From contig NZ_CP028339.1 in assembly GCF_003030465.1 (NCBI RefSeq), positions 1,178,001 to 1,242,000 on the forward strand: a stretch of 64,000 bases of DNA, written 5' to 3'. Position 1 is the first letter of the stretch; each line of letters begins with the position of its first letter. Positions 1-64,000 of the stretch are shown here, in pieces. The DNA comes from Thauera aromatica K172. GTDB taxonomy: Bacteria > Pseudomonadota > Gammaproteobacteria > Burkholderiales > Rhodocyclaceae. The position numbers and the translations under genes are program-made. The notes beneath the pieces were generated by a model. That model ran no database searches and was not told the DNA's origin. It worked only from the letters and a program-made list of their open reading frames with translations.

Positions 1-1
1 G

Positions 2-919
2 GGCGAGCGCGCCTATCAGTTCGCCCTCGCCCATGCGCGCGAGCGCGTCCAGGGGCGCGATGCGCTCAGCGGCGAGAGCGGGCGGCCGATCCTGTGCCAC
101 CCCGACGTCAAGCGCATGCTGCTGTCGATGCGGGCGCGGCTGGTGGCGATGCGCGCGCTGCTGTACACCGCCGCGGGCTGGTTCGACCGTGCCCGCCACC
201 ATCCCGACCCCGAGGTCGCGGGCCGCTGCCGGCGCTACGTCGACCTGCTGATGCCGGTGGCCAAGGGCTGGTGTACCGAAGTCGGCAACGAGATCTGCGA
301 TGACGCCATCCAGGTCTTCGGCGGCATGGGCTTCGTCGAGGAGACCGGGATCGCGCAGTTCTTCCGCGATGCCCGCATCATCACCATCTACGAAGGCACC
401 ACCGGCATCCAGGGCAACGACCTCGTCGGGCGCAAGATCCTGCGCGAGAACGGCGAGACCCTGCGCGAGCTGCTCGCCGAGCTGCGCACCACCCTGGAGG
501 CGCTGCGCGCGGACGGCAGCCTGGGCGAGATCGCCGACGGCTTCGCCGACACCATCGACGCCCTCGAAGGGGCGGCGGACTGGATTCTCGCCAACGGCCG
601 CGAGCAGCCCGCCGACGTGCTCGCCGGCGCGGTGCCTTTCCTGATGCTGCTCGGCACGGTGTGCGGCGGCTGGCAGCTGGCGCGGGTCGCGCTCGCGGCC
701 CGGGAGCGGCTGGAGAGGGCCGGCGGCGGGGTGGGCGAGGGGGCGGGCGACGGGTTGGGCGACGGGTTGGGCGAGACTCACGACCCGATCTATCTGCGCA
801 GTCTGATCGAACTCACCCGTTTCTACTTCGCCACTATCGGCCCCCAGGCCGCAGCCCACGCCACCACCGTGCGCGAAGCGGGCGGCGCACTGGCGCGCTT
901 CCCGGAAAGCGCGTTCTGA
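2..919 (+). CDS. Acyl-CoA dehydrogenase, C-terminal part (5' end outside window)
   Basis: This is the last 305 residues of an FAD-dependent acyl-CoA dehydrogenase, which oxidises an acyl-CoA to the 2-enoyl-CoA and passes electrons to ETF. The reading frame is open from base 2. The segment EICDDAIQVFGGMGFVEETG followed by RDARIITIYEGTTGIQGNDL is the typical C-terminal helical domain with the flavin/substrate loop. The tail that follows (about 120 residues) fits the acetyl-CoA-dehydrogenase-like C-terminal extension of the roughly 600-residue subfamily (DmdC-like). A glycine-rich, low-complexity run (repeated GEG/GDGLGDGLG) lies near the C-terminus at about 727-775. The substrate cannot be named from this part. 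A strong terminator follows the stop codon. Confidence 0.9.
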   Translation, partial: GERAYQFALAHARERVQGRDALSGESGRPILCHPDVKRMLLSMRARLVAMRALLYTAAGWFDRARHHPDPEVAGRCRRYVDLLMPVAKGWCTEVGNEICDDAIQVFGGMGFVEETGIAQFFRDARIITIYEGTTGIQGNDLVGRKILRENGETLRELLAELRTTLEALRADGSLGEIADGFADTIDALEGAADWILANGREQPADVLAGAVPFLMLLGTVCGGWQLARVALAARERLERAGGGVGEGAGDGLGDGLGETHDPIYLRSLIELTRFYFATIGPQAAAHATTVREAGGALARFPESAF

Positions 920-933
920 TCCGCCGGCGGAGG

Positions 934-966
934 CGCCCTCGGACCGCCCGGTCCGGGGGCGTTTTT
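934..966 (+). terminator. Rho-independent terminator after acyl-CoA dehydrogenase
   Basis: A 12-bp stem (934-945 pairing with 950-961, one G-T wobble) with a GCCC loop is followed directly by TTTTT at 962-966. It ends the acyl-CoA dehydrogenase transcript and insulates it from the NAGGN operon. Confidence 0.9.
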
Positions 967-1033
967 ACGCTCAAAAAGTTTGCACAAAACTAATTTGTTA
1001 GAATGTAGGCCTCGGGAACGGACAGGAAGTTCA

Positions 1034-2806
1034 ATGTGTGGCATTGCAGGTGAGTTGAGATTCGACGGCCAGGCCCCCGATCTGGCCGCGCTGGCGCGGA
1101 TGAATGCGCAGCAGACCCGGCGCGGACCGGATGGGGGTGGGGTGTATGCCCAGGGCAGCCAGGCCTGGGGGCATCGCCGGCTGAAGATCATGGATCTGTC
1201 CGAGTCGGCGCAGCAGCCGATGTTCGATCCCGCGCTCGGCCTGGGCATCGTGTTCAACGGCGCGATCTACAACCATCCCGAACTGCGCCGCGAGCTCGAG
1301 GGCAAGGGCTATTCGTTCTACTCGCACGGCGATACCGAGGTGCTGCTGAAGGCCTACCACGCCTGGGGCGAGGACTTCGTCGCTCGGGTAAACGGCATGT
1401 TCGCCTTCGCCCTCTGGGAGCGTGACAGCGGCCGCGTGCTGCTCGGCCGTGACCGCCTCGGCATCAAGCCGCTGTATTACGCGCCGATCGACGGCGGGCT
1501 GCGCTTCGCCTCCGCGCTGCCGGCGCTGCTCGCCGCGGGGGGCGTGGACACCGCGATCGACCCGGCGGCGCTCAACTATTACCTGTCCTTCCACGCCGTG
1601 GTGCCTGCGCCCCACACCCTGCTCGCCGGCGTGCGCAAGCTCGCCCCGGGCACGCTGATGCGCATCGAGGCCGACGGTCGGCGCAGCGAGCGCCGCTTCT
1701 GGTCGCTGGAGTACGCTCGCGACGCCGCCGATGAGGGGCGCAGCTTCGAGGAGTGGACCGAGGTCCTGCTCGAGGCCCTGCGTGGCGCGGTGCGGCGCCG
1801 CCTGGTGGCGGACGTGCCGGTCGGCGCGCTGCTGTCGGGCGGCGTCGACTCCAGCCTGATCGTCGGCCTGATGGCCGAAGCCGGGGTCAAGGAGCTGCGC
1901 ACCTACAACGTCGGTTTCGAGGATGTCGGCGGCGAGAAGGGCAACGAATTCGAATATGCCGACATCGTCGCGGGCGAATTCGGCACCGTGCACGAACGGA
2001 TCTTCGTCCCCGAGCGCGAGCTGCTGACCCGCCTGCCCGAGGCGGTGGCGGCGATGAACGAGCCGATGGTCAGCCACGACTGCATCGGCTTCTACCTGCT
2101 CGCCGAGGCGGTCAGCCGCCACACCAAGGTGGTGCAGAGCGGGCAGGGCGCGGACGAGGTCTTCGGCGGCTACCACTGGTATCCGAAGCTCGCCGGCAGC
2201 GCCGATCCGGTGGCCGACTACCTCGCCGCCTTCCGCGACCGCGATTTCGCCGAGTATTCGCGCGTGGTCGGTGCGCAGTGGCAGGGCGTCGATGCGAGTG
2301 CGGCCTACGTCGCCGCCAGCTTCAACGCGCCCGGCGCCGACGATCCGGTGGAGAAGGCGCTGCGCCTGGACACCACGGTGATGCTCGTCGACGACCCGGT
2401 GAAGCGCGTCGACAACATGACGATGGCTTTCGGCCTGGAAGCGCGCGTGCCTTTCCTCGACCACGAGCTGGTCGAGCTCGCCGCGCGTATCCCGGTGCGC
2501 CACAAGCTCGCCCACGGCGGCAAGGGGGTGCTCAAGGAGGCGGCGCGCAAGCTGATCCCGGCGGCGGTGATCGACCGCCCGAAAGGCTACTTCCCGGTGC
2601 CGGCGCTGAAGTACCTGCAGGGGCCGGTGCTCGAGCGCGTGCGCGATGCGCTGTCGAGCCGCGCCGCGCGCGAGCGCGGGCTGTTCCGCCAGGACTACGT
2701 CGACCTGCTGCTCGCCGACCCGTCCGCCCACATCACCCCGCTGCGCGGCTCCAAGCTGTGGCAGCTGGGCCTGCTCGAGTGGTGGCTGCAGACCCATCTC
2801 GGCTGA
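1034..2806 (+). CDS. asnO: N-acetylglutaminylglutamine amidotransferase (asparagine synthetase B-like)
   Basis: A 590-residue class II glutamine amidotransferase/asparagine-synthetase family protein. It should amidate N-acetylglutaminylglutamine to the osmolyte NAGGN using glutamine nitrogen and ATP. The start was placed at 1034 because the protein then begins Met-Cys-Gly-Ile-Ala-Gly. Cys2 is the N-terminal nucleophile of this family, so the in-frame TTG at 980 cannot be the start. An N-terminal glutaminase domain (about 1-200) is followed by an ATP-pyrophosphatase domain with the loop LLSGGVDSS near residue 266. The function is inferred from the two genes directly downstream, which match the NAGGN set. 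Eleven bases separate it from the synthetase gene. Osmotic induction is expected for the family but is not shown here. Confidence 0.88.
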   Translation: MCGIAGELRFDGQAPDLAALARMNAQQTRRGPDGGGVYAQGSQAWGHRRLKIMDLSESAQQPMFDPALGLGIVFNGAIYNHPELRRELEGKGYSFYSHGDTEVLLKAYHAWGEDFVARVNGMFAFALWERDSGRVLLGRDRLGIKPLYYAPIDGGLRFASALPALLAAGGVDTAIDPAALNYYLSFHAVVPAPHTLLAGVRKLAPGTLMRIEADGRRSERRFWSLEYARDAADEGRSFEEWTEVLLEALRGAVRRRLVADVPVGALLSGGVDSSLIVGLMAEAGVKELRTYNVGFEDVGGEKGNEFEYADIVAGEFGTVHERIFVPERELLTRLPEAVAAMNEPMVSHDCIGFYLLAEAVSRHTKVVQSGQGADEVFGGYHWYPKLAGSADPVADYLAAFRDRDFAEYSRVVGAQWQGVDASAAYVAASFNAPGADDPVEKALRLDTTVMLVDDPVKRVDNMTMAFGLEARVPFLDHELVELAARIPVRHKLAHGGKGVLKEAARKLIPAAVIDRPKGYFPVPALKYLQGPVLERVRDALSSRAARERGLFRQDYVDLLLADPSAHITPLRGSKLWQLGLLEWWLQTHLG

Positions 2807-2816
2807 GGATGCGCTC

Positions 2817-4574
2817 ATGATCCGCAAGCACATCGCCCGCGCGCTGCGCGCCGGGCACCGGCCCTCGCACCTGCCCCTGCTGCTGCCCGCCGGCCAGCCC
2901 GAGGCGGCCGGGATGCCCGCCAACGTCGTCGTCGACTGCGGCTGGGGGCGGCTGCTGCCGGCCCAGACCTGGCGCGATCCGGCCGCGCTCGCCCACGCCC
3001 TGCTTGCGGAGCGCGACGGCCAGCGCGACATCGCGTTCTACGTCGAGAAGCCGCAGGTGGTGGTGGCGAGCGCGCCGCAGCAGCTCTTTCTCGATCCCTC
3101 CGACGCCTTCCGCCTCAATCTCAACGCCTATCATCCGCGCTCGGTCGGGCGGCGCGGCTTCACCCTGCGCCGCCTGCGCACCCGCGCCGATGTCGCCGCG
3201 ATCAACGTCCTCTACCGCGCGCGCCGGATGGTGCCGGTTGATGCGCCGGCGGTATGGCGGGCGCGCGCCAGCCGCGCGATCAGTTATGCGCTCGCCGAGG
3301 ACCGTGCGAGCGGCGAGGTGATCGGGGTGGCGATGGGGCTGGATCATGTCGAAGCGTTCGCCGACCCGCAGCACGGCGCCAGCCTGTGGGCGCTGGCGGT
3401 GGCGCCGCAGGCCGCCCACCCGGGGGTGGGCGAAGCCCTGGTGCGTTACCTGGCCGAGCATTTTCTCGCCCGCGGGCGGGAATGGATGGACGTGTCGGTG
3501 CTGCACGACAACGAGCAGGCGATCGCGCTCTACGAAAAACTCGGCTTCCAGCGCATCCCGGCGTTCGCGGTGAAGCGGCGCAACGCGATCAACGAGCCGC
3601 TGTTCACCGGCGGCGGCGAGGGCCTGCAGGCGCTCAACCCCTACGCCCGCCTGCTCGTCGATGAAGCGGTGCGGCGCGGCATCCATGCCGAGGCGATCGA
3701 TGCCGAGAACGGCTACTTCCGCCTCACCCTGGGCGGGCGCAGCATCGTCTGCCGCGAGTCGCTGTCGGAACTGACCAGTGCGGTGGCGATGAGCCGCTGC
3801 CAGGACAAGCGGGTCACGCTGAAGCTGCTCGCTGCCGCCGGGCTGGCGGTGCCGCGCCAGGTCGGCGTCGATGAGGATGCCGCCGCCGAGGAACGCTGGC
3901 CGGCCCTGCTCGCCGCGTGCGGCGCGGTGGTGGTGAAGCCGGTCGAGGGCGAGCAGGGCAAGGGGATCAGCGTCGACCTGCGCTGCGCCGACGAAGTGCG
4001 TGCGGCGATCGCGCGCGCGCAGCGCTTCTGCGACCGGGTGATCGTCGAGGAATGCTGCCGCGGCGCCGATCTGCGCATCGTCGTCATCGACTACCAGGTC
4101 GTCGCCGCCGCGGTGCGCCGCCCGCCGGTGGTGGTGGGCGATGGCGTGAGCACCGTCCGCGAGCTCATCGAGTGCCAGAGCCGGCGCCGCGCCGCCGCCA
4201 CCGGCGGTGAAGCGCGCATCCCGCTCGACGACGAAACCGTGCGCTGCATCGGTGCCCGCGGCTACCGGCTGGAGACGGTGCTCGACGCCGATGTTCGCGT
4301 GCAGGTACGCAACACCGCCAACCTGCACACCGGCGGCACCATCCACGACGTCACCGCCGAACTTCACCCGGCGCTGCGCGCGGCGGCCGAGCGCGCCGCG
4401 CGCACGCTCGATATCCCGGTCACCGGGCTGGATTTCCTCGTGCCGGCGGTCGATGGCCCCGACTACGTCATCATCGAAGCCAACGAGCGCCCGGGGCTCG
4501 CCAACCACGAGCCCCAACCGACCGCGGAGCGCTTCATCGACCTGCTGTTTCCGCGCACCCGCGCCGCGCTGTGA
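2817..4574 (+). CDS. ngs: N-acetylglutaminylglutamine synthetase (GNAT plus ATP-grasp fusion)
   Basis: A 585-residue two-domain protein starting MIRKHIARALRAGHRPSH. The first half carries a GNAT acetyltransferase fold (about residues 110-265; LWALAVAPQAAHPGVGEALV resembles the acetyl-CoA loop). The second half is an ATP-grasp ligase (about 290-580) with VVKPVEGEQGKGISVDL as the ATP-binding glycine-rich loop and a C-terminal metal-binding stretch ending IIEANERPGL. This architecture fits the enzyme that acetylates glutamine and ligates a second glutamine. It lies in one operon with the amidotransferase. The ATG at 2817 follows that gene's stop by 10 bases, and I see no separate promoter. Confidence 0.88.
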   Translation: MIRKHIARALRAGHRPSHLPLLLPAGQPEAAGMPANVVVDCGWGRLLPAQTWRDPAALAHALLAERDGQRDIAFYVEKPQVVVASAPQQLFLDPSDAFRLNLNAYHPRSVGRRGFTLRRLRTRADVAAINVLYRARRMVPVDAPAVWRARASRAISYALAEDRASGEVIGVAMGLDHVEAFADPQHGASLWALAVAPQAAHPGVGEALVRYLAEHFLARGREWMDVSVLHDNEQAIALYEKLGFQRIPAFAVKRRNAINEPLFTGGGEGLQALNPYARLLVDEAVRRGIHAEAIDAENGYFRLTLGGRSIVCRESLSELTSAVAMSRCQDKRVTLKLLAAAGLAVPRQVGVDEDAAAEERWPALLAACGAVVVKPVEGEQGKGISVDLRCADEVRAAIARAQRFCDRVIVEECCRGADLRIVVIDYQVVAAAVRRPPVVVGDGVSTVRELIECQSRRRAAATGGEARIPLDDETVRCIGARGYRLETVLDADVRVQVRNTANLHTGGTIHDVTAELHPALRAAAERAARTLDIPVTGLDFLVPAVDGPDYVIIEANERPGLANHEPQPTAERFIDLLFPRTRAAL

Positions 4575-4636
4575 ACGCCCCGGGGCGGCCGCAGGCGAGC
4601 CGCTCTGCAGCCGGCATCCCGAAAAGGAGAGACGAC

Positions 4637-5857
4637 ATGAACGACCCCGGCAGCCACCTGGCCCTTCCCGCGATCGATTACGCCTACCTCGAGGAAACCC
4701 TGCTCCAGCTGCTCGCCATTCCCAGCCCGGTCGGCCTCACCGATGCCGCGGTGCGCTACACCGCGGGCCGCCTCGAGGCGCTCGGCATTCCCTACGAGAT
4801 CACCCGCCGCGGCGCGATCCGCGCCACCCTGCGCGGCCAGGCCTCGCAGCCGGCACGCGCGGTGGTCGCCCACCTCGACACCCTCGGGGCGATGGTGCGC
4901 GCGCTCAAACCCAACGGCCGCCTCGAGATCGTGCCGATCGGCCACTGGTCAGCGCGCTTCGCCGAAGGCGGACGGCTGACGGTGTTCACCGACCACGGCC
5001 AGGTGCGCGGCACCTGCCTGCCGCTGAAGACCTCCGGCCACGCCTTCGGCGACGAGGTCGACGCCCAGCCGGTCGGGTGGGAGCAGGTCGAGGTGCGGGT
5101 GGACCTGCCCGCGACCTGTCGCGGGGACCTGCTTGCCGCCGGGCTCGAGGTCGGCGACTGGATCGCCTTCGACCCCCAGCCCGAGATCCAGCCCGGCGGC
5201 TACATCAACGCCCGCTACCTCGACGACAAGGCCGCGGTGGCGGCGCTGCTGACCGCGTGCAAGGCGGTGCGCGACCACCGCCTGGTGCTGCCGGTCGATG
5301 TCCATCCGCTGCTCACCATCACCGAGGAAATCGGCTCCGGCGCCTCGGCCGCGCTGCACGGCGAGATCGCCGAAATGGTGAGCCTGGACATCTCGATCGC
5401 CGCCGAAGGCCAGAATACTTCCGAGCACGCGGCGACGATCTGCATGCAGGACATGTCCGGCCCCTTCGACTACCACCTCACCCACAAGCTGATCGCGCTC
5501 GCCCACGCCCACGGCATTCCCCACCGGCGCGACATCTTCCGCTACTACCGCTCGGACTCGGCGGCCGCGGTCGAGGCCGGCAACGACATCCGCACCGCGC
5601 TGATCGGCTTTGGCGGCGACGCCTCCCACGCCCAGGAGCGCACCCACCGCGACGCCCTCGAGGCCCTCACCCGGCTGGTGGTGGCCTACATGACGAGCGA
5701 ACCGGTGGCGCGCCGCGACTGCCGCTCGATGGGCTCGCTCGACGGCTTCACCGAGCAGCTCTGCCCCGGCGACATGGCGGTGCCGAGCACGCCGCTGCCG
5801 GCGCCGGAAACCTTTCTCGGCGATCCGGCGCCGGAGGGCGAGGCTCAGAAGCGGTAG
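4637..5857 (+). CDS. NAGGN-system M42 family peptidase
   Basis: A 406-residue zinc-dependent aminopeptidase of the M42 glutamyl-aminopeptidase/cellulase-M type, as found as the third gene of NAGGN osmolyte operons. Visible metal and catalytic elements are VVAHLDTLGAMV (first His/Asp), YLDDKAAVAAL (bridging Asp), ITEEIGSGAS (Glu pair) and a late GFGGDASHAQERTH histidine. The start at 4637 has an AAGGAGA ribosome site at 4624-4630. The biochemical role, perhaps osmolyte turnover, is not established by the sequence. Its 3' end overlaps the convergent porin gene by 13 bases. Confidence 0.85.
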   Translation: MNDPGSHLALPAIDYAYLEETLLQLLAIPSPVGLTDAAVRYTAGRLEALGIPYEITRRGAIRATLRGQASQPARAVVAHLDTLGAMVRALKPNGRLEIVPIGHWSARFAEGGRLTVFTDHGQVRGTCLPLKTSGHAFGDEVDAQPVGWEQVEVRVDLPATCRGDLLAAGLEVGDWIAFDPQPEIQPGGYINARYLDDKAAVAALLTACKAVRDHRLVLPVDVHPLLTITEEIGSGASAALHGEIAEMVSLDISIAAEGQNTSEHAATICMQDMSGPFDYHLTHKLIALAHAHGIPHRRDIFRYYRSDSAAAVEAGNDIRTALIGFGGDASHAQERTHRDALEALTRLVVAYMTSEPVARRDCRSMGSLDGFTEQLCPGDMAVPSTPLPAPETFLGDPAPEGEAQKR

Positions 5858-7173
5858 CGGATCCCCACCATGGCCGCGGTCTGCGAGCCGCCGGCCGGCG
5901 GTGCGATGCCGGCGCCCACGGAGGCCGCGTACTGCGCCTTCGAGCTGTTGTTGATGCGGGCGATCTGGGCGTAGGGCGAGAAGTCCTTGTCGACGAAGTA
6001 GAAGCCGCGCAGGACGTAGAGTTCGGCGTCGCGGTCCTGGTCGTCGTTGGTGATGCGGTGGTAGCCGCCGTCCAGCATCCACTTCGCGCCGAAGTTCCAC
6101 GCCCCTTCGACGAAGTAGGCATCCGAGGAAACATCGGTGCCGGCGGTGTCGAGGTCCCGTCCGAGCCAGCCGATGCCGACCTTGCCGCCGCTGCCGATTT
6201 TCATGTGTGCGCCGAGGTGGATGCGGCGGTCGCTGTCGCTCGAGTTGGCGAAGGCGATCGGGGCGGCACCGTTGAAGAAGTAGGCGGTGGCGCCCTTGCC
6301 GCCGCGTTGCTCGTCGATCGCGGCGGAGATGCCGAAGCGCTCGTCGGTGTATTTCAGCATCGCCGACCAGCCCCGGCAGCTGTTGCTGTCGGCCGCCGCG
6401 CTTTCGCCCGCACAGGTTCCGGAGTCCGGCGCACCGCCGGACGTGTCGCGCGCCAGGCTGTAGGTGGCGCCGAGCGAAACCTTGCCGAACGCGCCGCGCC
6501 AGGCCAGGGAGTTGTCATAGCGCGCGTTGGGCAGGTAGGCGTCGAGCGAGCCCAGGGCGTAGATGTTGGGGCCGAGCAGGTCGGCATCCATGGCGTAGAT
6601 CAGCATCGAATACTGGCGGCCGATCGAGAAGGTGCCGTAGGGGGTTTCGAGGCCGGCGAAGAGCTGGCGGCCGAAGAGGCGCCCTCCCTGGCCGAGGGTG
6701 CCGCTGTCGAGGTTGAAGCCGGTCTCGAGGGTGGCGATGGCATTGACGTCCGGCGTGATCGCCTTGCTGAAGCGGAAACCGAGGCGCGAGGCGATGGTGC
6801 CGGTGATCCCCGGCACCCGTGTCAGGCTGCCGGTCTTGACGCCGTCCTGGATGTTGGTGATGCGTTCCACACCACCGTCGAGGATGCCGTAGATCGAGAG
6901 TCCCTTGGGCAGTCCGGGCATCGACGAGGCCGGGGCGGCAGCCGGTGCGCTGGCCACCTTCTGTTCGATGCGGGTGACGGCCTTGTCCTGGCTTTCCTGC
7001 TGGGCGAGCAGGCGCTGGATCAATGCGCGCTGTTCGGCCAGTTCGCGCTTCAAGGCCTCGATTTCGCTCTCGGCCTGGGCCGGAAGGCTGGCACCGATAC
7101 CCAGTGCTGCAGCCAGGGCGAGGACCAGCGGCTTTGCGGTGGCGCGGTGCTTGTGCGGAAAGTCGATTCTCAT
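5845..7173 (-). CDS. General outer-membrane porin (Gram-negative porin family)
   Basis: A 442-residue trimeric porin of the betaproteobacterial type. The start at 7173 is supported by a GAGGAG ribosome site just upstream. A signal peptide with a hydrophobic core (LVLALAAALGIGASLPAQA) is followed by a short coiled-coil segment (IEALKRELAEQRALIQRLLA), then a beta-barrel starting LSIYGILDGGVE. The chain ends in the aromatic MVGIRYRF, the usual outer-membrane C-terminal signature. Motifs such as GRQLFAGLETPYGTFSIGRQ are typical of barrel strands and the constriction loop. Its position next to a solute-binding protein and the benzoate cluster suggests, but does not prove, aromatic-acid permeation. 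It overlaps the M42 peptidase gene tail to tail. Confidence 0.92.
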   Translation of the reverse strand: MRIDFPHKHRATAKPLVLALAAALGIGASLPAQAESEIEALKRELAEQRALIQRLLAQQESQDKAVTRIEQKVASAPAAAPASSMPGLPKGLSIYGILDGGVERITNIQDGVKTGSLTRVPGITGTIASRLGFRFSKAITPDVNAIATLETGFNLDSGTLGQGGRLFGRQLFAGLETPYGTFSIGRQYSMLIYAMDADLLGPNIYALGSLDAYLPNARYDNSLAWRGAFGKVSLGATYSLARDTSGGAPDSGTCAGESAAADSNSCRGWSAMLKYTDERFGISAAIDEQRGGKGATAYFFNGAAPIAFANSSDSDRRIHLGAHMKIGSGGKVGIGWLGRDLDTAGTDVSSDAYFVEGAWNFGAKWMLDGGYHRITNDDQDRDAELYVLRGFYFVDKDFSPYAQIARINNSSKAQYAASVGAGIAPPAGGSQTAAMVGIRYRF

Positions 7174-7385
7174 TGCATCTCCTCGGATATTTTTATGATG
7201 ATTGAGCGCGGGCGAAGCCGCGCCCCTGCTCCCGTGGTCGGGAACATTCGTGGCGCGCATCATCACCGGGCGCGCTGGCGCCGGCTGTGCTGGAAAGGCG
7301 GTGGATCGCGGCGTGGGCGCTGCTCGCCCCGGCGTCGGCCATCGGCAGCGGACGCCGGCGCGGTTGCCGGGTGGAGCGTTCGGGC

Positions 7386-8417
7386 TTACTTGCGTCCGGA
7401 GTGGTGCTGGACGAGAGCGACTGCGTCCTCGTACAGCTTCCGGCCGTCGGCACCTTTGGCGGAGACTTCCTCGATCCACTCTTCGATCACCGGGCGGGTC
7501 GCCTGCTGCCACTTGGCCATTTCTTCGGCGGGAAGGCGGCGGACCGTGTTGCCGCGATCGATCACGGTCTGCAGGCCGGCGGCATCGGCGGTTTTCAGCT
7601 GCGCGGAAATCCAGGCGGAAGTTTCGCGGCCGCTGTTGTCGTCGATGACCTTCTTCAGCTCCGGCGGCAGGCTGTCGTATTTTTTCCGGTTCATCACGAA
7701 CATCTGGACCGTGGTCGACATCGTGTGCTCGCCACCGAATTCGACCGAGTACTTGGTGAGTTCATGAACCTTGGTCGAGGGGACGACCTCCCACGGCAGC
7801 ATGGTCGCTTCGATGATGCCTTTCGACAGACTCTCCGCCATCTGCGTCATCGGCATGCCGACCGGCTGGGCGCCGAGCGAAGCGAGCAGGCGGGTGGTCA
7901 GCCGGGAGGAGCCGCGAATCTTGAGGTCTTTCAGGTCCGCGAGCGATTTCAGCTCCTTGTCGCGAAGATGCATGGCGAAGCTGCCGGGTACCCAGACGGC
8001 GATCGGCTTCAGGCCGGCGAATTCGCCCATCGTGTGCTTTTCGACGAAATCCCACACCGCGCGCGAACTGCTCTCCTGGTCCGTGCAGATGAACGGTAGC
8101 TCGAACACTTCGGTCAGCGGCAGCCTGCCCGGGGTATAGCCCGGCAGCGTCCAGACGACGTCGGCGACGCCGTCCCGGACCTGGCTCAACAACTGCGGGG
8201 CGGTACCGCCCAGCATCATCGCCGGATAGTGCTGGCAGCGGATCCGGCCCGCCGATTCGGCGGCGACCTTGTCGCACCACGGGACAACGAATTTGACATG
8301 GCCCGGAGAGGTCGGCGGCGCGAAATGCGCAACCTTCAGGATGACCTCCTGGGCGTGGGTGACTGTGGGAACGAGCGCAGCGAACATGAGGCCACGCGCC
8401 AACTTGCCGAGTTTCAT
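7386..8417 (-). CDS. TRAP transporter solute-binding protein, DctP family (orphan)
   Basis: A 343-residue periplasmic binding protein. It has a signal peptide (MKLGKLARGLMFAALVPTVTHA) and the DctP fold: VILKVAHFAPPTSPGH at the N-terminus, LKDLKIRGSSRLTTRLLASLG around the conserved carboxylate-binding arginine, and a C-terminal helical part. The start at 8417 follows an AGGAGGAAG-type site. No DctQ or DctM membrane gene is present in the window, so its partner must be elsewhere or the protein works differently. It lies 212 bases upstream of the porin on the same strand and could be co-transcribed with it. The substrate is unknown; an organic or aromatic acid is likely. Confidence 0.88.
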   Translation of the reverse strand: MKLGKLARGLMFAALVPTVTHAQEVILKVAHFAPPTSPGHVKFVVPWCDKVAAESAGRIRCQHYPAMMLGGTAPQLLSQVRDGVADVVWTLPGYTPGRLPLTEVFELPFICTDQESSSRAVWDFVEKHTMGEFAGLKPIAVWVPGSFAMHLRDKELKSLADLKDLKIRGSSRLTTRLLASLGAQPVGMPMTQMAESLSKGIIEATMLPWEVVPSTKVHELTKYSVEFGGEHTMSTTVQMFVMNRKKYDSLPPELKKVIDDNSGRETSAWISAQLKTADAAGLQTVIDRGNTVRRLPAEEMAKWQQATRPVIEEWIEEVSAKGADGRKLYEDAVALVQHHSGRK

Positions 8418-8512
8418 GTCTTCCTCCTCCTGGTGTGCCGAATGGCTTCTTCTTCGGGGGCGGCCCGGGCGGGCGCCGGACGGTGTATCGCCCGGTGGCC
8501 CGGCGGAGCCCC

Positions 8513-8602
8513 GCTGATTCAGCGTTTGCAAAAACGATGAATCAGCATCAAATCATTTTTATGATTATTTTGTATCAGGCATCCTGATATTATCGATGAT
8601 AA
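8513..8602. promoter_or_regulatory. Cluster of four inverted repeats in the dctP/marR control region
   Basis: Four perfect dyads lie within 90 bases of unusually AT-rich sequence. They are GCTGATTCA/TGAATCAGC (8513-8521 and 8538-8546, enclosing CGTTT/AAACG at 8523-8527 and 8532-8536); AATCAT-TTTT-ATGATT (8551-8566); TATCAGG-CAT-CCTGATA (8573-8589); and TTATC-GAT-GATAA (8590-8602). Their placement between the divergent dctP and the small ORF/marR genes makes them candidate operators. The 17-bp dyads have the size of MarR sites. The remainder of the 8418-8755 gap holds only the small ORF at 8612. Confidence 0.6.
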
Positions 8603-8611
8603 GGAGTGTCC

Positions 8612-8719
8612 ATGAAAAAGCAAGGGTTTTATGTGCTGGAAGCGGAAGCGCTTCGGGCAAAAGTTGCGAAGCCTTCCGCGGAGGCGGGTAAAATGATCGG
8701 TCGATATCGGCAGGATTGA
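8612..8719 (+). CDS. Possible 35-residue small protein upstream of marR
   Basis: A 35-codon frame starting MKKQGFYVLEAEALRAKVAK and ending RYRQD. It is preceded by a good AAGGAG ribosome site (8601-8606) with 5-base spacing and follows directly on the inverted-repeat cluster. It is charged, has no hydrophobic segment, and resembles nothing I recognise. It could be a leader or a small co-transcribed protein; marR starts 36 bases after its stop. Evidence is limited to the ribosome site and position. Confidence 0.35.
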   Translation: MKKQGFYVLEAEALRAKVAKPSAEAGKMIGRYRQD

Positions 8720-8755
8720 CGAGCTTCAGCGACATGAACACATCGAGGACATTGC

Positions 8756-9304
8756 ATGAGTCCCGACGATGACGGCGCCTTGCCCGTCAGCGCGGGCCGC
8801 CCGGCGGGCGTCTGTTACCTGATCGGACGGCTCCACCACGCGCTGGGCCGCCGCATGCGCGATGCGCTGGCGCCGCTCGGATTGAGCGTCGCCCAATACA
8901 CGGTGCTGTCCTTCCTCGAGGGGCAGGTCCAGATCAGCAACGCGCAGCTTGCCGAACGCTCCCTGGTTTCGCCGCAATCGGCCAATGAAATGGTGAAGAC
9001 CATGGAGGCCAGAGGCTGGGTGTCACGTCAGCCCGACCCCGGGCACGGGCGGGTCGTCCGCCTCGGCCTGACCGCTGCCGGACGTGCCCAGCTGGCGGAA
9101 GCTCACGTGCGCATCTCCAGGCTCGAGGCGCACATGCTGGGGAGGTTGAGCGAGACCCAGCGCGGGGCGCTGCCGAAGACGCTGCGGGAAGTCCTGCACG
9201 CGCTGAGCGCGATGATCATCGACCCGGTCCTGGCTGCGGAAGTGTCCGGTGACGAGCCCTTTACCGAACGCAAGAAGACCGGAAAGCCTGCCCGGAAGGC
9301 GTGA
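8756..9304 (+). CDS. MarR family transcriptional regulator
   Basis: A 182-residue winged-helix repressor. Residues about 20-155 form the MarR domain, with the recognition region ISNAQLAERSLVSPQSANEMVKTMEARG and the wing RQPDPGHGRVVRLGLTAAG. The C-terminal 25 residues are basic and extended. MarR proteins bind palindromes as dimers and are usually released by phenolic or aromatic ligands. The dyads at 8551-8602 just upstream are natural candidates for autoregulation and for control of the divergent dctP. It converges with the hemerythrin-like gene (14 bases between stops). Confidence 0.9.
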   Translation: MSPDDDGALPVSAGRPAGVCYLIGRLHHALGRRMRDALAPLGLSVAQYTVLSFLEGQVQISNAQLAERSLVSPQSANEMVKTMEARGWVSRQPDPGHGRVVRLGLTAAGRAQLAEAHVRISRLEAHMLGRLSETQRGALPKTLREVLHALSAMIIDPVLAAEVSGDEPFTERKKTGKPARKA

Positions 9305-9318
9305 GCACAGCGGGAGCG

Positions 9319-9927
9319 TTACGGGCGGCCGGTCGGAGAAGAGGAAGGCGTGCCCGGGCCGAAGCCGATCGGGGCCGGGGCGAGGCGGAGGATGGTCTGG
9401 TACAGGGTGCGCGCTTCCTCGCCCGGCTTGATGCCGAACAGCGGATTGTCGTGGGCGCGGAAGGCGGCGCCGATGGTGGCCCAGTCTTCTGCAACGAGGA
9501 CGCGCTCGGCCAGCGGCAGGAGCAGGTCTTCCTCGGCGTGGAGGTGGGCCCATTCGAAGCCGACGTAGCGTTCGGCGAGTTCGAAGAAGGCCTGGTCGGC
9601 GCCTTTGTCGCCGTTGCGGAAGGCGATGAGCTTTTCCTTCAGGAGCTCGATCATCGGGTAGCCGAGCTGGTGTTCGCGTTCGAGCCGGGCGACCAGGGCG
9701 TCAGCTTCGTGGGTGCGGCGCTTGATCGCGGCAAAAAGGAATTCGTCTTCCTTGGGGTGATGCCAGCGATCCGGGTAGGACACGATGTAGTCGAGGATCG
9801 CCTTCAGCAGGGTGAAGTCCGGCGGCGTGCCGGCGCGCATCTCGCGTACCAGATAGCGTAGGGTGTAGAGCACGGCGCTGATCGCGAGATGCTCGTCCTT
9901 GATGATCTGGATGACTTCGGCTTTCAA
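9319..9927 (-). CDS. Hemerythrin-like (HHE domain) protein
   Basis: A 202-residue four-helix protein with di-iron/cation-binding histidines and glutamates: IKDEHLAI near the N-terminus, RWHHPKEDEFLF in helix 2, and WAHLHAEEDLLLPLAE in helix 4. These match the HHE pattern for oxygen- or NO-responsive hemerythrin-like proteins. The best start is a TTG at 9927 with AAAGGAAG eight bases upstream. There is no in-frame ATG before the first ligand histidine, so an ATG start would remove it. The C-terminal 30 residues are proline/serine-rich and probably disordered. It sits downstream of boxR on the same strand (39-base gap). A link to oxygen sensing in the box pathway is inference. Confidence 0.85.
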   Translation of the reverse strand: MKAEVIQIIKDEHLAISAVLYTLRYLVREMRAGTPPDFTLLKAILDYIVSYPDRWHHPKEDEFLFAAIKRRTHEADALVARLEREHQLGYPMIELLKEKLIAFRNGDKGADQAFFELAERYVGFEWAHLHAEEDLLLPLAERVLVAEDWATIGAAFRAHDNPLFGIKPGEEARTLYQTILRLAPAPIGFGPGTPSSSPTGRP

Positions 9928-9966
9928 GATGTGCGCTTCCTTTTGCGGGGGGAGGGGAGTCGGGGG

Positions 9967-10878
9967 TCAGCTGGTGACGATTTCCCGCAGTTTCTGGAAG
10001 CAGGCGTCGATGGTCAGACCGGAAGTGTCGATCACGGTATCGGCGCGCGCGTACAGCGGCTCGCGGGCATTGAGGATGCGCTTGAGATCTTCCATCGCCT
10101 CGTCGTTGCCGGCCATCGGGCGCAGGTCGCCCTGGGCCATGACCCGTGACATGTGCTCTTCGGGCTGGGCCTTGAGCCACACCGTCAGGCAGTTGGAGAG
10201 CAGCATGTCGTAGGTTTCGGGCTGCGACACGACGCCGCCGCCGGCCGAGATCACCGCCCGGTCGTGGTCGCGGATCACGCGCTCGAGTGTTCGCTGCTCG
10301 ATGCGGCGGTAACCGGTCTGCCCGTAGAGCGCGAAAAGCTCGCTCGACGGCATGCCGGTTTCCTTTTCGATCTCGCCGTCGAGCTCGATGAAGGGGACGC
10401 CTTGTGTGGTGGCGAGGCGCTTGCCGAGCGTGGTCTTGCCTGCGCCGCGCAGGCCGATCAGGGCGATGCGCTTGCGGCGCGCGGCTTCCTCGTGACCGAA
10501 GTCGCGCATCAGGCGGAACACCACGTCTTCCAGCCGGTGCCGGGGCAGGCGTTCGAGAAAGCGGCGGATCAGGCGGCGTTCGACGGTGTCTTCGGTCTCC
10601 ACCGCGAGCAGCTCGATCAGTGGCACGTCGAGGGCGCGGCTGATGTGGCGCAGCAGGACGATGGAGACGTTGCCTTCGCCGGCTTCGAGATGGGCGAGGT
10701 GGCGCTCTGATACGCTCGCTTCGCGCGCCACCAGCTTGCGGGTCATGCCGCGGCGATCGCGGATCTCGCGCACGCGCTTACCGAGCGCGTCGAGAAATTC
10801 GGCATCGCTGCGGGTGTCGACCTCGGCATCGCCGTCATTTGGTGTGGCATTCAGGCTGTCGTCGATCTGGGTGCTCAT
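9967..10878 (-). CDS. boxR: BoxR-type regulator (XRE helix-turn-helix plus shikimate-kinase-like domain)
   Basis: A 303-residue fusion. Residues about 30-95 form an XRE helix-turn-helix (VREIRDRRGMTRKLVAREAS, then VSERHLAHLEAGEGNVSI). Residues about 130-300 form a shikimate-kinase-like P-loop domain (IALIGLRGAGKTTLGKRLA, then FIELDGEIEKETG). This is the architecture of BzdR/BoxR, which repress benzoate genes in Azoarcus and respond to benzoyl-CoA through the kinase-like domain. Here it is divergent from bclA and within the box cluster, which supports the BoxR name. The start at 10878 is an ATG. TGCA motifs at 10882-10896, just upstream of its start, may serve autoregulation. Confidence 0.93.
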   Translation of the reverse strand: MSTQIDDSLNATPNDGDAEVDTRSDAEFLDALGKRVREIRDRRGMTRKLVAREASVSERHLAHLEAGEGNVSIVLLRHISRALDVPLIELLAVETEDTVERRLIRRFLERLPRHRLEDVVFRLMRDFGHEEAARRKRIALIGLRGAGKTTLGKRLATTQGVPFIELDGEIEKETGMPSSELFALYGQTGYRRIEQRTLERVIRDHDRAVISAGGGVVSQPETYDMLLSNCLTVWLKAQPEEHMSRVMAQGDLRPMAGNDEAMEDLKRILNAREPLYARADTVIDTSGLTIDACFQKLREIVTS

Positions 10879-10919
10879 GCTTGCATCCTTCGTGCACCTT
10901 TGTTCATTCTGCCGATGAA

Positions 10920-10948
10920 CAATAATGCTTAAAAAAAACAACTGTCAA
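10920..10948 (-). promoter_or_regulatory. Candidate sigma-70 promoter for boxR
   Basis: On the minus strand, TTGACA (10948-10943) and TTATTG (10925-10920) are separated by 17 bases. The promoter reads toward boxR, 42 bases before its ATG. Two TGCA tetramers (10882-10885 and 10893-10896) lie between promoter and gene. Position and match to consensus are the only evidence. Confidence 0.5.
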
Positions 10949-11074
10949 TATAAATTGTATTTTAGTGCAGGACTGAGATGGGGTGTAAATCAGCTTCCCA
11001 TCGTTGTCTGGCTGGACATGCTATATATGGCATGCATTGTTGGACTTCAACCCTTTTGGGTGCGAGGGACTTGC

Positions 11075-11102
11075 TTGACAGTGCCTCATCTGAGTGTATT
11101 CT
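11075..11102 (+). promoter_or_regulatory. Candidate sigma-70 promoter for the first bclA gene
   Basis: A perfect TTGACA (11075-11080) and TATTCT (11097-11102) have a 16-base spacer. They lie 63 bases upstream of the ATG at 11166. A TGCA-N6-TGCA site follows downstream of the expected start point. Confidence 0.6.
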
Positions 11103-11125
11103 GCTTCACATTTTGATGCTTGTTA

Positions 11126-11139
11126 TGCATTTTATTGCA
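11126..11139 (+). promoter_or_regulatory. Candidate BoxR operator, TGCA-N6-TGCA
   Basis: TGCA at 11126-11129 and at 11136-11139 are separated by exactly six bases (TTTTAT). BzdR, the close relative of BoxR, is known to bind TGCA-N6-TGCA arrays. The site would lie about 20-30 bases downstream of the transcription start of bclA, a typical repressor position. A further TGCA is at 11033-11036. Confidence 0.6.
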
Positions 11140-11165
11140 TTCTGTCAATCGTTAAGGAGAGCAGC

Positions 11166-12749
11166 ATGTACACTCTGAGTGTGGCCGATCACAGCAATAC
11201 GCCGCCCGCCATCAAGATTCCGGAGCGCTACAACGCCGCCGATGACCTGATCGGGCGCAACCTGCTTGCAGGGCGTGGAGGCAAGACGGTCTACATCGAC
11301 GATGCCGGCTCCTACACCTACGATGAGCTGGCCCTGCGCGTGAATCGCTGCGGCAGCGCCCTGCGTACGACGCTCGGCCTGCAGCCGAAGGATCGCGTGC
11401 TGGTGTGCGTCCTCGACGGCATCGATTTTCCCACCACCTTCCTCGGTGCGATCAAGGGCGGGGTCGTGCCGATCGCGATCAACACCCTGCTCACCGAGAG
11501 CGATTACGAATACATGCTGACCGACAGCGCGGCCCGCGTCGCCGTGGTGTCGCAGGAACTGCTGCCGCTGTTCGCCCCGATGCTCGGCAAGGTGCCGACG
11601 CTCGAGCACCTCGTCGTCGCCGGCGGTGCCGGCGAGGACAGCCTGGCGGCCCTGCTCGCGACCGGCTCCGAGCAGTTCGAGGCGGCGCCGACGCGGCCCG
11701 ACGACCACTGCTTCTGGCTCTACTCTTCCGGCTCCACCGGCGCGCCCAAGGGCACGGTCCATATCCATTCCGACCTGATCCATACGGCCGAACTCTATGC
11801 GCGCCCGATTCTCGGCATCCGCGAGGGCGACGTGGTGTTTTCGGCGGCGAAGCTGTTCTTCGCCTATGGGCTGGGCAACGGCCTGATCTTCCCGCTCGCG
11901 GTGGGCGCCACCGCGGTGCTGATGGCCGAGCGCCCGACGCCGGCCGCGGTGTTCGAGCGCCTGCGCCGCCACCAGCCGGACATCTTCTACGGCGTGCCCA
12001 CGCTCTACGCCAGCATGCTGGCGAACCCGGACTGTCCGAAAGAGGGCGAGCTGCGCCTGCGTGCCTGCACTTCGGCCGGCGAGGCCCTGCCCGAAGATGT
12101 CGGCCGGCGCTGGCAGGCGCGGTTCGGCGTGGACATCCTCGACGGCATCGGCTCCACTGAAATGCTGCACATCTTCCTGTCGAACCGGGCCGGTGACGTG
12201 CATTACGGCACCAGCGGCAAGCCGGTGCCGGGCTATCGGCTGCGGCTGATCGACGAAGACGGGGCCGAGATCACCACGGCCGGAGTCGCGGGCGAGCTGC
12301 AGATCAGCGGGCCGAGTTCGGCGGTGATGTACTGGAACAACCCGGAAAAGACCGCCGCCACCTTCATGGGCGAATGGACGCGCAGCGGCGACAAGTACCT
12401 CGTCAATGACGAGGGCTATTACGTGTACGCCGGGCGCAGCGACGACATGCTCAAGGTGAGCGGGATCTACGTGTCGCCGATCGAGGTCGAGTCGGCGCTG
12501 ATCGCGCACGAAGCGGTGCTTGAGGCCGCGGTGGTGGGTTGGGAGGATGAGGATCATCTGATCAAGCCGAAGGCCTTCATCGTCCTCAAGCCCGGCTACG
12601 GCGCGGGCGAGGCCTTGCGCACCGACCTCAAGGCCCACGTCAAGAACCTGCTGGCGCCGTACAAGTATCCGCGCTGGATCGAGTTCGTGGACGATCTGCC
12701 CAAGACCGCTACCGGCAAGATCCAGCGTTTCAAGCTGCGCAGCGCCTGA
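11166..12749 (+). CDS. bclA: Benzoate-CoA ligase, copy 1
   Basis: A 527-residue AMP-forming acyl-CoA ligase of the benzoate-CoA ligase family. It activates benzoate with ATP and CoA to benzoyl-CoA, the first step of the box pathway. The AMP-binding P-loop is LYSSGSTGAPKGTVH and the adenylate core is DGIGSTEMLHIFLSN. The hinge and C-terminal domain carry YYVYAGRSDDMLKVSGIYVS, and the catalytic lysine lies in LPKTATGKIQRFKLR. The start has an AAGGAGA site at 11154-11160. The gene is divergent from boxR and convergent with boxA. A second, very similar ligase lies at 20165-21763. The family also includes ligases for substituted benzoates, so the two copies may differ in substrate. Confidence 0.93.
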   Translation: MYTLSVADHSNTPPAIKIPERYNAADDLIGRNLLAGRGGKTVYIDDAGSYTYDELALRVNRCGSALRTTLGLQPKDRVLVCVLDGIDFPTTFLGAIKGGVVPIAINTLLTESDYEYMLTDSAARVAVVSQELLPLFAPMLGKVPTLEHLVVAGGAGEDSLAALLATGSEQFEAAPTRPDDHCFWLYSSGSTGAPKGTVHIHSDLIHTAELYARPILGIREGDVVFSAAKLFFAYGLGNGLIFPLAVGATAVLMAERPTPAAVFERLRRHQPDIFYGVPTLYASMLANPDCPKEGELRLRACTSAGEALPEDVGRRWQARFGVDILDGIGSTEMLHIFLSNRAGDVHYGTSGKPVPGYRLRLIDEDGAEITTAGVAGELQISGPSSAVMYWNNPEKTAATFMGEWTRSGDKYLVNDEGYYVYAGRSDDMLKVSGIYVSPIEVESALIAHEAVLEAAVVGWEDEDHLIKPKAFIVLKPGYGAGEALRTDLKAHVKNLLAPYKYPRWIEFVDDLPKTATGKIQRFKLRSA

Positions 12750-12840
12750 GCGCGGGCGGTTGCGGCAGGAGCCTGCGCCCGCCGGCGCCGGGCGGGCGAG
12801 TGGCACATGGCGATGGGAGGATCGCAGCGCTTGCCGTGCG

Positions 12841-14091
12841 TCAGTAAGTTTCGACGTGGAAACGGCCCTTGGCCAGCAGTTCCGGGCGCAGGGCTTCCCA
12901 GTCCGTGCCGTGGGCGCGGCAGATGTCGCGGAAGGCTTCGAGGACACCGGCTTCCATGCCCTTCAGGCCGCAGATGTAGATGAAGGCGTTGTCGTCGGTG
13001 AGCATGCGGAACACTTTGTCGGCACGCTCGCGGATGCGGTCCTGGACGTAGCGCTTGGGCTCGTCGGGGACGCGCGAGAAGGCGAAATTGATGTCGATGA
13101 AGTCTTCCGGGAGCTTTTTCAGCGGGCCGAAGTAGGGCAGTTCGCCGGGCGCGCGCGCGCCGAAGAACAGCATCAGCTCGCCGCCTTCTTTCTGCTCCAT
13201 GCGTCGGCGGCGGCGTTCGGTCATCGCCCGCATCGGCGCCGAGCCGGTGCCGGTGCAGATCATCAGCAACGACGAACCCGGGTGGTTGGGCATCAGGAAG
13301 GTCGAACCGTAGGGGCCGGTGACCTGGACCTTGTCGCCTTTTTTCAGATCGCACACGTAATTGGAGGCGATGCCGCGGGCGGGGTGGCCGTCGTGATCTT
13401 CGGTGACGCGCTTGACCGTCAGCGACAGGTTGTTGTGGTGCGGGCGCTCGCCTTCACGCGGGCTGGCCACCGAGTACATGCGCAGCAGGTGGGGCTTGCC
13501 GTTGGCGTCGGTGCCCGGCGGGATGATGCCGATCGACTGGCCTTCGAGGACCGGGAAGGGGGTCGCACCGAAATCGAGGACGATGTGGTGGATGTCGCTG
13601 GAGGCGTCGTCCGCGGTCAGCCGGTAGTTGCCGGAAACCGTGGCGGTGAGCGGCCGGGTGGGGGTGTACAGATTGACGTAGGGGTGGGACGCCGACCACG
13701 GCGCCAGTGCCGGTCCGCCCTGGCCGGCGGTGGCGACGTCGGTGATCTGCTGGACCTCGGGCGGGGTTTCCTCGCCGCTGAGGGCACCCAGGGTGGCCTC
13801 GAAATTGTCGAACTCGGTGGTGTCGGGCAGCGCGTCCCAGGAAAGCTGCTCTTCAATCGTATATGAGCGGGTGCCGTCGACATTGCGCCAGGAGTCGATC
13901 GCGCCGGTCGGACAGGGCGAGATGCAGGCCAGGCAGCCCTTGCAGACGTCGAACTTGACCACGTAGTTGCGGGCGTCGTGCGTGATCGCGTTGATCGGGC
14001 ACATTTCTTCGCAGGTGTTGCAGCGAATGCAGACCTCGGGGTCGATCAGGTGCTGACGGGCGATGGTGGCGTGCTCTGCGGGCGCGTTCAT
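12841..14091 (-). CDS. boxA: Benzoyl-CoA 2,3-epoxidase reductase subunit BoxA
   Basis: A 416-residue iron-sulfur flavoprotein that passes electrons from NADPH to the oxygenase BoxB. An N-terminal two-[4Fe-4S] ferredoxin domain has Cys21/24/27/31 ([12 protein letters not shown]) and Cys50/53/56/60 ([12 protein letters not shown]). A ferredoxin-NADP reductase domain follows: [14 protein letters not shown] for FAD and [14 protein letters not shown] plus [12 protein letters not shown] for NADPH. The chain ends in the aromatic FHVETY usual for this reductase family. The start at 14091 has an AAGGAAGAG site. It is the last gene of boxC-boxB-boxA. Confidence 0.95.
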
Positions 14092-14166
14092 GGCGGGTCT
14101 CTTCCTTGGCGGGTGGAGCGGCAGCGAAGGCGGTGCCGCGGGCGTGTCGATCGTTTCGGCACAAAG

Positions 14167-14193
14167 CGGGGCCGCCGCGCGAGGGCGGCCCCG
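14167..14193 (-). terminator. Stem-loop between boxB and boxA
   Basis: A perfect 10-bp stem (14167-14176 with 14184-14193, seven-base loop) lies just after the boxB stop codon. In the transcribed direction it is followed only by GCTTTG, so it is a weak terminator at most. It may stabilise the boxB message or lower boxA expression relative to boxB. Confidence 0.5.
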
Positions 14194-14200
14194 TTCGTGC

Positions 14201-15622
<1,422 letters not shown>

Positions 15623-15646
15623 GTCTCTACTCCTCGATGGGGAATG

Positions 15647-15679
15647 TGCCGGCCATGGTGGGGGGGATCACGGCCGGCA
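15647..15679 (-). other. Stem-loop between boxC and boxB
   Basis: TGCCGGCC at 15647-15654 pairs perfectly with GGCCGGCA at 15672-15679 around a 17-base loop, in the 74-base boxC-boxB gap. It has no T-run, so it looks like an mRNA processing or stability element rather than a terminator. Confidence 0.4.
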
Positions 15680-15696
15680 TGGGGGTTACATCCGGC

Positions 15697-17361
15697 TTAC
15701 ACCCGGTTCCAGTCGAATTGCGCCTTCTTGCCCGAACCGAACAGCTTCAGCGCGCCGTTTTCGCCGACCGCGTTGGGGCGGATGAAGATCCAGTTCTGCC
15801 ACGCCGACAGGCGGCCGAAGATGCGCGTGTTCATGGTTTCGGCGATGCCGAAGCGCAGGTTGGCTTCCAGCCCGGTGAGCGCATCGGGCGACAGGCTGGC
15901 GCGTTCCTCGCAGGCGATGCGCACTTCGTCGGCCCAGTCGAGGTCGTCCGGGATCGCCGTCACCAGGCCCAGCTCCATCGCCTCGGCTGCGGTGAGCAGC
16001 TCGCCTTTGCGCGCCTTTACCGCCGCCACCGGGCCTTCTTCCTGGTAGAAGCGCGCGGCGATGCGCGACAGGCCGTTGACCATCGGCAGGGGGCCGAAAT
16101 TCATCGCCGTGAGGCCGATGCGGTTGGCGCCGTCCTCGTCGTCGCGCAGGTAGCTGCGGTCGGCGGCAAGGGCGATCTCGAGCAGGGTGCCGGCAAAGCA
16201 CGAGCCCGGCTCGATCAGCGCGTAGAGGCTGCGCGAGGACACGTCCAGACGCGCCAGGGTGCGGCGCAGCATGCCGAGCGTCTCGCGCACGAACCAGTGC
16301 TGCTGGTGGGCGACGAGGGTGGCGTCGATGTCCATCACGACTTCGGTGTCACCTTCGGTGCGCAGCAGCCACAGGCCGATGTCGAGGTGGTTGGTGCGCA
16401 GGTTGAGGATCGCGTCGTCGAGTTCGCGCGCCATCTTCAGCGGCCACCAGTCGGCGCCCTGGGCTTCGATTTCGGCAATCGTGGTCGCGGTGACGGCGGC
16501 CGGGGCGCGCACGGTCAGGGTCACGCTGCGGGCGGCGGCGTCGATCGCGGCATCGACGAATTCGTAGTGGTAGCCGGAGGCATCGACGCTGCGTTCGAGG
16601 GTCGGCAAGGCCACTCCTTTCGCCCCGGCAGGGCGGTCGGAGCCGGCGGCGAGCGCCTGCGCGCGTTCGGCGATGTGCTCGGCGAACTGCTGCTGCTTGA
16701 CCACGGCATCGACCAGGCGCCACTCCACCGCGCGCTTGCCGCGCACGCCTTCGGAGATGGTGCAGAAGATGTCGGCGTGGTCGCGGCGCACCTTGCGCTT
16801 GTCGGTGACCCGGGTCAGCCCGCCGGTGCCCGGCAGCACGCCCAGCAGCGGCACTTCGGGCAGCGACACTGCGGAGTTGCGGTCATCGATGAGCACGATC
16901 TCGTCGCACGCCAGCGCCAGCTCGTAGCCGCCGCCGGCAGTGGTGCCGTTGCACGCGGCGATGAACTTGAGGCCGGAGTACTGGCTGGAATCCTCGATGC
17001 CGTTGCGCGTCTCGTTGGTGAACTTGCAGAAGTTCACTTTCCAGGCGTGGGTGGAGACGCCCAGCATGTAGATGTTGGCGCCGGAGCAGAAGATCTTCGG
17101 CTTGCCCGAAGTGAACACCACGCTGCGCACCGACGGGTGCTCGAAGCGGATGCGCTGGAGCGCGTCGTGCAGTTCGATGTCGACGCCGAGGTCGTAGGAG
17201 TTCAGCTTCAGCTTGTACCCCGGGCGGATGCCGGCGTCTTCATCGATGTTCAGGGTCAGGGTGGCGACTTCGCCGTCCACTGCGAGCGACCAGTGCTTGT
17301 ATCGCGACGGCTCGGTGCGGTAATCGACGGCGTCCTGCTTCACGGTGCTTGCTGTGTCCAC
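15697..17361 (-). CDS. boxC: 2,3-epoxybenzoyl-CoA dihydrolase BoxC
   Basis: A 554-residue enzyme of the crotonase superfamily that opens 2,3-epoxybenzoyl-CoA with two waters to 3,4-dehydroadipyl-CoA semialdehyde and formate. The crotonase core is seen in SGKPKIFCSGANIYMLG and CNGTTAGGGYELALACDEIV (oxyanion-hole region), then SLPEVPLLGVLPGTGGLT. The C-terminal half is a second, diverged crotonase-like segment ending in FGSGKKAQFDWNRV. The start is a GTG at 17361 with a strong GAGGAGGAG site; an upstream in-frame ATG has no such site. It is the first gene of boxC-boxB-boxA and divergent from boxD. Confidence 0.95.
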   Translation of the reverse strand: MDTASTVKQDAVDYRTEPSRYKHWSLAVDGEVATLTLNIDEDAGIRPGYKLKLNSYDLGVDIELHDALQRIRFEHPSVRSVVFTSGKPKIFCSGANIYMLGVSTHAWKVNFCKFTNETRNGIEDSSQYSGLKFIAACNGTTAGGGYELALACDEIVLIDDRNSAVSLPEVPLLGVLPGTGGLTRVTDKRKVRRDHADIFCTISEGVRGKRAVEWRLVDAVVKQQQFAEHIAERAQALAAGSDRPAGAKGVALPTLERSVDASGYHYEFVDAAIDAAARSVTLTVRAPAAVTATTIAEIEAQGADWWPLKMARELDDAILNLRTNHLDIGLWLLRTEGDTEVVMDIDATLVAHQQHWFVRETLGMLRRTLARLDVSSRSLYALIEPGSCFAGTLLEIALAADRSYLRDDEDGANRIGLTAMNFGPLPMVNGLSRIAARFYQEEGPVAAVKARKGELLTAAEAMELGLVTAIPDDLDWADEVRIACEERASLSPDALTGLEANLRFGIAETMNTRIFGRLSAWQNWIFIRPNAVGENGALKLFGSGKKAQFDWNRV

Positions 17362-17482
17362 GTTCGTCTCCTCCTCAAAGGGGTTCGGCCGGGGCGGGGC
17401 CGTTTTGATGCTGAAAGTTTCGTCTGTCTTCCGCTTTTGGGGTGCGGGGTGCTTGGGGCCGCAAATCGCGAGCCGTGGTTGA

Positions 17483-17511
17483 ACAATAGTGCAGCTCGTT
17501 TTTCGAGTCAA
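17483..17511 (-). promoter_or_regulatory. Candidate promoter of boxCBA with TGCA motif in the spacer
   Basis: On the minus strand, TTGACT (17511-17506) and TATTGT (17488-17483) are 17 bases apart. A TGCA at 17490-17493 sits within the spacer and another at 17521-17524 lies just upstream of the -35. Both are positioned for BoxR-type repression. The wider 17362-17751 gap (390 bases) holds this promoter, the opposing boxD promoter and their leaders, and no convincing gene. Confidence 0.6.
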
Positions 17512-17632
17512 CACAAATAATGCACTTTCTTTCTTGTGGCATCTTTTTTTATGCGGCGGATTTCTGTTTTCTCTCCCGCGTTGCTGCCGTATTCTGATCT
17601 AAAGGTTGTTTTGATGCCTTAGATTTAGAGTT

Positions 17633-17679
17633 TGCATGCAAGATATTGCTTGACTCGCAAGGGAATGAAGGTACTCTAT
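17633..17679 (+). promoter_or_regulatory. Candidate boxD promoter and TGCATGCA motif
   Basis: The palindrome TGCATGCA (17633-17640) lies just upstream of TTGACT (17650-17655). A weak -10 follows: TACTCT at 17672-17677 with a 16-base spacer, or CTCTAT at 17674-17679 with an 18-base spacer. Both this promoter and the opposing one begin with TTGACTCG. The TGCA content fits BoxR control. Confidence 0.45.
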
Positions 17680-17751
17680 GAACACATAAAGGCGGCCTCG
17701 GGTTTGGTGGCCAGTGTGGCCCCTGTCACCAAGTACACAATAGGAGACGAC

Positions 17752-19329
<1,578 letters not shown>

Positions 19330-19500
19330 GTCCGGCCCATCTACCCTTGAAGGCAGGGGAAGGCCCCGTCGGCCGGTGGAATGACGCATTCCCGGCGAGG
19401 GGCGGGTGGTGTCGGGCGGTTGCACCCGCCATCGTCCGCCTCGCCCGCCATCGCCGCCCTGCCGGACTTCCCGAGTGTTGCACCTGAAAGGAGTGTCTGC

Positions 19501-19968
19501 ATGACCCCTGAACATTTTCAGCAGCTGATTGCCGGCGTTACCCGTGAAATCGAAGGCCGGGCGCTCGACGCCGCGCTCGCCGATTTCCTCAACCAGCGCT
19601 TTCCGGCCCATGGCGCGGAATTCCGTGCCATTGCCGATGCCTGTGCGCAGGCGGTGGCGGCGGGCTGGATGTGCGAGCGCGAGCACGGAGGGATCCGCTT
19701 CGGCCGGGTCATCAAGCCGTGCCCGGAACTGGCTGGCTTCAGCGTGGACGTGGTGGAAATGGCCGATGTGGCCGGCCCCCACCATGTTCATCCGCAGGGC
19801 GAGATCGACATGATCATGCCGCTCGAAGGCGATGCCAAATTCGACGGCCATGGCGCCGGCTGGTTCGTCTACGGCCCGGGCAGTGCGCACTGTCCGACCG
19901 TCAGCGGCGGGCGTGCTCATGTCCTGTACCTGCTGCCGCAGGGGGCGATCGAGTTCACCCGCCGCTAG
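19501..19968 (+). CDS. DUF4863-type protein (4-hydroxylaminobenzoate lyase-like)
   Basis: A 155-residue protein with a predicted cupin-like second half (VAGPHHVHPQGEIDMIMPLE; GPGSAHCPTVSGGRAHVLYLLP), whose histidines and glutamates could bind a metal. Relatives I recall are annotated as 4-hydroxylaminobenzoate lyase (PnbB-like), but the constant association with box genes suggests another role in benzoyl-CoA catabolism. The start has an AAAGGAG site at 19487-19493. The preceding 171 bases after boxD contain no other gene. I do not assign a reaction. Confidence 0.75.
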   Translation: MTPEHFQQLIAGVTREIEGRALDAALADFLNQRFPAHGAEFRAIADACAQAVAAGWMCEREHGGIRFGRVIKPCPELAGFSVDVVEMADVAGPHHVHPQGEIDMIMPLEGDAKFDGHGAGWFVYGPGSAHCPTVSGGRAHVLYLLPQGAIEFTRR

Positions 19969-20164
19969 CGGCGGCGGGCGTCCGCCGTGATGGCGCGCCG
20001 GTTTACGTTTTTACCATCCTCACCCTCAACCCCAACCCGGGCTCGCCGGCAAAGGCCGACATCGAGATCGGCCAGGGCGCGAGTGCCGGCTCAGGAGCGG
20101 GCGACGGCGCCCGCTCCGGAACTGGACCGGGCCCCCGACCAAGCCAACCAAGGAGGAGACCTCC

Positions 20165-21763
20165 ATGCCTACACTGAGTGCGGCGGATCACACCGCGAGT
20201 CCGCCCGAAATCCGCATCCCGCGCCACTACAACGCAGCCGACGACCTGATCGGCCGCAACCTGGACGCCGGCCGCGGTCCCAAAATCGCCTATATCGACG
20301 ACGAGGGGCGCTATTCCTTCGATGAGCTGGCGCGCCGGGTGAATCGCTGCGGCAGCGCTCTCGGCGAGGTGCTCGGCCTGCGCCGGGAAGAGCGGGTGCT
20401 GATGTGCGTCCACGACACCATCGACTTTCCCACGGTTTTCCTGGGCGCCATCCGTGCCGGCATCGTGCCGATCGCGGTCAATACCCTGCTCACCGCGAGC
20501 GACTACGAATACATGCTGACCGACAGCCGGGCCCGCGTCGCGATCGTGTCCGAGCCACTGATGGCGGTGTTCGGCCCGCTGCTGGGCAAGGTGCCGACGC
20601 TCGAGCGCATCATCGTCGCCGGCGATCCCGCGGCCGGGGCGGACAGTCTGGCGGCACTCCTCGCGCAGGGGCGGGAGGCCTTTCCCGCTGCGCCGACCGT
20701 TGCCGATGACGCCTGCTTCTGGCTCTATTCGTCCGGATCGACCGGTGCGCCGAAGGGCACCGTGCATATCCACTCCAGCCTGATCCATACCGCCGAACTG
20801 TATGCGCGCCCGGTCCTCGGCATTCGCGAAGACGACGTGGTGTTTTCGGCGGCGAAGCTGTTCTTCGCTTACGGCCTCGGCAACGGTCTGACCTTTCCGC
20901 TGGCGGTGGGCGCCACCGCGGTGCTGATGGCGGAGCGGCCGACTCCGGCTGCCGTGTTCGAGCGCCTGCGCCAGCACCGCCCGACGATCTTCTACGGCGT
21001 ACCCACGCTCTATGCGTCGATGCTGGCCAGCCCGGACTGCCCGGCGCGCGGCGAACTGAATCTGCGGGCCTGCACTTCGGCCGGTGAGGCCCTGCCCGAG
21101 GAGATCGGCCGGCGGTGGACGGAGCGTTACGGGCTGGACATCCTCGACGGCATCGGTTCCACCGAGATGCTGCACATCTTCCTGTCGAACCGCCCCGGTC
21201 AGGTGCGCTACGGCACCAGCGGCATGCCGGTGCCGGGCTACCGGGTACGGCTGATCGACGATGCCGGCAATGAGATCACCGCCCCCGGTGAGCCCGGTGA
21301 GCTGCAGATCAGCGGTCCGACTTCGGCCGTGTGCTACTGGAACAACCGGGAAAAGAGCCGCAGCACTTTCCTCGGCGAATGGACGCGCAGCGGTGACAAG
21401 TACCTGCTCGACCAGGACGGCTACTACGTCTATGCCGGGCGCAGCGACGACATGCTCAAGGTGAGCGGGATCTACGTGTCGCCGATCGAAGTCGAGTCGG
21501 CGCTGATCGCGCACGAAGCGGTGCTCGAGGCCGCGGTGGTGGGCTGTGAGGACGAGGATCACCTGATCAAGCCGAAGGCCTTCATCGTCCTCAAACCGGG
21601 ACTGGAGGCCGACGAGGCCTTGCGCGAGATGCTGAAAAACCACGTCAAGGCTATGCTTGCGCCCTACAAATATCCGCGTTGGATGGAGTTCGTGGAAGAG
21701 CTGCCGAAGACCGCGACCGGCAAGATCCAGCGCTTCAAGCTGCGCGGGATGGGCGCACGGTGA
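20165..21763 (+). CDS. bclA: Benzoate-CoA ligase, copy 2
   Basis: A 532-residue AMP-forming ligase, strongly similar throughout to the copy at 11166. It has the same P-loop (LYSSGSTGAPKGTVHIHSSL), core motif DGIGSTEMLHIFLSN and C-terminal LPKTATGKIQRFKLR. A strong AAGGAGGAG ribosome site (20150-20158) precedes the ATG. It is last in boxD-DUF4863-bclA. Conservation at DNA level is patchy: the stretch near 21430-21600 is almost identical to 12430-12600, while the N-terminal parts differ more. It may be the pathway ligase proper, or a paralogue for substituted benzoates. Confidence 0.92.
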   Translation: MPTLSAADHTASPPEIRIPRHYNAADDLIGRNLDAGRGPKIAYIDDEGRYSFDELARRVNRCGSALGEVLGLRREERVLMCVHDTIDFPTVFLGAIRAGIVPIAVNTLLTASDYEYMLTDSRARVAIVSEPLMAVFGPLLGKVPTLERIIVAGDPAAGADSLAALLAQGREAFPAAPTVADDACFWLYSSGSTGAPKGTVHIHSSLIHTAELYARPVLGIREDDVVFSAAKLFFAYGLGNGLTFPLAVGATAVLMAERPTPAAVFERLRQHRPTIFYGVPTLYASMLASPDCPARGELNLRACTSAGEALPEEIGRRWTERYGLDILDGIGSTEMLHIFLSNRPGQVRYGTSGMPVPGYRVRLIDDAGNEITAPGEPGELQISGPTSAVCYWNNREKSRSTFLGEWTRSGDKYLLDQDGYYVYAGRSDDMLKVSGIYVSPIEVESALIAHEAVLEAAVVGCEDEDHLIKPKAFIVLKPGLEADEALREMLKNHVKAMLAPYKYPRWMEFVEELPKTATGKIQRFKLRGMGAR

Positions 21764-21783
21764 GAGCGGGAAATGTTCGCGTG

Positions 21784-21802
21784 AATCGTTGATGAAACGA
21801 TT
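21784..21802. repeat. Inverted repeat after bclA copy 2
   Basis: AATCGTT (21784-21790) and AACGATT (21796-21802) form a perfect 7-bp dyad with a five-base loop, 20 bases after the bclA stop and directly beside the IS target site. It could be a weak terminator or an operator; there is no T-run on the plus strand. Confidence 0.4.
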
Positions 21803-21864
21803 AAAAAATATCTTGATTAGCAATGATGATCAGCCAAGCTGGCCGGCCACGGTCGCCGGGCCTA

Positions 21865-21884
21865 TACTGTATGTACGTACAGTA
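21865..21884 (+). promoter_or_regulatory. LexA-like SOS box upstream of the transposase
   Basis: TACTGTATGTACGTACAGTA reads CTGT-N8-ACAG, the LexA box pattern, inside a longer dyad spanning 21863-21886 (9-bp arms). It ends 21 bases before the transposase ATG and lies inside the IS. This suggests SOS-linked control of transposition, which is inference. Confidence 0.6.
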
Positions 21885-21905
21885 TATCTGGTGAGAGGTG
21901 GAGCC

Positions 21906-22859
21906 ATGGCAATGAACCGAATCCAGTTTCAACCCGGCCTGTCGATGCCCGAGTTTCTCAAGCGCTACGGGACCGAAGCGCAGTGCGCGGCGGCGTTGGA
22001 GCAGGCGCGCTGGCCGCAGGGGTTTCGGTGCCCGAGTTGCGATGGGGCCGCCTACAGCCGGGTGCGCGGGCGAACCCACGCGCTGTTCCAGTGCCAGGCC
22101 TGTCGGCATCAGACCTCGCTGATCGCGGGCACCGTGATGCAGGGCACGAAATTGGCCCTGACCGTGTGGTTCCTCGCGATCTACCTCATCAGCCAAGCCA
22201 AGACCGGTCTGTCGGCGCTCGCCCTCAAGCGGCACCTGGGGGTGAGCTACCCGACCGCCTGGCTGATCCACCACAAGCTGATGCAGGCGATGGCCGAACG
22301 CGAGCAGCGCTATGTCCTCGAAGGCCAGGTCCAGATCGATGATGCCTACCTCGGCGGTGAGCGCAGCGGAGGCAAGGTCGGTCGCGGCTCGGAAAACAAG
22401 GTCCCTTTCGTCGCCGCCGTCTCCCTCAGTGATGACGGCCACCCCTTGCGCGCCAAACTCACGCCCGTACCGGGCTTCAGCCTCCAGGCGATCGGGCAGT
22501 GGGCGACGACGCATCTGGCCCCCGGCAGCACTGTGTTCTCCGATGGGCTGGCGTGTTTCGGTGCGGTCACGGCGGCTGGATGCACGCATCAGCCGACCGT
22601 CGTCGCTGGACGCAAACCGAAGGACTTGCCCGAATTCCAGTGGATCAACACCGTGCTGGGCAACCTCAAGACCAGTCTGAACGGGAGCTACCATGCATTC
22701 GACTTCCGAAAGTATGCGGCGCGTTACCTCGCCGCTTTCGCCTACCGCTTCAACCGCCGATTCGATCTCCGGGCACTGCATACGCGCCTGCTCGTCGCCG
22801 CAGCCAACTGCGGGCCGCTCCCGCAGCGCGCGATTCGGACCGCTGAGGTTCATTGCTAA
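21906..22859 (+). CDS. IS1595-family transposase
   Basis: A 317-residue DDE-type transposase. An N-terminal zinc ribbon (FRCPSCDG ... FQCQACRHQTSL) is followed by a helix-turn-helix (LALKRHLGVSYPTAWLIHHK). The catalytic ISXO2-like domain begins VQIDDAYLGGE, with the second acidic residue in TVFSDGLACF and the N/H-type third residue region in WINTVLGNLKTSLNGSYHAF. The start is the ATG at 21906 after a GAGGTGG site. The stop codon overlaps the right inverted repeat. It appears intact and full-length, so the element may be active. Confidence 0.93.
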   Translation: MAMNRIQFQPGLSMPEFLKRYGTEAQCAAALEQARWPQGFRCPSCDGAAYSRVRGRTHALFQCQACRHQTSLIAGTVMQGTKLALTVWFLAIYLISQAKTGLSALALKRHLGVSYPTAWLIHHKLMQAMAEREQRYVLEGQVQIDDAYLGGERSGGKVGRGSENKVPFVAAVSLSDDGHPLRAKLTPVPGFSLQAIGQWATTHLAPGSTVFSDGLACFGAVTAAGCTHQPTVVAGRKPKDLPEFQWINTVLGNLKTSLNGSYHAFDFRKYAARYLAAFAYRFNRRFDLRALHTRLLVAAANCGPLPQRAIRTAEVHC

Positions 22860-22979
22860 TCAGGAAAAATATTATACAATCGCGACTGAACTGGAATTCA
22901 CCGTGTTGCCGGTGGAGTCCGAGAAAGCGGCGGGCAGTTCTGCCTGCCATGTAAATGGATGAACCAGGAGGAGAGTCAC

Positions 22980-24161
22980 ATGAGCAAGCAGAAACTGATG
23001 CAGCGCATGGCCGGTGTCGCTGGAGTCGGCCTGATCGCCCTGCTGCCGATGGGCGGCGCCTACGCGGCGGACAAGGTCAAGGTCGGCCTGATGCTGCCCT
23101 ACACCGGGACCTACGCCTCGCTGGGCAATGCGATCACCAACGGGTTCAAGCAGTACGTGGCCGAGCAGGGCGGCAAGCTGGGCGGGCGCGAAGTCGAATA
23201 CTTCGTCGTCGATGACGAGTCCGACGCCGCCAAGGCCACCGAGAACGCCAACAAGCTGGTCAAGCGCGACGAGGTCGACGTGCTCGTGGGCACGGTGCAC
23301 TCGGGCGTGGCGCTGGCGATGGCCAAGGTCGCGCGCGACACCAAGACCCTGATGATCATCCCCAACGCCGGGGCCGACGAGCTGACCGGGCCGCTGTGCG
23401 CGCCCAACGTGTTCCGCGTGTCGTTCTCGGCCTGGCAGCCGGCCTACGCGATGGGCAAGGTGGTGGCCGAGCGCGGGCACAAGAACGTGGTCACGGTGAC
23501 CTGGAAGTACTCGTTCGGCGAGCAGTCGGTAGCCGGCTTCAAGGAGGCCTTCGAACAGGCCGGCGGCAAGATCGCCAAGGAGCTCTACCTGCCTTTCCCG
23601 AACGTCGAGTTCCAGCCTTTCCTGACCGAGATCGCCGGCCTCAAGCCCGATGCGGTGTTTGTGTTCTTCGCCGGCGGCGGCGCGGCCAAGTTCGTCAAGG
23701 ATTATGACGCGGCAGGGCTCAAGAACAGCATCCCGCTGTACGGCTCGGGTTTCCTCACCGACGGCACGCTGGAGGCGATGGGCGGTGCGGGTGAGGGCGT
23801 GATGACCACCCTGCACTATGCCGACGGCCTCGATACCGAGAAGGACAAGACCTTCCGCACCGGCTACGCCAGCGCCTACAAGATGCAGCCCGACGTCTAT
23901 GCGGTGCAGGGCTATGACGCCGCCCAGCTGCTCGGTGCAGGCCTGGCCAAGGCGCCGGCGGGCAAGTTCGACAAGGATGCGGTGATGAAGGCGATGAGCG
24001 CGGCCACGGTCGATAGCCCGCGCGGCGCATTCACCCTGTCGAAGGCCAACAACCCGGTGCAGGACATCTACCTGCGCAAGGTCGAAGGCAGCCAGAACAA
24101 GGTGGTCGGCGTCGCCGCGCCCAAGCTGGCCGATCCCGCACGCGGCTGCCGCATGAACTGA
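22980..24161 (+). CDS. ABC transporter substrate-binding protein (Liv/HAAT type)
   Basis: A 393-residue periplasmic type I binding protein with a signal peptide (MAGVAGVGLIALLPMGGAYA), starting KVKVGLMLPYTGTYASLG after cleavage. This is the LivK-like family, many members of which bind aromatic acids rather than branched-chain amino acids. The ATG at 22980 has an AGGAGGAG site at 22966-22973. It is first in a five-gene transporter operon next to the box genes, so benzoate or a related aromatic acid is the likely ligand. The IS insertion lies 115 bases upstream and may have altered its promoter. Confidence 0.9.
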   Translation: MSKQKLMQRMAGVAGVGLIALLPMGGAYAADKVKVGLMLPYTGTYASLGNAITNGFKQYVAEQGGKLGGREVEYFVVDDESDAAKATENANKLVKRDEVDVLVGTVHSGVALAMAKVARDTKTLMIIPNAGADELTGPLCAPNVFRVSFSAWQPAYAMGKVVAERGHKNVVTVTWKYSFGEQSVAGFKEAFEQAGGKIAKELYLPFPNVEFQPFLTEIAGLKPDAVFVFFAGGGAAKFVKDYDAAGLKNSIPLYGSGFLTDGTLEAMGGAGEGVMTTLHYADGLDTEKDKTFRTGYASAYKMQPDVYAVQGYDAAQLLGAGLAKAPAGKFDKDAVMKAMSAATVDSPRGAFTLSKANNPVQDIYLRKVEGSQNKVVGVAAPKLADPARGCRMN

Positions 24162-24279
24162 TCGCTGCGTCGATCGCATCGCCTGCGCCGGCCGTGCCGG
24201 CGCAGGGTTTTCCTTCCCACGCACTTTCATCCACCGTATCCCGCCGCCCTGGGCGAGTCCGGGAGGGGGAGGCCCAAGC

Positions 24280-25146
24280 ATGGATTTCGTTTCCTTCCTG
24301 ATCCAGATCCTGAATTCGCTGCAGTACGGACTGCTGCTGTTTCTGGTGGCCAGCGGGCTGACGCTGGTGTTCGGGATCATGGGCATCATCAACCTGGCGC
24401 ACGGCAGCTTCTACATGATCGGCGCCTACATGGCGTTCGCGCTCACCAGCGCGACCGGCAACCTGATGCTGGCGATCGTGCTCGGCATACCGCTGGCGTT
24501 CGCCTTCGGGGCACTGCTCGAGAAGCTGTTGTTCGTGCATCTGTACAAGCGCGACCACCTGCAGCAGGTACTGCTCACCTACGGGCTGATCCTGATCTTC
24601 GAGGAGCTGCGCAGCCTGACCATGGGCGACGACGTGCACGGGGTGGACATCCCGGCGCTGTTCTCGGCCTCGATCCAGCTTTCGGACACTCTGTCCTACC
24701 CGGTCTACCGGATCGTGATCTCGGTGGTGTGTGTGGCCCTGGCCGCCGGGCTGTGGTGGCTGATGCAGCGCACCCGGCTGGGGATGATGATCCGCGCCGG
24801 CTCGCACAACCGCGAGATGGTGCAGGCGCTCGGCGTCAACATCGACCTGCTGTACCGCAACGTGTTCGCCCTCGGCGTGGCGCTGGCCGCGCTCGCCGGC
24901 ATGCTCGCCGCGCCGGTGTCCTCGGTGTATCCGGGGATGGGCGGCAACGTGCTGATCATCTCCTTCGTGGTGGTGGTGATCGGCGGCATCGGCTCGGTGT
25001 GGGGGGCGCTGGTGGCGGCGCTGCTGGTGGGCTTTACCGACACCTTCGGCAAGGTGCTGGTGCCCGAGTTCGCCGGACTGGCGGTGTACCTGGTGATGGC
25101 GGTGGTGCTGCTGTGGCGCCCCGAAGGCATCTTCAAGAAAGGCTAG
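24280..25146 (+). CDS. livH: ABC transporter permease, LivH type
   Basis: A 288-residue inner-membrane permease with about eight hydrophobic segments. FGIMGIINLAHGSFYMIGAY near the N-terminus and VVVVIGGIGSVWGALVAALL near the C-terminus are LivH signatures. It forms the channel with the LivM-type permease. The ATG at 24280 follows a GGGAGGGGG site, and the next gene begins 3 bases after its stop. The family name is used; the substrate is probably aromatic, judged by context. Confidence 0.92.
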   Translation: MDFVSFLIQILNSLQYGLLLFLVASGLTLVFGIMGIINLAHGSFYMIGAYMAFALTSATGNLMLAIVLGIPLAFAFGALLEKLLFVHLYKRDHLQQVLLTYGLILIFEELRSLTMGDDVHGVDIPALFSASIQLSDTLSYPVYRIVISVVCVALAAGLWWLMQRTRLGMMIRAGSHNREMVQALGVNIDLLYRNVFALGVALAALAGMLAAPVSSVYPGMGGNVLIISFVVVVIGGIGSVWGALVAALLVGFTDTFGKVLVPEFAGLAVYLVMAVVLLWRPEGIFKKG

Positions 25147-25149
25147 GCG

Positions 25150-26121
25150 ATGAATTCCAGAATCCCGCTGTTTCTACAACTGCTCGCGCTGCTCGTGCTG
25201 ATCGCCTATCCGCTGTACGGCTCGAGCTTCTACGTCGAGATGCTGGCCAAGACCCTGGTGATGGCGATCTTCGCCATGAGCCTGGCGCTGCTGGTGGGCT
25301 TCACCGGGCTGGTCAGCCTCGGGCATGCGGCGTATTTCGGCATCGCCGCCTACGTCGTGGCGCTGGTGACGCCCAAGTACGACCCGGCCAGCTTCTGGTT
25401 CGCCTTCCCGGCCTCGGTGCTGGCCGCGGCGCTGGCCGCGCTCGTGATCGGGCTGTTCGTGCTGCGCACCAAGGGCATCTACTTCATCATGGTGACGCTG
25501 GCCTTCGCCCAGATGGCCTACTACATCTTCCACGACACCCCGCTGGGCGGAGGCTCGGACGGGATCTACCTGAACTTCAAGCCCGATGCGGCGATTGGTG
25601 GCTGGGTGCCGTTCGACCTGAACGAGCCGCTGCAGATGTACTACTTCATCCTCGCGGCGATGGTGGCGGTGTTCGTGCTCTTGAAGCTGGTGCTGCGTTC
25701 GCCGTTCGGGCGCGTGCTCGCGGGCATCCACAGCAACGAGCACCGCATGCAGTCGCTGGGCTACGCCACCTTCCGCTACAAGCTCGCCGCATTCACGCTG
25801 GCCGGCGCGCTGGCCGGGGTGGCGGGCTTCCTGTACGCGGTGCTGTTCGGCTTCGTCACCCCCGAGTACCTGTCGTGGCACCAGTCGGGCAACGTGCTGA
25901 TGATGGTGATCCTGGGCGGCATGGGTAGCCTGGCGGGGGCGGCGGCCGGGGCGTTCGCCTTCATCGGCCTGCAGGAGCTATTCACCGACCTGAGCAAGCA
26001 CTGGCAGCTGCTGATGGGCAGCGTGATCGTGCTCGCGGTGCTGTTCATGCCGGACGGGCTGGCCGGGCTGCCCAAGCGGGTGATCCGCATGATCAACTGG
26101 GGAGAGGACAAAAATGGCTGA
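25150..26121 (+). CDS. livM: ABC transporter permease, LivM type
   Basis: A 323-residue permease of the branched-chain-type ABC family with about nine membrane segments. LLVGFTGLVSLGHAAYFGIA and GVAGFLYAVLFGFVTPEYLSWHQSG are characteristic. The gene overlaps the ATPase gene downstream by 8 bases, which points to translational coupling. It pairs with the LivH-type permease just upstream. Confidence 0.92.
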   Translation: MNSRIPLFLQLLALLVLIAYPLYGSSFYVEMLAKTLVMAIFAMSLALLVGFTGLVSLGHAAYFGIAAYVVALVTPKYDPASFWFAFPASVLAAALAALVIGLFVLRTKGIYFIMVTLAFAQMAYYIFHDTPLGGGSDGIYLNFKPDAAIGGWVPFDLNEPLQMYYFILAAMVAVFVLLKLVLRSPFGRVLAGIHSNEHRMQSLGYATFRYKLAAFTLAGALAGVAGFLYAVLFGFVTPEYLSWHQSGNVLMMVILGGMGSLAGAAAGAFAFIGLQELFTDLSKHWQLLMGSVIVLAVLFMPDGLAGLPKRVIRMINWGEDKNG

Positions 26122-26869
26122 GGCAATGCTCGTGGCCGACCGCCTGACCCGCCACTTCGGCGGGCTGACGGCCAACGAAGAAGTGTGCATCACGCTCGAG
26201 CGCGGCACCCTGCATGCCTTGCTCGGCCCCAACGGCGCGGGCAAGTCGACCTGCATCAACATGCTCTCGGGCGATCTGCCGCCCTCGTCCGGGCGCATCC
26301 TGCTCGGCGGCCGGGACGTCACCCGGCTGTCGGCGGCGGCGCGCTCGCACCTGGGGATCGGACGCAGCTACCAGCGCACGAACATCTTCCCGCAGTTCAC
26401 CGTGCTCGAGAATTGCCGCCTGGCAGCGCAGTCGCGCCGGCCGCGGCCGTGGAAGATCTTCACCGACGCCCAGCGCCTGAGCGACACCGTCGAGCGCGCG
26501 CGCGCGGCGGTCGCCGAGGCCGGGTTGGGCGGGCGCGAGGCGCGGGTGGCGGGCACGCTGTCGCACGGCGAGCAGCGCCAGCTCGAGATCGCGATGGTGC
26601 TGGCGACCGACGCCAGGGTGCTGCTGCTCGACGAGCCGCTGGCGGGCATGGGCTCGGAGGAGTCGGCGAAGATGGTCGAGCTGCTGCGCAGGCTCAAGGA
26701 CGGGCGTGCGATCCTGCTCGTCGAGCACGACATGGATGCGGTGTTTGCGGTCGCCGACACGATCACGGTGATGGTCAACGGCGCGGTGCTCGAATCGGGC
26801 CCGCCGGTGCAGATCCGCAACAGCGCCGAAGTGCAGGCCGCTTACCTGGGAGAGGACGAACATGTCTGA
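26114..26869 (+). CDS. livG: ABC transporter ATPase, LivG type
   Basis: A 251-residue ATP-binding subunit. The Walker A is GPNGAGKSTCIN, the signature LSHGEQRQLEIAM, the Walker B VLLLDEPLAGMG, and the switch histidine is in VEHDMDAVF. The ATG at 26114 has a GGAGAGG site inside the end of the LivM-type gene, and its own end overlaps the next ATPase gene by 8 bases. It energises uptake together with the LivF-type ATPase. Confidence 0.93.
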   Translation: MAEAMLVADRLTRHFGGLTANEEVCITLERGTLHALLGPNGAGKSTCINMLSGDLPPSSGRILLGGRDVTRLSAAARSHLGIGRSYQRTNIFPQFTVLENCRLAAQSRRPRPWKIFTDAQRLSDTVERARAAVAEAGLGGREARVAGTLSHGEQRQLEIAMVLATDARVLLLDEPLAGMGSEESAKMVELLRRLKDGRAILLVEHDMDAVFAVADTITVMVNGAVLESGPPVQIRNSAEVQAAYLGEDEHV

Positions 26870-27575
26870 GACGCTGCTCGAAGCGCACGACCTGCACACT
26901 TATTACGGTTCGAGCCACATCCTGCACGGCGTCGATTTCCACATCGCGAAGGGTGAGGCGCTGGGGCTGATGGGGCGCAACGGCATGGGCAAGACCACGC
27001 TGATCCGCTCGATGCTCGGGCTGGTGCGTCCGCGCCACGGCACGGTCAAGGTCAATGGCGACGACATGACCGGGGCGAGCACGCACCGCATCGCCCTGCG
27101 CGGCATTGCCTACGTGCCCGAGGGGCGGGGAATCTTCCCCAACCTGAGCGTGCGCGAGAACCTGATCATGGCCGCGCGCGCCGGCGTCGACGGTCAGCGC
27201 ACGTGGACCTTCGAGCGCGTGATGGAGACCTTCCCGCGCCTGGGCGAGCGCCTGTCGAACGGCGGCGGGCAGCTCTCGGGGGGCGAGCAGCAGATGCTCA
27301 CCATCGGCCGCGCGCTGATGACCAACCCCGACCTGCTGATCCTGGACGAAGCCACCGAGGGCCTGGCGCCGCTGATGGTGAAGGAGATCTGGAACGTGGT
27401 CCGCACCATCCGCGAAACCGGCATCGCCACCGTGATCGTGGACAAGAACCACGCCGCGGTGACCGCGCTCACCGACCGCTCGATGATCCTGGTCAAGGGC
27501 CAGGTCGTCTTCGACGGCCCGAGCGCGGCGGTGCGCAACGACCCGGAATTGATCCAGAAGCATCTCGGCGTCTGA
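26862..27575 (+). CDS. livF: ABC transporter ATPase, LivF type
   Basis: A 237-residue second ATPase of the heterodimer. The Walker A is GRNGMGKTTLIRSM, the signature LSGGEQQMLTIGRAL and the Walker B LLILDEATEGLAP. The residue after Walker B is Asp-Glu as required. The usual switch histidine position reads VDKNHAAV, as is common in LivF proteins. It ends the transporter genes; the hydrolase gene starts 86 bases later. Confidence 0.92.
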   Translation: MSETLLEAHDLHTYYGSSHILHGVDFHIAKGEALGLMGRNGMGKTTLIRSMLGLVRPRHGTVKVNGDDMTGASTHRIALRGIAYVPEGRGIFPNLSVRENLIMAARAGVDGQRTWTFERVMETFPRLGERLSNGGGQLSGGEQQMLTIGRALMTNPDLLILDEATEGLAPLMVKEIWNVVRTIRETGIATVIVDKNHAAVTALTDRSMILVKGQVVFDGPSAAVRNDPELIQKHLGV

Positions 27576-27661
27576 AAATAACACGCAGGGGGCCGCCCAC
27601 CGGGCCGGCTCCCGCACCGGCCGCCCGCCAAGGGCGGCACCCCAAACGGAGTTTGTTCACG

Positions 27662-28435
27662 ATGAAGACAGTCGGTATCGGCGGCACCCGCCTCGAATAC
27701 GTCCGATTGCCCTCGGCACATCCGCGCGAGGGCGCCCCCGCGATCGTTTTCCTCCACGAAGGGCTGGGCTCGGTGGCGATGTGGCGCGATTTTCCGCAGC
27801 GCGTGGCCGATGCGACCGGATGCGAGGCCATCGTCTATTCGCGCGCCGGCTACGGCCGCTCCGACCCGGCGCCGCTGCCGCGCACGGTGCGCTACATGCA
27901 CGACGAAGGGCTGACGGTGCTGCCGGCGCTGCTCGCCGAACTCGGTGTCGAGCGCCCGCTGCTGTTCGGGCACTCGGACGGCGGCTCGATCGCGCTGATC
28001 TGCGCCGGCGGGACCGACGTTGCGCTCTCCGGGCTGATCCTGATGGCGCCGCACGTGATGGTCGAGGACATCTCGGTCGCCAGTATTGCCGCCGCCGGGC
28101 AGGCGTGGACCACGACCGACCTGCCGTCCCGGCTGGGGCGCTACCACAACGACGTCGAGGCGGCCTTTCGCGGCTGGAACGACATCTGGCTGCACCCGGA
28201 TTTCCGCGCCTGGAACATCGAGCAATATCTGCCAGGCATCACCGTGCCGGTGCTCGCGATCCAGGGCGAGGACGACGAGTACGGCACCATGACGCAGATC
28301 GAGCGCATCGCCGCCCAGGCGCGCGACGTCGAACTATGCCGGCTCGCCGATTGCCGGCATTCGCCGCACAAGGACCAGCCGCAGGCGGTGCTCGACACCG
28401 TCGCCGCGTTTGTCGAGCGCGTGCTCGAAGACTGA
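27662..28435 (+). CDS. Alpha/beta hydrolase
   Basis: A 257-residue alpha/beta hydrolase. The nucleophile elbow is FGHSDGGSIAL (Ser), the HG-type oxyanion region is FLHEGLGSVAMW, and the late acid and histidine are seen in GEDDEYGT and CRHSPHKDQP. Similar hydrolases occur in box clusters. A hydrolysis of a side-product lactone or CoA ester would fit, but the substrate is not known. It follows the transporter operon on the same strand and precedes the rubredoxin gene. Confidence 0.8.
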   Translation: MKTVGIGGTRLEYVRLPSAHPREGAPAIVFLHEGLGSVAMWRDFPQRVADATGCEAIVYSRAGYGRSDPAPLPRTVRYMHDEGLTVLPALLAELGVERPLLFGHSDGGSIALICAGGTDVALSGLILMAPHVMVEDISVASIAAAGQAWTTTDLPSRLGRYHNDVEAAFRGWNDIWLHPDFRAWNIEQYLPGITVPVLAIQGEDDEYGTMTQIERIAAQARDVELCRLADCRHSPHKDQPQAVLDTVAAFVERVLED

Positions 28436-28583
28436 ATGCCGGATCGCGAGAACATCCTGCCCCACACACGAACGGAAGCACGACCGTGCTCCGCGTCCGG
28501 CTTGCGCCGGTCCGGAAACGGCGATGAGTCCGCCGCAGTTCCCCTCGTCACATGCGGGCATTTGCCCCTCACGGAGAGTCACC

Positions 28584-28751
28584 ATGGCCCAATACCAGTG
28601 CAGTGCATGCTATTTCCCTTACGATGAGGCCGAAGGCCTGCCCGAACATGGCATCCCTGCCGGGACGCGGTGGGAGGATGTGCCGGCCGATTTCGTCTGT
28701 CCCGACTGCGGCACGCCGAAGTCGAACTGGATGGAACTGAACACCGACTGA
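28584..28751 (+). CDS. Rubredoxin
   Basis: A 55-residue one-iron electron carrier. The two knuckles are YQCSACYFPYDEAEG and FVCPDCGTPKSNW, with four Cys ligands, and RWEDVPADF between them is the usual middle motif. It was placed at 28584 by its ATG and the GGAGAGTC-type site. It stands between the hydrolase and PaaH-type genes inside the benzoate region, with no obvious rubredoxin reductase or hydroxylase beside it. Its redox partner is unknown. Confidence 0.9.
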   Translation: MAQYQCSACYFPYDEAEGLPEHGIPAGTRWEDVPADFVCPDCGTPKSNWMELNTD

Positions 28752-28820
28752 ACCGGGCTTCACGGGGGGCGTCAGCCGCACCCCGGAGGCTTTTCCCGAG
28801 TCCCCTTTTTGGAGATGGAC

Positions 28821-30350
28821 GTGGCAGCACTTTCGACCTCGACCCGCATCGCCGTCATCGGCGCCGGCGCCATGGGCAGCGGCATCGCCCACGTGGCGGC
28901 CCGCGCCGGCCACACGGTTTATCTGTACGACATGAACGCGGAGGCGGTTGCGCGCGGCCGCGACGCGATCGGCAAGGACCTGCGCTTTCTCGTCGGCAAG
29001 GGCAAGCTCGCCGCAGCCGAAGCCGAGGCGGTGCTGGCGCGGGTGATCGGCAGCAGCCGCATCGAGGATCTCGCCGATGCCGGTCTGCTGATCGAGGCCA
29101 TCGTCGAGAACCTCGAGGTCAAGCAGAAGCTGTTCCGCCAGCTCGAAGAGCTGGCCGGACCGCAGGCGATCCTCGCCACCAACACCTCGTCGCTGTCGAT
29201 CACCGCGATGGCTGCGGTGCTGGCACGCCCGGAGCGGCTGGCCGGAATGCACTTCTTCAACCCGGCGCCGCGCATGGCGCTGGTCGAGATCGTCTCCGGC
29301 CTCGCCACCGACCCCGAGGTCGCGGGCACGCTGTACGACACCGCGAAGGCCTGGGGCAAGACTCCGGTGCATGCGAGCTCGACGCCGGGCTTCATCGTCA
29401 ACCGCGTCGCTCGTCCTTATTACGCCGAGGCCCAGCGCGTGCTCGCCGAGCGTGCCGCCGCCCCGGCGACGCTGGATGCGGTGCTGCGCGAAGCCTGCGG
29501 CTTCCCGATGGGGCCGTTCGAGCTGATGGACCTGATCGGCCACGACGTCAATTACGCGGTGACGAATTCGGTGTTCGATGCCTACCATGGCGACCGCCGC
29601 TACACCCCGAGTCTGATCCAGCGCGAGCTGGTGCTGGCCGGGCGCCTCGGGCGCAAGTCGGGGCAGGGTTTCTACGACTACCGCGACGGAGCGGAAAAAC
29701 CGGCGCCGGCGGCGGAGCCCGCGGCGGCGGCGCTGCCGGCGCTCGTGGTCCACGGCCGCCTCGGCGTGGCCGAGCCGCTGGTGGCGCGTCTCCAGCAGGC
29801 CGGCATCGCCGTCGAGCGCAGCGCGGCGAGCGCGGCCGAGGGGGGCGGCGAGCTGCGCATCGGCACGGCGCGCCTGGCCCTGTCCGACGGCCGCACCGCC
29901 ACCCGGCGGGCGCACGAGGAAGGGACGCCGGAGCTGGTGCTGTTCGATCTCGCGCGCGACTACGCGAGCACGCCACGCCTGGCGCTGGCCCGTGCCGACC
30001 AGTGCAGCGATTCCGCCTGGCAGGCAGTGGTCGGCACCCTGCAGGCGGCCGGGATCGCGCTCAGCCGGGTCGACGACGTCGCCGGTCTGGTGGCGCTGCG
30101 CACGGTGTGCATGCTCGCCAACGAAGCCGCCGACTGCGTGCTGCAGGGCATCGCCACTGCGGCCGACATCGATACCGCGATGCGCAACGGCACCAACTAC
30201 CCGGAAGGGCCGCTGGCCTGGGCCGACCGCCTCGGCACGCCCTTCGTCGCCCGCGTGCTGGAGAATCTGCGTGCGCATTACGGCGAGGAGCGTTATCGTC
30301 TATCTCCGCTGATCGCCCGCCGCGCCCTGACCGGCGCCACCCTGCACTGA
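28821..30350 (+). CDS. paaH: 3-hydroxyacyl-CoA dehydrogenase, PaaH type (3-hydroxyadipyl-CoA)
   Basis: A roughly 509-residue NAD-dependent enzyme. The N-terminal Rossmann fold begins RIAVIGAGAMGSGIAHVAAR; the catalytic region is MHFFNPAPRMALVEIV and STPGFIVNRVARPYY. A second, shorter 3HCDH C-terminal domain (about 400-500) gives the two-domain PaaH/PaaC length. It should oxidise 3-hydroxyadipyl-CoA after hydration of dehydroadipyl-CoA, completing the box route toward 3-oxoadipyl-CoA. GTG 28821 is six bases after a GGAG site; ATG 28815 is an alternative start but too close to that site. An alanine-rich linker lies at about 295-310. The partner hydratase and thiolase are not in the window. Confidence 0.85.
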   Translation: MAALSTSTRIAVIGAGAMGSGIAHVAARAGHTVYLYDMNAEAVARGRDAIGKDLRFLVGKGKLAAAEAEAVLARVIGSSRIEDLADAGLLIEAIVENLEVKQKLFRQLEELAGPQAILATNTSSLSITAMAAVLARPERLAGMHFFNPAPRMALVEIVSGLATDPEVAGTLYDTAKAWGKTPVHASSTPGFIVNRVARPYYAEAQRVLAERAAAPATLDAVLREACGFPMGPFELMDLIGHDVNYAVTNSVFDAYHGDRRYTPSLIQRELVLAGRLGRKSGQGFYDYRDGAEKPAPAAEPAAAALPALVVHGRLGVAEPLVARLQQAGIAVERSAASAAEGGGELRIGTARLALSDGRTATRRAHEEGTPELVLFDLARDYASTPRLALARADQCSDSAWQAVVGTLQAAGIALSRVDDVAGLVALRTVCMLANEAADCVLQGIATAADIDTAMRNGTNYPEGPLAWADRLGTPFVARVLENLRAHYGEERYRLSPLIARRALTGATLH

Positions 30351-30376
30351 GCATCCGAAGATCGGGTCCGGCGGGA

Positions 30377-30430
30377 CGGTGCCCGGCGGCGGGGGAGCGG
30401 CACCGCCGCCGCTGCGCCCGGGGGGCACCG
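30377..30430 (+). other. Large GC-rich hairpin between paaH-type gene and formate dehydrogenase
   Basis: CGGTGCC (30377-30383) pairs with GGCACCG (30424-30430), and inside it GGCGGCGG (30385-30392) pairs with CCGCCGCC (30403-30410). No T-run follows. It could slow transcription or protect the downstream message. Confidence 0.35.
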
Positions 30431-30470
30431 CCCCGTGCGCAGCCCGGCAACCTGCTCCGAGGAGAGCCCC

Positions 30471-32234
30471 ATGTCTGCCCGTTCCGCGATGCGCGGACCT
30501 ACCCGTCCGCCGCTGTCCGAAACCGCGCGTGACGCCGCGCGCGCCGCGCTTGCCGGCGAGGCGCCGCGCCGCGACCGCCTGATCGAATACCTCCACCGCC
30601 TGCAGGACGCGCACGGCGCGCTCCACGCCGGGCACCTCGCCGCGCTTGCCGAAGCGCTGCAACTGGCGCGCGCCGAAGTGTTCGAGGTCGCGACCTTCTA
30701 CCACCACTTCGACTTCGTTGCCGAGGGCGGCGCCGCCCCGCCGGCGCTCACCGTGCGCGTGTGCGATTCGCTCGGCTGTGCGATGGCGGGCGGGGCGGAA
30801 CTCGCCGCCGCGCTCGCGACGCGGCTCGGTGCTGGGGTGCGGGTGCAGCGCGTGCCCTGTGTCGGGCGCTGCGACAGTGCGCCGGTCGCGGTGGTCGGGC
30901 AGCGCCCGGTGCTGCACGCCGATGTCGACACCGTCGCCGCGGTCGTTGCCAGCGGCGAGCGCGAAGAAGCGCTGCCCGCTGCGATCCGCTTCGACGCCTA
31001 CCGCGCCGCCGGCGGCTATGCGCTGTGGGAAGCGGTGCGCAGCGGCGCGCGCGATCCCGCGTCGATCGTCGCCGCGCTCGACGAGGCCGGCCTGCGCGGG
31101 CTGGGCGGCGCAGGCTTTCCCGCCGCGCGCAAGTGGCGCACGGTCGCGGCGCAGCCGGCGCCGCGCCACATGGCGGTGAATATCGACGAAGGCGAGCCGG
31201 GGACCTTCAAGGATCGCCACTACCTGTCGACCGATCCGCACCGTTTCATCGAAGGCATGCTGATCGCCGCCCGGGTGGTCGGCATCGCCGCGATCTGGAT
31301 CTATATCCGCGACGAATACCCGGCGCTGCGCCGCCTCCTCGCCGAGGAACTCGAGCGCGTGCGCGCCGAATGGCCGGAGCTGCCGCCGATCGAACTGCGC
31401 CGCGGCGCCGGCGCCTACGTCTGCGGCGAAGAGTCGGCGATGATCGAGTCGATCGAAGGCAAGCGCGGCATGCCGCGGCTGCGTCCGCCCTATGTCGCCG
31501 AAGTCGGCCTGTTCGGCCGTCCGACGCTGGAGCACAACCTCGAGACGCTGTGGTGGGTGCGCGATATTGTCGACATGAGCGCCGAGCGCGGCGCCGACGG
31601 GTTTGCGAGCCACGGCCGCCACGGCCGCAAGGGCCTCCGGAGCTTCTCGGTCAGCGGCCGCGTGGCCCGGCCCGGAGTCGTCGTCACCGATGCCGGCATC
31701 ACCCTGCGCGAGCTCATCGACGAGCACTGCGGCGGCATGCTCCCCGGCCACGAACTGTACGGCTACTTTCCCGGCGGCGCCTCGGGCGGCATCCTGCCGG
31801 CGCGGCTGGCCGATGTGCCGCTCGATTTCGACACCCTGGCGCCCTACGGCTGCTTCATCGGCTCGGCCGCGATCGTGGTGTTCTCGCAGCACGACCAGGC
31901 ACGCCTCCTCGCCGAAAACGCGATGGCCTTCTTCGCCCATGAATCCTGCGGCCAGTGCACGCCGTGCCGGGTCGGCACGGCGAAGGCGGCGCAGCTGATG
32001 CAGGCGCCCGCGTGGGACGCCGGCCTGCTCACCGAACTCGGCAGGACGATGATGGACGCTTCGATCTGCGGCCTCGGCCAGGCCGCGCCGAACCCGATGC
32101 AGTCGGTGCTGCGCTTCTTCCCGCACGAAGTCGGAGGCGCGCGCGCTGGCGCTGCAGGGGGTGCCTCGCCGACGGCCCCCGATGCCTGCGCCGCCCCTCC
32201 GGCGCCGCATGCAGACGACACGAGGAGCGCATGA
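30471..32234 (+). CDS. fdsB: NAD-dependent formate dehydrogenase, diaphorase subunit (NuoE-NuoF fusion)
   Basis: A 587-residue fusion. Residues about 15-150 are NuoE-like (thioredoxin-type [2Fe-2S], with VFEVATFYHHFDF, CDSLGCAM and CVGRCDSAP ligands). The rest is NuoF-like: GLGGAGFPAARKW for NADH, INIDEGEPGTFKDRHY-like FMN loop (here VNIDEGEPGTFKDRHY), and the [4Fe-4S] ligands ESCGQCTPCRVG plus a later Cys in SICGLGQ. It accepts electrons from the formate-oxidising subunit and reduces NAD+. The ATG at 30471 follows GAGGAGAG. Its stop overlaps the next start (ATGA). The two-subunit arrangement differs from systems with a separate gamma subunit. Confidence 0.88.
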   Translation: MSARSAMRGPTRPPLSETARDAARAALAGEAPRRDRLIEYLHRLQDAHGALHAGHLAALAEALQLARAEVFEVATFYHHFDFVAEGGAAPPALTVRVCDSLGCAMAGGAELAAALATRLGAGVRVQRVPCVGRCDSAPVAVVGQRPVLHADVDTVAAVVASGEREEALPAAIRFDAYRAAGGYALWEAVRSGARDPASIVAALDEAGLRGLGGAGFPAARKWRTVAAQPAPRHMAVNIDEGEPGTFKDRHYLSTDPHRFIEGMLIAARVVGIAAIWIYIRDEYPALRRLLAEELERVRAEWPELPPIELRRGAGAYVCGEESAMIESIEGKRGMPRLRPPYVAEVGLFGRPTLEHNLETLWWVRDIVDMSAERGADGFASHGRHGRKGLRSFSVSGRVARPGVVVTDAGITLRELIDEHCGGMLPGHELYGYFPGGASGGILPARLADVPLDFDTLAPYGCFIGSAAIVVFSQHDQARLLAENAMAFFAHESCGQCTPCRVGTAKAAQLMQAPAWDAGLLTELGRTMMDASICGLGQAAPNPMQSVLRFFPHEVGGARAGAAGGASPTAPDACAAPPAPHADDTRSA

Positions 32235-35053
32235 TGAACGCCACCGACCGGATCCGCTTCGAGCTCGACGGCCGTGACATCGACGCCGCCCCCGGAGAGT
32301 CGATCCTGCAGGCCGCGCGGCGCGCCGGCACGGACATCCCGCACCTGTGCTACACGGACGGGCTGCGCGCCGACGGCAACTGCCGCGCCTGCGTGGTCGA
32401 GATCGACGGCGAGCGTGTGCTTGCCCCCTCATGCTGCCGCGCGCCCCAGCCGGGGATGAAGGTGAAGGCCGCAAGCGAACGCGCGCGCGCCTCGCAGCGC
32501 ATGGTGCTGGAGCTGCTGCGCGCCGACGTGCCGGCTGCAGCCGAGAAGAGCGACTCCGAACTTGCGCACTGGTGCGAGGCGCTCGGCGTCGTGGAGCCCC
32601 GCTTCACGCCCCGTACCAACCCCACGCCCGATCGCAGCCACCCCGGCATCGCCGTCGATTTCGCTGCCTGCATCCAGTGCACGCGCTGCCTGCGCGCCTG
32701 CCGCGAGGAGCAGGTGAATGACGTGATCGGCCTCGCCCGCCGCGGTGCCGATACCGCGATCGTGTTCGATTTCGGCGACCCGATGGGGGATTCGAGCTGC
32801 GTCGGCTGCGGCGAATGCGTCCAGGCCTGCCCGACCGGCGCGCTGCTGCCGGCGACGCTGCTCGATGTCGCCGTTGCGCCGGCGTCGGCCGCCTACCGTC
32901 CGACCCGGCAGGTCGATTCCCTGTGCCCCTACTGCGGCGTCGGCTGCCAGGTGAGCTACCACGTCGCCGGCGAGGGCGCGGCGCAGCGCATCGTCTTCGC
33001 CGAGGGGAGCGACGGCCCGGCCAACGCCGGCCGCCTGTGCGTGAAGGGGCGCTACGGCTTCACCTACAGCCGCAACCGCGAGCGCCTGACCACGCCGCTG
33101 ATCCGCCGTCCGGAAGTGCCCAAGGGGACGGTGGTCGATCCGGCCGATCCGCTGTCCGCATTCCGCGCGGCGAGCTGGGACGAAGCGCTCGACGCCGCCG
33201 CCGCCGGACTGCTGCGGATCCGGCATGCCCACGGCCCGCACGCGCTTGCCGGCTTCGGTTCGGCCAAGGGCAGCAACGAAGAGGCCTACCTGTTCCAGAA
33301 GCTGGTGCGGACCGGCTTCGGCACCCACAACGTGGACCACTGCACGCGCCTGTGCCACGCCTCTTCGGTGGCGGCGCTGCTCGAAGGCATCGGCTCGGGC
33401 GCGGTGTCCAATCCAGTGCGCGACGTCGACTTCGCCGACGTGATCATCGTCATCGGCGCCAATCCGGCGGCCAACCACCCGGTGGCGGCGAGCTTCATCA
33501 AGAACGCGGTGAGGGGTGGCAACCGCGGTGGCAACCGCGAGGGCAATCGCGAGGGCAATCGCGAGGACAACCGCGGCGGCGCGAAACTGGTGCTGATGGA
33601 CCCGCGTGCGACCCCGCTCGCGCGCCATGCCTGGCGCGTGCTGCAGTTCCGCGCCGACGCCGATGTCGCCCTGCTGCTGTCGATGGCGTGCACGATCATC
33701 GAGGAAAGGCTCACCGACGCGGCCTTCATCGCCGCCCGCACCGAAGGCTTCGAAGCTTTCCGCGAGGTCGCGCTGAAGTACCCGCCCGAGCGCACCGAGG
33801 CCCTCACCGGCATCGCCGCCGCCACCGTGCGCGAGGTCGCGCGTGCCTACGCGCGCGGGCCGAACAGCATGATCCTGTGGGGGATGGGGGTGTCGCAGCA
33901 CACCCATGGCACCGACAACGTGCGCGCGCTGATCGCGCTGGCGCTGATGACCGGCCAGATCGGCCGCCGCGGCACCGGCCTGCACCCGCTGCGCGGCCAG
34001 AACAACGTCCAGGGCGCCTCCGACGCCGGCCTTATCCCGATGATGCTGCCCGACTACCAGAAGGTGGCCGATCCCGCCGTGCGGGCGCGCTTCGAGGCAC
34101 TGTGGCAGGCGCCGCTGGCGCAGACTCCCGGCCTCACCGTGGTCGAGATCATCGATGCCGCCTGCGCCGGGCAGATCCGCGGCATGTACATCGAAGGCGA
34201 GAACCCGGCGATGTCCGACCCCGATCTCGCCCATGCGCGCGAAGGCCTGGCGAAGCTCGAGCACCTCGTGGTGCAGGACATCTTCCTGACCGAGACCGCG
34301 ATGCTCGCCGACGTCGTGCTGCCGGCTTCGAGCCTGTTCGAGAAGAGCGGCAGCTTCACCAACACCGACCGCCTGGTGCAGCTCGCGCGTCCGGTGCTGC
34401 CGCTGCCGGGCGGGGCCCGCCCGGACTGGTGGATCATCCAGGAGATCGCCCGCCGGATGGGGCTGGCGTGGGATTACCCCGGCCCGGGGGCGGTGTTCGA
34501 CGAGCTCGTGCGGGCGATGCCCAGCCACGGCGGGATGAGCTGGGCGAAGCTGGAGGCCGAGGGCGCGATCGTGGCGCCGAAAGTCGCTCCCGATGCGCCG
34601 TCCGAGCCGGTGCTGTTTCAGGAGTGCTTTCCGACCGCCAACGGGCGCGGCCGCTTCGTGGCGGTGACGCCGTTGCCGGCGGCGGAGCTGCCCGATGAGG
34701 ACTACCCGATGGTGCTGATCACCGGGCGTGTGCTCGAACACTGGCACACGGGGTCGATGACGCGCCGCGCTGAGGTGCTCGATGCGCTCGACCCGGACCC
34801 CTGGTGCGCGATCCATCCGGCCGATCTCGCCCGTCTCGGCGTCGCCGCGGGCGGGCGGGTGGCGCTGCAGACCCGGCGCGGGCGCATCGAGCTGGAGGCG
34901 AGGGCGGACGAGGGCGTGCGCACCGGCAGCGTGTTCATGGCGTTCTGCTACCGCGAGGCGGCGGCCAACCTGCTGACCCAGCCCGCGCTCGACCCTTTCG
35001 GCAAGATCCCGGAGTTCAAGTATTGCGCGCTGCGGGTCGAGGCCGTGCCCTGA
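32231..35053 (+). CDS. fdsA: NAD-dependent formate dehydrogenase, catalytic alpha subunit
   Basis: A 940-residue molybdopterin oxidoreductase. In order: a NuoG-like [2Fe-2S] domain (CYTDGLRADGNCRACVVEID), a His-Cys cluster segment, two [4Fe-4S] motifs (CIQCTRCLRAC and CVGCGECVQACPTGA), a further [4Fe-4S] motif CPYCGVGCQVSYH, the molybdopterin domains and a C-terminal Molydop-binding domain. The metal ligand is Cys in HNVDHCTRLCHASSV, where other enzymes have selenocysteine. The start may be ATG 32231 or 32234. A tandem insertion of five 12-base units lies at 33515-33574. No maturation genes (fdhD, fdsC or fdsD) are adjacent. Confidence 0.9.
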   Translation: MMNATDRIRFELDGRDIDAAPGESILQAARRAGTDIPHLCYTDGLRADGNCRACVVEIDGERVLAPSCCRAPQPGMKVKAASERARASQRMVLELLRADVPAAAEKSDSELAHWCEALGVVEPRFTPRTNPTPDRSHPGIAVDFAACIQCTRCLRACREEQVNDVIGLARRGADTAIVFDFGDPMGDSSCVGCGECVQACPTGALLPATLLDVAVAPASAAYRPTRQVDSLCPYCGVGCQVSYHVAGEGAAQRIVFAEGSDGPANAGRLCVKGRYGFTYSRNRERLTTPLIRRPEVPKGTVVDPADPLSAFRAASWDEALDAAAAGLLRIRHAHGPHALAGFGSAKGSNEEAYLFQKLVRTGFGTHNVDHCTRLCHASSVAALLEGIGSGAVSNPVRDVDFADVIIVIGANPAANHPVAASFIKNAVRGGNRGGNREGNREGNREDNRGGAKLVLMDPRATPLARHAWRVLQFRADADVALLLSMACTIIEERLTDAAFIAARTEGFEAFREVALKYPPERTEALTGIAAATVREVARAYARGPNSMILWGMGVSQHTHGTDNVRALIALALMTGQIGRRGTGLHPLRGQNNVQGASDAGLIPMMLPDYQKVADPAVRARFEALWQAPLAQTPGLTVVEIIDAACAGQIRGMYIEGENPAMSDPDLAHAREGLAKLEHLVVQDIFLTETAMLADVVLPASSLFEKSGSFTNTDRLVQLARPVLPLPGGARPDWWIIQEIARRMGLAWDYPGPGAVFDELVRAMPSHGGMSWAKLEAEGAIVAPKVAPDAPSEPVLFQECFPTANGRGRFVAVTPLPAAELPDEDYPMVLITGRVLEHWHTGSMTRRAEVLDALDPDPWCAIHPADLARLGVAAGGRVALQTRRGRIELEARADEGVRTGSVFMAFCYREAAANLLTQPALDPFGKIPEFKYCALRVEAVP
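33515..33574 (+). repeat. Five 12-base tandem repeats inside fdsA
   Basis: The units GGTGGCAACCGC (two), GAGGGCAATCGC (two) and GAGGACAACCGC encode [G/E][G/D]NR tetrapeptides. They are in frame and interrupt the segment between IKNAVRG and AKLVLMD, a surface loop region of the Mo-bis-MGD domain. They probably arose by slippage. Confidence 0.85.
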
Positions 35054-35248
35054 GCGCGGCGGCTGCGGGGCCTTCCGGATCGTGGTGACCGGGCGTGTGC
35101 TGCAGGCAGGGGCTCATCTGTTGTATCTTATAGAGGACTTTTGTCCGCCGGTCTTGACCCACGCGCCGATCGATCGCATCCTTTTTCGGTTGCGCGTGGT
35201 GCGCAGGACGTGCGTTGATCCATATTCTTGTCGAAGAGAGCCCGAAAA

Positions 35249-37432
35249 ATGACCGAACGAGTGACGTGTCAGCGCCTTCAGGTCGCTGCAAACCTGAAGC
35301 GTTTCATTGAAGAAGAAGCCCTGCCCGGCAGCGGTGTCGATGCGGTAGCGTTCTGGTCCGGTTTCGATGCACTGATCCACGAGCTGGCGCCGAAGAACCG
35401 CGCCCTGCTCGCCGAGCGCGACCGCCTGCAGGGCGAGATCGATGCCTGGCACCGTGCCCACCCCGGCCCGATCGCCGACATGGCGGCCTATCGCGCCTTC
35501 CTCGAATCGATCGGCTATCTGCTGCCCGTGCCGGCCGATGCCAGGATCACGACCACCAACGTCGATGACGAACTCGCGCTGCAGGCCGGCCCGCAGCTGG
35601 TGGTGCCGGTGATGAACGCACGTTACGCGCTCAACGCCGCCAATGCGCGCTGGGGCTCGCTGTACGATGCGCTGTACGGCACCGATGCGATTCCGCAGAC
35701 CGACGGCGCCGGACTGACCGCCGGCTACAATCCGGTGCGCGGGGCGAAGGTCATCGCCTTCGGCCGCCGGCTGCTCGACCAGGCCGCGCCGCTCGCCGGG
35801 GCTTCGCACGCCGACGCGACCGCCTACGCCGTGGCCGGCGGCAAGCTCGTGGTGACGCTGAACAACGGCAGCACCACCGGGCTGCAGCAGGCGGACAAGT
35901 TCGCCGGCTACCAGGGCGAAGCCGCGGCGCCGAAAGCGGTGCTGCTGAGGAACAACGGCCTCCACATCGAGATCCAGATCGACCGCGCCGGTGCGATCGG
36001 CAAGGGCGACGGCGCCGGGGTGAACGACCTCCTGCTCGAAGCCGCGGTGTCGACGATCATGGACTGCGAGGACTCGGTCGCCGCGGTCGATGCCGAGGAC
36101 AAGCTCGTCGTCTATCGCAACTGGCTCGGGCTGATGGCCGGCACCCTCGAGGACACGTTCGAGAAAGGCGGCAAGCCGATGACCCGCCGCCTCAACCCCG
36201 ACCGTGAATACACCGGCGCCGATGGCAAGGCGCTCAAGCTGCACGGGCGCTCGCTGCTGTTCGTGCGCAACGTCGGCCACCTGATGACCAACCCGGCGAT
36301 CCTCGACGGCGTCGGCAACGAAGTGCCCGAAGGCATCATGGACGCGGTGGTGACGACGCTGATCGCCAAGCGCGACCTCGAACGCAAGGGCAACTCGCGC
36401 CGCGGCAGCATCTACATCGTCAAGCCCAAGATGCACGGCCCGGCCGAAATCGCCTTCGCCGACGAGCTGTTCACCCGCGTCGAGCAGCTGCTCGGCCTGC
36501 CCGCCCACACCGTCAAGCTCGGCATCATGGACGAGGAGCGCCGCACCAGCGTCAACCTGGCCGCCTGCATCGCCGCCGCGCCGGCCCGCGTGGCCTTCAT
36601 CAACACCGGCTTCCTCGATCGCACCGGCGACGAGATGCACACCGCGATGGAAGCCGGCCCGATGATGCGCAAGGGCGAGATCAAGAACAGCAAGTGGATC
36701 GCCGCCTACGAGCGCCGTAACGTGCTGATCGGGCTCGCCGCCGGGCTGCGCGGCCGCGCCCAGATCGGCAAGGGGATGTGGGCGATGCCCGACCTGATGG
36801 CGGCGATGCTCGAGCAGAAGGTGAACCATCCGAAGTCGGGCGCGAACACCGCCTGGGTGCCGTCGCCGACCGCGGCGACCCTGCATGCGCTGCACTATCA
36901 CCAGGTCAGCGTGGCTGCGGTGCAGCAGGAGATCGAGAAGCTCGACCTGAACCGGGAGGCCGCCGCGCTGCTCGACGACCTGCTCACCGTTCCGGTGGTG
37001 GCGAAGGCCGGGTGGAGCGCCGCCGAGCGCCAGCAGGAACTCGACAACAACTGCCAGGGCATCCTCGGCTACGTGGTGCGCTGGGTCGAGCAGGGCGTGG
37101 GCTGCTCCAAAGTGCCCGACATCAACGACGTCGGCCTGATGGAAGACCGCGCCACCCTGCGCATCTCCAGCCAGCACATCGCCAACTGGCTGCGCCATGG
37201 CGTGGTCGGCGCCGAGGAAGTCGAACAGGCCCTGCGCCGGATGGCTGCGGTGGTCGATGGGCAGAACGCCGGTGACCCGGCTTACCGCCCGATGGCGCCG
37301 AATTTCGACGATTCGGTGGCCTTCCAGGCCGCGCGCGCGCTGATCTTCGAAGGCTGCACCCAGCCCAGCGGCTACACCGAGCCGCTGCTGCACCGCTACC
37401 GTCAGCAGTTCAAGGCCAAGGTCGGCGGCTGA
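35249..37432 (+). CDS. glcB: Malate synthase G
   Basis: A 727-residue single-chain malate synthase. It condenses glyoxylate and acetyl-CoA to malate. Signature segments are [18 protein letters not shown], the metal/CoA region [36 protein letters not shown] and [20 protein letters not shown], and the catalytic Asp in [20 protein letters not shown]. The length is typical of isoform G. The ATG at 35249 was chosen by position. The upstream gap (35054-35248) holds an AT-rich stretch around 35120 and a GGAC-TTTT-GTCC dyad at 35136-35147 but no gene. In context it can feed benzoate-derived acetyl-CoA to the C4 pool. Confidence 0.95.
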
Positions 37433-37461
37433 TCGCCGATTCTGCGCGCTGTGCAGTGACA

Positions 37462-37493
37462 ACCGGACCGGCGCAAGCCGGTCCGGTCGTTTA
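37462..37493. terminator. Terminator between glcB and the MFS gene
   Basis: A perfect 11-bp stem (37462-37472 with 37477-37487) has a GCAA tetraloop and is followed by CGTTTA. It lies between convergent genes. The T-run is short, so it may work partly through its stem strength. Confidence 0.7.
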
Positions 37494-37505
37494 CGCCACC
37501 GGGTT

Positions 37506-39134
37506 TCAGGGCGATCCGGTTTTCATCGTTTCGGCGACGTAGCGGCGCACGCGAGGCGGCTCCGGCCCCAGGTGGAAGGCGAGACGCTGCGCGCGCAAGC
37601 CGATGTCGGCGGCGGTGAAGCGCTCCAGCCGGCGCAGGTGCTCGACCCAGTTCTCGTCGAGGAAGTATTCGATATAGCGTCCGGGCAGCGTGGTGTCGCG
37701 GAACAGCCCCCACGACAGCGCGCCCTGGCGCAGGCGGGCGCGCCGGGTCTGCTGCATGACGGCATTGAAGGCGGCCGCTTGCGCAGGATCGATCCGGTAT
37801 TCGATCGTCACCATCACCGGGCCTTCGTCGGGCCGGATGTCGATCACCGGCTCGCCTACGCTCCTTGCCGCCGGTGCCGGCGTCATGTCCTCGTCGCCGC
37901 CGCCGCCGACCCTCAGGCCGCGGGAGAACCAGGTGAACAGAGGGCCGAGAGCGGAGGCGGTGAGGATCGCGACCGCGAGCGTGCCGTGGCTGGCGACATA
38001 GCCCCAGAGTGCGGCGCCGGTGGCGCTGCCACCCATCAGGGCCATCTGGTAGATCGACATGCCGCGTGCCCGGACCCAGTTCGGCAGCGCGGTCTGGGCG
38101 GCCACGGCGAGGGCGTTGGCGGTCAGGACCCAGGCCGCGCCGGCTAGGGCACAGGCAGGCAGGGCGGCGGCCAGCACCGGGGACAGCGCCACTGCGGCCG
38201 CAGCCAAGGCGTGGATGCAGCTTCCCCACAGGATGAAAGTGTCGCTGCGGATGCTGCGGCGAAGACGTGGCAGAAAGAGCGCGGTGAGGATCGCGCCGAC
38301 GCCCATCGCGGCAAGCAATGCGGTGAAACCGCCGGCGCCGGCGCCGAGTTCGCGGGCGAGCAGCGGCAGCAGGGCGAGCAACGCACTGGACTGGAGGAAG
38401 AAGACGCAGGCCCGCAGCAGGACGATGCGCATGCGCGGCGATTGGGCAACGTGCTGGACGCCGACCCGCATCGCGCCGAAGAAGCGTTCCCCGGGCAGGG
38501 CGCTGGCGCGTGCGGGCGCTTTCCAGCGCAGGATCAGCACGAAGGCGAGCAGCGACAACGCCGCGTTGATGATGAATACGACGTGGCTGCCGGCGCCGGC
38601 AATCAGGGCCCCGGCGACGATCGGCCCGATGATGCGCGATATGTTCATCGCGATGCCGTTGAGGGCGAGGGCGCTCGACAATTCGTGGCGCGGCACGATA
38701 TCGGGCACGATGGCGGCGAACACGGGCCAGCGCATTGCCATGCCGATGCCGTTGGCAAAAGTGAGGGCGAGCAGCAGCGGAGCGGTGAGCAGTTCCGCCA
38801 GCGACAGCGTGGCGAGGACGGCGGCGATGGCGGCGACCCAGAGCTGGGTGAAGGCAAAGTAGCGACGGCGGTCGACGATGTCGGCAAGCGCCCCGCTGGG
38901 CAGGCCGAGGAGGAACACCGGCAGGGTGGAGGCAGCCTGCACCAGGGCCACCATGACGACGCTGTCGGTGAGCGAGGTCATCAGCCAGGCGCTGGTGACC
39001 TCGTTCATCCACATCGTGATGTTCGCGGTCAGCCAGGCTAGCCACAGCATCCGGAATACCGGGGTGCGCAGCGGCGCGAGCGCCGAGGAAGGAGGGGCGG
39101 CAGCAGGGGCGGAAGCGGGCGGAGGCTTGCTCAT
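37506..39134 (-). CDS. MFS transporter with C-terminal monooxygenase-like domain
   Basis: A 542-residue protein. Residues about 20-415 form twelve membrane segments of an MFS exporter of the EntS/MFS_3 type (LADIVDRRRYFAFTQLW is the loop 2-3 motif). A soluble C-terminal domain of about 115 residues (VTIEYRIDPAQAAAFNAVMQ ... YIEYFLDENWVEHLRRLERF) resembles the small antibiotic-biosynthesis-monooxygenase-like ferredoxin fold. The combination is known in annotated MFS genes, but its role is unclear. It lies 81 bases downstream of bamD on the same strand. Confidence 0.85.
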   Translation of the reverse strand: MSKPPPASAPAAAPPSSALAPLRTPVFRMLWLAWLTANITMWMNEVTSAWLMTSLTDSVVMVALVQAASTLPVFLLGLPSGALADIVDRRRYFAFTQLWVAAIAAVLATLSLAELLTAPLLLALTFANGIGMAMRWPVFAAIVPDIVPRHELSSALALNGIAMNISRIIGPIVAGALIAGAGSHVVFIINAALSLLAFVLILRWKAPARASALPGERFFGAMRVGVQHVAQSPRMRIVLLRACVFFLQSSALLALLPLLARELGAGAGGFTALLAAMGVGAILTALFLPRLRRSIRSDTFILWGSCIHALAAAAVALSPVLAAALPACALAGAAWVLTANALAVAAQTALPNWVRARGMSIYQMALMGGSATGAALWGYVASHGTLAVAILTASALGPLFTWFSRGLRVGGGGDEDMTPAPAARSVGEPVIDIRPDEGPVMVTIEYRIDPAQAAAFNAVMQQTRRARLRQGALSWGLFRDTTLPGRYIEYFLDENWVEHLRRLERFTAADIGLRAQRLAFHLGPEPPRVRRYVAETMKTGSP

Positions 39135-39215
39135 GTCGCGTGCGTGGCGAGGGAGGCTGGCCGATGCCGTCGCCGGAGCCGCCTCAGGCCGGGCCGGGAG
39201 CGCCTCCGGGGATCG

Positions 39216-40025
39216 TCACCACAACTGCCACCAGGGTTTGTCGCTCACCGGGCCGCCGCGGAAGTAGGCGCTGTCGGGAAAGTTGGCGTGCATGACCCGG
39301 TCGGCATCGTCGCGCAGGGCGTTCATGCCGAGCGCGTCGTAACTCTTGACCAGCAGGAACAGCGCTTCCTCGATGGCGGGGGATTTCGGGAAGTTGGTCA
39401 CCGCGGTCTGGGCGCGGTTGATCGCCGCGACGTAGGCGCCGCGGTTGTAGTAGTAGCGCGCCACGTGGACTTCATGGGAGGCGAGCGAGTTGACCAGGTA
39501 CTGCAGGCGCGCGCGCGAGTCTTCGGCGTAGCGGCTTTCCGGAAAGCGCTCGATGAGCTGGCGGAAGCTCTCGAAGGCTTCCTGGGCGCCTTTCGGGTCG
39601 CGTTCGGAAAGATCCTGGCGCGACAGGTTGGCGAGCAGGCCGAGGTCTTCGTTGAAGTTCACCAGCCCCTTCAGGTAGTACGCGTAGTCCACGTTGGGGT
39701 GGTTGGGGTGGAGCTTGATGAAGCGGTCGGCCGCAGCGAGGGCGAGCGCCTGTTCGCCCTGCTTGTAGTAGGCGTAGGCGACTTCGAGCTGGGCCTGCTG
39801 GGCGAAGCGGCCGTAGGGATAGCGTGCCTCGAGCTTTTCGAACAGGGTGATGGCGCGGTCGTAGGCGCCTTCGGTCATCGAGGTCTTGGCCTCGGAATAC
39901 AGCGTCTGGGCATTCCAGCCGGCGGTCTCGTCGATCTGTTCCGGCAGCATGCCGCAGCCGCCGAGCAGCAGTGCGCCAATGAGCGCGACTTTTCCCGTTA
40001 AACTTCCGAGGGTGAACCTGGCCAT
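39216..40025 (-). CDS. bamD: Outer membrane assembly lipoprotein BamD
   Basis: A 269-residue lipoprotein of the BAM complex that inserts beta-barrel proteins into the outer membrane. The signal peptide ends in the lipobox LLLGGCG. TPR-like helices follow (YSEAKTSMTEGAYDRAITLFEKLEARYP; AQLEVAYAYYKQGEQALALAAADRFIKLHP). ATG 40025 is the natural start; a GTG nine bases further upstream is possible. It is divergent from rluD, with only 13 bases between the chosen starts. Confidence 0.95.
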   Translation of the reverse strand: MARFTLGSLTGKVALIGALLLGGCGMLPEQIDETAGWNAQTLYSEAKTSMTEGAYDRAITLFEKLEARYPYGRFAQQAQLEVAYAYYKQGEQALALAAADRFIKLHPNHPNVDYAYYLKGLVNFNEDLGLLANLSRQDLSERDPKGAQEAFESFRQLIERFPESRYAEDSRARLQYLVNSLASHEVHVARYYYNRGAYVAAINRAQTAVTNFPKSPAIEEALFLLVKSYDALGMNALRDDADRVMHANFPDSAYFRGGPVSDKPWWQLW

Positions 40026-40038
40026 CGAAGACACTCGC

Positions 40039-40998
40039 GTGAATGAACGCGCCGATTATATCCCAGCCGACGACGACGACTCGCTCGAAGCGCTGACGAT
40101 TCCTGCCGAACTGGGCGGACTGCGGCTGGACCAGGCGCTGGCGCGCCTGTTTCCACAGCACTCGCGCAGCCGTCTGCAGTCCTGGCTGAAGGAAGGCTTC
40201 ATCCGCATCGACGGCGGCTCGCCCGGCGTCCGCAGCAAAGTGTGGGGCGGTGAATGCGTCGAACTCGATCTGCCGCCGCCGCCCGAGGTGGCGGCCGAAC
40301 TGCCCGAGGACATTCCGCTGCAGGTCGTGTTCGAGGACGAGCACCTGATCGTCATCGACAAGCCGGCGGGTCTGGTGGTGCACCCGGGCAGCGGCAACTG
40401 GAGCGGAACCCTGCTCAACGCCTTGCTCCACCACGCGCCGGTGCTGGCCGGCGTGCCGCGCGCCGGGATCGTCCACCGCCTGGACAAGGACACCAGCGGC
40501 CTGCTCGTGGTGGCGAAGACGCTCCCCGCGCAGACCGAACTGGTGCGCCAGTTGCAAGCGCGCACGGTGAAGCGGCATTACTGGGCGCTGGTGCATGGCG
40601 GTCTGGAAGGCAGCGGGGTGGTCGATGCGCCGATCGGCCGCCATCCCAGCCAGCGCACCCGGATGGCGGTGGTCGGCAACGGTCGCGCGGCGCTGACCCG
40701 CTACGCCGTGGTCGAGCGCTTCGCGCGTTGCACCCTGGTCGAGTGCCGACTCGAAACCGGGCGCACGCACCAGATCCGGGTGCATATGGCGCACCTTGGC
40801 CATGCGCTGGTGGGCGATCCGGTCTATGGCCGGGCGCGCAGCGGCGATGCGCGTCTGGACGCTTTCCCACGTCAGGCGCTGCATGCCTTCCAGCTCGGGC
40901 TGCGCCATCCGCACGACGGGCAGGAGCGGGTGTGGCAGGTGCCGATGGCGGCCGATTTCGCAGCCTTGCTCGATGCGCTGCGCGGGCGTGGACAATGA
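40039..40998 (+). CDS. rluD: 23S rRNA pseudouridine synthase RluD
   Basis: A 319-residue enzyme. An N-terminal S4 RNA-binding domain (LRLDQALARLFPQHSRSRLQSWLKEGFIRI) is followed by the RluA-family catalytic domain with the conserved Asp in GIVHRLDKDTSGLLVVAKT and RLETGRTHQIRVHMAHLGH. It modifies helix 69 of 23S rRNA. GTG 40039 was chosen because a GAAG site lies eight bases before it; GTG 40012 is an alternative but lacks a spaced site. It overlaps the pgeF start (ATGA) downstream. Confidence 0.94.
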   Translation: MNERADYIPADDDDSLEALTIPAELGGLRLDQALARLFPQHSRSRLQSWLKEGFIRIDGGSPGVRSKVWGGECVELDLPPPPEVAAELPEDIPLQVVFEDEHLIVIDKPAGLVVHPGSGNWSGTLLNALLHHAPVLAGVPRAGIVHRLDKDTSGLLVVAKTLPAQTELVRQLQARTVKRHYWALVHGGLEGSGVVDAPIGRHPSQRTRMAVVGNGRAALTRYAVVERFARCTLVECRLETGRTHQIRVHMAHLGHALVGDPVYGRARSGDARLDAFPRQALHAFQLGLRHPHDGQERVWQVPMAADFAALLDALRGRGQ

Positions 40999-41759
40999 GT
41001 CGGGTGATGGTGTCTTGGCGGGAGGACGTACCTGGCCTGCTTCGCCCCGACTGGGATTTGCCGGCCGGAGTGGAGGCGGTGCTGACGACGCGTGCAGGCG
41101 GCTTCAGCCATGGTGCATTTGCTGGTTTCAATCTCGGTGACCATGTCGGGGACGATCCGGAAGCGGTCGCCTCGAACCGGGCGTGGCTATGCCGGACTCT
41201 TTCCGTCACGCCCTTGTGGCTGGCCCAGGTCCATGGGACGGCGGTGGCCGACGCCGACTCCGTGCAAGGCCTGCCGCAGGCCGACGCCGCCGTGGCGCGC
41301 GGTCCGGCACGCGCCTGCGCGGTGCTGACCGCGGACTGCCTGCCGGTGCTGTTGTGCGACGATGCGGGCAGCGTGGTCGGGGCCGCTCATGCGGGCTGGC
41401 GCGGGCTGGCCGCCGGCGTGCTGGAGGCGACGGTGGCGCGCATGGCGGTGGCGCCGGCGCGGCTGCGAGCCTGGCTGGGGCCGGCGATCGGCGCGCAGGC
41501 CTTCGAAGTCGGAGACGAGGTGCGCGCGGCTTTCGTCGCCGACGATCCCGTGGCGGCGGCCGCGTTCACGCCGGGGATGGACGCGGGGAAGTGGATGGCC
41601 GACCTGGAGCGACTCGCCCGGCGCCGGCTGTACCGGGCGGGAGTCGTGCGGGTTGCCGGCGGAGGGGTGTGCACCGTGTCGACGCCGGACCGGTTCTATT
41701 CGTACCGGCGCGATGGCGTGACCGGCCGCTTCGCTTCGCTGATCTGGCTGCGGTCCTGA
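40995..41759 (+). CDS. pgeF: Purine nucleoside phosphorylase/laccase-domain protein (YfiH family)
   Basis: A 254-residue protein of the YfiH/PgeF family. Metal-binding and active-site residues are in LAQVHGTAVADAD, VLTADCLPVLLCD (Cys) and VGAAHAGWRGLAAGV (His). E. coli PgeF edits misincorporated L-Ser from peptidoglycan precursors, and other members act on purine nucleosides. It overlaps rluD by four bases, a common arrangement. Confidence 0.9.
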   Translation: MSRVMVSWREDVPGLLRPDWDLPAGVEAVLTTRAGGFSHGAFAGFNLGDHVGDDPEAVASNRAWLCRTLSVTPLWLAQVHGTAVADADSVQGLPQADAAVARGPARACAVLTADCLPVLLCDDAGSVVGAAHAGWRGLAAGVLEATVARMAVAPARLRAWLGPAIGAQAFEVGDEVRAAFVADDPVAAAAFTPGMDAGKWMADLERLARRRLYRAGVVRVAGGGVCTVSTPDRFYSYRRDGVTGRFASLIWLRS

Positions 41760-41832
41760 CGGAAGGGCAGGGTGCGGCCCCAGCGGACTCGTTTCGCATG
41801 GCTGCGGCAGAGGTCCCAAGCCTTGCTTCGGG

Positions 41833-42048
41833 CTATTGATCGGAGCCGGTTTCGGCTCTATCGTTGTGCTCCGGTGCTTCCCGCGCGCGCTGCCGGCGCC
41901 GGCGTGCGGGAGTGCCCAGCAGCCACATGAAGAGCGCCAGCGGAGCCAGGCCCCAGAAGACGAAGGTGAGTGCGCCGGCAAGGATGCTGTCTTCGGCTGC
42001 GGCAACGAGGATGACGACGTAGAGCCAGGCGATTGGAATCAGGTACAT
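41833..42048 (-). CDS. Small hypothetical membrane protein
   Basis: A 71-residue protein with two hydrophobic segments (YLIPIAWLYVVILVAAA and ALTFVFWGLAPLALFMWLLG), then a strongly basic RRRRQRAR stretch and an acidic polar tail. This suggests two membrane spans with the tail in the cytoplasm. It is oriented opposite to its neighbours and has no strong ribosome site. I do not recognise a function. Confidence 0.65.
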   Translation of the reverse strand: MYLIPIAWLYVVILVAAAEDSILAGALTFVFWGLAPLALFMWLLGTPARRRRQRAREAPEHNDRAETGSDQ

Positions 42049-42134
42049 GGGTCGATTTTAAAGCCTCGGGCGCTCGGGAATCGCAAACAATCGCGGTGGC
42101 GGCGAGTTGCCGCGGCCAGGACGAGGAGAGGTGA

Positions 42135-43880
42135 ATGGCGGATTCAGCGGGCGGGCAGATGCCGCCGGGCATGCACGCGATGTTCATTACCGGCCAGGCG
42201 ATGGCGCAGGGCTTTTTCGACACCTTGGCGCGCCAGCACGCTGCGCTGCTCGATTCTTCCGGTGCGGCCACGCCCCGCCTGCCGATGCCGGAGGCCGAAA
42301 CCCTGGCGATGATCCAAAAGGCGTATGCGGAAAAGCACGCCGTGCTGTGGTCCTCGATGCTGGCGCGCGAATCCGGCACGGCGGTCGAAGCGGTCGTGGC
42401 CCCCGAGCCCGGCGACAAGCGCTTCGCCGCGCCGGAATGGTCCGCAAGCCCGCTCTTCGACTATCTGCACCAGGCCTACCTGCTCAATGCAGGCTTGTTG
42501 CGCGAGGTGGCCGAGGCGATGCCGATCGCCGATGGTCGTGCCCGTTCCCGCCTCCAGTTCCTGACCCGGCAGTACACCGACGCCCTGGCGCCGAGCAATT
42601 TCGCCGCGACCAATCCGGAGTTCATCAAGACCGCGCTCGAAACGAAAGGCGAGAGCATCAGCCGCGGCATTCGCAATCTGCTCGCCGACCTCGAAAAGGG
42701 GCGGATCTCGATGACCGACGATGCGGCCTTCGAGGTCGGGCGCAACCTGGCGCTGACGCCGGGCGCGGTGATCTTCGAGAACGAGCTGATCCAGCTTATC
42801 CAGTACGCGCCACTCACCGACAAAGTGGCACAAAAGCCGCTGCTGATCGTGCCGCCCTGCATCAACAAGTTCTATGTCATGGACCTGCAGGCGGAGAATT
42901 CGCTGGTGCGCTTCATCGCCGAACAGGGCTTCAGCGTGTTTCTGGTGTCGTGGAAAAACCCCCGTCCGGATAGCGGCGGCCATTTCACCTGGGACGACTA
43001 CCTGGACAAGGGGCCGCTCGCGGCGCTGGAGGTGGTGCGCGCGGTGACGCGGGTGGAAAAGCCCAACGCGCTGGGTTTTTGCGTCGGCGGCACTCTGCTC
43101 GCCTCGGCGCTGGGGGTGGCGCGCGCGCGCGGCGAAGAGCCGGTTTCGAGCCTGACCCTGATGACGACCCTGCTCGACTTCTCCGAGGCCGGCGAACTGG
43201 GCTGCCTGGTGGACGAGGCCAGCCTGGCGGCGCGCGAGGCGGCGATCGGCAAGGGCGGCGTGCTCAAGGGGCAGGAACTGGCGAACGTGTTTTCCTTCCT
43301 GCGCGCCAACGATCTGGTCTGGCAGTACGTGGTGGGCAACTACCTGAAGGGCGGCACTCCGCCGGCTTTTGATCTGCTGTACTGGAACTCCGATCCGACC
43401 AATCTGCCCGGCCCCTTCCTCGTCTGGTATTTGCGTAACATGTATCTGGAAAATAACCTGCGGATACCGGGCAAGCTGAAAATGCTGGGGCAGAAGGTGG
43501 ATCTCGGCAAGCTCGATATGCCGGCCTATCTGATGGCGGCACGGGAAGATCACATCGTGCCGTGGAAGGGGGCTTATCTGGGGCGTGGCCTGCTCGGCGG
43601 CGAAACCACGTTCGTGCTCGGCGCCAGCGGCCACATCGCCGGCGCGATCAACCCCGCGTCGAAGAATCGCCGCAGTTTCTGGACCGCGGACGTCGATGCG
43701 GCCGACCCGGACGAATGGCTGGGGGCGGCGGTCGAGCACAAAGGGAGCTGGTGGCTGCACTGGATCGAATGGCTGCGGGCCCGCAGCGGGAGGAAGATCG
43801 CCGCGCGCGGCCGTTTGGGCAGCACGAAGTACGAACCCATCGAACCGGCCCCCGGGCGCTACGTCAAGGAGCGCGCCTGA
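42135..43880 (+). CDS. phaC: Class I poly(3-hydroxyalkanoate) synthase
   Basis: A 581-residue PHA synthase. The lipase-like box GFCVGG places the catalytic cysteine at about residue 316. The Asp lies in MAAREDHIVPW and the His in LGASGHIAGAINP. The N-terminal domain carries SPLFDYLHQAYLLNAGLL, typical of class I enzymes. It polymerises (R)-3-hydroxybutyryl-CoA into granules. The ATG at 42135 follows GAGGAGAGG. The reductase gene follows after 113 bases. Confidence 0.95.
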   Translation: MADSAGGQMPPGMHAMFITGQAMAQGFFDTLARQHAALLDSSGAATPRLPMPEAETLAMIQKAYAEKHAVLWSSMLARESGTAVEAVVAPEPGDKRFAAPEWSASPLFDYLHQAYLLNAGLLREVAEAMPIADGRARSRLQFLTRQYTDALAPSNFAATNPEFIKTALETKGESISRGIRNLLADLEKGRISMTDDAAFEVGRNLALTPGAVIFENELIQLIQYAPLTDKVAQKPLLIVPPCINKFYVMDLQAENSLVRFIAEQGFSVFLVSWKNPRPDSGGHFTWDDYLDKGPLAALEVVRAVTRVEKPNALGFCVGGTLLASALGVARARGEEPVSSLTLMTTLLDFSEAGELGCLVDEASLAAREAAIGKGGVLKGQELANVFSFLRANDLVWQYVVGNYLKGGTPPAFDLLYWNSDPTNLPGPFLVWYLRNMYLENNLRIPGKLKMLGQKVDLGKLDMPAYLMAAREDHIVPWKGAYLGRGLLGGETTFVLGASGHIAGAINPASKNRRSFWTADVDAADPDEWLGAAVEHKGSWWLHWIEWLRARSGRKIAARGRLGSTKYEPIEPAPGRYVKERA

Positions 43881-43993
43881 GGCGGGAAGGTGCGGGATCG
43901 GCCGGCGGTGGCAGCATCGGAGGCGGGAGCTGCCGCCGTACGTTGGATAAACCTGCCTGACAGAGCGAACCCGTTTAGGGAGAGGAGAGAACG

Positions 43994-44734
43994 ATGTCCA
44001 GAGTTGCATTGGTAACCGGTGGCATGGGGGGGCTGGGCGAAGCGATCTGCATCAAGCTTGCGGCCCTGGGCTACAAGGTGGTGACGACGCATTCGCCGGG
44101 TAACACGAAGGCTGCGGAGTGGCTGCTGACCATGAACAACATGGGCTACGGCTTCAAGGCCTATCCCTGCGACGTGTCGGATTTCGATTCGAGCAAGGCC
44201 TGCGTCGAAACCGTGACGCGGGAAGTGGGGCCGGTCGATGTGCTGGTGAACAACGCCGGGATCACCCGCGACATGACGTTCAAGAAGATGACCAAGGCCG
44301 ACTGGGATGCGGTCATCGGCACCAACCTCGACAGCGTGTTCAACATGACCAAGCAGGTCATGGACGGCATGGTCGAGCGGCGCTGGGGGCGGGTCATCAA
44401 CGTGTCGTCGGTGAACGGCCAGAAGGGGGCGTTCGGCCAGACCAATTATTCTGCGGCGAAGGCCGGCATGCACGGTTTCACCAAGGCGCTGGCACTGGAA
44501 GTTGCACGCAACGGGGTGACGGTCAACACGATTTCTCCGGGTTACATCGGCACCAAGATGGTGATGGCGATCCCGCAGGAAATCCTCGATTCGAAAATCC
44601 TGCCGCAGATTCCGCTCGCCCGCCTGGGCAAACCGGAAGAAATCGCCGGTCTGGTGGCTTACCTGTCGTCGGAGGAGGCGGCGTTCGTGACCGGGGCCAA
44701 TATTTCGATCAACGGCGGGCAGCACATGTTCTGA
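43994..44734 (+). CDS. phaB: Acetoacetyl-CoA reductase, copy 1
   Basis: A 246-residue short-chain dehydrogenase. NADPH motif VTGGMGGLGEAICIKLAALG, NNAGITRD, catalytic Ser (VSSVNGQKG) and YSAAK are present, with a C-terminal ANISINGGQHMF. It reduces acetoacetyl-CoA to (R)-3-hydroxybutyryl-CoA for PhaC. The start follows AGAGGAGAG. It lies directly downstream of phaC and is followed by a strong terminator. Confidence 0.93.
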   Translation: MSRVALVTGGMGGLGEAICIKLAALGYKVVTTHSPGNTKAAEWLLTMNNMGYGFKAYPCDVSDFDSSKACVETVTREVGPVDVLVNNAGITRDMTFKKMTKADWDAVIGTNLDSVFNMTKQVMDGMVERRWGRVINVSSVNGQKGAFGQTNYSAAKAGMHGFTKALALEVARNGVTVNTISPGYIGTKMVMAIPQEILDSKILPQIPLARLGKPEEIAGLVAYLSSEEAAFVTGANISINGGQHMF

Positions 44735-44770
44735 GTACCGAGGGCCGCGGCGAAGCGGCAGCCAAAGTGA

Positions 44771-44797
44771 CGCGCCCTCCAGCGGGCGCGCTTTTTT
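44771..44797 (+). terminator. Terminator after phaB copy 1
   Basis: CGCGCCC (44771-44777) pairs with GGGCGCG (44784-44790) and is followed by CTTTTTT. It separates phaC-phaB from the second phaB, which therefore needs its own promoter. Confidence 0.88.
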
Positions 44798-44820
44798 GTC
44801 CGGAGACTGTTTTTATTGCG

Positions 44821-44852
44821 TTGCAACACGGTCCCTCGAGTGTGTTTATAAT
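44821..44852 (+). promoter_or_regulatory. Candidate promoter for the second phaB
   Basis: A perfect TATAAT (44847-44852) lies between the terminator and the gene. TTGCAA at 44821-44826 is the best -35, but the 20-base spacer is long, so the promoter may be weak or need an activator. The expected leader is about 100 bases. Confidence 0.45.
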
Positions 44853-44959
44853 GCCTCTGCTCGGCAGCTGATGCGCTGCCGCATGAAGGGCCGGACCCGT
44901 TTCCCGGTGTGTTTGCGGAGCGGATCCGGCATTGAAAATCGCCTCGGAAGGATCACAAC

Positions 44960-45700
44960 ATGTCCCAGAAAATCGCCCTCGTAACGGGCGCAATGGGCGG
45001 CCTCGGCACCGCGATCTGCCAGTCCCTTGCCAGGGACGGCATGAAGGTGGTGGCGAACTGCCTGCCCGGTTTCGATCAGAAAGAGGGGTGGCTGGCAGCC
45101 CAGCGCGACCTGGGGTTCAATTTCATTGCCGCGGAAGGGGATGTTTCCGACTACGATTCCTGTGCGGCGATGGTCGCCAGGATCGAAGCCGAAGTCGGTC
45201 CGGTCGATGTGCTGGTGAATAATGCCGGCATCACCCGCGACAAGTTCTTCCCCAAGATGCAGAAAGCGCAGTGGGATGCGGTGATCAACACCAACCTGAA
45301 CAGCCTGTTCAACGTGACTCATCACGTCTCGGCGAAGATGGCCGAACGTGGCTGGGGGCGGATCATCAGCATTTCGTCGGTGAACGGGGTCAAGGGACAG
45401 GCTGGCCAGACCAACTATTCCGCGGCCAAGGCCGGCGTGCTCGGCTTCACCAAGGCACTGGCGGCCGAGCTTGCGACGAAAGGGGTCACGGTCAATGCCG
45501 TCGCACCGGGCTACGTCGGCACCGAGATGGTGATGGCGATCCGCGACGACATCCGCCAGGGCATCATCGACACCATCCCGATGGGACGTCTGGGGCGCCC
45601 GGACGAGATCGGCGACCTGTGCGCCTATCTCGCCTCGGACAAGGCGGCCTACATCACCGGTGCTACCATCAACATCAACGGCGGCCTCCACATGTGCTGA
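44960..45700 (+). CDS. phaB: Acetoacetyl-CoA reductase, copy 2
   Basis: A 246-residue paralogue of the preceding reductase with the same length and motifs: VTGAMGGLGTAICQSLARDG, NNAGITRDKFFPKM, SSVNGVKGQAGQTNYSAAKAG. It ends in ATININGGLHMC. It has its own promoter region and terminator, so it is an independent transcription unit. Differences in expression or substrate chain length between copies cannot be judged from the sequence. Confidence 0.92.
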   Translation: MSQKIALVTGAMGGLGTAICQSLARDGMKVVANCLPGFDQKEGWLAAQRDLGFNFIAAEGDVSDYDSCAAMVARIEAEVGPVDVLVNNAGITRDKFFPKMQKAQWDAVINTNLNSLFNVTHHVSAKMAERGWGRIISISSVNGVKGQAGQTNYSAAKAGVLGFTKALAAELATKGVTVNAVAPGYVGTEMVMAIRDDIRQGIIDTIPMGRLGRPDEIGDLCAYLASDKAAYITGATININGGLHMC

Positions 45701-45727
45701 TGGTGCACTGTGTCAGGCGCGTGATCA

Positions 45728-45759
45728 CGAAACCCCGTCCTCCGACGGGGTTTCGTTTT
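45728..45759 (+). terminator. Terminator after phaB copy 2
   Basis: A perfect 12-bp stem (45728-45739 with 45744-45755), a CTCC loop and TTTT at 45756-45759. It is followed within 10 bases by a TATAAT (45770-45775) that may serve phaR. Confidence 0.9.
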
Positions 45760-45818
45760 CGCACCGCGATATAATCCACCAGCAAGCGCGGAACGGCCCG
45801 CACCGAGGAGATGGAGAA

Positions 45819-46409
45819 ATGCCCGAGCAGCAGCGCCTGATCAAGAAATATCCCAACCGCCGTCTATACGACACCCGCACCAGTTCCTACATCACGCTGT
45901 CCGACGTCAAGGAACTGGTGCTGGGCAATGAGGAGTTCCAGGTCGTCGATGCGAAGACGGGGGAAGATCTGACGCGCAGTATCCTGCTGCAGATCATCCT
46001 CGAGGAAGAGGCGGGGGGAGCGCCGATGTTTACCAGCGACCTGCTCGCGCACATGATCCGTTTTTATGGCAATGCCATGCAGGGGATGATGGGCAAGTAT
46101 CTGGAAAGCAACATCAAGGCCTTTACCGAAATGCAGGGCAAGCTTCAGGATCAGGCCCGCGCGATCTACGGCGAGAACAGCCCGGTCGGGCAGGACCTCT
46201 GGGCCCAGTTCCTGAACTTCCAGGGGCCGGCGCTGCAGAGCATGATGGGCGCCTACGTGGACCAGTCCCGCAAAATGTTCGAGCAAATGCAGCAGCAGCT
46301 CGAAAGCCAGACCCGCAACATGTTCACCGGCTTCCAGTTCCCTCAGTACGCCAGGCCCGGCGAGGAGCGCACCGCACCCGCCGCCGGGAAGGGCGACTCC
46401 GACAAGTAA
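45819..46409 (+). CDS. phaR: Polyhydroxyalkanoate synthesis regulator PhaR
   Basis: A 196-residue repressor that binds both DNA and PHA granules. The N-terminal domain [20 protein letters not shown] is highly conserved in PhaR and is followed by the PHB accumulation regulatory domains and a glutamine-rich helical stretch ([16 protein letters not shown]). The ATG at 45819 has GAGGAG eight bases upstream. It probably controls phasin and PHA genes. rimO follows after 64 bases. Confidence 0.94.
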
Positions 46410-46473
46410 GACCCGAACCGGCGTACCGCTTCGAGCGTACGCCGATTCGGCTGCTGACAAGGCTCGCGCCAGC

Positions 46474-47805
46474 ATGACCACGCTCAAAACTCCGGAACTG
46501 CCGCGCATCGGCATGGTGTCCCTCGGCTGCCCGAAAGCAACGGTGGATTCCGAACACATCCTGACCCGGCTGCGCGCTGAAGGTTACTCGATTTCCGGCA
46601 GCTACGACGACGCCGATCTGGTGGTGGTGAATACCTGCGGTTTCATCGATGCGGCGGTCGAAGAGTCGCTCGATGCGATCGGCGAGGCGCTCGCCGAGAA
46701 TGGCAAGGTCATCGTCACCGGTTGCCTCGGGGCGAAGGACGACATCGTCCTCGCCACCCATCCGCAGGTGCTGGCGGTGACCGGCCCGCATGCCGCCGAA
46801 GAGGTGATGCATGCCGTCCATAAGTATCTTCCCAAGCCCCACGATCCGTTTACCGATCTGGTGCCGCCGCAGGGCATCCGTCTGACGCCGCAGCACTACG
46901 CTTACCTGAAGATTTCCGAAGGCTGCAATCACCGCTGCTCCTTTTGCATCATTCCGTCGATGCGCGGTGATCTGGTCAGTCGGCCGATCCACGAAGTGAT
47001 GCGCGAGGCCGAGGCGTTGGCCGAGGCCGGGGTGAAAGAGATCCTGGTGATTTCGCAGGACACCTCCGCCTACGGCGTCGATGTCAAGTACCGCACCGGG
47101 TTCTGGGGCGGTCGCCCGGTGAAGACCCGCCTGCTTGAACTCGCCACGGCCCTGGGTGAGCTCGGGATCTGGATCCGTATGCACTACGTGTACCCGTATC
47201 CGAGCGTAGACGAGCTGATCCCGCTGATGGCCGAAGGCCGCATCCTGCCGTACCTGGATGTGCCCTTCCAGCACGCCAGCCCGAAAATCCTGAAGGCGAT
47301 GAAGCGCCCGGCGAATGCCGAGAACGTGCTCGAGCGCGTGCGCAAGTGGCGCAGCATCTGCCCGGATCTGACCATCCGCTCGACTTTCATCACCGGTTTC
47401 CCGGGCGAGACCGAGGACGACTTCGAGATGCTGCTGAACTTCCTCGAGGAAGCCCGCCTCGACCGCGTTGGCGCGTTCGCCTATTCGCCGGTGGAAGGGG
47501 CGGCCGCGAATGAGCTGCCCGGTGCCGTGCCCGATGATATCCGGGAGGAGCGGCGGGCGCGGTTGATGGATTTCCAGGAGGACATCTCCACCCAGCGCCT
47601 CGAGGCGAAGATCGGCCGCGAGATGACTGTACTCGTGGACGAAGTCGATGAGGAGGGAGCGTTCGCGCGTTCGCCGGGGGATGCGCCGGAAGTCGATGGG
47701 TTGGTGATCATTCCCGACGGCGACGGTCTGGTGCCGGGCGATTTCGCGCGGGTGCGGATCACCGATTGCGATGTCCATGATCTTTACGCTGAACGTCTGG
47801 ACTGA
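46474..47805 (+). CDS. rimO: Ribosomal protein S12 methylthiotransferase RimO
   Basis: A 443-residue radical SAM enzyme that methylthiolates Asp in ribosomal protein S12. The UPF0004 domain carries three Cys ([35 protein letters not shown]). The radical SAM cluster motif is [16 protein letters not shown], and a TRAM domain lies at the C-terminus. [11 protein letters not shown] is typical of RimO rather than MiaB. The ATG at 46474 has no strong ribosome site. Confidence 0.95.
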
Positions 47806-47845
47806 GCTTCGAGCCCGGCGCCGGCCCGTGGTCCCGGAGTAGCGC

Positions 47846-48826
47846 ATGAGCAAGGCGGCGCCGAGTTCAGGGGCCATCCCGGCGGTGGCGCGCAAGCCTC
47901 ACACTCCGGTGGTCGGGGTTGCGCTGGGCAGCGGGGCGGCGCGCGGCTGGGCGCATCTGGGCGTGCTGCGCGCGCTGGCAGGCGAAGGCATCGTTCCCGA
48001 CGTCATCTCCGGCTGCTCGATCGGGGCGTTCGTCGGCGCTGCCGCCGCATCGGGGGATCTCGACAAGCTCATCCGCTGGGCGGAGGCGCTGAAATGGCAG
48101 GATGTGATGTCCCTGCTCGACGTTTCCCTGCGCGGCGGCTTGATCAAGGGCGAGCGCCTGATCGGCTTTTTCGAGCGCAACTTCACCGACCGCGACTTCT
48201 CCGAGCTCGACCTGCGCTTCGCCTGTGTTGCGACCGAGTTGTCGACCGGGCGCGAAATCTGGCTCCATGACGGCAGCGTGGCGGCGGCGGTGCGGGCGTC
48301 GATCGCGCTGCCCGGGTTGATGACGCCGGTCATGCACGACGGGCGCGTGCTCGTCGATGGCGGTCTGGTCAACCCGGTGCCGGTGTCGCTGTGCAGGGCG
48401 ATGGGCGCGGATATCGTGATCGCCGTCGATCTCGGTTCGGACATCGTCGGTCGTGCCGCGCGTCGTACCGTGCCCCAGCCGGTCGCGGAAGTGGATGCCG
48501 AAACAGGGTGGACGGAGCGCTTGTTCACCCGTTTCGCCTCCGCCGCCGGCGAGAGCCTGGCCCAGGCGCGGGCCGCCGCATTTGCCGATGACGGCGGACT
48601 GCCCTCGCTGATCTCGGTGATCAGCTCCAGCCTCAACATCATGCAGGTCCGGATCGCCCGCAGCCGCCTGGCGGGTGACCCCGCCGACGTGCTGATTGCT
48701 CCGCGGGTCGGCCAACTCGCCCTGATGGATTACCACCGCGCCGCTGAGGCGATCGCCGAAGGAGAGGCCGCCGTGGCCCGCATGCGCCCGCTGCTGCACG
48801 AGGTGATGGGGCGCGACACGGACTGA
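47846..48826 (+). CDS. rssA: Patatin-like phospholipase, RssA/NTE family
   Basis: A 326-residue serine hydrolase-like protein with the patatin elements in order: the oxyanion loop GSGAARGWAHLGVLRAL, the nucleophile elbow ISGCSIGAFVGA, and the catalytic Asp in VDGGLVNPVPV. The catalytic dyad is complete, so it is likely an active lipid esterase. The cellular role is not known. It is followed within 18 bases by the FAD-linked oxidase gene. Confidence 0.88.
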   Translation: MSKAAPSSGAIPAVARKPHTPVVGVALGSGAARGWAHLGVLRALAGEGIVPDVISGCSIGAFVGAAAASGDLDKLIRWAEALKWQDVMSLLDVSLRGGLIKGERLIGFFERNFTDRDFSELDLRFACVATELSTGREIWLHDGSVAAAVRASIALPGLMTPVMHDGRVLVDGGLVNPVPVSLCRAMGADIVIAVDLGSDIVGRAARRTVPQPVAEVDAETGWTERLFTRFASAAGESLAQARAAAFADDGGLPSLISVISSSLNIMQVRIARSRLAGDPADVLIAPRVGQLALMDYHRAAEAIAEGEAAVARMRPLLHEVMGRDTD

Positions 48827-48843
48827 AGAGGGGGAGAAACACG

Positions 48844-50286
48844 ATGGGCGAACTGCTCGCCGCACTGGTCCGCGCGGTCGGCGCCGACTACGTGCTGACC
48901 GCGCCGGAGGACATGGCGCCCTTTCTGACCGACTGGCGCGGGCGTTACCACGGCGATGCCCTGGCGGTGGTGAAACCGTTGACCACGGCGCAGGTGGCCG
49001 AAGTGGTTTCGATCTGTTCCCGGGCGGGGATCGCGATCGTCCCCCAGGGCGGCAATACCGGCTTGTGCGGTGGCGCGACGCCACTGCCCGGCGGCCGGGC
49101 TGTGGTACTCGGACTGTCCCGGCTCGACCGCATCCGGGCACTCGACACCGACAACGACACGCTCTGCGTCGATGCCGGCTGCACGCTGGCGGCGGTGCAG
49201 CATGCGGCCGCCGCGGCCGACCGCCTGTTTCCGCTGGCGCTGGCTTCCGAAGGCAGCTGCCTGATCGGGGGCAATCTGTCGACCAATGCCGGCGGGGTGC
49301 AGGTGCTGCGCTACGGGAATGCCCGTGAGCTCGTGCTCGGGCTGGAGGTGGTGCTGCCCGACGGGCGGGTGTGGAATGGTTTGCGCGGCCTGCGCAAGGA
49401 CAACACCGGCTACGACCTGAAACAGCTGTTCATCGGTGCCGAGGGAACGCTGGGGGTCATCACGGCAGCGGTGCTGAAGCTGTTCCCGGCGATCCGTTCG
49501 CGCGCTACCGCTTGGGTGGCCGTGCCCGACCCGCAGTCCGCCGTCCGCCTGCTCGGTCTGCTGAGATCGCACTGTGGCGATCGGGTCAGCGCTTTTGAGA
49601 TCATCGGCCGCAGCGCTCTTGAACTCGTGCTCGAGCATATTCCTGCGGCCCGCAATCCTCTTCCCCGGATGGCTCCATGGGCGGTGTTGGTCGAACTGTC
49701 CGATGCCGCGGCCGATGCCGCTCTGGAGGCGAAGCTGCTGGAAGTCCTGAGCCTGGGGGGCGAGCAGGGGCTGGTCGAAGATGCGGCGATCGCCGCAAGC
49801 ATTGTGCAGGCACAGGCGCTGTGGACGTTGCGCGAGAGCATCTCGGAGGCCCAGCGCATCGAAGGCCTCAGCATCAAGCACGATGTCGCCGTGCCGGTCA
49901 GCCGCATTCCCGAGTTTCTCGAGCGGGCGGGTGCAGCGCTGCACAGGGTATGGCCCGAAGTGCGCATCGTGGCCTTCGGCCATATCGGCGACGGCAATCT
50001 GCACTTCAACCTGTCCAAGCCGGACGCTGCGGATAACGCGGCCTTCATCGAGCGGACGCCCGAGGCGAACCGGATCGTGCATGACCTGGTAACGGGGCTC
50101 GGCGGCTCGATTTCGGCCGAGCACGGTCTCGGTCAGCTCAAACGCGACGAAATCTTGCGCTACAAGTCGGCCGTCGAGATGGATATGATGCGTACGATCA
50201 AGCAGGCTTTCGACCCGCGAGGGCTGATGAATCCGGGCAAGCTGCTGCAGCTCGAACGTCAGGATACGGGCGCGGCTGTAGGGTAG
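48844..50286 (+). CDS. FAD-linked oxidase, GlcD/2-hydroxyacid dehydrogenase family
   Basis: A 480-residue flavoprotein. The PCMH-type FAD-binding region reads VPQGGNTGLCGGATPLPGGRA and LIGGNLSTNAGGVQVLRYGN, and the C-terminal substrate domain ends SAEHGLGQLKRDEILRYKSA and DPRGLMNPGKLL. Members oxidise D-lactate, D-2-hydroxyglutarate or glycolate. The length fits a single-subunit D-2-hydroxyglutarate/D-lactate dehydrogenase, but I cannot choose. The start follows GAGGGGGAG, and it is probably co-transcribed with the patatin gene. Confidence 0.88.
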   Translation: MGELLAALVRAVGADYVLTAPEDMAPFLTDWRGRYHGDALAVVKPLTTAQVAEVVSICSRAGIAIVPQGGNTGLCGGATPLPGGRAVVLGLSRLDRIRALDTDNDTLCVDAGCTLAAVQHAAAAADRLFPLALASEGSCLIGGNLSTNAGGVQVLRYGNARELVLGLEVVLPDGRVWNGLRGLRKDNTGYDLKQLFIGAEGTLGVITAAVLKLFPAIRSRATAWVAVPDPQSAVRLLGLLRSHCGDRVSAFEIIGRSALELVLEHIPAARNPLPRMAPWAVLVELSDAAADAALEAKLLEVLSLGGEQGLVEDAAIAASIVQAQALWTLRESISEAQRIEGLSIKHDVAVPVSRIPEFLERAGAALHRVWPEVRIVAFGHIGDGNLHFNLSKPDAADNAAFIERTPEANRIVHDLVTGLGGSISAEHGLGQLKRDEILRYKSAVEMDMMRTIKQAFDPRGLMNPGKLLQLERQDTGAAVG

Positions 50287-50329
50287 AGCCGCCAGTGTTG
50301 GGCCAACTTAAAATAAAGTGCGAAAGAGG

Positions 50330-50358
50330 TTTACAACGATTCGGTCGAATCCTATAAT
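50330..50358 (+). promoter_or_regulatory. Promoter of the first tRNA block
   Basis: TTTACA (50330-50335) and a perfect TATAAT (50353-50358) have 17-base spacing. They are followed by a GCGCGC discriminator, as in stringently controlled stable-RNA promoters. It lies 17 bases upstream of tRNA-Ala. Confidence 0.85.
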
Positions 50359-50375
50359 GCGCGCTCTTCGGTGAC

Positions 50376-50451
<76 letters not shown>

Positions 50452-50473
50452 ACACGAAGTTTTGCAGTATGTA

Positions 50474-50549
50474 GTCCCCATCGTCTAGAGGCCTAGGACA
50501 CCGCCCTTTCACGGCGATAACCGGGGTTCGAATCCCCGTGGGGACGCCA
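50474..50549 (+). tRNA. tRNA-Glu (TTC), copy 1
   Basis: A 76-base tRNA with encoded CCA. Acceptor GTCCCCA pairs with TGGGGAC. The anticodon loop CTTTCAC between CCGCC and GGCG gives TTC. It lies 22 bases after tRNA-Ala. Confidence 0.97.
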
Positions 50550-50614
50550 GTTAAGGTGCTTCAGCCATAAAGCTGAAGTGCAAAACCGGCAGCGATGTCG
50601 GTGCAGGTCAGTGC

Positions 50615-50691
50615 GGAGTGGTAGTTCAGTCGGTTAGAATACCGGCCTGTCACGCCGGGGGTCGCGGGTTCGAGTCCCGTCCACTCCGCCA
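50615..50691 (+). tRNA. tRNA-Asp (GTC), copy 1
   Basis: A 77-base tRNA with encoded CCA. Acceptor GGAGTGG pairs with CCACTCC. The anticodon loop CTGTCAC between CCGGC and GCCGG gives GTC. Confidence 0.97.
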
Positions 50692-50743
50692 GTTTCAAGC
50701 AGGCTGTCGCCTGTTCTGCCCTGAAGTCGAAGTGTCGGGGCAG

Positions 50744-50772
50744 TTGCGGTAAGCTTGCGTGCAAGATACAAT
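50744..50772 (+). promoter_or_regulatory. Candidate promoter of the second tRNA block
   Basis: TTGCGG (50744-50749) and TACAAT (50767-50772) with 17-base spacing lie 14 bases upstream of the second tRNA-Ala. There is no clear terminator after the first block, so read-through is also possible. Confidence 0.55.
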
Positions 50773-50786
50773 CGCCAGCTCGTTGT

Positions 50787-50862
<76 letters not shown>

Positions 50863-50884
50863 ACACGAAGTTTTGCAGTATGTA

Positions 50885-50960
50885 GTCCCCATCGTCTAGA
50901 GGCCTAGGACACCGCCCTTTCACGGCGATAACCGGGGTTCGAATCCCCGTGGGGACGCCA
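50885..50960 (+). tRNA. tRNA-Glu (TTC), copy 2
   Basis: Identical to the tRNA at 50474-50549. Anticodon TTC, encoded CCA. Confidence 0.97.
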
Positions 50961-51023
50961 CACACGGCTTGCCAGCCTCGGCTGGTGGGCGAAGCCGGCG
51001 CTAGCGCCGGTGCAGGTCAGCGC

Positions 51024-51100
51024 GGAGTGGTAGTTCAGTCGGTTAGAATACCGGCCTGTCACGCCGGGGGTCGCGGGTTCGAGTCCCGTCCACTCCGCCA
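51024..51100 (+). tRNA. tRNA-Asp (GTC), copy 2
   Basis: Identical to the tRNA at 50615-50691. Anticodon GTC, encoded CCA. A strong terminator follows three bases later. Confidence 0.97.
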
Positions 51101-51102
51101 CC

Positions 51103-51131
51103 AAAAAGGGAGCCTTCGGGCTCCCTTTTTT
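51103..51131 (+). terminator. Terminator after the tRNA cluster
   Basis: AAAAAGGGAGCC pairs with GGCTCCCTTTTTT around a TTCG tetraloop, with the T-run as part of the stem. It ends the tRNA transcripts. The following gap (51132-51446) holds no convincing gene; a GTG-started 72-codon frame at 51134 lacks a ribosome site. Confidence 0.93.
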
Positions 51132-51361
51132 CCGTGCACGCCGAGCATGGATGCGCTCTTCGGGGGAGGCTGCGCGTGGCAGGCGGGTTCTGGTTGGTGC
51201 ATGCCGATCGCCGCCACTTTGCCGCGCCACGGGAAGCGGCGAGGCTTGCCTTTGTGTCTGCCATCGATTTCCGTGGTTTCCGTCCGGGCGCAGGGGGAAT
51301 GGCGGACATCGCCATGTGGCAAGTGCTGGTGCGAGCGGACCGAATCCGCTAAAGTGCCTGC

Positions 51362-51379
51362 CCATACGTACCGGTATGG
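51362..51379. repeat. Palindrome upstream of the hbd-type gene
   Basis: CCATAC (51362-51367) and GTATGG (51374-51379) form a perfect dyad with a six-base centre, 67 bases before the ATG. Closer to the gene, CAATTGGA is repeated directly at 51415-51422 and 51423-51430. These are possible operator sites for a fatty-acid or PHB-linked regulator; no regulator is identified. Confidence 0.45.
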
Positions 51380-51446
51380 AATGAGCGGCTTCCGCTTCAC
51401 GGTACGCCATAGATCAATTGGACAATTGGACAGGAGCGAAACGAGG

Positions 51447-52301
51447 ATGGCTATCGGCAAGATCGGAGTCGTTGGGGCGGGGACGATGGGAAATGGCATC
51501 ACCCAGGCGTTCGCCGTTGCAGGGCAGGATGTGATCATGATGGACGTCGGCCAGCCGCAAATCCAGCGCGGCCTGGATACCATCAGCGCCAGCCTGGAGC
51601 GGCTGGTCAAGAAGGACAAGATGAGCGCCGAGCAGAAAGCTGCGGCGATGGCGCGGATTGCCACCGCCACTTCGTCGTCGGCCTTGGCGGACTGCGACCT
51701 GGTGATCGAGGCTGCGACCGAAAACCTGGAGCTCAAGCTCAAGATATTCGCCGACCTCGACCGCGTCATGAAGAGCGAGGCGATTCTGGCCAGCAATACC
51801 TCGTCGATTTCCATTACCAAGCTCGCCGCGGCGACCTCGCGCCCGGACCGGGTGATCGGCATGCACTTCTTCAATCCGGTGCCGATGATGGCGCTGGTCG
51901 AGCTCATCCGCGGGCTGCAGACGAGCGACCGGACCTATGCCGCGGTCGAAGCGGTCGCCAAGGTGATCGGGAAGACTCCGGTTCAGATCAAGAACAGCCC
52001 CGGGTTCGTGGTGAACCGCATGCTGTGCCCGATGATCAACGAGGCGATTTTCGCCCTCGGCGAAGGTCTGGCTACGGCGGCCGAGATTGACGAGGCGATG
52101 AAGCTCGGCTGCAACCATCCGATCGGTCCGCTGGCGCTGGGTGACCTGATTGGCCTGGATGTCGAACTGGCGGTGATGCAGGTGCTGTTCGAGGGCTTCA
52201 AGGATCCTAAATACCGTCCCGCTCCGCTGCTGGTGGAGATGGTGGAGGCCGGGTATCTCGGACGCAAGACGGGGAAGGGTTTTTACGACTACGGCCAATG
52301 A
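51447..52301 (+). CDS. hbd: 3-hydroxybutyryl-CoA dehydrogenase
   Basis: A 284-residue single-unit 3-hydroxyacyl-CoA dehydrogenase. The Rossmann motif [20 protein letters not shown], the catalytic region [33 protein letters not shown] and the C-terminal [13 protein letters not shown] are typical of the FadB2/Hbd group. It oxidises (S)-3-hydroxybutyryl-CoA with NAD(P). It is shorter than the PaaH-type protein at 28821, as expected without the second C-terminal domain. The ATG at 51447 is in an ACGAGG context. Confidence 0.93.
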
Positions 52302-52323
52302 TGGCGTAGCCGGGCAAACCAAG

Positions 52324-52356
52324 AAAAAACGCCATCACGTGACTGATGGCGTTTTT
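52324..52356. terminator. Bidirectional terminator between hbd and rho
   Basis: AAAAAACGCCATCA (52324-52337) pairs with TGATGGCGTTTTT (52344-52356) around a six-base loop. A/T tracts on both sides let it serve both convergent genes. Confidence 0.92.
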
Positions 52357-52384
52357 CGTTGTGCCGGACTTTCTGCCGGGCTTG

Positions 52385-53839
52385 CTAGCCGCGACCCGAA
52401 CGCATCGCGTCGAAGAACTCGGCATTGCTCTTGGTGGCCTTGATCTTGTCGAGGAGAAACTCCATCGCGTCGATGTCGTCCATGCCGTACAGCAGCTTGC
52501 GCAGGATCCACACTTTCTGCAGCACGTCGGCCTTGAGCAGCAACTCTTCGCGCCGTGTGCCGGAACGGTTGACGTTGATCGCCGGGTAGACGCGCTTTTC
52601 CGCCATGCGCCGGTCGAGGTGGAGCTCCATGTTGCCGGTGCCCTTGAATTCCTCGTAGATCACGTCGTCCATGCGGCTGCCGGTGTCGATCAGCGCGGTG
52701 GCGAGGATGGTGAGCGAGCCGCCTTCTTCGATGTTGCGCGCCGCACCGAAAAAGCGCTTTGGCTTTTGCAGTGCATTGGCGTCCACGCCGCCGGTCAGCA
52801 CCTTGCCGGAAGCCGGCACGACGGTGTTGTAGGCGCGGGCGAGGCGGGTCAGCGAGTCGAGCAGGATCACCACGTCGTACTTGTGCTCGGTCAGGCGCTT
52901 GGCCTTCTCGATCACCATCTCGGCGACCTGGACGTGGCGGGTCGCGGGCTCGTCGAAAGTCGAGGCCACGACTTCACCCTTCACCGAGCGCAGCATTTCC
53001 GTCACTTCTTCCGGGCGCTCGTCGATCAGCAGCACGATCAGCTTGACGTCCGGATGGTTGGTGGCGATCGCGTGGGCGATGTGCTGGAGCATGACCGTCT
53101 TGCCGCTCTTGGGCGGAGCGACGAGCAGGCCGCGCTGGCCCTTGCCGATCGGCGCGATCATGTCGATCACGCGGCTGGTGATGTTCTCCTCGCCACGGAT
53201 TTCGCGCTCGAGCTTGAAGCACTCCTGCGGATGCAGCGGAGTCAGGTTCTCGAACAGGATCTTGCTCTTGCACTCTTCCGGCGGGCGGCCGTTGATGCGG
53301 TCGAGCTTGACCAGCGCGAAGTAGCGCTCGCCATCCTTTGGCGTGCGGATCTCGCCTTCGATGGTGTCGCCGGTGCGCAGGTTGAAGCGCCGGATCTGCG
53401 AGGGCGAGACGTAGATGTCGTCGGTCCCGGCCAGATACGAGGTGTCGGGCGAGCGCAGGAAGCCGAAGCCGTCGGGCAGGACTTCGAGCGCGCCGTCGCC
53501 ATAGATCGGCTCACCCTTCTTCGCCCGATTCTTGAGCAGGGCGAAGACGAGTTCCTGTTTCCGCAGCCGGTTCGCGCCTTCGATCTCGTTTTCGACCGCC
53601 ATCTGCAGCAGTTCGCTGACATGGAGGGCCTTGAGCTCCGACAGGTGGAGTCCGGGCCCGGCGGATTCACCGGATGAAGAAGCCGTTTCCTCGTACGTCC
53701 CTTCGACGTCGAAGAGTTCGTTTTCGGGCGGGGTGTTCTGGGGGGGATTACCGTCGCGGTTGCGCGTGCCACGGCGTCGGGCACGCGAAGAGCCGCGAGA
53801 ACGGGCCGGAGCCTGGTCCGGCTTAGATGTTGCTGTCAA
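52385..53839 (-). CDS. rho: Transcription termination factor Rho
   Basis: A 484-residue hexameric RNA helicase. The usual Rho begins at [20 protein letters not shown] (about residue 65 here). The RNA-binding domain contains [29 protein letters not shown], and the Walker A is [13 protein letters not shown]. The first 64 residues form an unusual Arg/Gly/Pro-rich, probably disordered extension ([20 protein letters not shown]). No ATG is in frame upstream of the conserved part. The likely start is TTG 53839, which overlaps the end of trxA by 17 bases, so translation is probably coupled. The conserved-domain leucine is CTC, so a shorter ATG-started form is not possible. Confidence 0.9.
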
Positions 53840-54149
53840 TGAAGGCGGTCAGTTGAGATTTGGAAAGGGCGCCCACTTTGGTCGCCTCGACATTGCCGCC
53901 CTTGAACAGCATCAGCGTGGGAATGCCGCGGATGCCGTACTTGGCCGGGGTTTCCTGGTTTTCGTCGATGTTGAGCTTGGCGACCTTGAGTTTGCCGGCG
54001 TAATCCTTTGCGACGTCGTCAAGGATGGGGGCGATCATCTTGCACGGGCCGCACCATTCTGCCCAGTAATCGACCAGCACCGGGATCTGGGACTGCAGCA
54101 CTTCGGCTTCGAAGCTGCCGTCGGTCACATAGTGAATATGCTCGCTCAT
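53823..54149 (-). CDS. trxA: Thioredoxin 1
   Basis: A 108-residue thioredoxin with the redox motif WCGPC (Cys33 and Cys36) and the cis-proline loop [14 protein letters not shown]. It is a cytoplasmic disulfide reductant. The ATG at 54149 has a GAGGA site. The end of the gene overlaps the start of rho. A promoter lies at 54290-54318. Confidence 0.96.
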
Positions 54150-54289
54150 GATTCCTCACGTCAGGGATAGCAGATGTCAACGAGAGTCTGGGACTGTGCT
54201 CGCGGGGGTACTGCTCGGATGGGGGCGGAGTGGCGGAGAGCGCACACCGGATGCGGAAGGCAGGCGCCTCCCTGAAGAAGTTCAGCAGG

Positions 54290-54318
54290 AAGTTATGCGA
54301 AGGCGGCAGTCGCGTCAA
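54290..54318 (-). promoter_or_regulatory. Candidate promoter of trxA-rho
   Basis: On the minus strand, TTGACG (54318-54313) and TAACTT (54295-54290) are separated by 17 bases. It is about 140 bases upstream of trxA, so a long leader is implied. The rest of the 54150-54445 gap is divergent upstream region for fdxA. Confidence 0.5.
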
Positions 54319-54445
54319 GAAAATTGACCGCTTCCTCCATTATTTGTTGTGCCGGACCGTGGCGAAAAAGCAAACGACTGCACTATATTGCGGATGCGCT
54401 CCGCACGTCGATGCGGGCGGCCGCTATCCCCAAGGAGAAAACATC

Positions 54446-54769
54446 ATGGCTTACGTTGTGACCGAGAGCTGCATCCGCTGCAAATATACCGATTGTGTCG
54501 ATGTCTGCCCGGTGGATTGCTTCCGGGAAGGTCCGAATTTCCTGGTGATCGACCCCGACGAGTGCATCGACTGTACCTTGTGCGTGGCCGAGTGCCCGGT
54601 CGAGGCCATCTTCGCCGAGGATGACGTGCCTCAGGACCAGCAGCGCTTCATCGCCCTCAATGCCGAACTTGCCAAGCAGTGGAAGCCGATCGTCGAGCGC
54701 AAGGACGCGTTGCCCGATGCCGAGGACTGGGCGAAGGTAAAAGGCAAACTGGGCGAACTCAAGCGCTGA
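54446..54769 (+). CDS. fdxA: 7Fe ferredoxin FdxA
   Basis: A 107-residue ferredoxin with one [3Fe-4S] and one [4Fe-4S] centre. The ligands are in [17 protein letters not shown] and [12 protein letters not shown], and the C-terminal helical tail ends KGKLGELKR. The length fits the Azotobacter FdI-type family. A strong AAGGAGA site (54432-54438) precedes the ATG. It is a general low-potential electron carrier. Confidence 0.95.
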
Positions 54770-54870
54770 AACCCTGCTGACGACCGGGGTTCCGCTTTGC
54801 CTCGCCCGGGCGATGCACTAAGATGGCGCACAGTCGATTGTTCGGTAAACACGGAGTGCAAGGGGGCGTC

Positions 54871-55332
54871 ATGTTGGTGAGCGAGATTCTCGCGATCAAG
54901 GGTAAGGTGCTGTTCACCATCGGGCCCGGCAGAAGTGTCGCGGAAGCGGTCGAAATCATGAACGAGCAGGATGTCGGCTCGCTGGTGGTCTTTTCCGGCG
55001 GACGGATGACGGGAATGCTCACTTTTCGCGAGGTGCTGCAGGCCGTGCAGCGCGGAGGGGCGGACTGGCAGGCGCTCAGCGTCGAGGACGTGATGGTCCG
55101 GGATCCGTTCGCCGCCTCGCCGAACATGGAAATGGACGAGTTGCGTCGCCTGATGGTCGAACATCACCAGCGCTATCTGCCGGTGATGGACGAGCACATT
55201 CTTCTTGGCGTGGTCAGCTTCCACGATGTCGCCAAGGCAGTGCTGGAAGAGCAAAGCTTCGAGAACCGCATGCTGAAGAACTACATCCGCAACTGGCCCG
55301 AAGCCGAAGAGGGCGAACAGCCGGGGAAGTGA
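54871..55332 (+). CDS. CBS-domain protein
   Basis: A 153-residue protein made of two CBS motifs ([19 protein letters not shown] and [20 protein letters not shown]), which usually bind adenine nucleotides. ATG 54871 is preferred because of the AGGGGG site before it; ATG 54823 in the same frame has none. No effector domain is attached, so it may regulate another protein. The acyl-CoA ligase gene follows after 103 bases. Confidence 0.85.
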
Positions 55333-55435
55333 GGGCGCGGGTTTTCGGCGCGGCGCGCGGGACGCAGGTTCTGCACGGGTGCTGCGAAAGCGCGGGAGGC
55401 CGGTCCGCGTGTTTTCCGCGGTGGGAGGAACGGGC

Positions 55436-57118
55436 GTGGACAAGATCTGGCTGAGAAGTTACCCGCCAGGCGTGCCGGACGAAATCGACGTCGACGAATT
55501 CCGTTCGCTGGGCGAACTCTTCGCCCGCAGCGTCGCTCGTTTTCCGGCCAAAACGGCTTATGTCTGCATGGGGCGTGCGATCACCTATGCCGAACTGGGT
55601 GCCCGATCGGCGCGCTTCGCAGCGTATCTCCAAGGAGAGCTCGGTTTGCGCAAGGGCGCGCGCGTCGCCCTGATGATGCCGAACCTGCTGCAGTACCCGA
55701 TCGCGATGTTCGGCGCGCTGCGCGGCGGATACACCGTGGTCAATGTCAATCCGCTTTACACCGCGCGGGAGCTGGCGCACCAGCTCGCCGACTCGGGCGC
55801 CGAGGCGATCGTCATCCTCGAGAACTTCGCCCACACGCTCGAGCAGGTGCATGCGGGCCTGGCGCTGAAGCAGGTGATCGTCACCAGCGTTGGCGAAATG
55901 CTGGGTTTCCCCAGAGGGGCAATCACCGATTTTGTCCTCCGCCGAATCCGGAGGATGGTTCCGCCATGGCGCATCGATGGTGCGATCCGCTTCTCGCAGG
56001 CGCTCGCCCGAGGGGCGGCGCACCCGTTGCAGCCGGTTGATACCGGCCATGACGACATCGCCTACCTGCAGTACACCGGCGGCACCACCGGGGTGGCCAA
56101 AGGGGTGGTGCTGACTCACCGCAACATCATCGCCAATTTGCAGCAGGCCCACGCCTGGATCCGGCCCGTCGTGCGCGAGGGCGAGGAAACCATCATCACC
56201 GCGCTGCCGCTCTATCACATCTTCTCCCTGACCGCGAACTGCCTCACTTTTTTCAAGATCGGCGCGACCAACGTCCTGATCCCCAACCCGCGCGACATTC
56301 CCGCCTTCGTTGGCGAACTCCGCCGCCACCGCTTCACCGCGATCACCGGGGTCAATACCCTGTTCAATGCCCTGCTCAACAACCCGGATTTCGCCCGGCT
56401 CGATTTTTCCAGCCTGCGGGTGGCGCTCGGAGGCGGCATGGCCGTGCAGCAGGCGGTGGCCGACAAATGGCGCCGGCTGACCGGCAAGGCCCTGGTCGAA
56501 GCCTACGGTCTGACCGAAACTTCGCCTGCGGTCACGATCAATCCGCTCGACATCGGGCGCTTCAACCACTCCATCGGCCTGCCGCTGCCTTCGACCGAAA
56601 TCAGCATCCGCGACGACGACGACCAGGAGCAGCCGCCGGGGCAGCGCGGAGAGCTCTGCATCCGCGGCCCGCAGGTCACGCCGGGCTACTGGAACCGCCC
56701 GCAGGAAACCGCGCGCGCGTTCACCGCCGACGGCTATCTCCGCAGCGGAGACATCGCGGTGATCGACGAGAACGGCTTCATCACCCTGGTCGACCGCAAG
56801 AAGGACATGGTCCTGGTGTCGGGCTTCAACGTGTACCCGAACGAGATCGAGGATGTCATCGCCAGCCACCCCGGCGTGCTCGAAGTGGCGGCGGTCGGTG
56901 TGCCCGACGAACATAGCGGCGAGGCGGTGAAGGTGTTTGTCGTGCGCAAGGATCCGGCCCTTACCGCCGAGGCGGTGATCGCCCACTGCCGGGCCAACCT
57001 GACCGGCTACAAGGTGCCGCGTCACGTCGAGTTCAGGACGGCGCTGCCCAAGAGCAATGTCGGCAAGGTTCTGCGCCGGGAACTGCGCGACAGCGCTTCG
57101 ACGCCTGCAGCGAGCTGA
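55436..57118 (+). CDS. fadD: Long-chain fatty acid-CoA ligase (AMP-forming)
   Basis: A 560-residue ligase. The P-loop is [19 protein letters not shown], the core is [16 protein letters not shown] and the hinge region [21 protein letters not shown] is followed by [20 protein letters not shown]. The catalytic lysine lies in [14 protein letters not shown]. The start is a GTG at 55436 with a GGGAGGA site seven bases upstream; the in-frame start 57 bases earlier lacks one. The length and FadD motif fit fatty-acid activation. Confidence 0.9.
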
Positions 57119-57207
57119 GCATGCACGGACAACGTGCTTGTGCCCGGGAGCCTTTCACGATTAAACTGCGGAAACCGCTTCACCCACATTTTCCGCTTCG
57201 AGCCGCA

Positions 57208-57291
57208 ATGTTCCCGTCCGCCCGTTCCTTCGTCCCGACCCGTACCGCAGCGGTAGTACGCGTAGTAGGCGTAGGCATGCGCGCGTCGTAA
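57208..57291 (+). CDS. Valine-rich leader peptide of the ilvBN operon
   Basis: A 27-codon frame starting MFPSARSFVPTRT and containing AAVVRVVGVG. Six of 27 codons encode valine, five of them the GTA codon within a span of seven codons, although GTA is rare in this GC-rich DNA. It lies just before an attenuator hairpin and the acetolactate synthase genes. This matches transcription attenuation in which valine starvation stalls the ribosome. The ribosome site (CGAG) is modest. Confidence 0.8.
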   Translation: MFPSARSFVPTRTAAVVRVVGVGMRAS

Positions 57292-57324
57292 CGGGACAGC
57301 TCACTCAGGCACAGCAGCAACACC

Positions 57325-57363
57325 AACCCCCGTCGGCGCACCAGGCCGGCGGGGGTTTTGCTT
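57325..57363 (+). terminator. Attenuator terminator of ilvBN
   Basis: CCCCCGTCGGC (57327-57337) pairs with GCCGGCGGGGG (57345-57355), with one G-T wobble and outer A-T pairs, and is followed by TTTTGCTTTT. It sits 34 bases after the leader stop codon and 50 bases before ilvB, as expected for a leader-controlled attenuator. Confidence 0.82.
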
Positions 57364-57409
57364 TTGTATCGCCGGTCGGGTCGCCACTTTCGCAGTCAAG
57401 GAGAAAGAG

Positions 57410-59077
57410 ATGATGCAACTGACCGGCGCACAACTGATGGTGCGCCTTCTCGAGCGCCAGGGCGTGCGCACCATCGCCGGGATTCCCGGTGGCGCCATCC
57501 TGCCGTTTTACGACGCCCTCGCGAGCAGCGCGCAGATCCGCCACGTGCTCGCCCGCCACGAGCAGGGGGCAGGGTTCATCGCCCAGGGCATGGCGCGGGT
57601 GAGCGGAGTGCCGCAGGTGTGCGTCGCCTCCAGCGGTCCGGGCGCCACCAACCTCGTCACCGCGATTGCCGATGCCTGCCTCGATTCGATTCCGATGGTC
57701 GTCATCACCGGCCAGGTGCCGCAGGCGATGATCGGCACCGACGCCTTCCAGGAAGTGGATATCTACGGCATCACGGTGCCGGTGACCAAGCACAATTATC
57801 TGGTGCGCTCGGCCCAGGAGCTGCTGCAGGTGATCCCCGATGCGTTCCGCATCGCGATGTCGGGCCGCCCCGGGCCGGTGCTGATCGATGTTCCCAAGGA
57901 CGTGCAGAACCAGCTCGTCACGGTCGATGAACTGCCGCCGCCAGCGCTGCCGGGGGTGCCGCCGGCGATCGACCTGGAGGCGGTCGAGGCGGCGGCGAAG
58001 AGGATCAATGAGGCCGAGCGGCCGGTGCTGTACCTGGGCGGCGGCGTCATCCACGGCGCTGCCGCGGAGCTCGCGGTGCGCCTTGCCGAGCAGGCCGGGC
58101 TGCCGACGACGATGACGCTGATGGCGCTCGGGGCGATGCCGATGGACCATCCGCTGTCGCTCGGCATGCTGGGCATGCACGGTGCGCGCTACACCAACTT
58201 CGTGCTCGAAGAAGCCGACCTGCTGATCTGCCTCGGTGCGCGCTTCGACGACCGCGCGATCGGCCGCGCCGCGCAGTTCTGCCCGAACGCGAAGGTGGTG
58301 CATATCGACATCGACCGCTCCGAACTGCACAAGATCCGGAATGCCCATGTCGCCATTCACGCCGATCTCGGCCCGGCGCTCGAAGCCCTGCTGCCGCGCA
58401 TCAGGCCGGCCTTGCGCGAGCGCTGGCGGTCGCACGTGGAAAGCCTGAAGCTGCGCTATCCGATGCGCCTGCCGGGGGTGGATGACGTGCGCAGCCACTA
58501 CGGCCTGGTCCATGCCGTGGCCGCCGCGCTCGACGACCGCGCGATCATCGCCACCGATGTCGGCCAGCACCAGATGTGGGTCGCACAGGCCTATCCTTTC
58601 CGCCGTCCGCGTCAGTGGCTGACTTCCGGCGGGCTGGGGACGATGGGCTTCGGCCTGCCGGCAGCGATCGGTGCGGCGCTGGCCGAACCCGAACGCACCG
58701 TGGTGTGCTTTACCGGCGACGGCAGCTTCAAGATGAACATCCAGGAACTGGCGACGCTGGCGGAGGAGGGGCTGAAGGTCAAGATCGTGCTGATGAACAA
58801 CAGCGCGCTTGGCCTGGTGCACCAGCAACAGCATTTTTTTTACGGTAAGCGTTTGTTCGCCTCGAAATACCGCGCCGCGCCTGATTTCACCAAAATCGCC
58901 GAAGGTTTCGGCGTCGCTGCGCTCGATCTGGACCAGACCGATGACCCGCGTGAGGCCCTCGCCGAGGCCTTGCACGCGCCGGGGCCGTGCCTGATCCACG
59001 CCAGCATCGACTGCGAGCAGTTCGTCTACCCCATGGTGCCGCCGGGTGCGGCCAACACCGAAATGATCGGAGACTGA
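57410..59077 (+). CDS. ilvB: Acetolactate synthase large subunit
   Basis: A 555-residue thiamine-diphosphate enzyme. It condenses two pyruvates, or pyruvate and 2-oxobutyrate, in valine, leucine and isoleucine synthesis. The catalytic Glu is in [14 protein letters not shown], the FAD region in [13 protein letters not shown] and the ThDP motif in [20 protein letters not shown] ... [17 protein letters not shown] precedes the ATG at 57410. It overlaps ilvN by one base and follows the leader/attenuator. Confidence 0.95.
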
Positions 59078-59394
59078 TGATGATCGAACAGGTTGCCGAC
59101 CCCCTGCCCCAGGCGGGCTATGCCAAAGTCGTCCTCGAGCTGGACGTGAACAATCATCCCGGGGTGATGAGCCACATCTGCAATCTCTTCGCCCGCCGTG
59201 CCTTCAACGTCGAGGGAATCCTGTGCATGCCGGTATCCGACGGCCGGCGCTCGCGCATCTGGCTGCTGGTGTTCGAGGACCAGCGCCTGGAGCAGATGGT
59301 CCGCCAGCTCGAAAAGCTCGAAGACGTCCTCACCGTGCGCCGGCACGGCACCGAACATGAGGTGTTCGAACGGCTGGAGTGCTTTTTCCACTGA
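59077..59394 (+). CDS. ilvN: Acetolactate synthase small regulatory subunit
   Basis: A 105-residue ACT-domain subunit ([20 protein letters not shown], then [11 protein letters not shown]) that confers valine feedback inhibition. The short length fits IlvN rather than the 160-residue IlvH. The ATG at 59077 overlaps the ilvB stop (TGATG), and ATG 59080 is an alternative. Confidence 0.93.
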
Positions 59395-59535
59395 CGGCGC
59401 GGGGCATGCCCGTTTCGTGTGCCGGCCGAAGAGAAGGCGCCGTGATAAACTCGGCCGCGTTCCTTCCCGATGTTTCCGCGCCGCCGAGCACGCTTTCCGC
59501 GAGATGGCGGCGGCGGCCTACAGGCGAGTCTTCTC

Positions 59536-60666
59536 ATGTCCGGCAGCACTCTCGGCACGCTCTTCACCGTCACTTCTTTTGGCGAATCCCACGGCCCGGC
59601 GATCGGTTGCGTGGTCGACGGCTGCCCGCCGGGGCTGGCGCTCGGCGCGGCCGACATCCAGGCCGAACTGGACCGGCGCAAGCCCGGCACCTCGCGCCAC
59701 GTCACCCAGCGCCGCGAGCCGGACACGGTGGAAATTCTCTCCGGCGTGTTCGAGGGCGTTACCACGGGCACGCCGATTGCGCTCCTGATCCGCAACCAGG
59801 ACCAGCGTTCGCACGACTACGGCAACATCGCCGATACCTTCCGTCCCGGCCATGCGGACTATGCCTACCAGCAGAAATACGGGCTGCGCGACTACCGTGG
59901 CGGCGGTCGGGCGTCGGCGCGCGAGACCGCGGTCCGGGTTGCCGCCGGCGCGATCGCGCGCAAATGGCTGCGCGAGCGCTACGGCATCGAGATCCGCGCC
60001 TGCATGAGCGCGCTCGGGCCGATCGACATCCCCTTCGTGTCCTGGGACGAAGTCGCCGGCAATCCCTTCTTCGCGCCCAATGCCGCGATCGTGCCGCAGC
60101 TCGAAGCCTACATGGATGAGCTGCGCAAGTCGGGCGACTCGATCGGCGCCCGCATCGAGGTCGTCGCCAGCGGGGTGCCGGCGGGCTGGGGCGAGCCGGT
60201 GTACGACCGCCTGGATGCCGACATCGCCTGGGCGATGATGGGGATCAACGCGGTCAAGGGGGTTGAGATCGGTGCCGGTTTCAGATCGGTGATCCAGCAT
60301 GGCACCGAGCACAGCGACGAGATGACGCCCGCGGGCTTCCTTTCCAATCATGCCGGCGGCGTGCTCGGCGGCATTTCCACCGGGCAGGACATCCTCGCCA
60401 GCATCGCGATCAAGCCGACTTCCAGCATCCGCCTGGACCGGCGCTCGATCGATCGCGGCGGCAATCCGGTGATCGTCAATACCCACGGCCGCCACGACCC
60501 CTGCGTCGGCATCCGCGCCACGCCGATCGCCGAGGCGATGCTGGCGCTGGTGCTGATCGACCACGCGCTGCGCCACCGCGCCCAGTGCGGCGATGTCGAA
60601 TCGGCCACGCCGCGGATCGCCGCGCTCGCGCCGCTGGGCAGCCAGCGCCTGCCTTCGCCGCGCTGA
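59536..60666 (+). CDS. aroC: Chorismate synthase
   Basis: A 376-residue enzyme that converts EPSP to chorismate using reduced FMN. Signatures are [20 protein letters not shown] at the N-terminus, [17 protein letters not shown] and [20 protein letters not shown] in the middle, and [14 protein letters not shown] then VTGRHDPC-like [14 protein letters not shown] at the end. The ATG at 59536 has no strong ribosome site. It is in its own orientation-consistent unit after ilvN. Confidence 0.96.
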
Positions 60667-60817
60667 AGCCGCCGCTGCGGCCCGTGCGCGGGCTTGCCGG
60701 GCCCGCCCGCAGCGGACGCCAGGGGCGCGGTGACAACGGGTGAGTTCGCGGTGTCGCCGATCGGTAGGCCCGGAGCCGCTCCGCGCCATCTCTCCATCCG
60801 GGTTCGATGCAGTCAAG

Positions 60818-61978
60818 ATGATTCCCTACTGGCGCCTGTCGGCGTACTACTTTTTCTACTTCGCCTTCGTCGGCGCGTTCTCGCCGTACTTCACCCTCTA
60901 TCTGCAGTCGATCGCGCTCACTGCCACCGACATCGCCTTGCTGATGTCGCTGATGCAGCTGATGCGGGTGCTCGCCCCCACTCTGTGGGGCTGGCTGGCC
61001 GAGCGCCTGGGCATGCGCCTGGCGATCGTGCGCCTGTCGGCGCTGGCGAGCCTGGCCGGGTTTTCTGTGTTCTTTGTCACGACCGAGTTCGCCGGGCTGT
61101 TCGCGGCGATGGCGCTGATGGCTTTTTTCTGGAGTGCCGCCCTGCCGCTTGCCGAAGGGCTCACCTTCTCCCACCTGGGGAAGGATGGGCATCGCTACGG
61201 CAGCATCCGGGTCTGGGGCTCGGTCGGATTCATCGCCGCCGTGCTCGCCCTCGGCCATCTGCTCGACCATGTGCCGATCGAGGCCGTGCTCTGGGCCACG
61301 GCCGCGATCCTGGGCGGCATCTTCGCTTGTGCGCTGGCCCTGCCCGAGGCCGAGCGTCCGCCGCTGCAGCACGAATCCGCCCGCCTGGGCGAGGTCCTGC
61401 GCCGTCCCCAGGTGCAGGCCCTGCTCGGTGCCTGTTTCCTGATGTCGGCGGCGCACGGTGCGCTGTATGTGTTCTACTCGATCTTCCTGGTCGAGCACGG
61501 CTACGGCAAGGCGCTGGTGGGCTGGATGTGGACGCTGGGCGTGCTCGCCGAAATCGCGGTGTTCATGCTCATGCCGCGCATCATGAAGCGTTTCGCGCTG
61601 CGCTCGATCCTGCTCTTCGCCTTCGCCTGCGCCGTGCTCCGCTTCGTGATGATCGGCTGGGGGGCGGACAGCCTCGGCCTCCTGCTGGTGGCGCAGCTGC
61701 TCCATGGCGCCACGTTCGGCGCCTACCATGCGGCGGCGATCGCGGTGGTGAACTTGTGGTTCCCGGGGCGGCTCCAATCCCGCGGGCAGGCGCTGTACGG
61801 GAGCTTGTCGTTCGGTGCCGGCGGCATGCTCGGCGGGCTGATCAGCGGCTATACCTGGGAAGCGCTCGGTGCCGCATGGACCTACACTTTGGGCTCGGTT
61901 TTCGCGCTTGCCGGCTTGTTGTGGCTGCTGTTGGGCTGGCGCAGTGCGGCGGGGCACGACGCGAACGGTATCGAATGA
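60818..61978 (+). CDS. MFS transporter (HcaT/phenylpropionate permease-like)
   Basis: A 386-residue permease with about twelve membrane segments. The N-terminus MIPYWRLSAYYFFYFAFVGA and the DGHRYGSIRVWGSVGF loop are characteristic of the MFS_1-like HcaT family. The substrate is not established; in E. coli HcaT is assigned to 3-phenylpropionate. The M48 peptidase gene starts within 16 bases, suggesting co-transcription. Confidence 0.85.
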   Translation: MIPYWRLSAYYFFYFAFVGAFSPYFTLYLQSIALTATDIALLMSLMQLMRVLAPTLWGWLAERLGMRLAIVRLSALASLAGFSVFFVTTEFAGLFAAMALMAFFWSAALPLAEGLTFSHLGKDGHRYGSIRVWGSVGFIAAVLALGHLLDHVPIEAVLWATAAILGGIFACALALPEAERPPLQHESARLGEVLRRPQVQALLGACFLMSAAHGALYVFYSIFLVEHGYGKALVGWMWTLGVLAEIAVFMLMPRIMKRFALRSILLFAFACAVLRFVMIGWGADSLGLLLVAQLLHGATFGAYHAAAIAVVNLWFPGRLQSRGQALYGSLSFGAGGMLGGLISGYTWEALGAAWTYTLGSVFALAGLLWLLLGWRSAAGHDANGIE

Positions 61979-61993
61979 GGAGAAGCGGGGGTG

Positions 61994-62809
61994 ATGAAGA
62001 AAATGTTCGGGACGATGCTGCCGGCCGTGCTGGCGGCGACGATCACGGTGGCCTGCCAGACGGTGCAGACCACCGGTGGCGGTGCGGTCGGGGTCCAGCG
62101 TTCGCAGCTGATGATGGTGTCGGCGCAGGAAGTGGAGCAGGCGTCGGCCAAGCAGTATCAGGAACTGCTCGCCGAGGCGCGACGCAAGAATGCCCTCAAT
62201 CGTGACCCCGCCACGGTCCAGCGCGTGCGGCACATCGTCTCGCGGCTGACGGTGCAGACCCGGGCGTTCCGCCAGGATGCGCCGTCCTGGCAGTGGGAAG
62301 CCAATGTGCTGTCGTCCGACGAACTCAACGCCTGGTGCATGGCGGGAGGGAAAATGGCGATCAACACCGGCTTGATCGAGCGCCTGCGCCTGACCGACGA
62401 CGAGATCGCGGCCGTGATGGGGCATGAGATCGCCCACGCGCTGCGCGAACACGTGCGTGAACAGGTGTCGAAATCGATGGCGACGGGCTTGGGCATTTCC
62501 GTGGCTGGGGCCTTGCTCGGGGTGGGGCAGGTGGGGCAGGAGCTGATGGGCACGGTGGCCAAGGTCACGTTCGAACTGCCCAACTCGCGCGAGCATGAAG
62601 TCGAGGCCGACCGCATCGGTGTCGAACTGGCCGCGCGTGCGGGCTACGACCCCCGCGCCGCAGTGACGCTGTGGGACAAGATGGCGACCCGGTCGGCGGG
62701 GGCTCCGCCGCAGTGGCTGTCCACCCATCCTTCGCACGCCAACCGCCAGCGCGATCTCGCCGACTACGCCGCGCGGGTGATGCCGCTCTACCAGTCCGCC
62801 AGGCGCTGA
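61994..62809 (+). CDS. M48 family metallopeptidase (probable lipoprotein)
   Basis: A 271-residue zinc protease. The motif HEIAH (His144-His148) and the downstream Glu in NSREHEVEADRIGVELA form the metal site. The N-terminus has a hydrophobic signal ending VAC, a possible lipobox, so it is probably anchored in the outer membrane like LoiP/YcaL proteins. ATG 61994 was chosen over the GTG at 61991. Such proteases work in envelope quality control. Confidence 0.87.
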   Translation: MKKMFGTMLPAVLAATITVACQTVQTTGGGAVGVQRSQLMMVSAQEVEQASAKQYQELLAEARRKNALNRDPATVQRVRHIVSRLTVQTRAFRQDAPSWQWEANVLSSDELNAWCMAGGKMAINTGLIERLRLTDDEIAAVMGHEIAHALREHVREQVSKSMATGLGISVAGALLGVGQVGQELMGTVAKVTFELPNSREHEVEADRIGVELAARAGYDPRAAVTLWDKMATRSAGAPPQWLSTHPSHANRQRDLADYAARVMPLYQSARR

Positions 62810-62888
62810 CCCGGATGCGCGATCGGCTGTTCAGTCTTGCGGGCTTTGTGAAATAATCTTTCTCTTTTGTTGACGTGGAATTCACGGG

Positions 62889-64000
62889 ATGCAAGCGCAA
62901 ACGCTGTACGAAAAGCTCTGGTCCAGTCATGTCGTCCACCAGGAAGCCGACGGCACGGCGCTGATCTACATCGACCGCCATCTGGTGCATGAGGTGACCA
63001 GCCCGCAGGCCTTCGAAGGACTCAAGCTGGCCGGGCGCAAGCCGTGGCGGATCCGTTCCATCGTCGCCACCGCCGACCACAACACGCCCACCGACCACTG
63101 GGAGCAAGGCATCCAGGATCCGGTGTCGCGCCAGCAGGTCGAGACGCTCGATGCCAACATCCGCGCCGTCGGCGCGCTCGCCTATTTCCCGTTCAAGGAT
63201 GCCCGCCAGGGCATCGTGCACGTGATCGGGCCGGAGAACGGCGCCACCCTGCCGGGCATGACCGTGGTCTGTGGCGACTCCCACACCTCCACCCATGGTG
63301 CCTTCGCCTGTCTGGCGCACGGCATCGGCACTTCCGAGGTCGAGCACGTGCTCGCCACCCAGTGCCTGCTGCAGAAGAAGTCGAAGACCATGCTGGTGAA
63401 AGTCGACGGCCGGCTCGGCCGCGGCGTCACCGCCAAGGACGTGGTGCTCGCCATCATCGGCCGGATCGGCACCGCCGGCGGCACCGGCTACGCGATCGAG
63501 TTCGGCGGCAGCGCGATCCGCGCGCTGTCGATGGAAGGGCGGATGACGGTCTGCAACATGGCGATCGAGGCCGGCGCCCGCGCCGGCCTGGTCGGTGTCG
63601 ATGAAACCACGATCGCCTACCTCAAGGGTCGCCCCTTCTCGCCGCAGGGCGAAGCCTGGGACAAGGCCGTAGCTTACTGGCGTACGCTGAAGAGCGACGA
63701 CGGGGCGCAGTTCGACAAGGTCATCGAGTTGCAGGCCGAGGACATCCTGCCCCAGGTCACCTGGGGAACCTCGCCGGAAATGGTCACTTCCATCGACGGG
63801 CGCGTCCCCGACCCCGCCGCGGTCGCCGACCCGGTGCGCCGCGAGGGCATCGAGCGCGCGCTGAAATACATGGGACTGGCCCCGAACACGCCGATCACCG
63901 AGATCGCCGTCGATCAGGTCTTCATCGGCTCGTGCACCAACTCGCGCATCGAAGACCTGCGCGAAGCGGCCGCAGTGGCGAAAGGGCGCAGCAAGGCGGC
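62889..64000 (+). CDS. leuC: 3-isopropylmalate dehydratase large subunit (3' end outside window)
   Basis: At least 370 residues of LeuC, which isomerises 2-isopropylmalate to 3-isopropylmalate in leucine synthesis. It begins [20 protein letters not shown]. Substrate and cluster motifs are [20 protein letters not shown] and [18 protein letters not shown], the latter with the first [4Fe-4S] cysteine. The other two cluster cysteines lie beyond the end of the window. leuD is expected downstream. Confidence 0.96.

What the first reader, a model, noticed from the sequence alone, without database searches (positions are those of the whole stretch)
12841..35053. Formate dehydrogenase encoded directly behind the box pathway closes the formate balance
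BoxC releases one formate per benzoyl-CoA. Immediately after the transporter and PaaH-type genes, on the same strand, lies a complete NAD-linked formate dehydrogenase (30471-35053). This would turn a waste product into NADH and offset the NADPH used by BoxAB. The gene order is seen; the metabolic coupling is inference from the known BoxC reaction. With malate synthase next, the region reads as a benzoate-to-central-metabolism module.
Basis: partly seen in the sequence, partly recalled or inferred. Interest (0 to 1): 0.7.

Follow-up and report, generated by a model that had tools for sequence, protein, structure and literature searches.

The report
Formate dehydrogenase beside box benzoate genes
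A bacterium that appears to be a Thauera carries a formate-oxidising enzyme near its oxygen-dependent benzoate-breakdown genes, a pairing already predicted in print that seems to have arisen more than once, but here it is loose and in the closest relative a large chromosomal inversion separates the two.

Summary
The genes are real and the coordinates are right. 30471-35053 encodes a two-subunit FDH of the Methylorubrum FDH1 type (FdhB, a fused FdsG-FdsB, plus FdhA), not canonical fdsGBACD. "Directly behind the box pathway" is loose: boxABC lie on the minus strand about 13 kb away, with boxD, a ligase, an IS1595 element, a duplicated ABC transporter, rubredoxin and paaH between.

That this FDH oxidises BoxC formate was already proposed for Azoarcus EbN1 and BH72 (PMC6449761). 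Comparison supports it: 7 of 23 family genomes with both genes have them within 17 kb; outside the family 6 of 36 within 15 kb, three with boxCBA-fdhBA on one strand (6 bp apart in one). Box-linked FdhA falls in separate clades (AU p 0.012 and 2.6e-5), so recruitment probably happened at least twice.

Against the tidy reading: in closest relative G200 box and fdh lie 1.24 Mb apart. Flanks show a ~2.4-Mb inversion between two inverted transporter copies; the window's box-to-fdh path crosses ~3.1 kb identical to the second copy. In the loci fetched, malate synthase joins fdh in four same-genus genomes, two without box. No BoxR-type site precedes fdh. BoxD returns NADPH more directly.

The parts
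9319..9927 (-). homologue of a gene kept with box genes, probably the hemerythrin/HHE-type gene of PMC6449761 (no family search run on it)
   Evidence: conserved near box genes in relatives; naming from PMC6449761
9967..10941 (-). boxR-like XRE regulator, displaced from its usual place beside boxC
   Evidence: 46-80% identical to the gene next to boxC in relatives; not scanned by HMM
11125..11140 (+). only TGCA-N6-TGCA (BoxR-type) site in the window, upstream of ligase 1 (start about 11166)
   Evidence: 3 mismatches to the published consensus; about one N6 match is expected by chance (mean 1.15)
11166..12749 (+). benzoate-CoA ligase family gene 1
   Evidence: TIGR02262 930.8 bits
12841..14091 (-). 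boxA
   Evidence: TIGR03224 753.4 bits vs cut-off 459.2
14201..15622 (-). boxB
   Evidence: TIGR03225 923.3 bits vs 499.1
15697..17514 (-). boxC, releases formate (ORF; true start probably further in)
   Evidence: TIGR03222 1000.5 bits vs 712.3
17632..19329 (+). boxD-type aldehyde dehydrogenase
   Evidence: PF00171 212.4 bits, conserved divergent to boxR-boxC in relatives
19381..19968 (+). PF16155 protein of box clusters
   Evidence: PF16155 188.2 bits
20165..21763 (+). benzoate-CoA ligase family gene 2 (79% identical to gene 1)
   Evidence: TIGR02262 887.6 bits
21802..22874 (+). IS1595-type element between ligase 2 and the transporter
   Evidence: PF12762/PF12760, imperfect terminal inverted repeats, absent at this place in G200
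22865..27575 (+). branched-chain/urea-type ABC transporter (SBP, two permeases, two ATPases); copy A of an inverted repeat, copy B at own C1:3608099-3612716(-)
27569..28435 (+). alpha/beta hydrolase (the lactonase position of box clusters)
   Evidence: PF12697 57.6 bits
28584..28751 (+). rubredoxin-like 55-aa protein (named by eye)
   Evidence: conserved in box-fdh clusters; no HMM scan
28815..30350 (+). paaH, 3-hydroxyadipyl-CoA dehydrogenase
   Evidence: TIGR02279 788.7 bits vs 669.4
30471..32234 (+). fdhB: fused diaphorase subunit (FdsG-FdsB) of NAD-type formate dehydrogenase
32231..35053 (+). fdhA: catalytic subunit, metal-ligand Cys375 (TGC codon at 33353)
   Evidence: TIGR01591 695.5 bits
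35249..37432 (+). malate synthase G; neighbour of fdh, not part of the box module
   Evidence: PF01274 221.8 bits; distribution

Best explanation
The window holds an aerobic box benzoyl-CoA cluster and, about 13 kb away on the arm that carries boxD, benzoate-CoA ligase, transporter and paaH, a two-subunit FDH1-type formate dehydrogenase. Shown: gene content, order, conserved catalytic residues, recurrent linkage in relatives. Inferred: BoxC releases one formate per benzoyl-CoA, and FdhBA, in the cytosol, oxidises it to CO2 and passes the electrons through Fe-S clusters and FMN to NAD+, giving NADH for respiration and preventing formate build-up. The FDH behaves as a portable formate-disposal unit: elsewhere it sits beside oxalyl-CoA decarboxylase/formyl-CoA transferase or glutathione-formaldehyde genes, and it joined box clusters more than once. 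In this genus the physical tie depends on an inversion between two inverted transporter copies, so co-transcription with box is not assured.
For: HMM and domain calls (4, 5, 11). Nearest solved enzyme is Methylorubrum extorquens FDH1, aligned over nearly the whole of both subunits (660.9 and 1188.4 bits). Its W-ligand Cys436 aligns with Cys375, and NADH-site residues F232, K237 and E334 are kept. FdhD is elsewhere in the genome. Family linkage: 7 of 23 genomes with both genes within 17 kb, 2 more at 46-47 kb. Three different intermediate layouts keep fdh in the cluster. Outside the family: 6 of 36 genomes with both, three as boxC-boxB-boxA-fdhB-fdhA on one strand, with the furthest-upstream in-frame ATG of fdhB 6, 162 and 178 bp behind boxA's stop. 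Same-strand cases in named bins: Comamonadaceae (6 bp), Betaproteobacteria MAG30 (62), Burkholderiaceae Hainich (152), Hydrogenophaga (about 1.5 kb). AU tests reject one clade for the Rhodocyclaceae group with either outside group (p 0.012 and 2.6e-5). Other formate-forming neighbours confirmed by NCBIfam on representatives.
Against: Closest relative G200 has fdh 1.24 Mb from box. 16 of 39 BoxC genomes in the family lack this FDH type at 55% identity or more. G103 and G204 keep fdh without BoxC. Aromatoleum evansii KB740 shows no box gene within 10 kb of fdh. No BoxR-type site or sigma-70-like promoter near fdh. Gaps of about 150 bp (hydrolase-rubredoxin) and 120 bp (paaH-fdhB), plus an IS element, lie in the arm. 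No expression or activity data. The two outside groups are not separated from each other (p 0.056), and the AU groups were fixed after a tree had been seen.
Confidence: 0.72

Rival explanations
1. Chance neighbour: fdh is an ancestral locus of the genus tied to malate synthase, and box became its neighbour by recombination in the duplicated transporter; there is no coupling specific to box.
For: G103 and G204 have fdh-malate synthase between the same flanks without BoxC; G200 has them apart with the exchange point in the transporter repeat.
Against: G200's separated fdh still carries hydrolase-rubredoxin-paaH in the order seen in intact clusters of other genera, so the linked state looks older. 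Outside the family fdhBA can lie right behind boxA.
Confidence: 0.2
2. General formate or formaldehyde disposal: FdhBA serves formate from several sources (C1 compounds, oxalate, box) and is constitutive; proximity to box adds little.
For: The same enzyme family sits by oxalate genes (5 genomes), glutathione-formaldehyde genes (2) and PQQ-dehydrogenase-type surroundings (about 6, mostly by shared small genes) in the family.
Against: Excess of box linkage over uniform placement and same-strand boxCBA-fdhBA layouts.
Confidence: 0.3
3. The box-fdh join in this genome is an assembly error in the ~3.1-kb stretch shared by the two transporter copies.
For: Own copies A and B are 100.0% identical over the last ~3.1 kb, and the G200 arrangement is the alternative join.
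Against: The chromosome is one 3.66-Mb contig; four other genomes have the same linked order.
Confidence: 0.08

Closest known systems
Box benzoate clusters with formate dehydrogenase FdhBA, predicted by Suvorova and Gelfand 2019 (PMC6449761; passages read)
   Same: FdhBA near the lactonase end of the box cluster; the proposed role, oxidising BoxC formate, is the same
   Different: They report it for Azoarcus EbN1 (co-transcription possible) and BH72 (near, gap too large). Here there is a transporter duplication, an IS1595 element and an inversion that parts the genes in a close relative; linkage outside Rhodocyclaceae is added
Methylorubrum extorquens FDH1 (MeFDH1; 7e5z, 7vw6, 8j83); Cupriavidus FdwAB is described as a dimeric tungsten NAD-type FDH too (PMC2842291, passages)
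   Same: heterodimer with fused diaphorase beta subunit; metal-ligand Cys; nearly full-length alignment of both subunits to MeFDH1
   Different: Metal unknown here; K351 of the NADH site is Arg; FdhA carries a repeat insert of about 20 aa. FdwAB was not compared by sequence
Canonical FdsGBACD (Cupriavidus, Rhodobacter)
   Same: NAD-type FDH architecture
   Different: FdsG and FdsB are separate there, in a five-gene fds cluster; sequence much further (262.7 and 568 bits)

Membership tests
box aerobic benzoyl-CoA cluster | BoxA, BoxB and BoxC above curated cut-offs | tested here: met
box aerobic benzoyl-CoA cluster | boxR, boxD, benzoate-CoA ligase, lactonase and transporter in the cluster | tested here: met
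   boxR by homology to the gene beside boxC only, and displaced
FDH1-type (MeFDH1) formate dehydrogenase | two subunits, beta fused from NuoE-like and NuoF-like parts | tested here: met
FDH1-type (MeFDH1) formate dehydrogenase | metal-ligand Cys436 and NADH-site residues F232, K237, E334, K351 | tested here: met
   Cys375 and three of four NADH-site residues identical; K351 is Arg (read from alignments; residue numbers from PMC10869683)
FDH1-type (MeFDH1) formate dehydrogenase | tungsten cofactor and NAD+ reduction by formate | not testable with these tools
   needs protein
FDH1-type (MeFDH1) formate dehydrogenase | FdhD needed for maturation is encoded in the genome (MoeA1 and MobB not searched) | tested here: met
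   C1:119138, 224.5 bits over the cut-off 140.9
canonical FdsGBACD | separate fdsG and fdsB, with fdsC/fdsD in the operon | tested here: not met
   fused gene; malate synthase follows; FdhD/FdsC-type genes elsewhere; FdsD not searched
BoxR regulon | BoxR-type site (TGCA-N6-TGCA) directly upstream of fdh | tested here: not met
   none before fdh; looser candidates at 17479 and 17636 by boxC/boxD
BoxR regulon | co-transcription with the box arm and benzoate induction | not testable with these tools
   needs RNA

The most novel reading that the evidence does not exclude
The two inverted, partly identical transporter copies act as a reversible chromosomal switch: a 2.4-Mb inversion places fdhBA either behind the aerobic box arm or behind the second transporter copy, whose neighbours look (by eye) like anaerobic aromatic genes, so members of this genus can rewire whether formate oxidation is expressed with aerobic or anaerobic benzoate use.
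Probability: 0.07. Interest if true: 0.75.

Novelty: new member of a known kind. Interest (0 to 1): 0.4.

Why it matters
It turns a brief printed prediction (FDH handles BoxC formate) into a comparative case: the same enzyme type was probably added to box clusters at least twice, once or more directly behind boxA, and elsewhere to oxalate and formaldehyde genes. It also shows why adjacency in one genome is a weak basis for a module: in the closest relative the tie is broken by an inversion between duplicated transporter genes. Practically, formate is a cheap, measurable readout of aerobic benzoyl-CoA degradation.

Tried and rejected
Malate synthase as part of the module: rejected (beside fdh only in own, G200, G103, G204 among the loci fetched; G217's cut fdhB was not fetched). 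BoxR control of fdh: no TGCA-N6-TGCA site upstream of fdh in the window or close to fdh in the 13 relative loci scanned. Promoter/terminator scan 27-36 kb: no promoter-like site (0.4 expected), two terminator-like sites (2.8 expected), one inside malate synthase and one on the minus strand. Fold of the paaH-fdhB gap: z -0.33, not unusual. The second high-scoring NuoE/NuoF-type fusion of the genome (C1:2122395) reads by eye as HoxF-like, so it was not counted as a second FDH. Canonical FdsA-type hits in the 74 order genomes (34 places, 37-41% identity): 0 within 15 kb of boxC, most on other contigs of draft genomes. AU tests: one row (BetaMAG30) had been put in the wrong group, which spoils three of the four tests; only the fourth (all box-linked groups in one clade, p 7.5e-5) stands, and repeats the pairwise ones with corrected groups and their sister rows (0.012, 2.6e-5, 0.056). 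The FdhB tree dropped G048's short piece (58 of 59 places kept). Papers seen as passages only: PMC6449761, PMC10869683, PMC4782131, PMC9765128 (the word 'formate' does not occur), PMC5987411, PMC6880542, PMC2842291; PMC13197769 as abstract and start; all others as search listings. PMC5987411 (Pandoraea on kraft lignin) lists BoxA and BoxB as found only on lignin and several FDH subunits with positive ratios there, but says nothing of gene linkage in the passages seen. Searches for earlier reports. Gene calls in relatives came from a crude GC-position caller and tblastn with window proteins, so neighbours without a window homologue were named by eye unless one search covered them.
Full report
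OBSERVATION. The window is C1:1178001-1242000 of a 3.71-Mb genome in two contigs. boxA 12841-14091, boxB 14201-15622 and boxC 15697-17514 are above their NCBIfam cut-offs and lie on the minus strand. On the plus strand follow a boxD-type aldehyde dehydrogenase, a PF16155 protein, a second benzoate-CoA ligase, an IS1595-type element, an ABC transporter, an alpha/beta hydrolase, a rubredoxin-like gene (by eye), paaH, fdhB, fdhA and malate synthase G. The finding's coordinates for FDH are right. fdhB starts about 13 kb from boxC and on the other strand, so 'directly behind' is true only for the plus-strand arm.

WHAT THE ENZYME IS. FdhB is one polypeptide with 2Fe-2S thioredoxin-like, FMN, SLBB and 4Fe-4S parts. 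In the PDB the nearest chains are Methylorubrum extorquens FDH1 beta (660.9 bits, residues 27-561 of 587) and alpha (1188.4 bits, 7-936 of 940). The NAD-dependent FDH beta subunit 6vw7 gives 262.7 and the FDH alpha subunit 6tg9 568 bits (that these two are from Cupriavidus and Rhodobacter is recalled). The paper on MeFDH1 names Cys436 as metal ligand and F232, K237, K351 and E334 as NADH-site residues (PMC10869683, passages). By the alignments these correspond to Cys375, to identical residues for F, K and E, and to Arg for K351. FdhD, needed for MeFDH1 (abstract of PMC13197769), is encoded elsewhere (C1:119138). So this is FDH1-type FdhBA, not fdsGBACD; the metal cannot be told.

RELATIVES IN THE FAMILY. 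Of 199 family genomes (own included), 39 have BoxC above cut-off, 56 have this FdhB at 55% identity or more, in 59 places, and 23 have both (Fisher p 6e-6, not corrected for relatedness). In 7 of 23 (own, G100, G137, G026, G086, G115, G180) boxC and fdhB lie 8-16 kb apart, in all seven divergent; in G044 and G167 they are 46-47 kb apart; the other 14 are far apart or on different contigs. G065, whose boxC is cut by a contig end and is below the cut-off, has boxR, rubredoxin, fdhB and fdhA beside boxC. Three layouts keep fdh in the cluster: the long one with transporter and paaH (G026, G086, G115, G180), a shorter one (G100, G137), and G065. On the FdhB tree (58 rows) the linked rows sit in one 17-row clade with 8 linked rows; the others in it have no BoxC or have it elsewhere.

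THE GENUS. BoxC is in 3 of 29 genus genomes; this FDH family is in 15 of 29, 5 of them at 79% identity or more, one of these cut by a contig end. The three with BoxC: own (linked), G203 (no FDH of this type), G200 (FdhB 96% identical, 1.24 Mb from box if the contig is circular). G103 and G204 have fdh-malate synthase between the same flanks as the window but no BoxC; G103 has a phenol 2-monooxygenase-type gene there.

THE INVERSION. G200 has the box arm ending in one transporter copy at 1.17 Mb, and hydrolase-rubredoxin-paaH-fdh-malate synthase behind a second, inverted copy at 3.66 Mb. The own genome also has two inverted copies: window 22865-27575 and C1:3608099-3612716 (97%). The livF-side flanks are exchanged: own copy B runs into what follows copy A in G200 (a 16.7-kb match at 96%, the copy included). 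On the SBP side own copy B leads, after 8 kb with no close match at that place, into DNA 96% identical to G200 3.697 Mb, which in G200 lies about 28 kb beyond its copy B (16 kb of those 28 kb were searched in the own genome: a 0.7-kb piece elsewhere at 94%, the rest 87% or less and mostly near 70%). This is what a 2.4-Mb inversion between the copies predicts. Own copies A and B are 100.0% identical over the last ~3.1 kb (400-base blocks) and 89-99% before it, so recent exchange, or an assembly choice, is possible there. Four genomes of other genera have the linked order, so linked is taken as ancestral (inference).

OUTSIDE THE FAMILY. In 399 genomes of the order 76 have BoxC at E <= 1e-150, 74 of them outside the family. 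Of these 74, 36 have FDH1-type FdhA (58% identity or more), and in 6 of the 36 it lies within 15 kb of boxC (0.25 expected for uniform placement): G258, G449, G507 (boxC-boxB-boxA-fdhB-fdhA on one strand) and G414, G443, G343 (divergent, 10-14.5 kb). The furthest-upstream in-frame ATG of fdhB lies 178 bp (G258), 6 bp (G449) and 162 bp (G507) behind boxA's stop (start codons not proven). Canonical FdsA hits (34 places) were linked in none. Of 213 relatives found in the named collection the best 80 were kept; box genes lie within 10 kb of fdh in 7 of these 80: Aromatoleum buckelii, A. anaerobium, a Rhodocyclaceae MAG, and Betaproteobacteria, Burkholderiaceae, Comamonadaceae and Hydrogenophaga bins, the last four with box and fdh on one strand. 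Aromatoleum evansii KB740 shows none within 10 kb. On the FdhA trees linked rows fall in three places. Holding the Rhodocyclaceae group with the G258 group is rejected at p 0.012 and with the G449 group at 2.6e-5; the two outside groups together are not rejected (0.056) (groups fixed after a first tree). So probably at least two recruitments.

OTHER CONTEXTS. Near other fdh loci of the family lie formyl-CoA transferase and oxalyl-CoA decarboxylase (G006, G034, G092, G119; G040 transferase, its second gene cut), class III alcohol dehydrogenase with S-(hydroxymethyl)glutathione synthase (G073, G121), a PQQ-dependent dehydrogenase (G009; G005, G028, G070, G118, G182 only by shared small genes), and FdhD-like genes (G018, G038, G079, G158; the one tested scores 125.4, under the cut-off 140.9) (one representative of each tested by HMM, the rest by blastp clusters). 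Many loci have no such neighbour.

HOW IT WORKS. Shown: genes, order, residues, recurrence. Inferred: BoxC formate is oxidised in the cytosol to CO2 with NADH formed. The NADPH argument is weak: BoxD is described as NADP-specific in a passage of PMC4782131 and would return NADPH directly, whereas MeFDH1 is assayed with NAD+.

REGULATION. The published BoxR motif is TGCA-N6-TGCA (PMC6449761). The window has one such site, upstream of ligase 1, about the number expected by chance; looser candidates flank boxC/boxD; none is near fdh. Whether fdh is read from the box arm is open.

NOVELTY. Suvorova and Gelfand 2019 (PMC6449761, passages) already state that FdhBA in Azoarcus EbN1 may belong to the BoxR regulon and oxidise BoxC formate, and that the genes lie near box in BH72. 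In searches, which cover open-licence papers only and of which I read passages of six papers and listings of the rest, I saw no report of the boxCBA-fdhBA layout outside Rhodocyclaceae or of the inversion; an earlier report elsewhere is not excluded.

Noticed in passing
own C1:1491135-1492778 (L035) and G200 C1:2426997-2428640: A second boxC (88% identical to the window's protein) with no boxA or boxB in the fetched 20 kb; the closest relative has one too.
   Followed up: partly
window 22865-27575 and own C1:3608099-3612716: Duplicated inverted ABC transporter operon, 100.0% identical over about 3.1 kb, at the ends of a 2.4-Mb inversion relative to G200.
   Followed up: yes
window 30471-35053: FdhBA looks mosaic: FdhB and the first ~150 aa of FdhA are nearest to Aromatoleum-type genomes (87-92%), the end of FdhA nearer to same-genus and other genomes.
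   Followed up: partly
window about 33512-33580: FdhA has a repeat insert of about 20 aa (GGNRGGNREGN...) absent from MeFDH1 and the six relatives aligned; G200 has a shorter, different version.
   Followed up: partly
window 28584-28751: Rubredoxin-like gene present in all eight box-fdh clusters of the family examined, and in G044's box cluster (L034) from which fdh is 46 kb away; role unknown.
   Followed up: partly
window 9967-12749: boxR lies beyond a second benzoate-CoA ligase on the far side of boxA, here and in G200; in the other relatives read it sits next to boxC.
   Followed up: partly
own C1:2122395: NuoE-NuoF-type fusion resembling HoxF of an NAD-reducing hydrogenase (by eye).
   Followed up: no
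window 43994-45700: Two neighbouring short-chain-dehydrogenase-like genes about 72% alike in DNA, resembling acetoacetyl-CoA reductases by eye.
   Followed up: no
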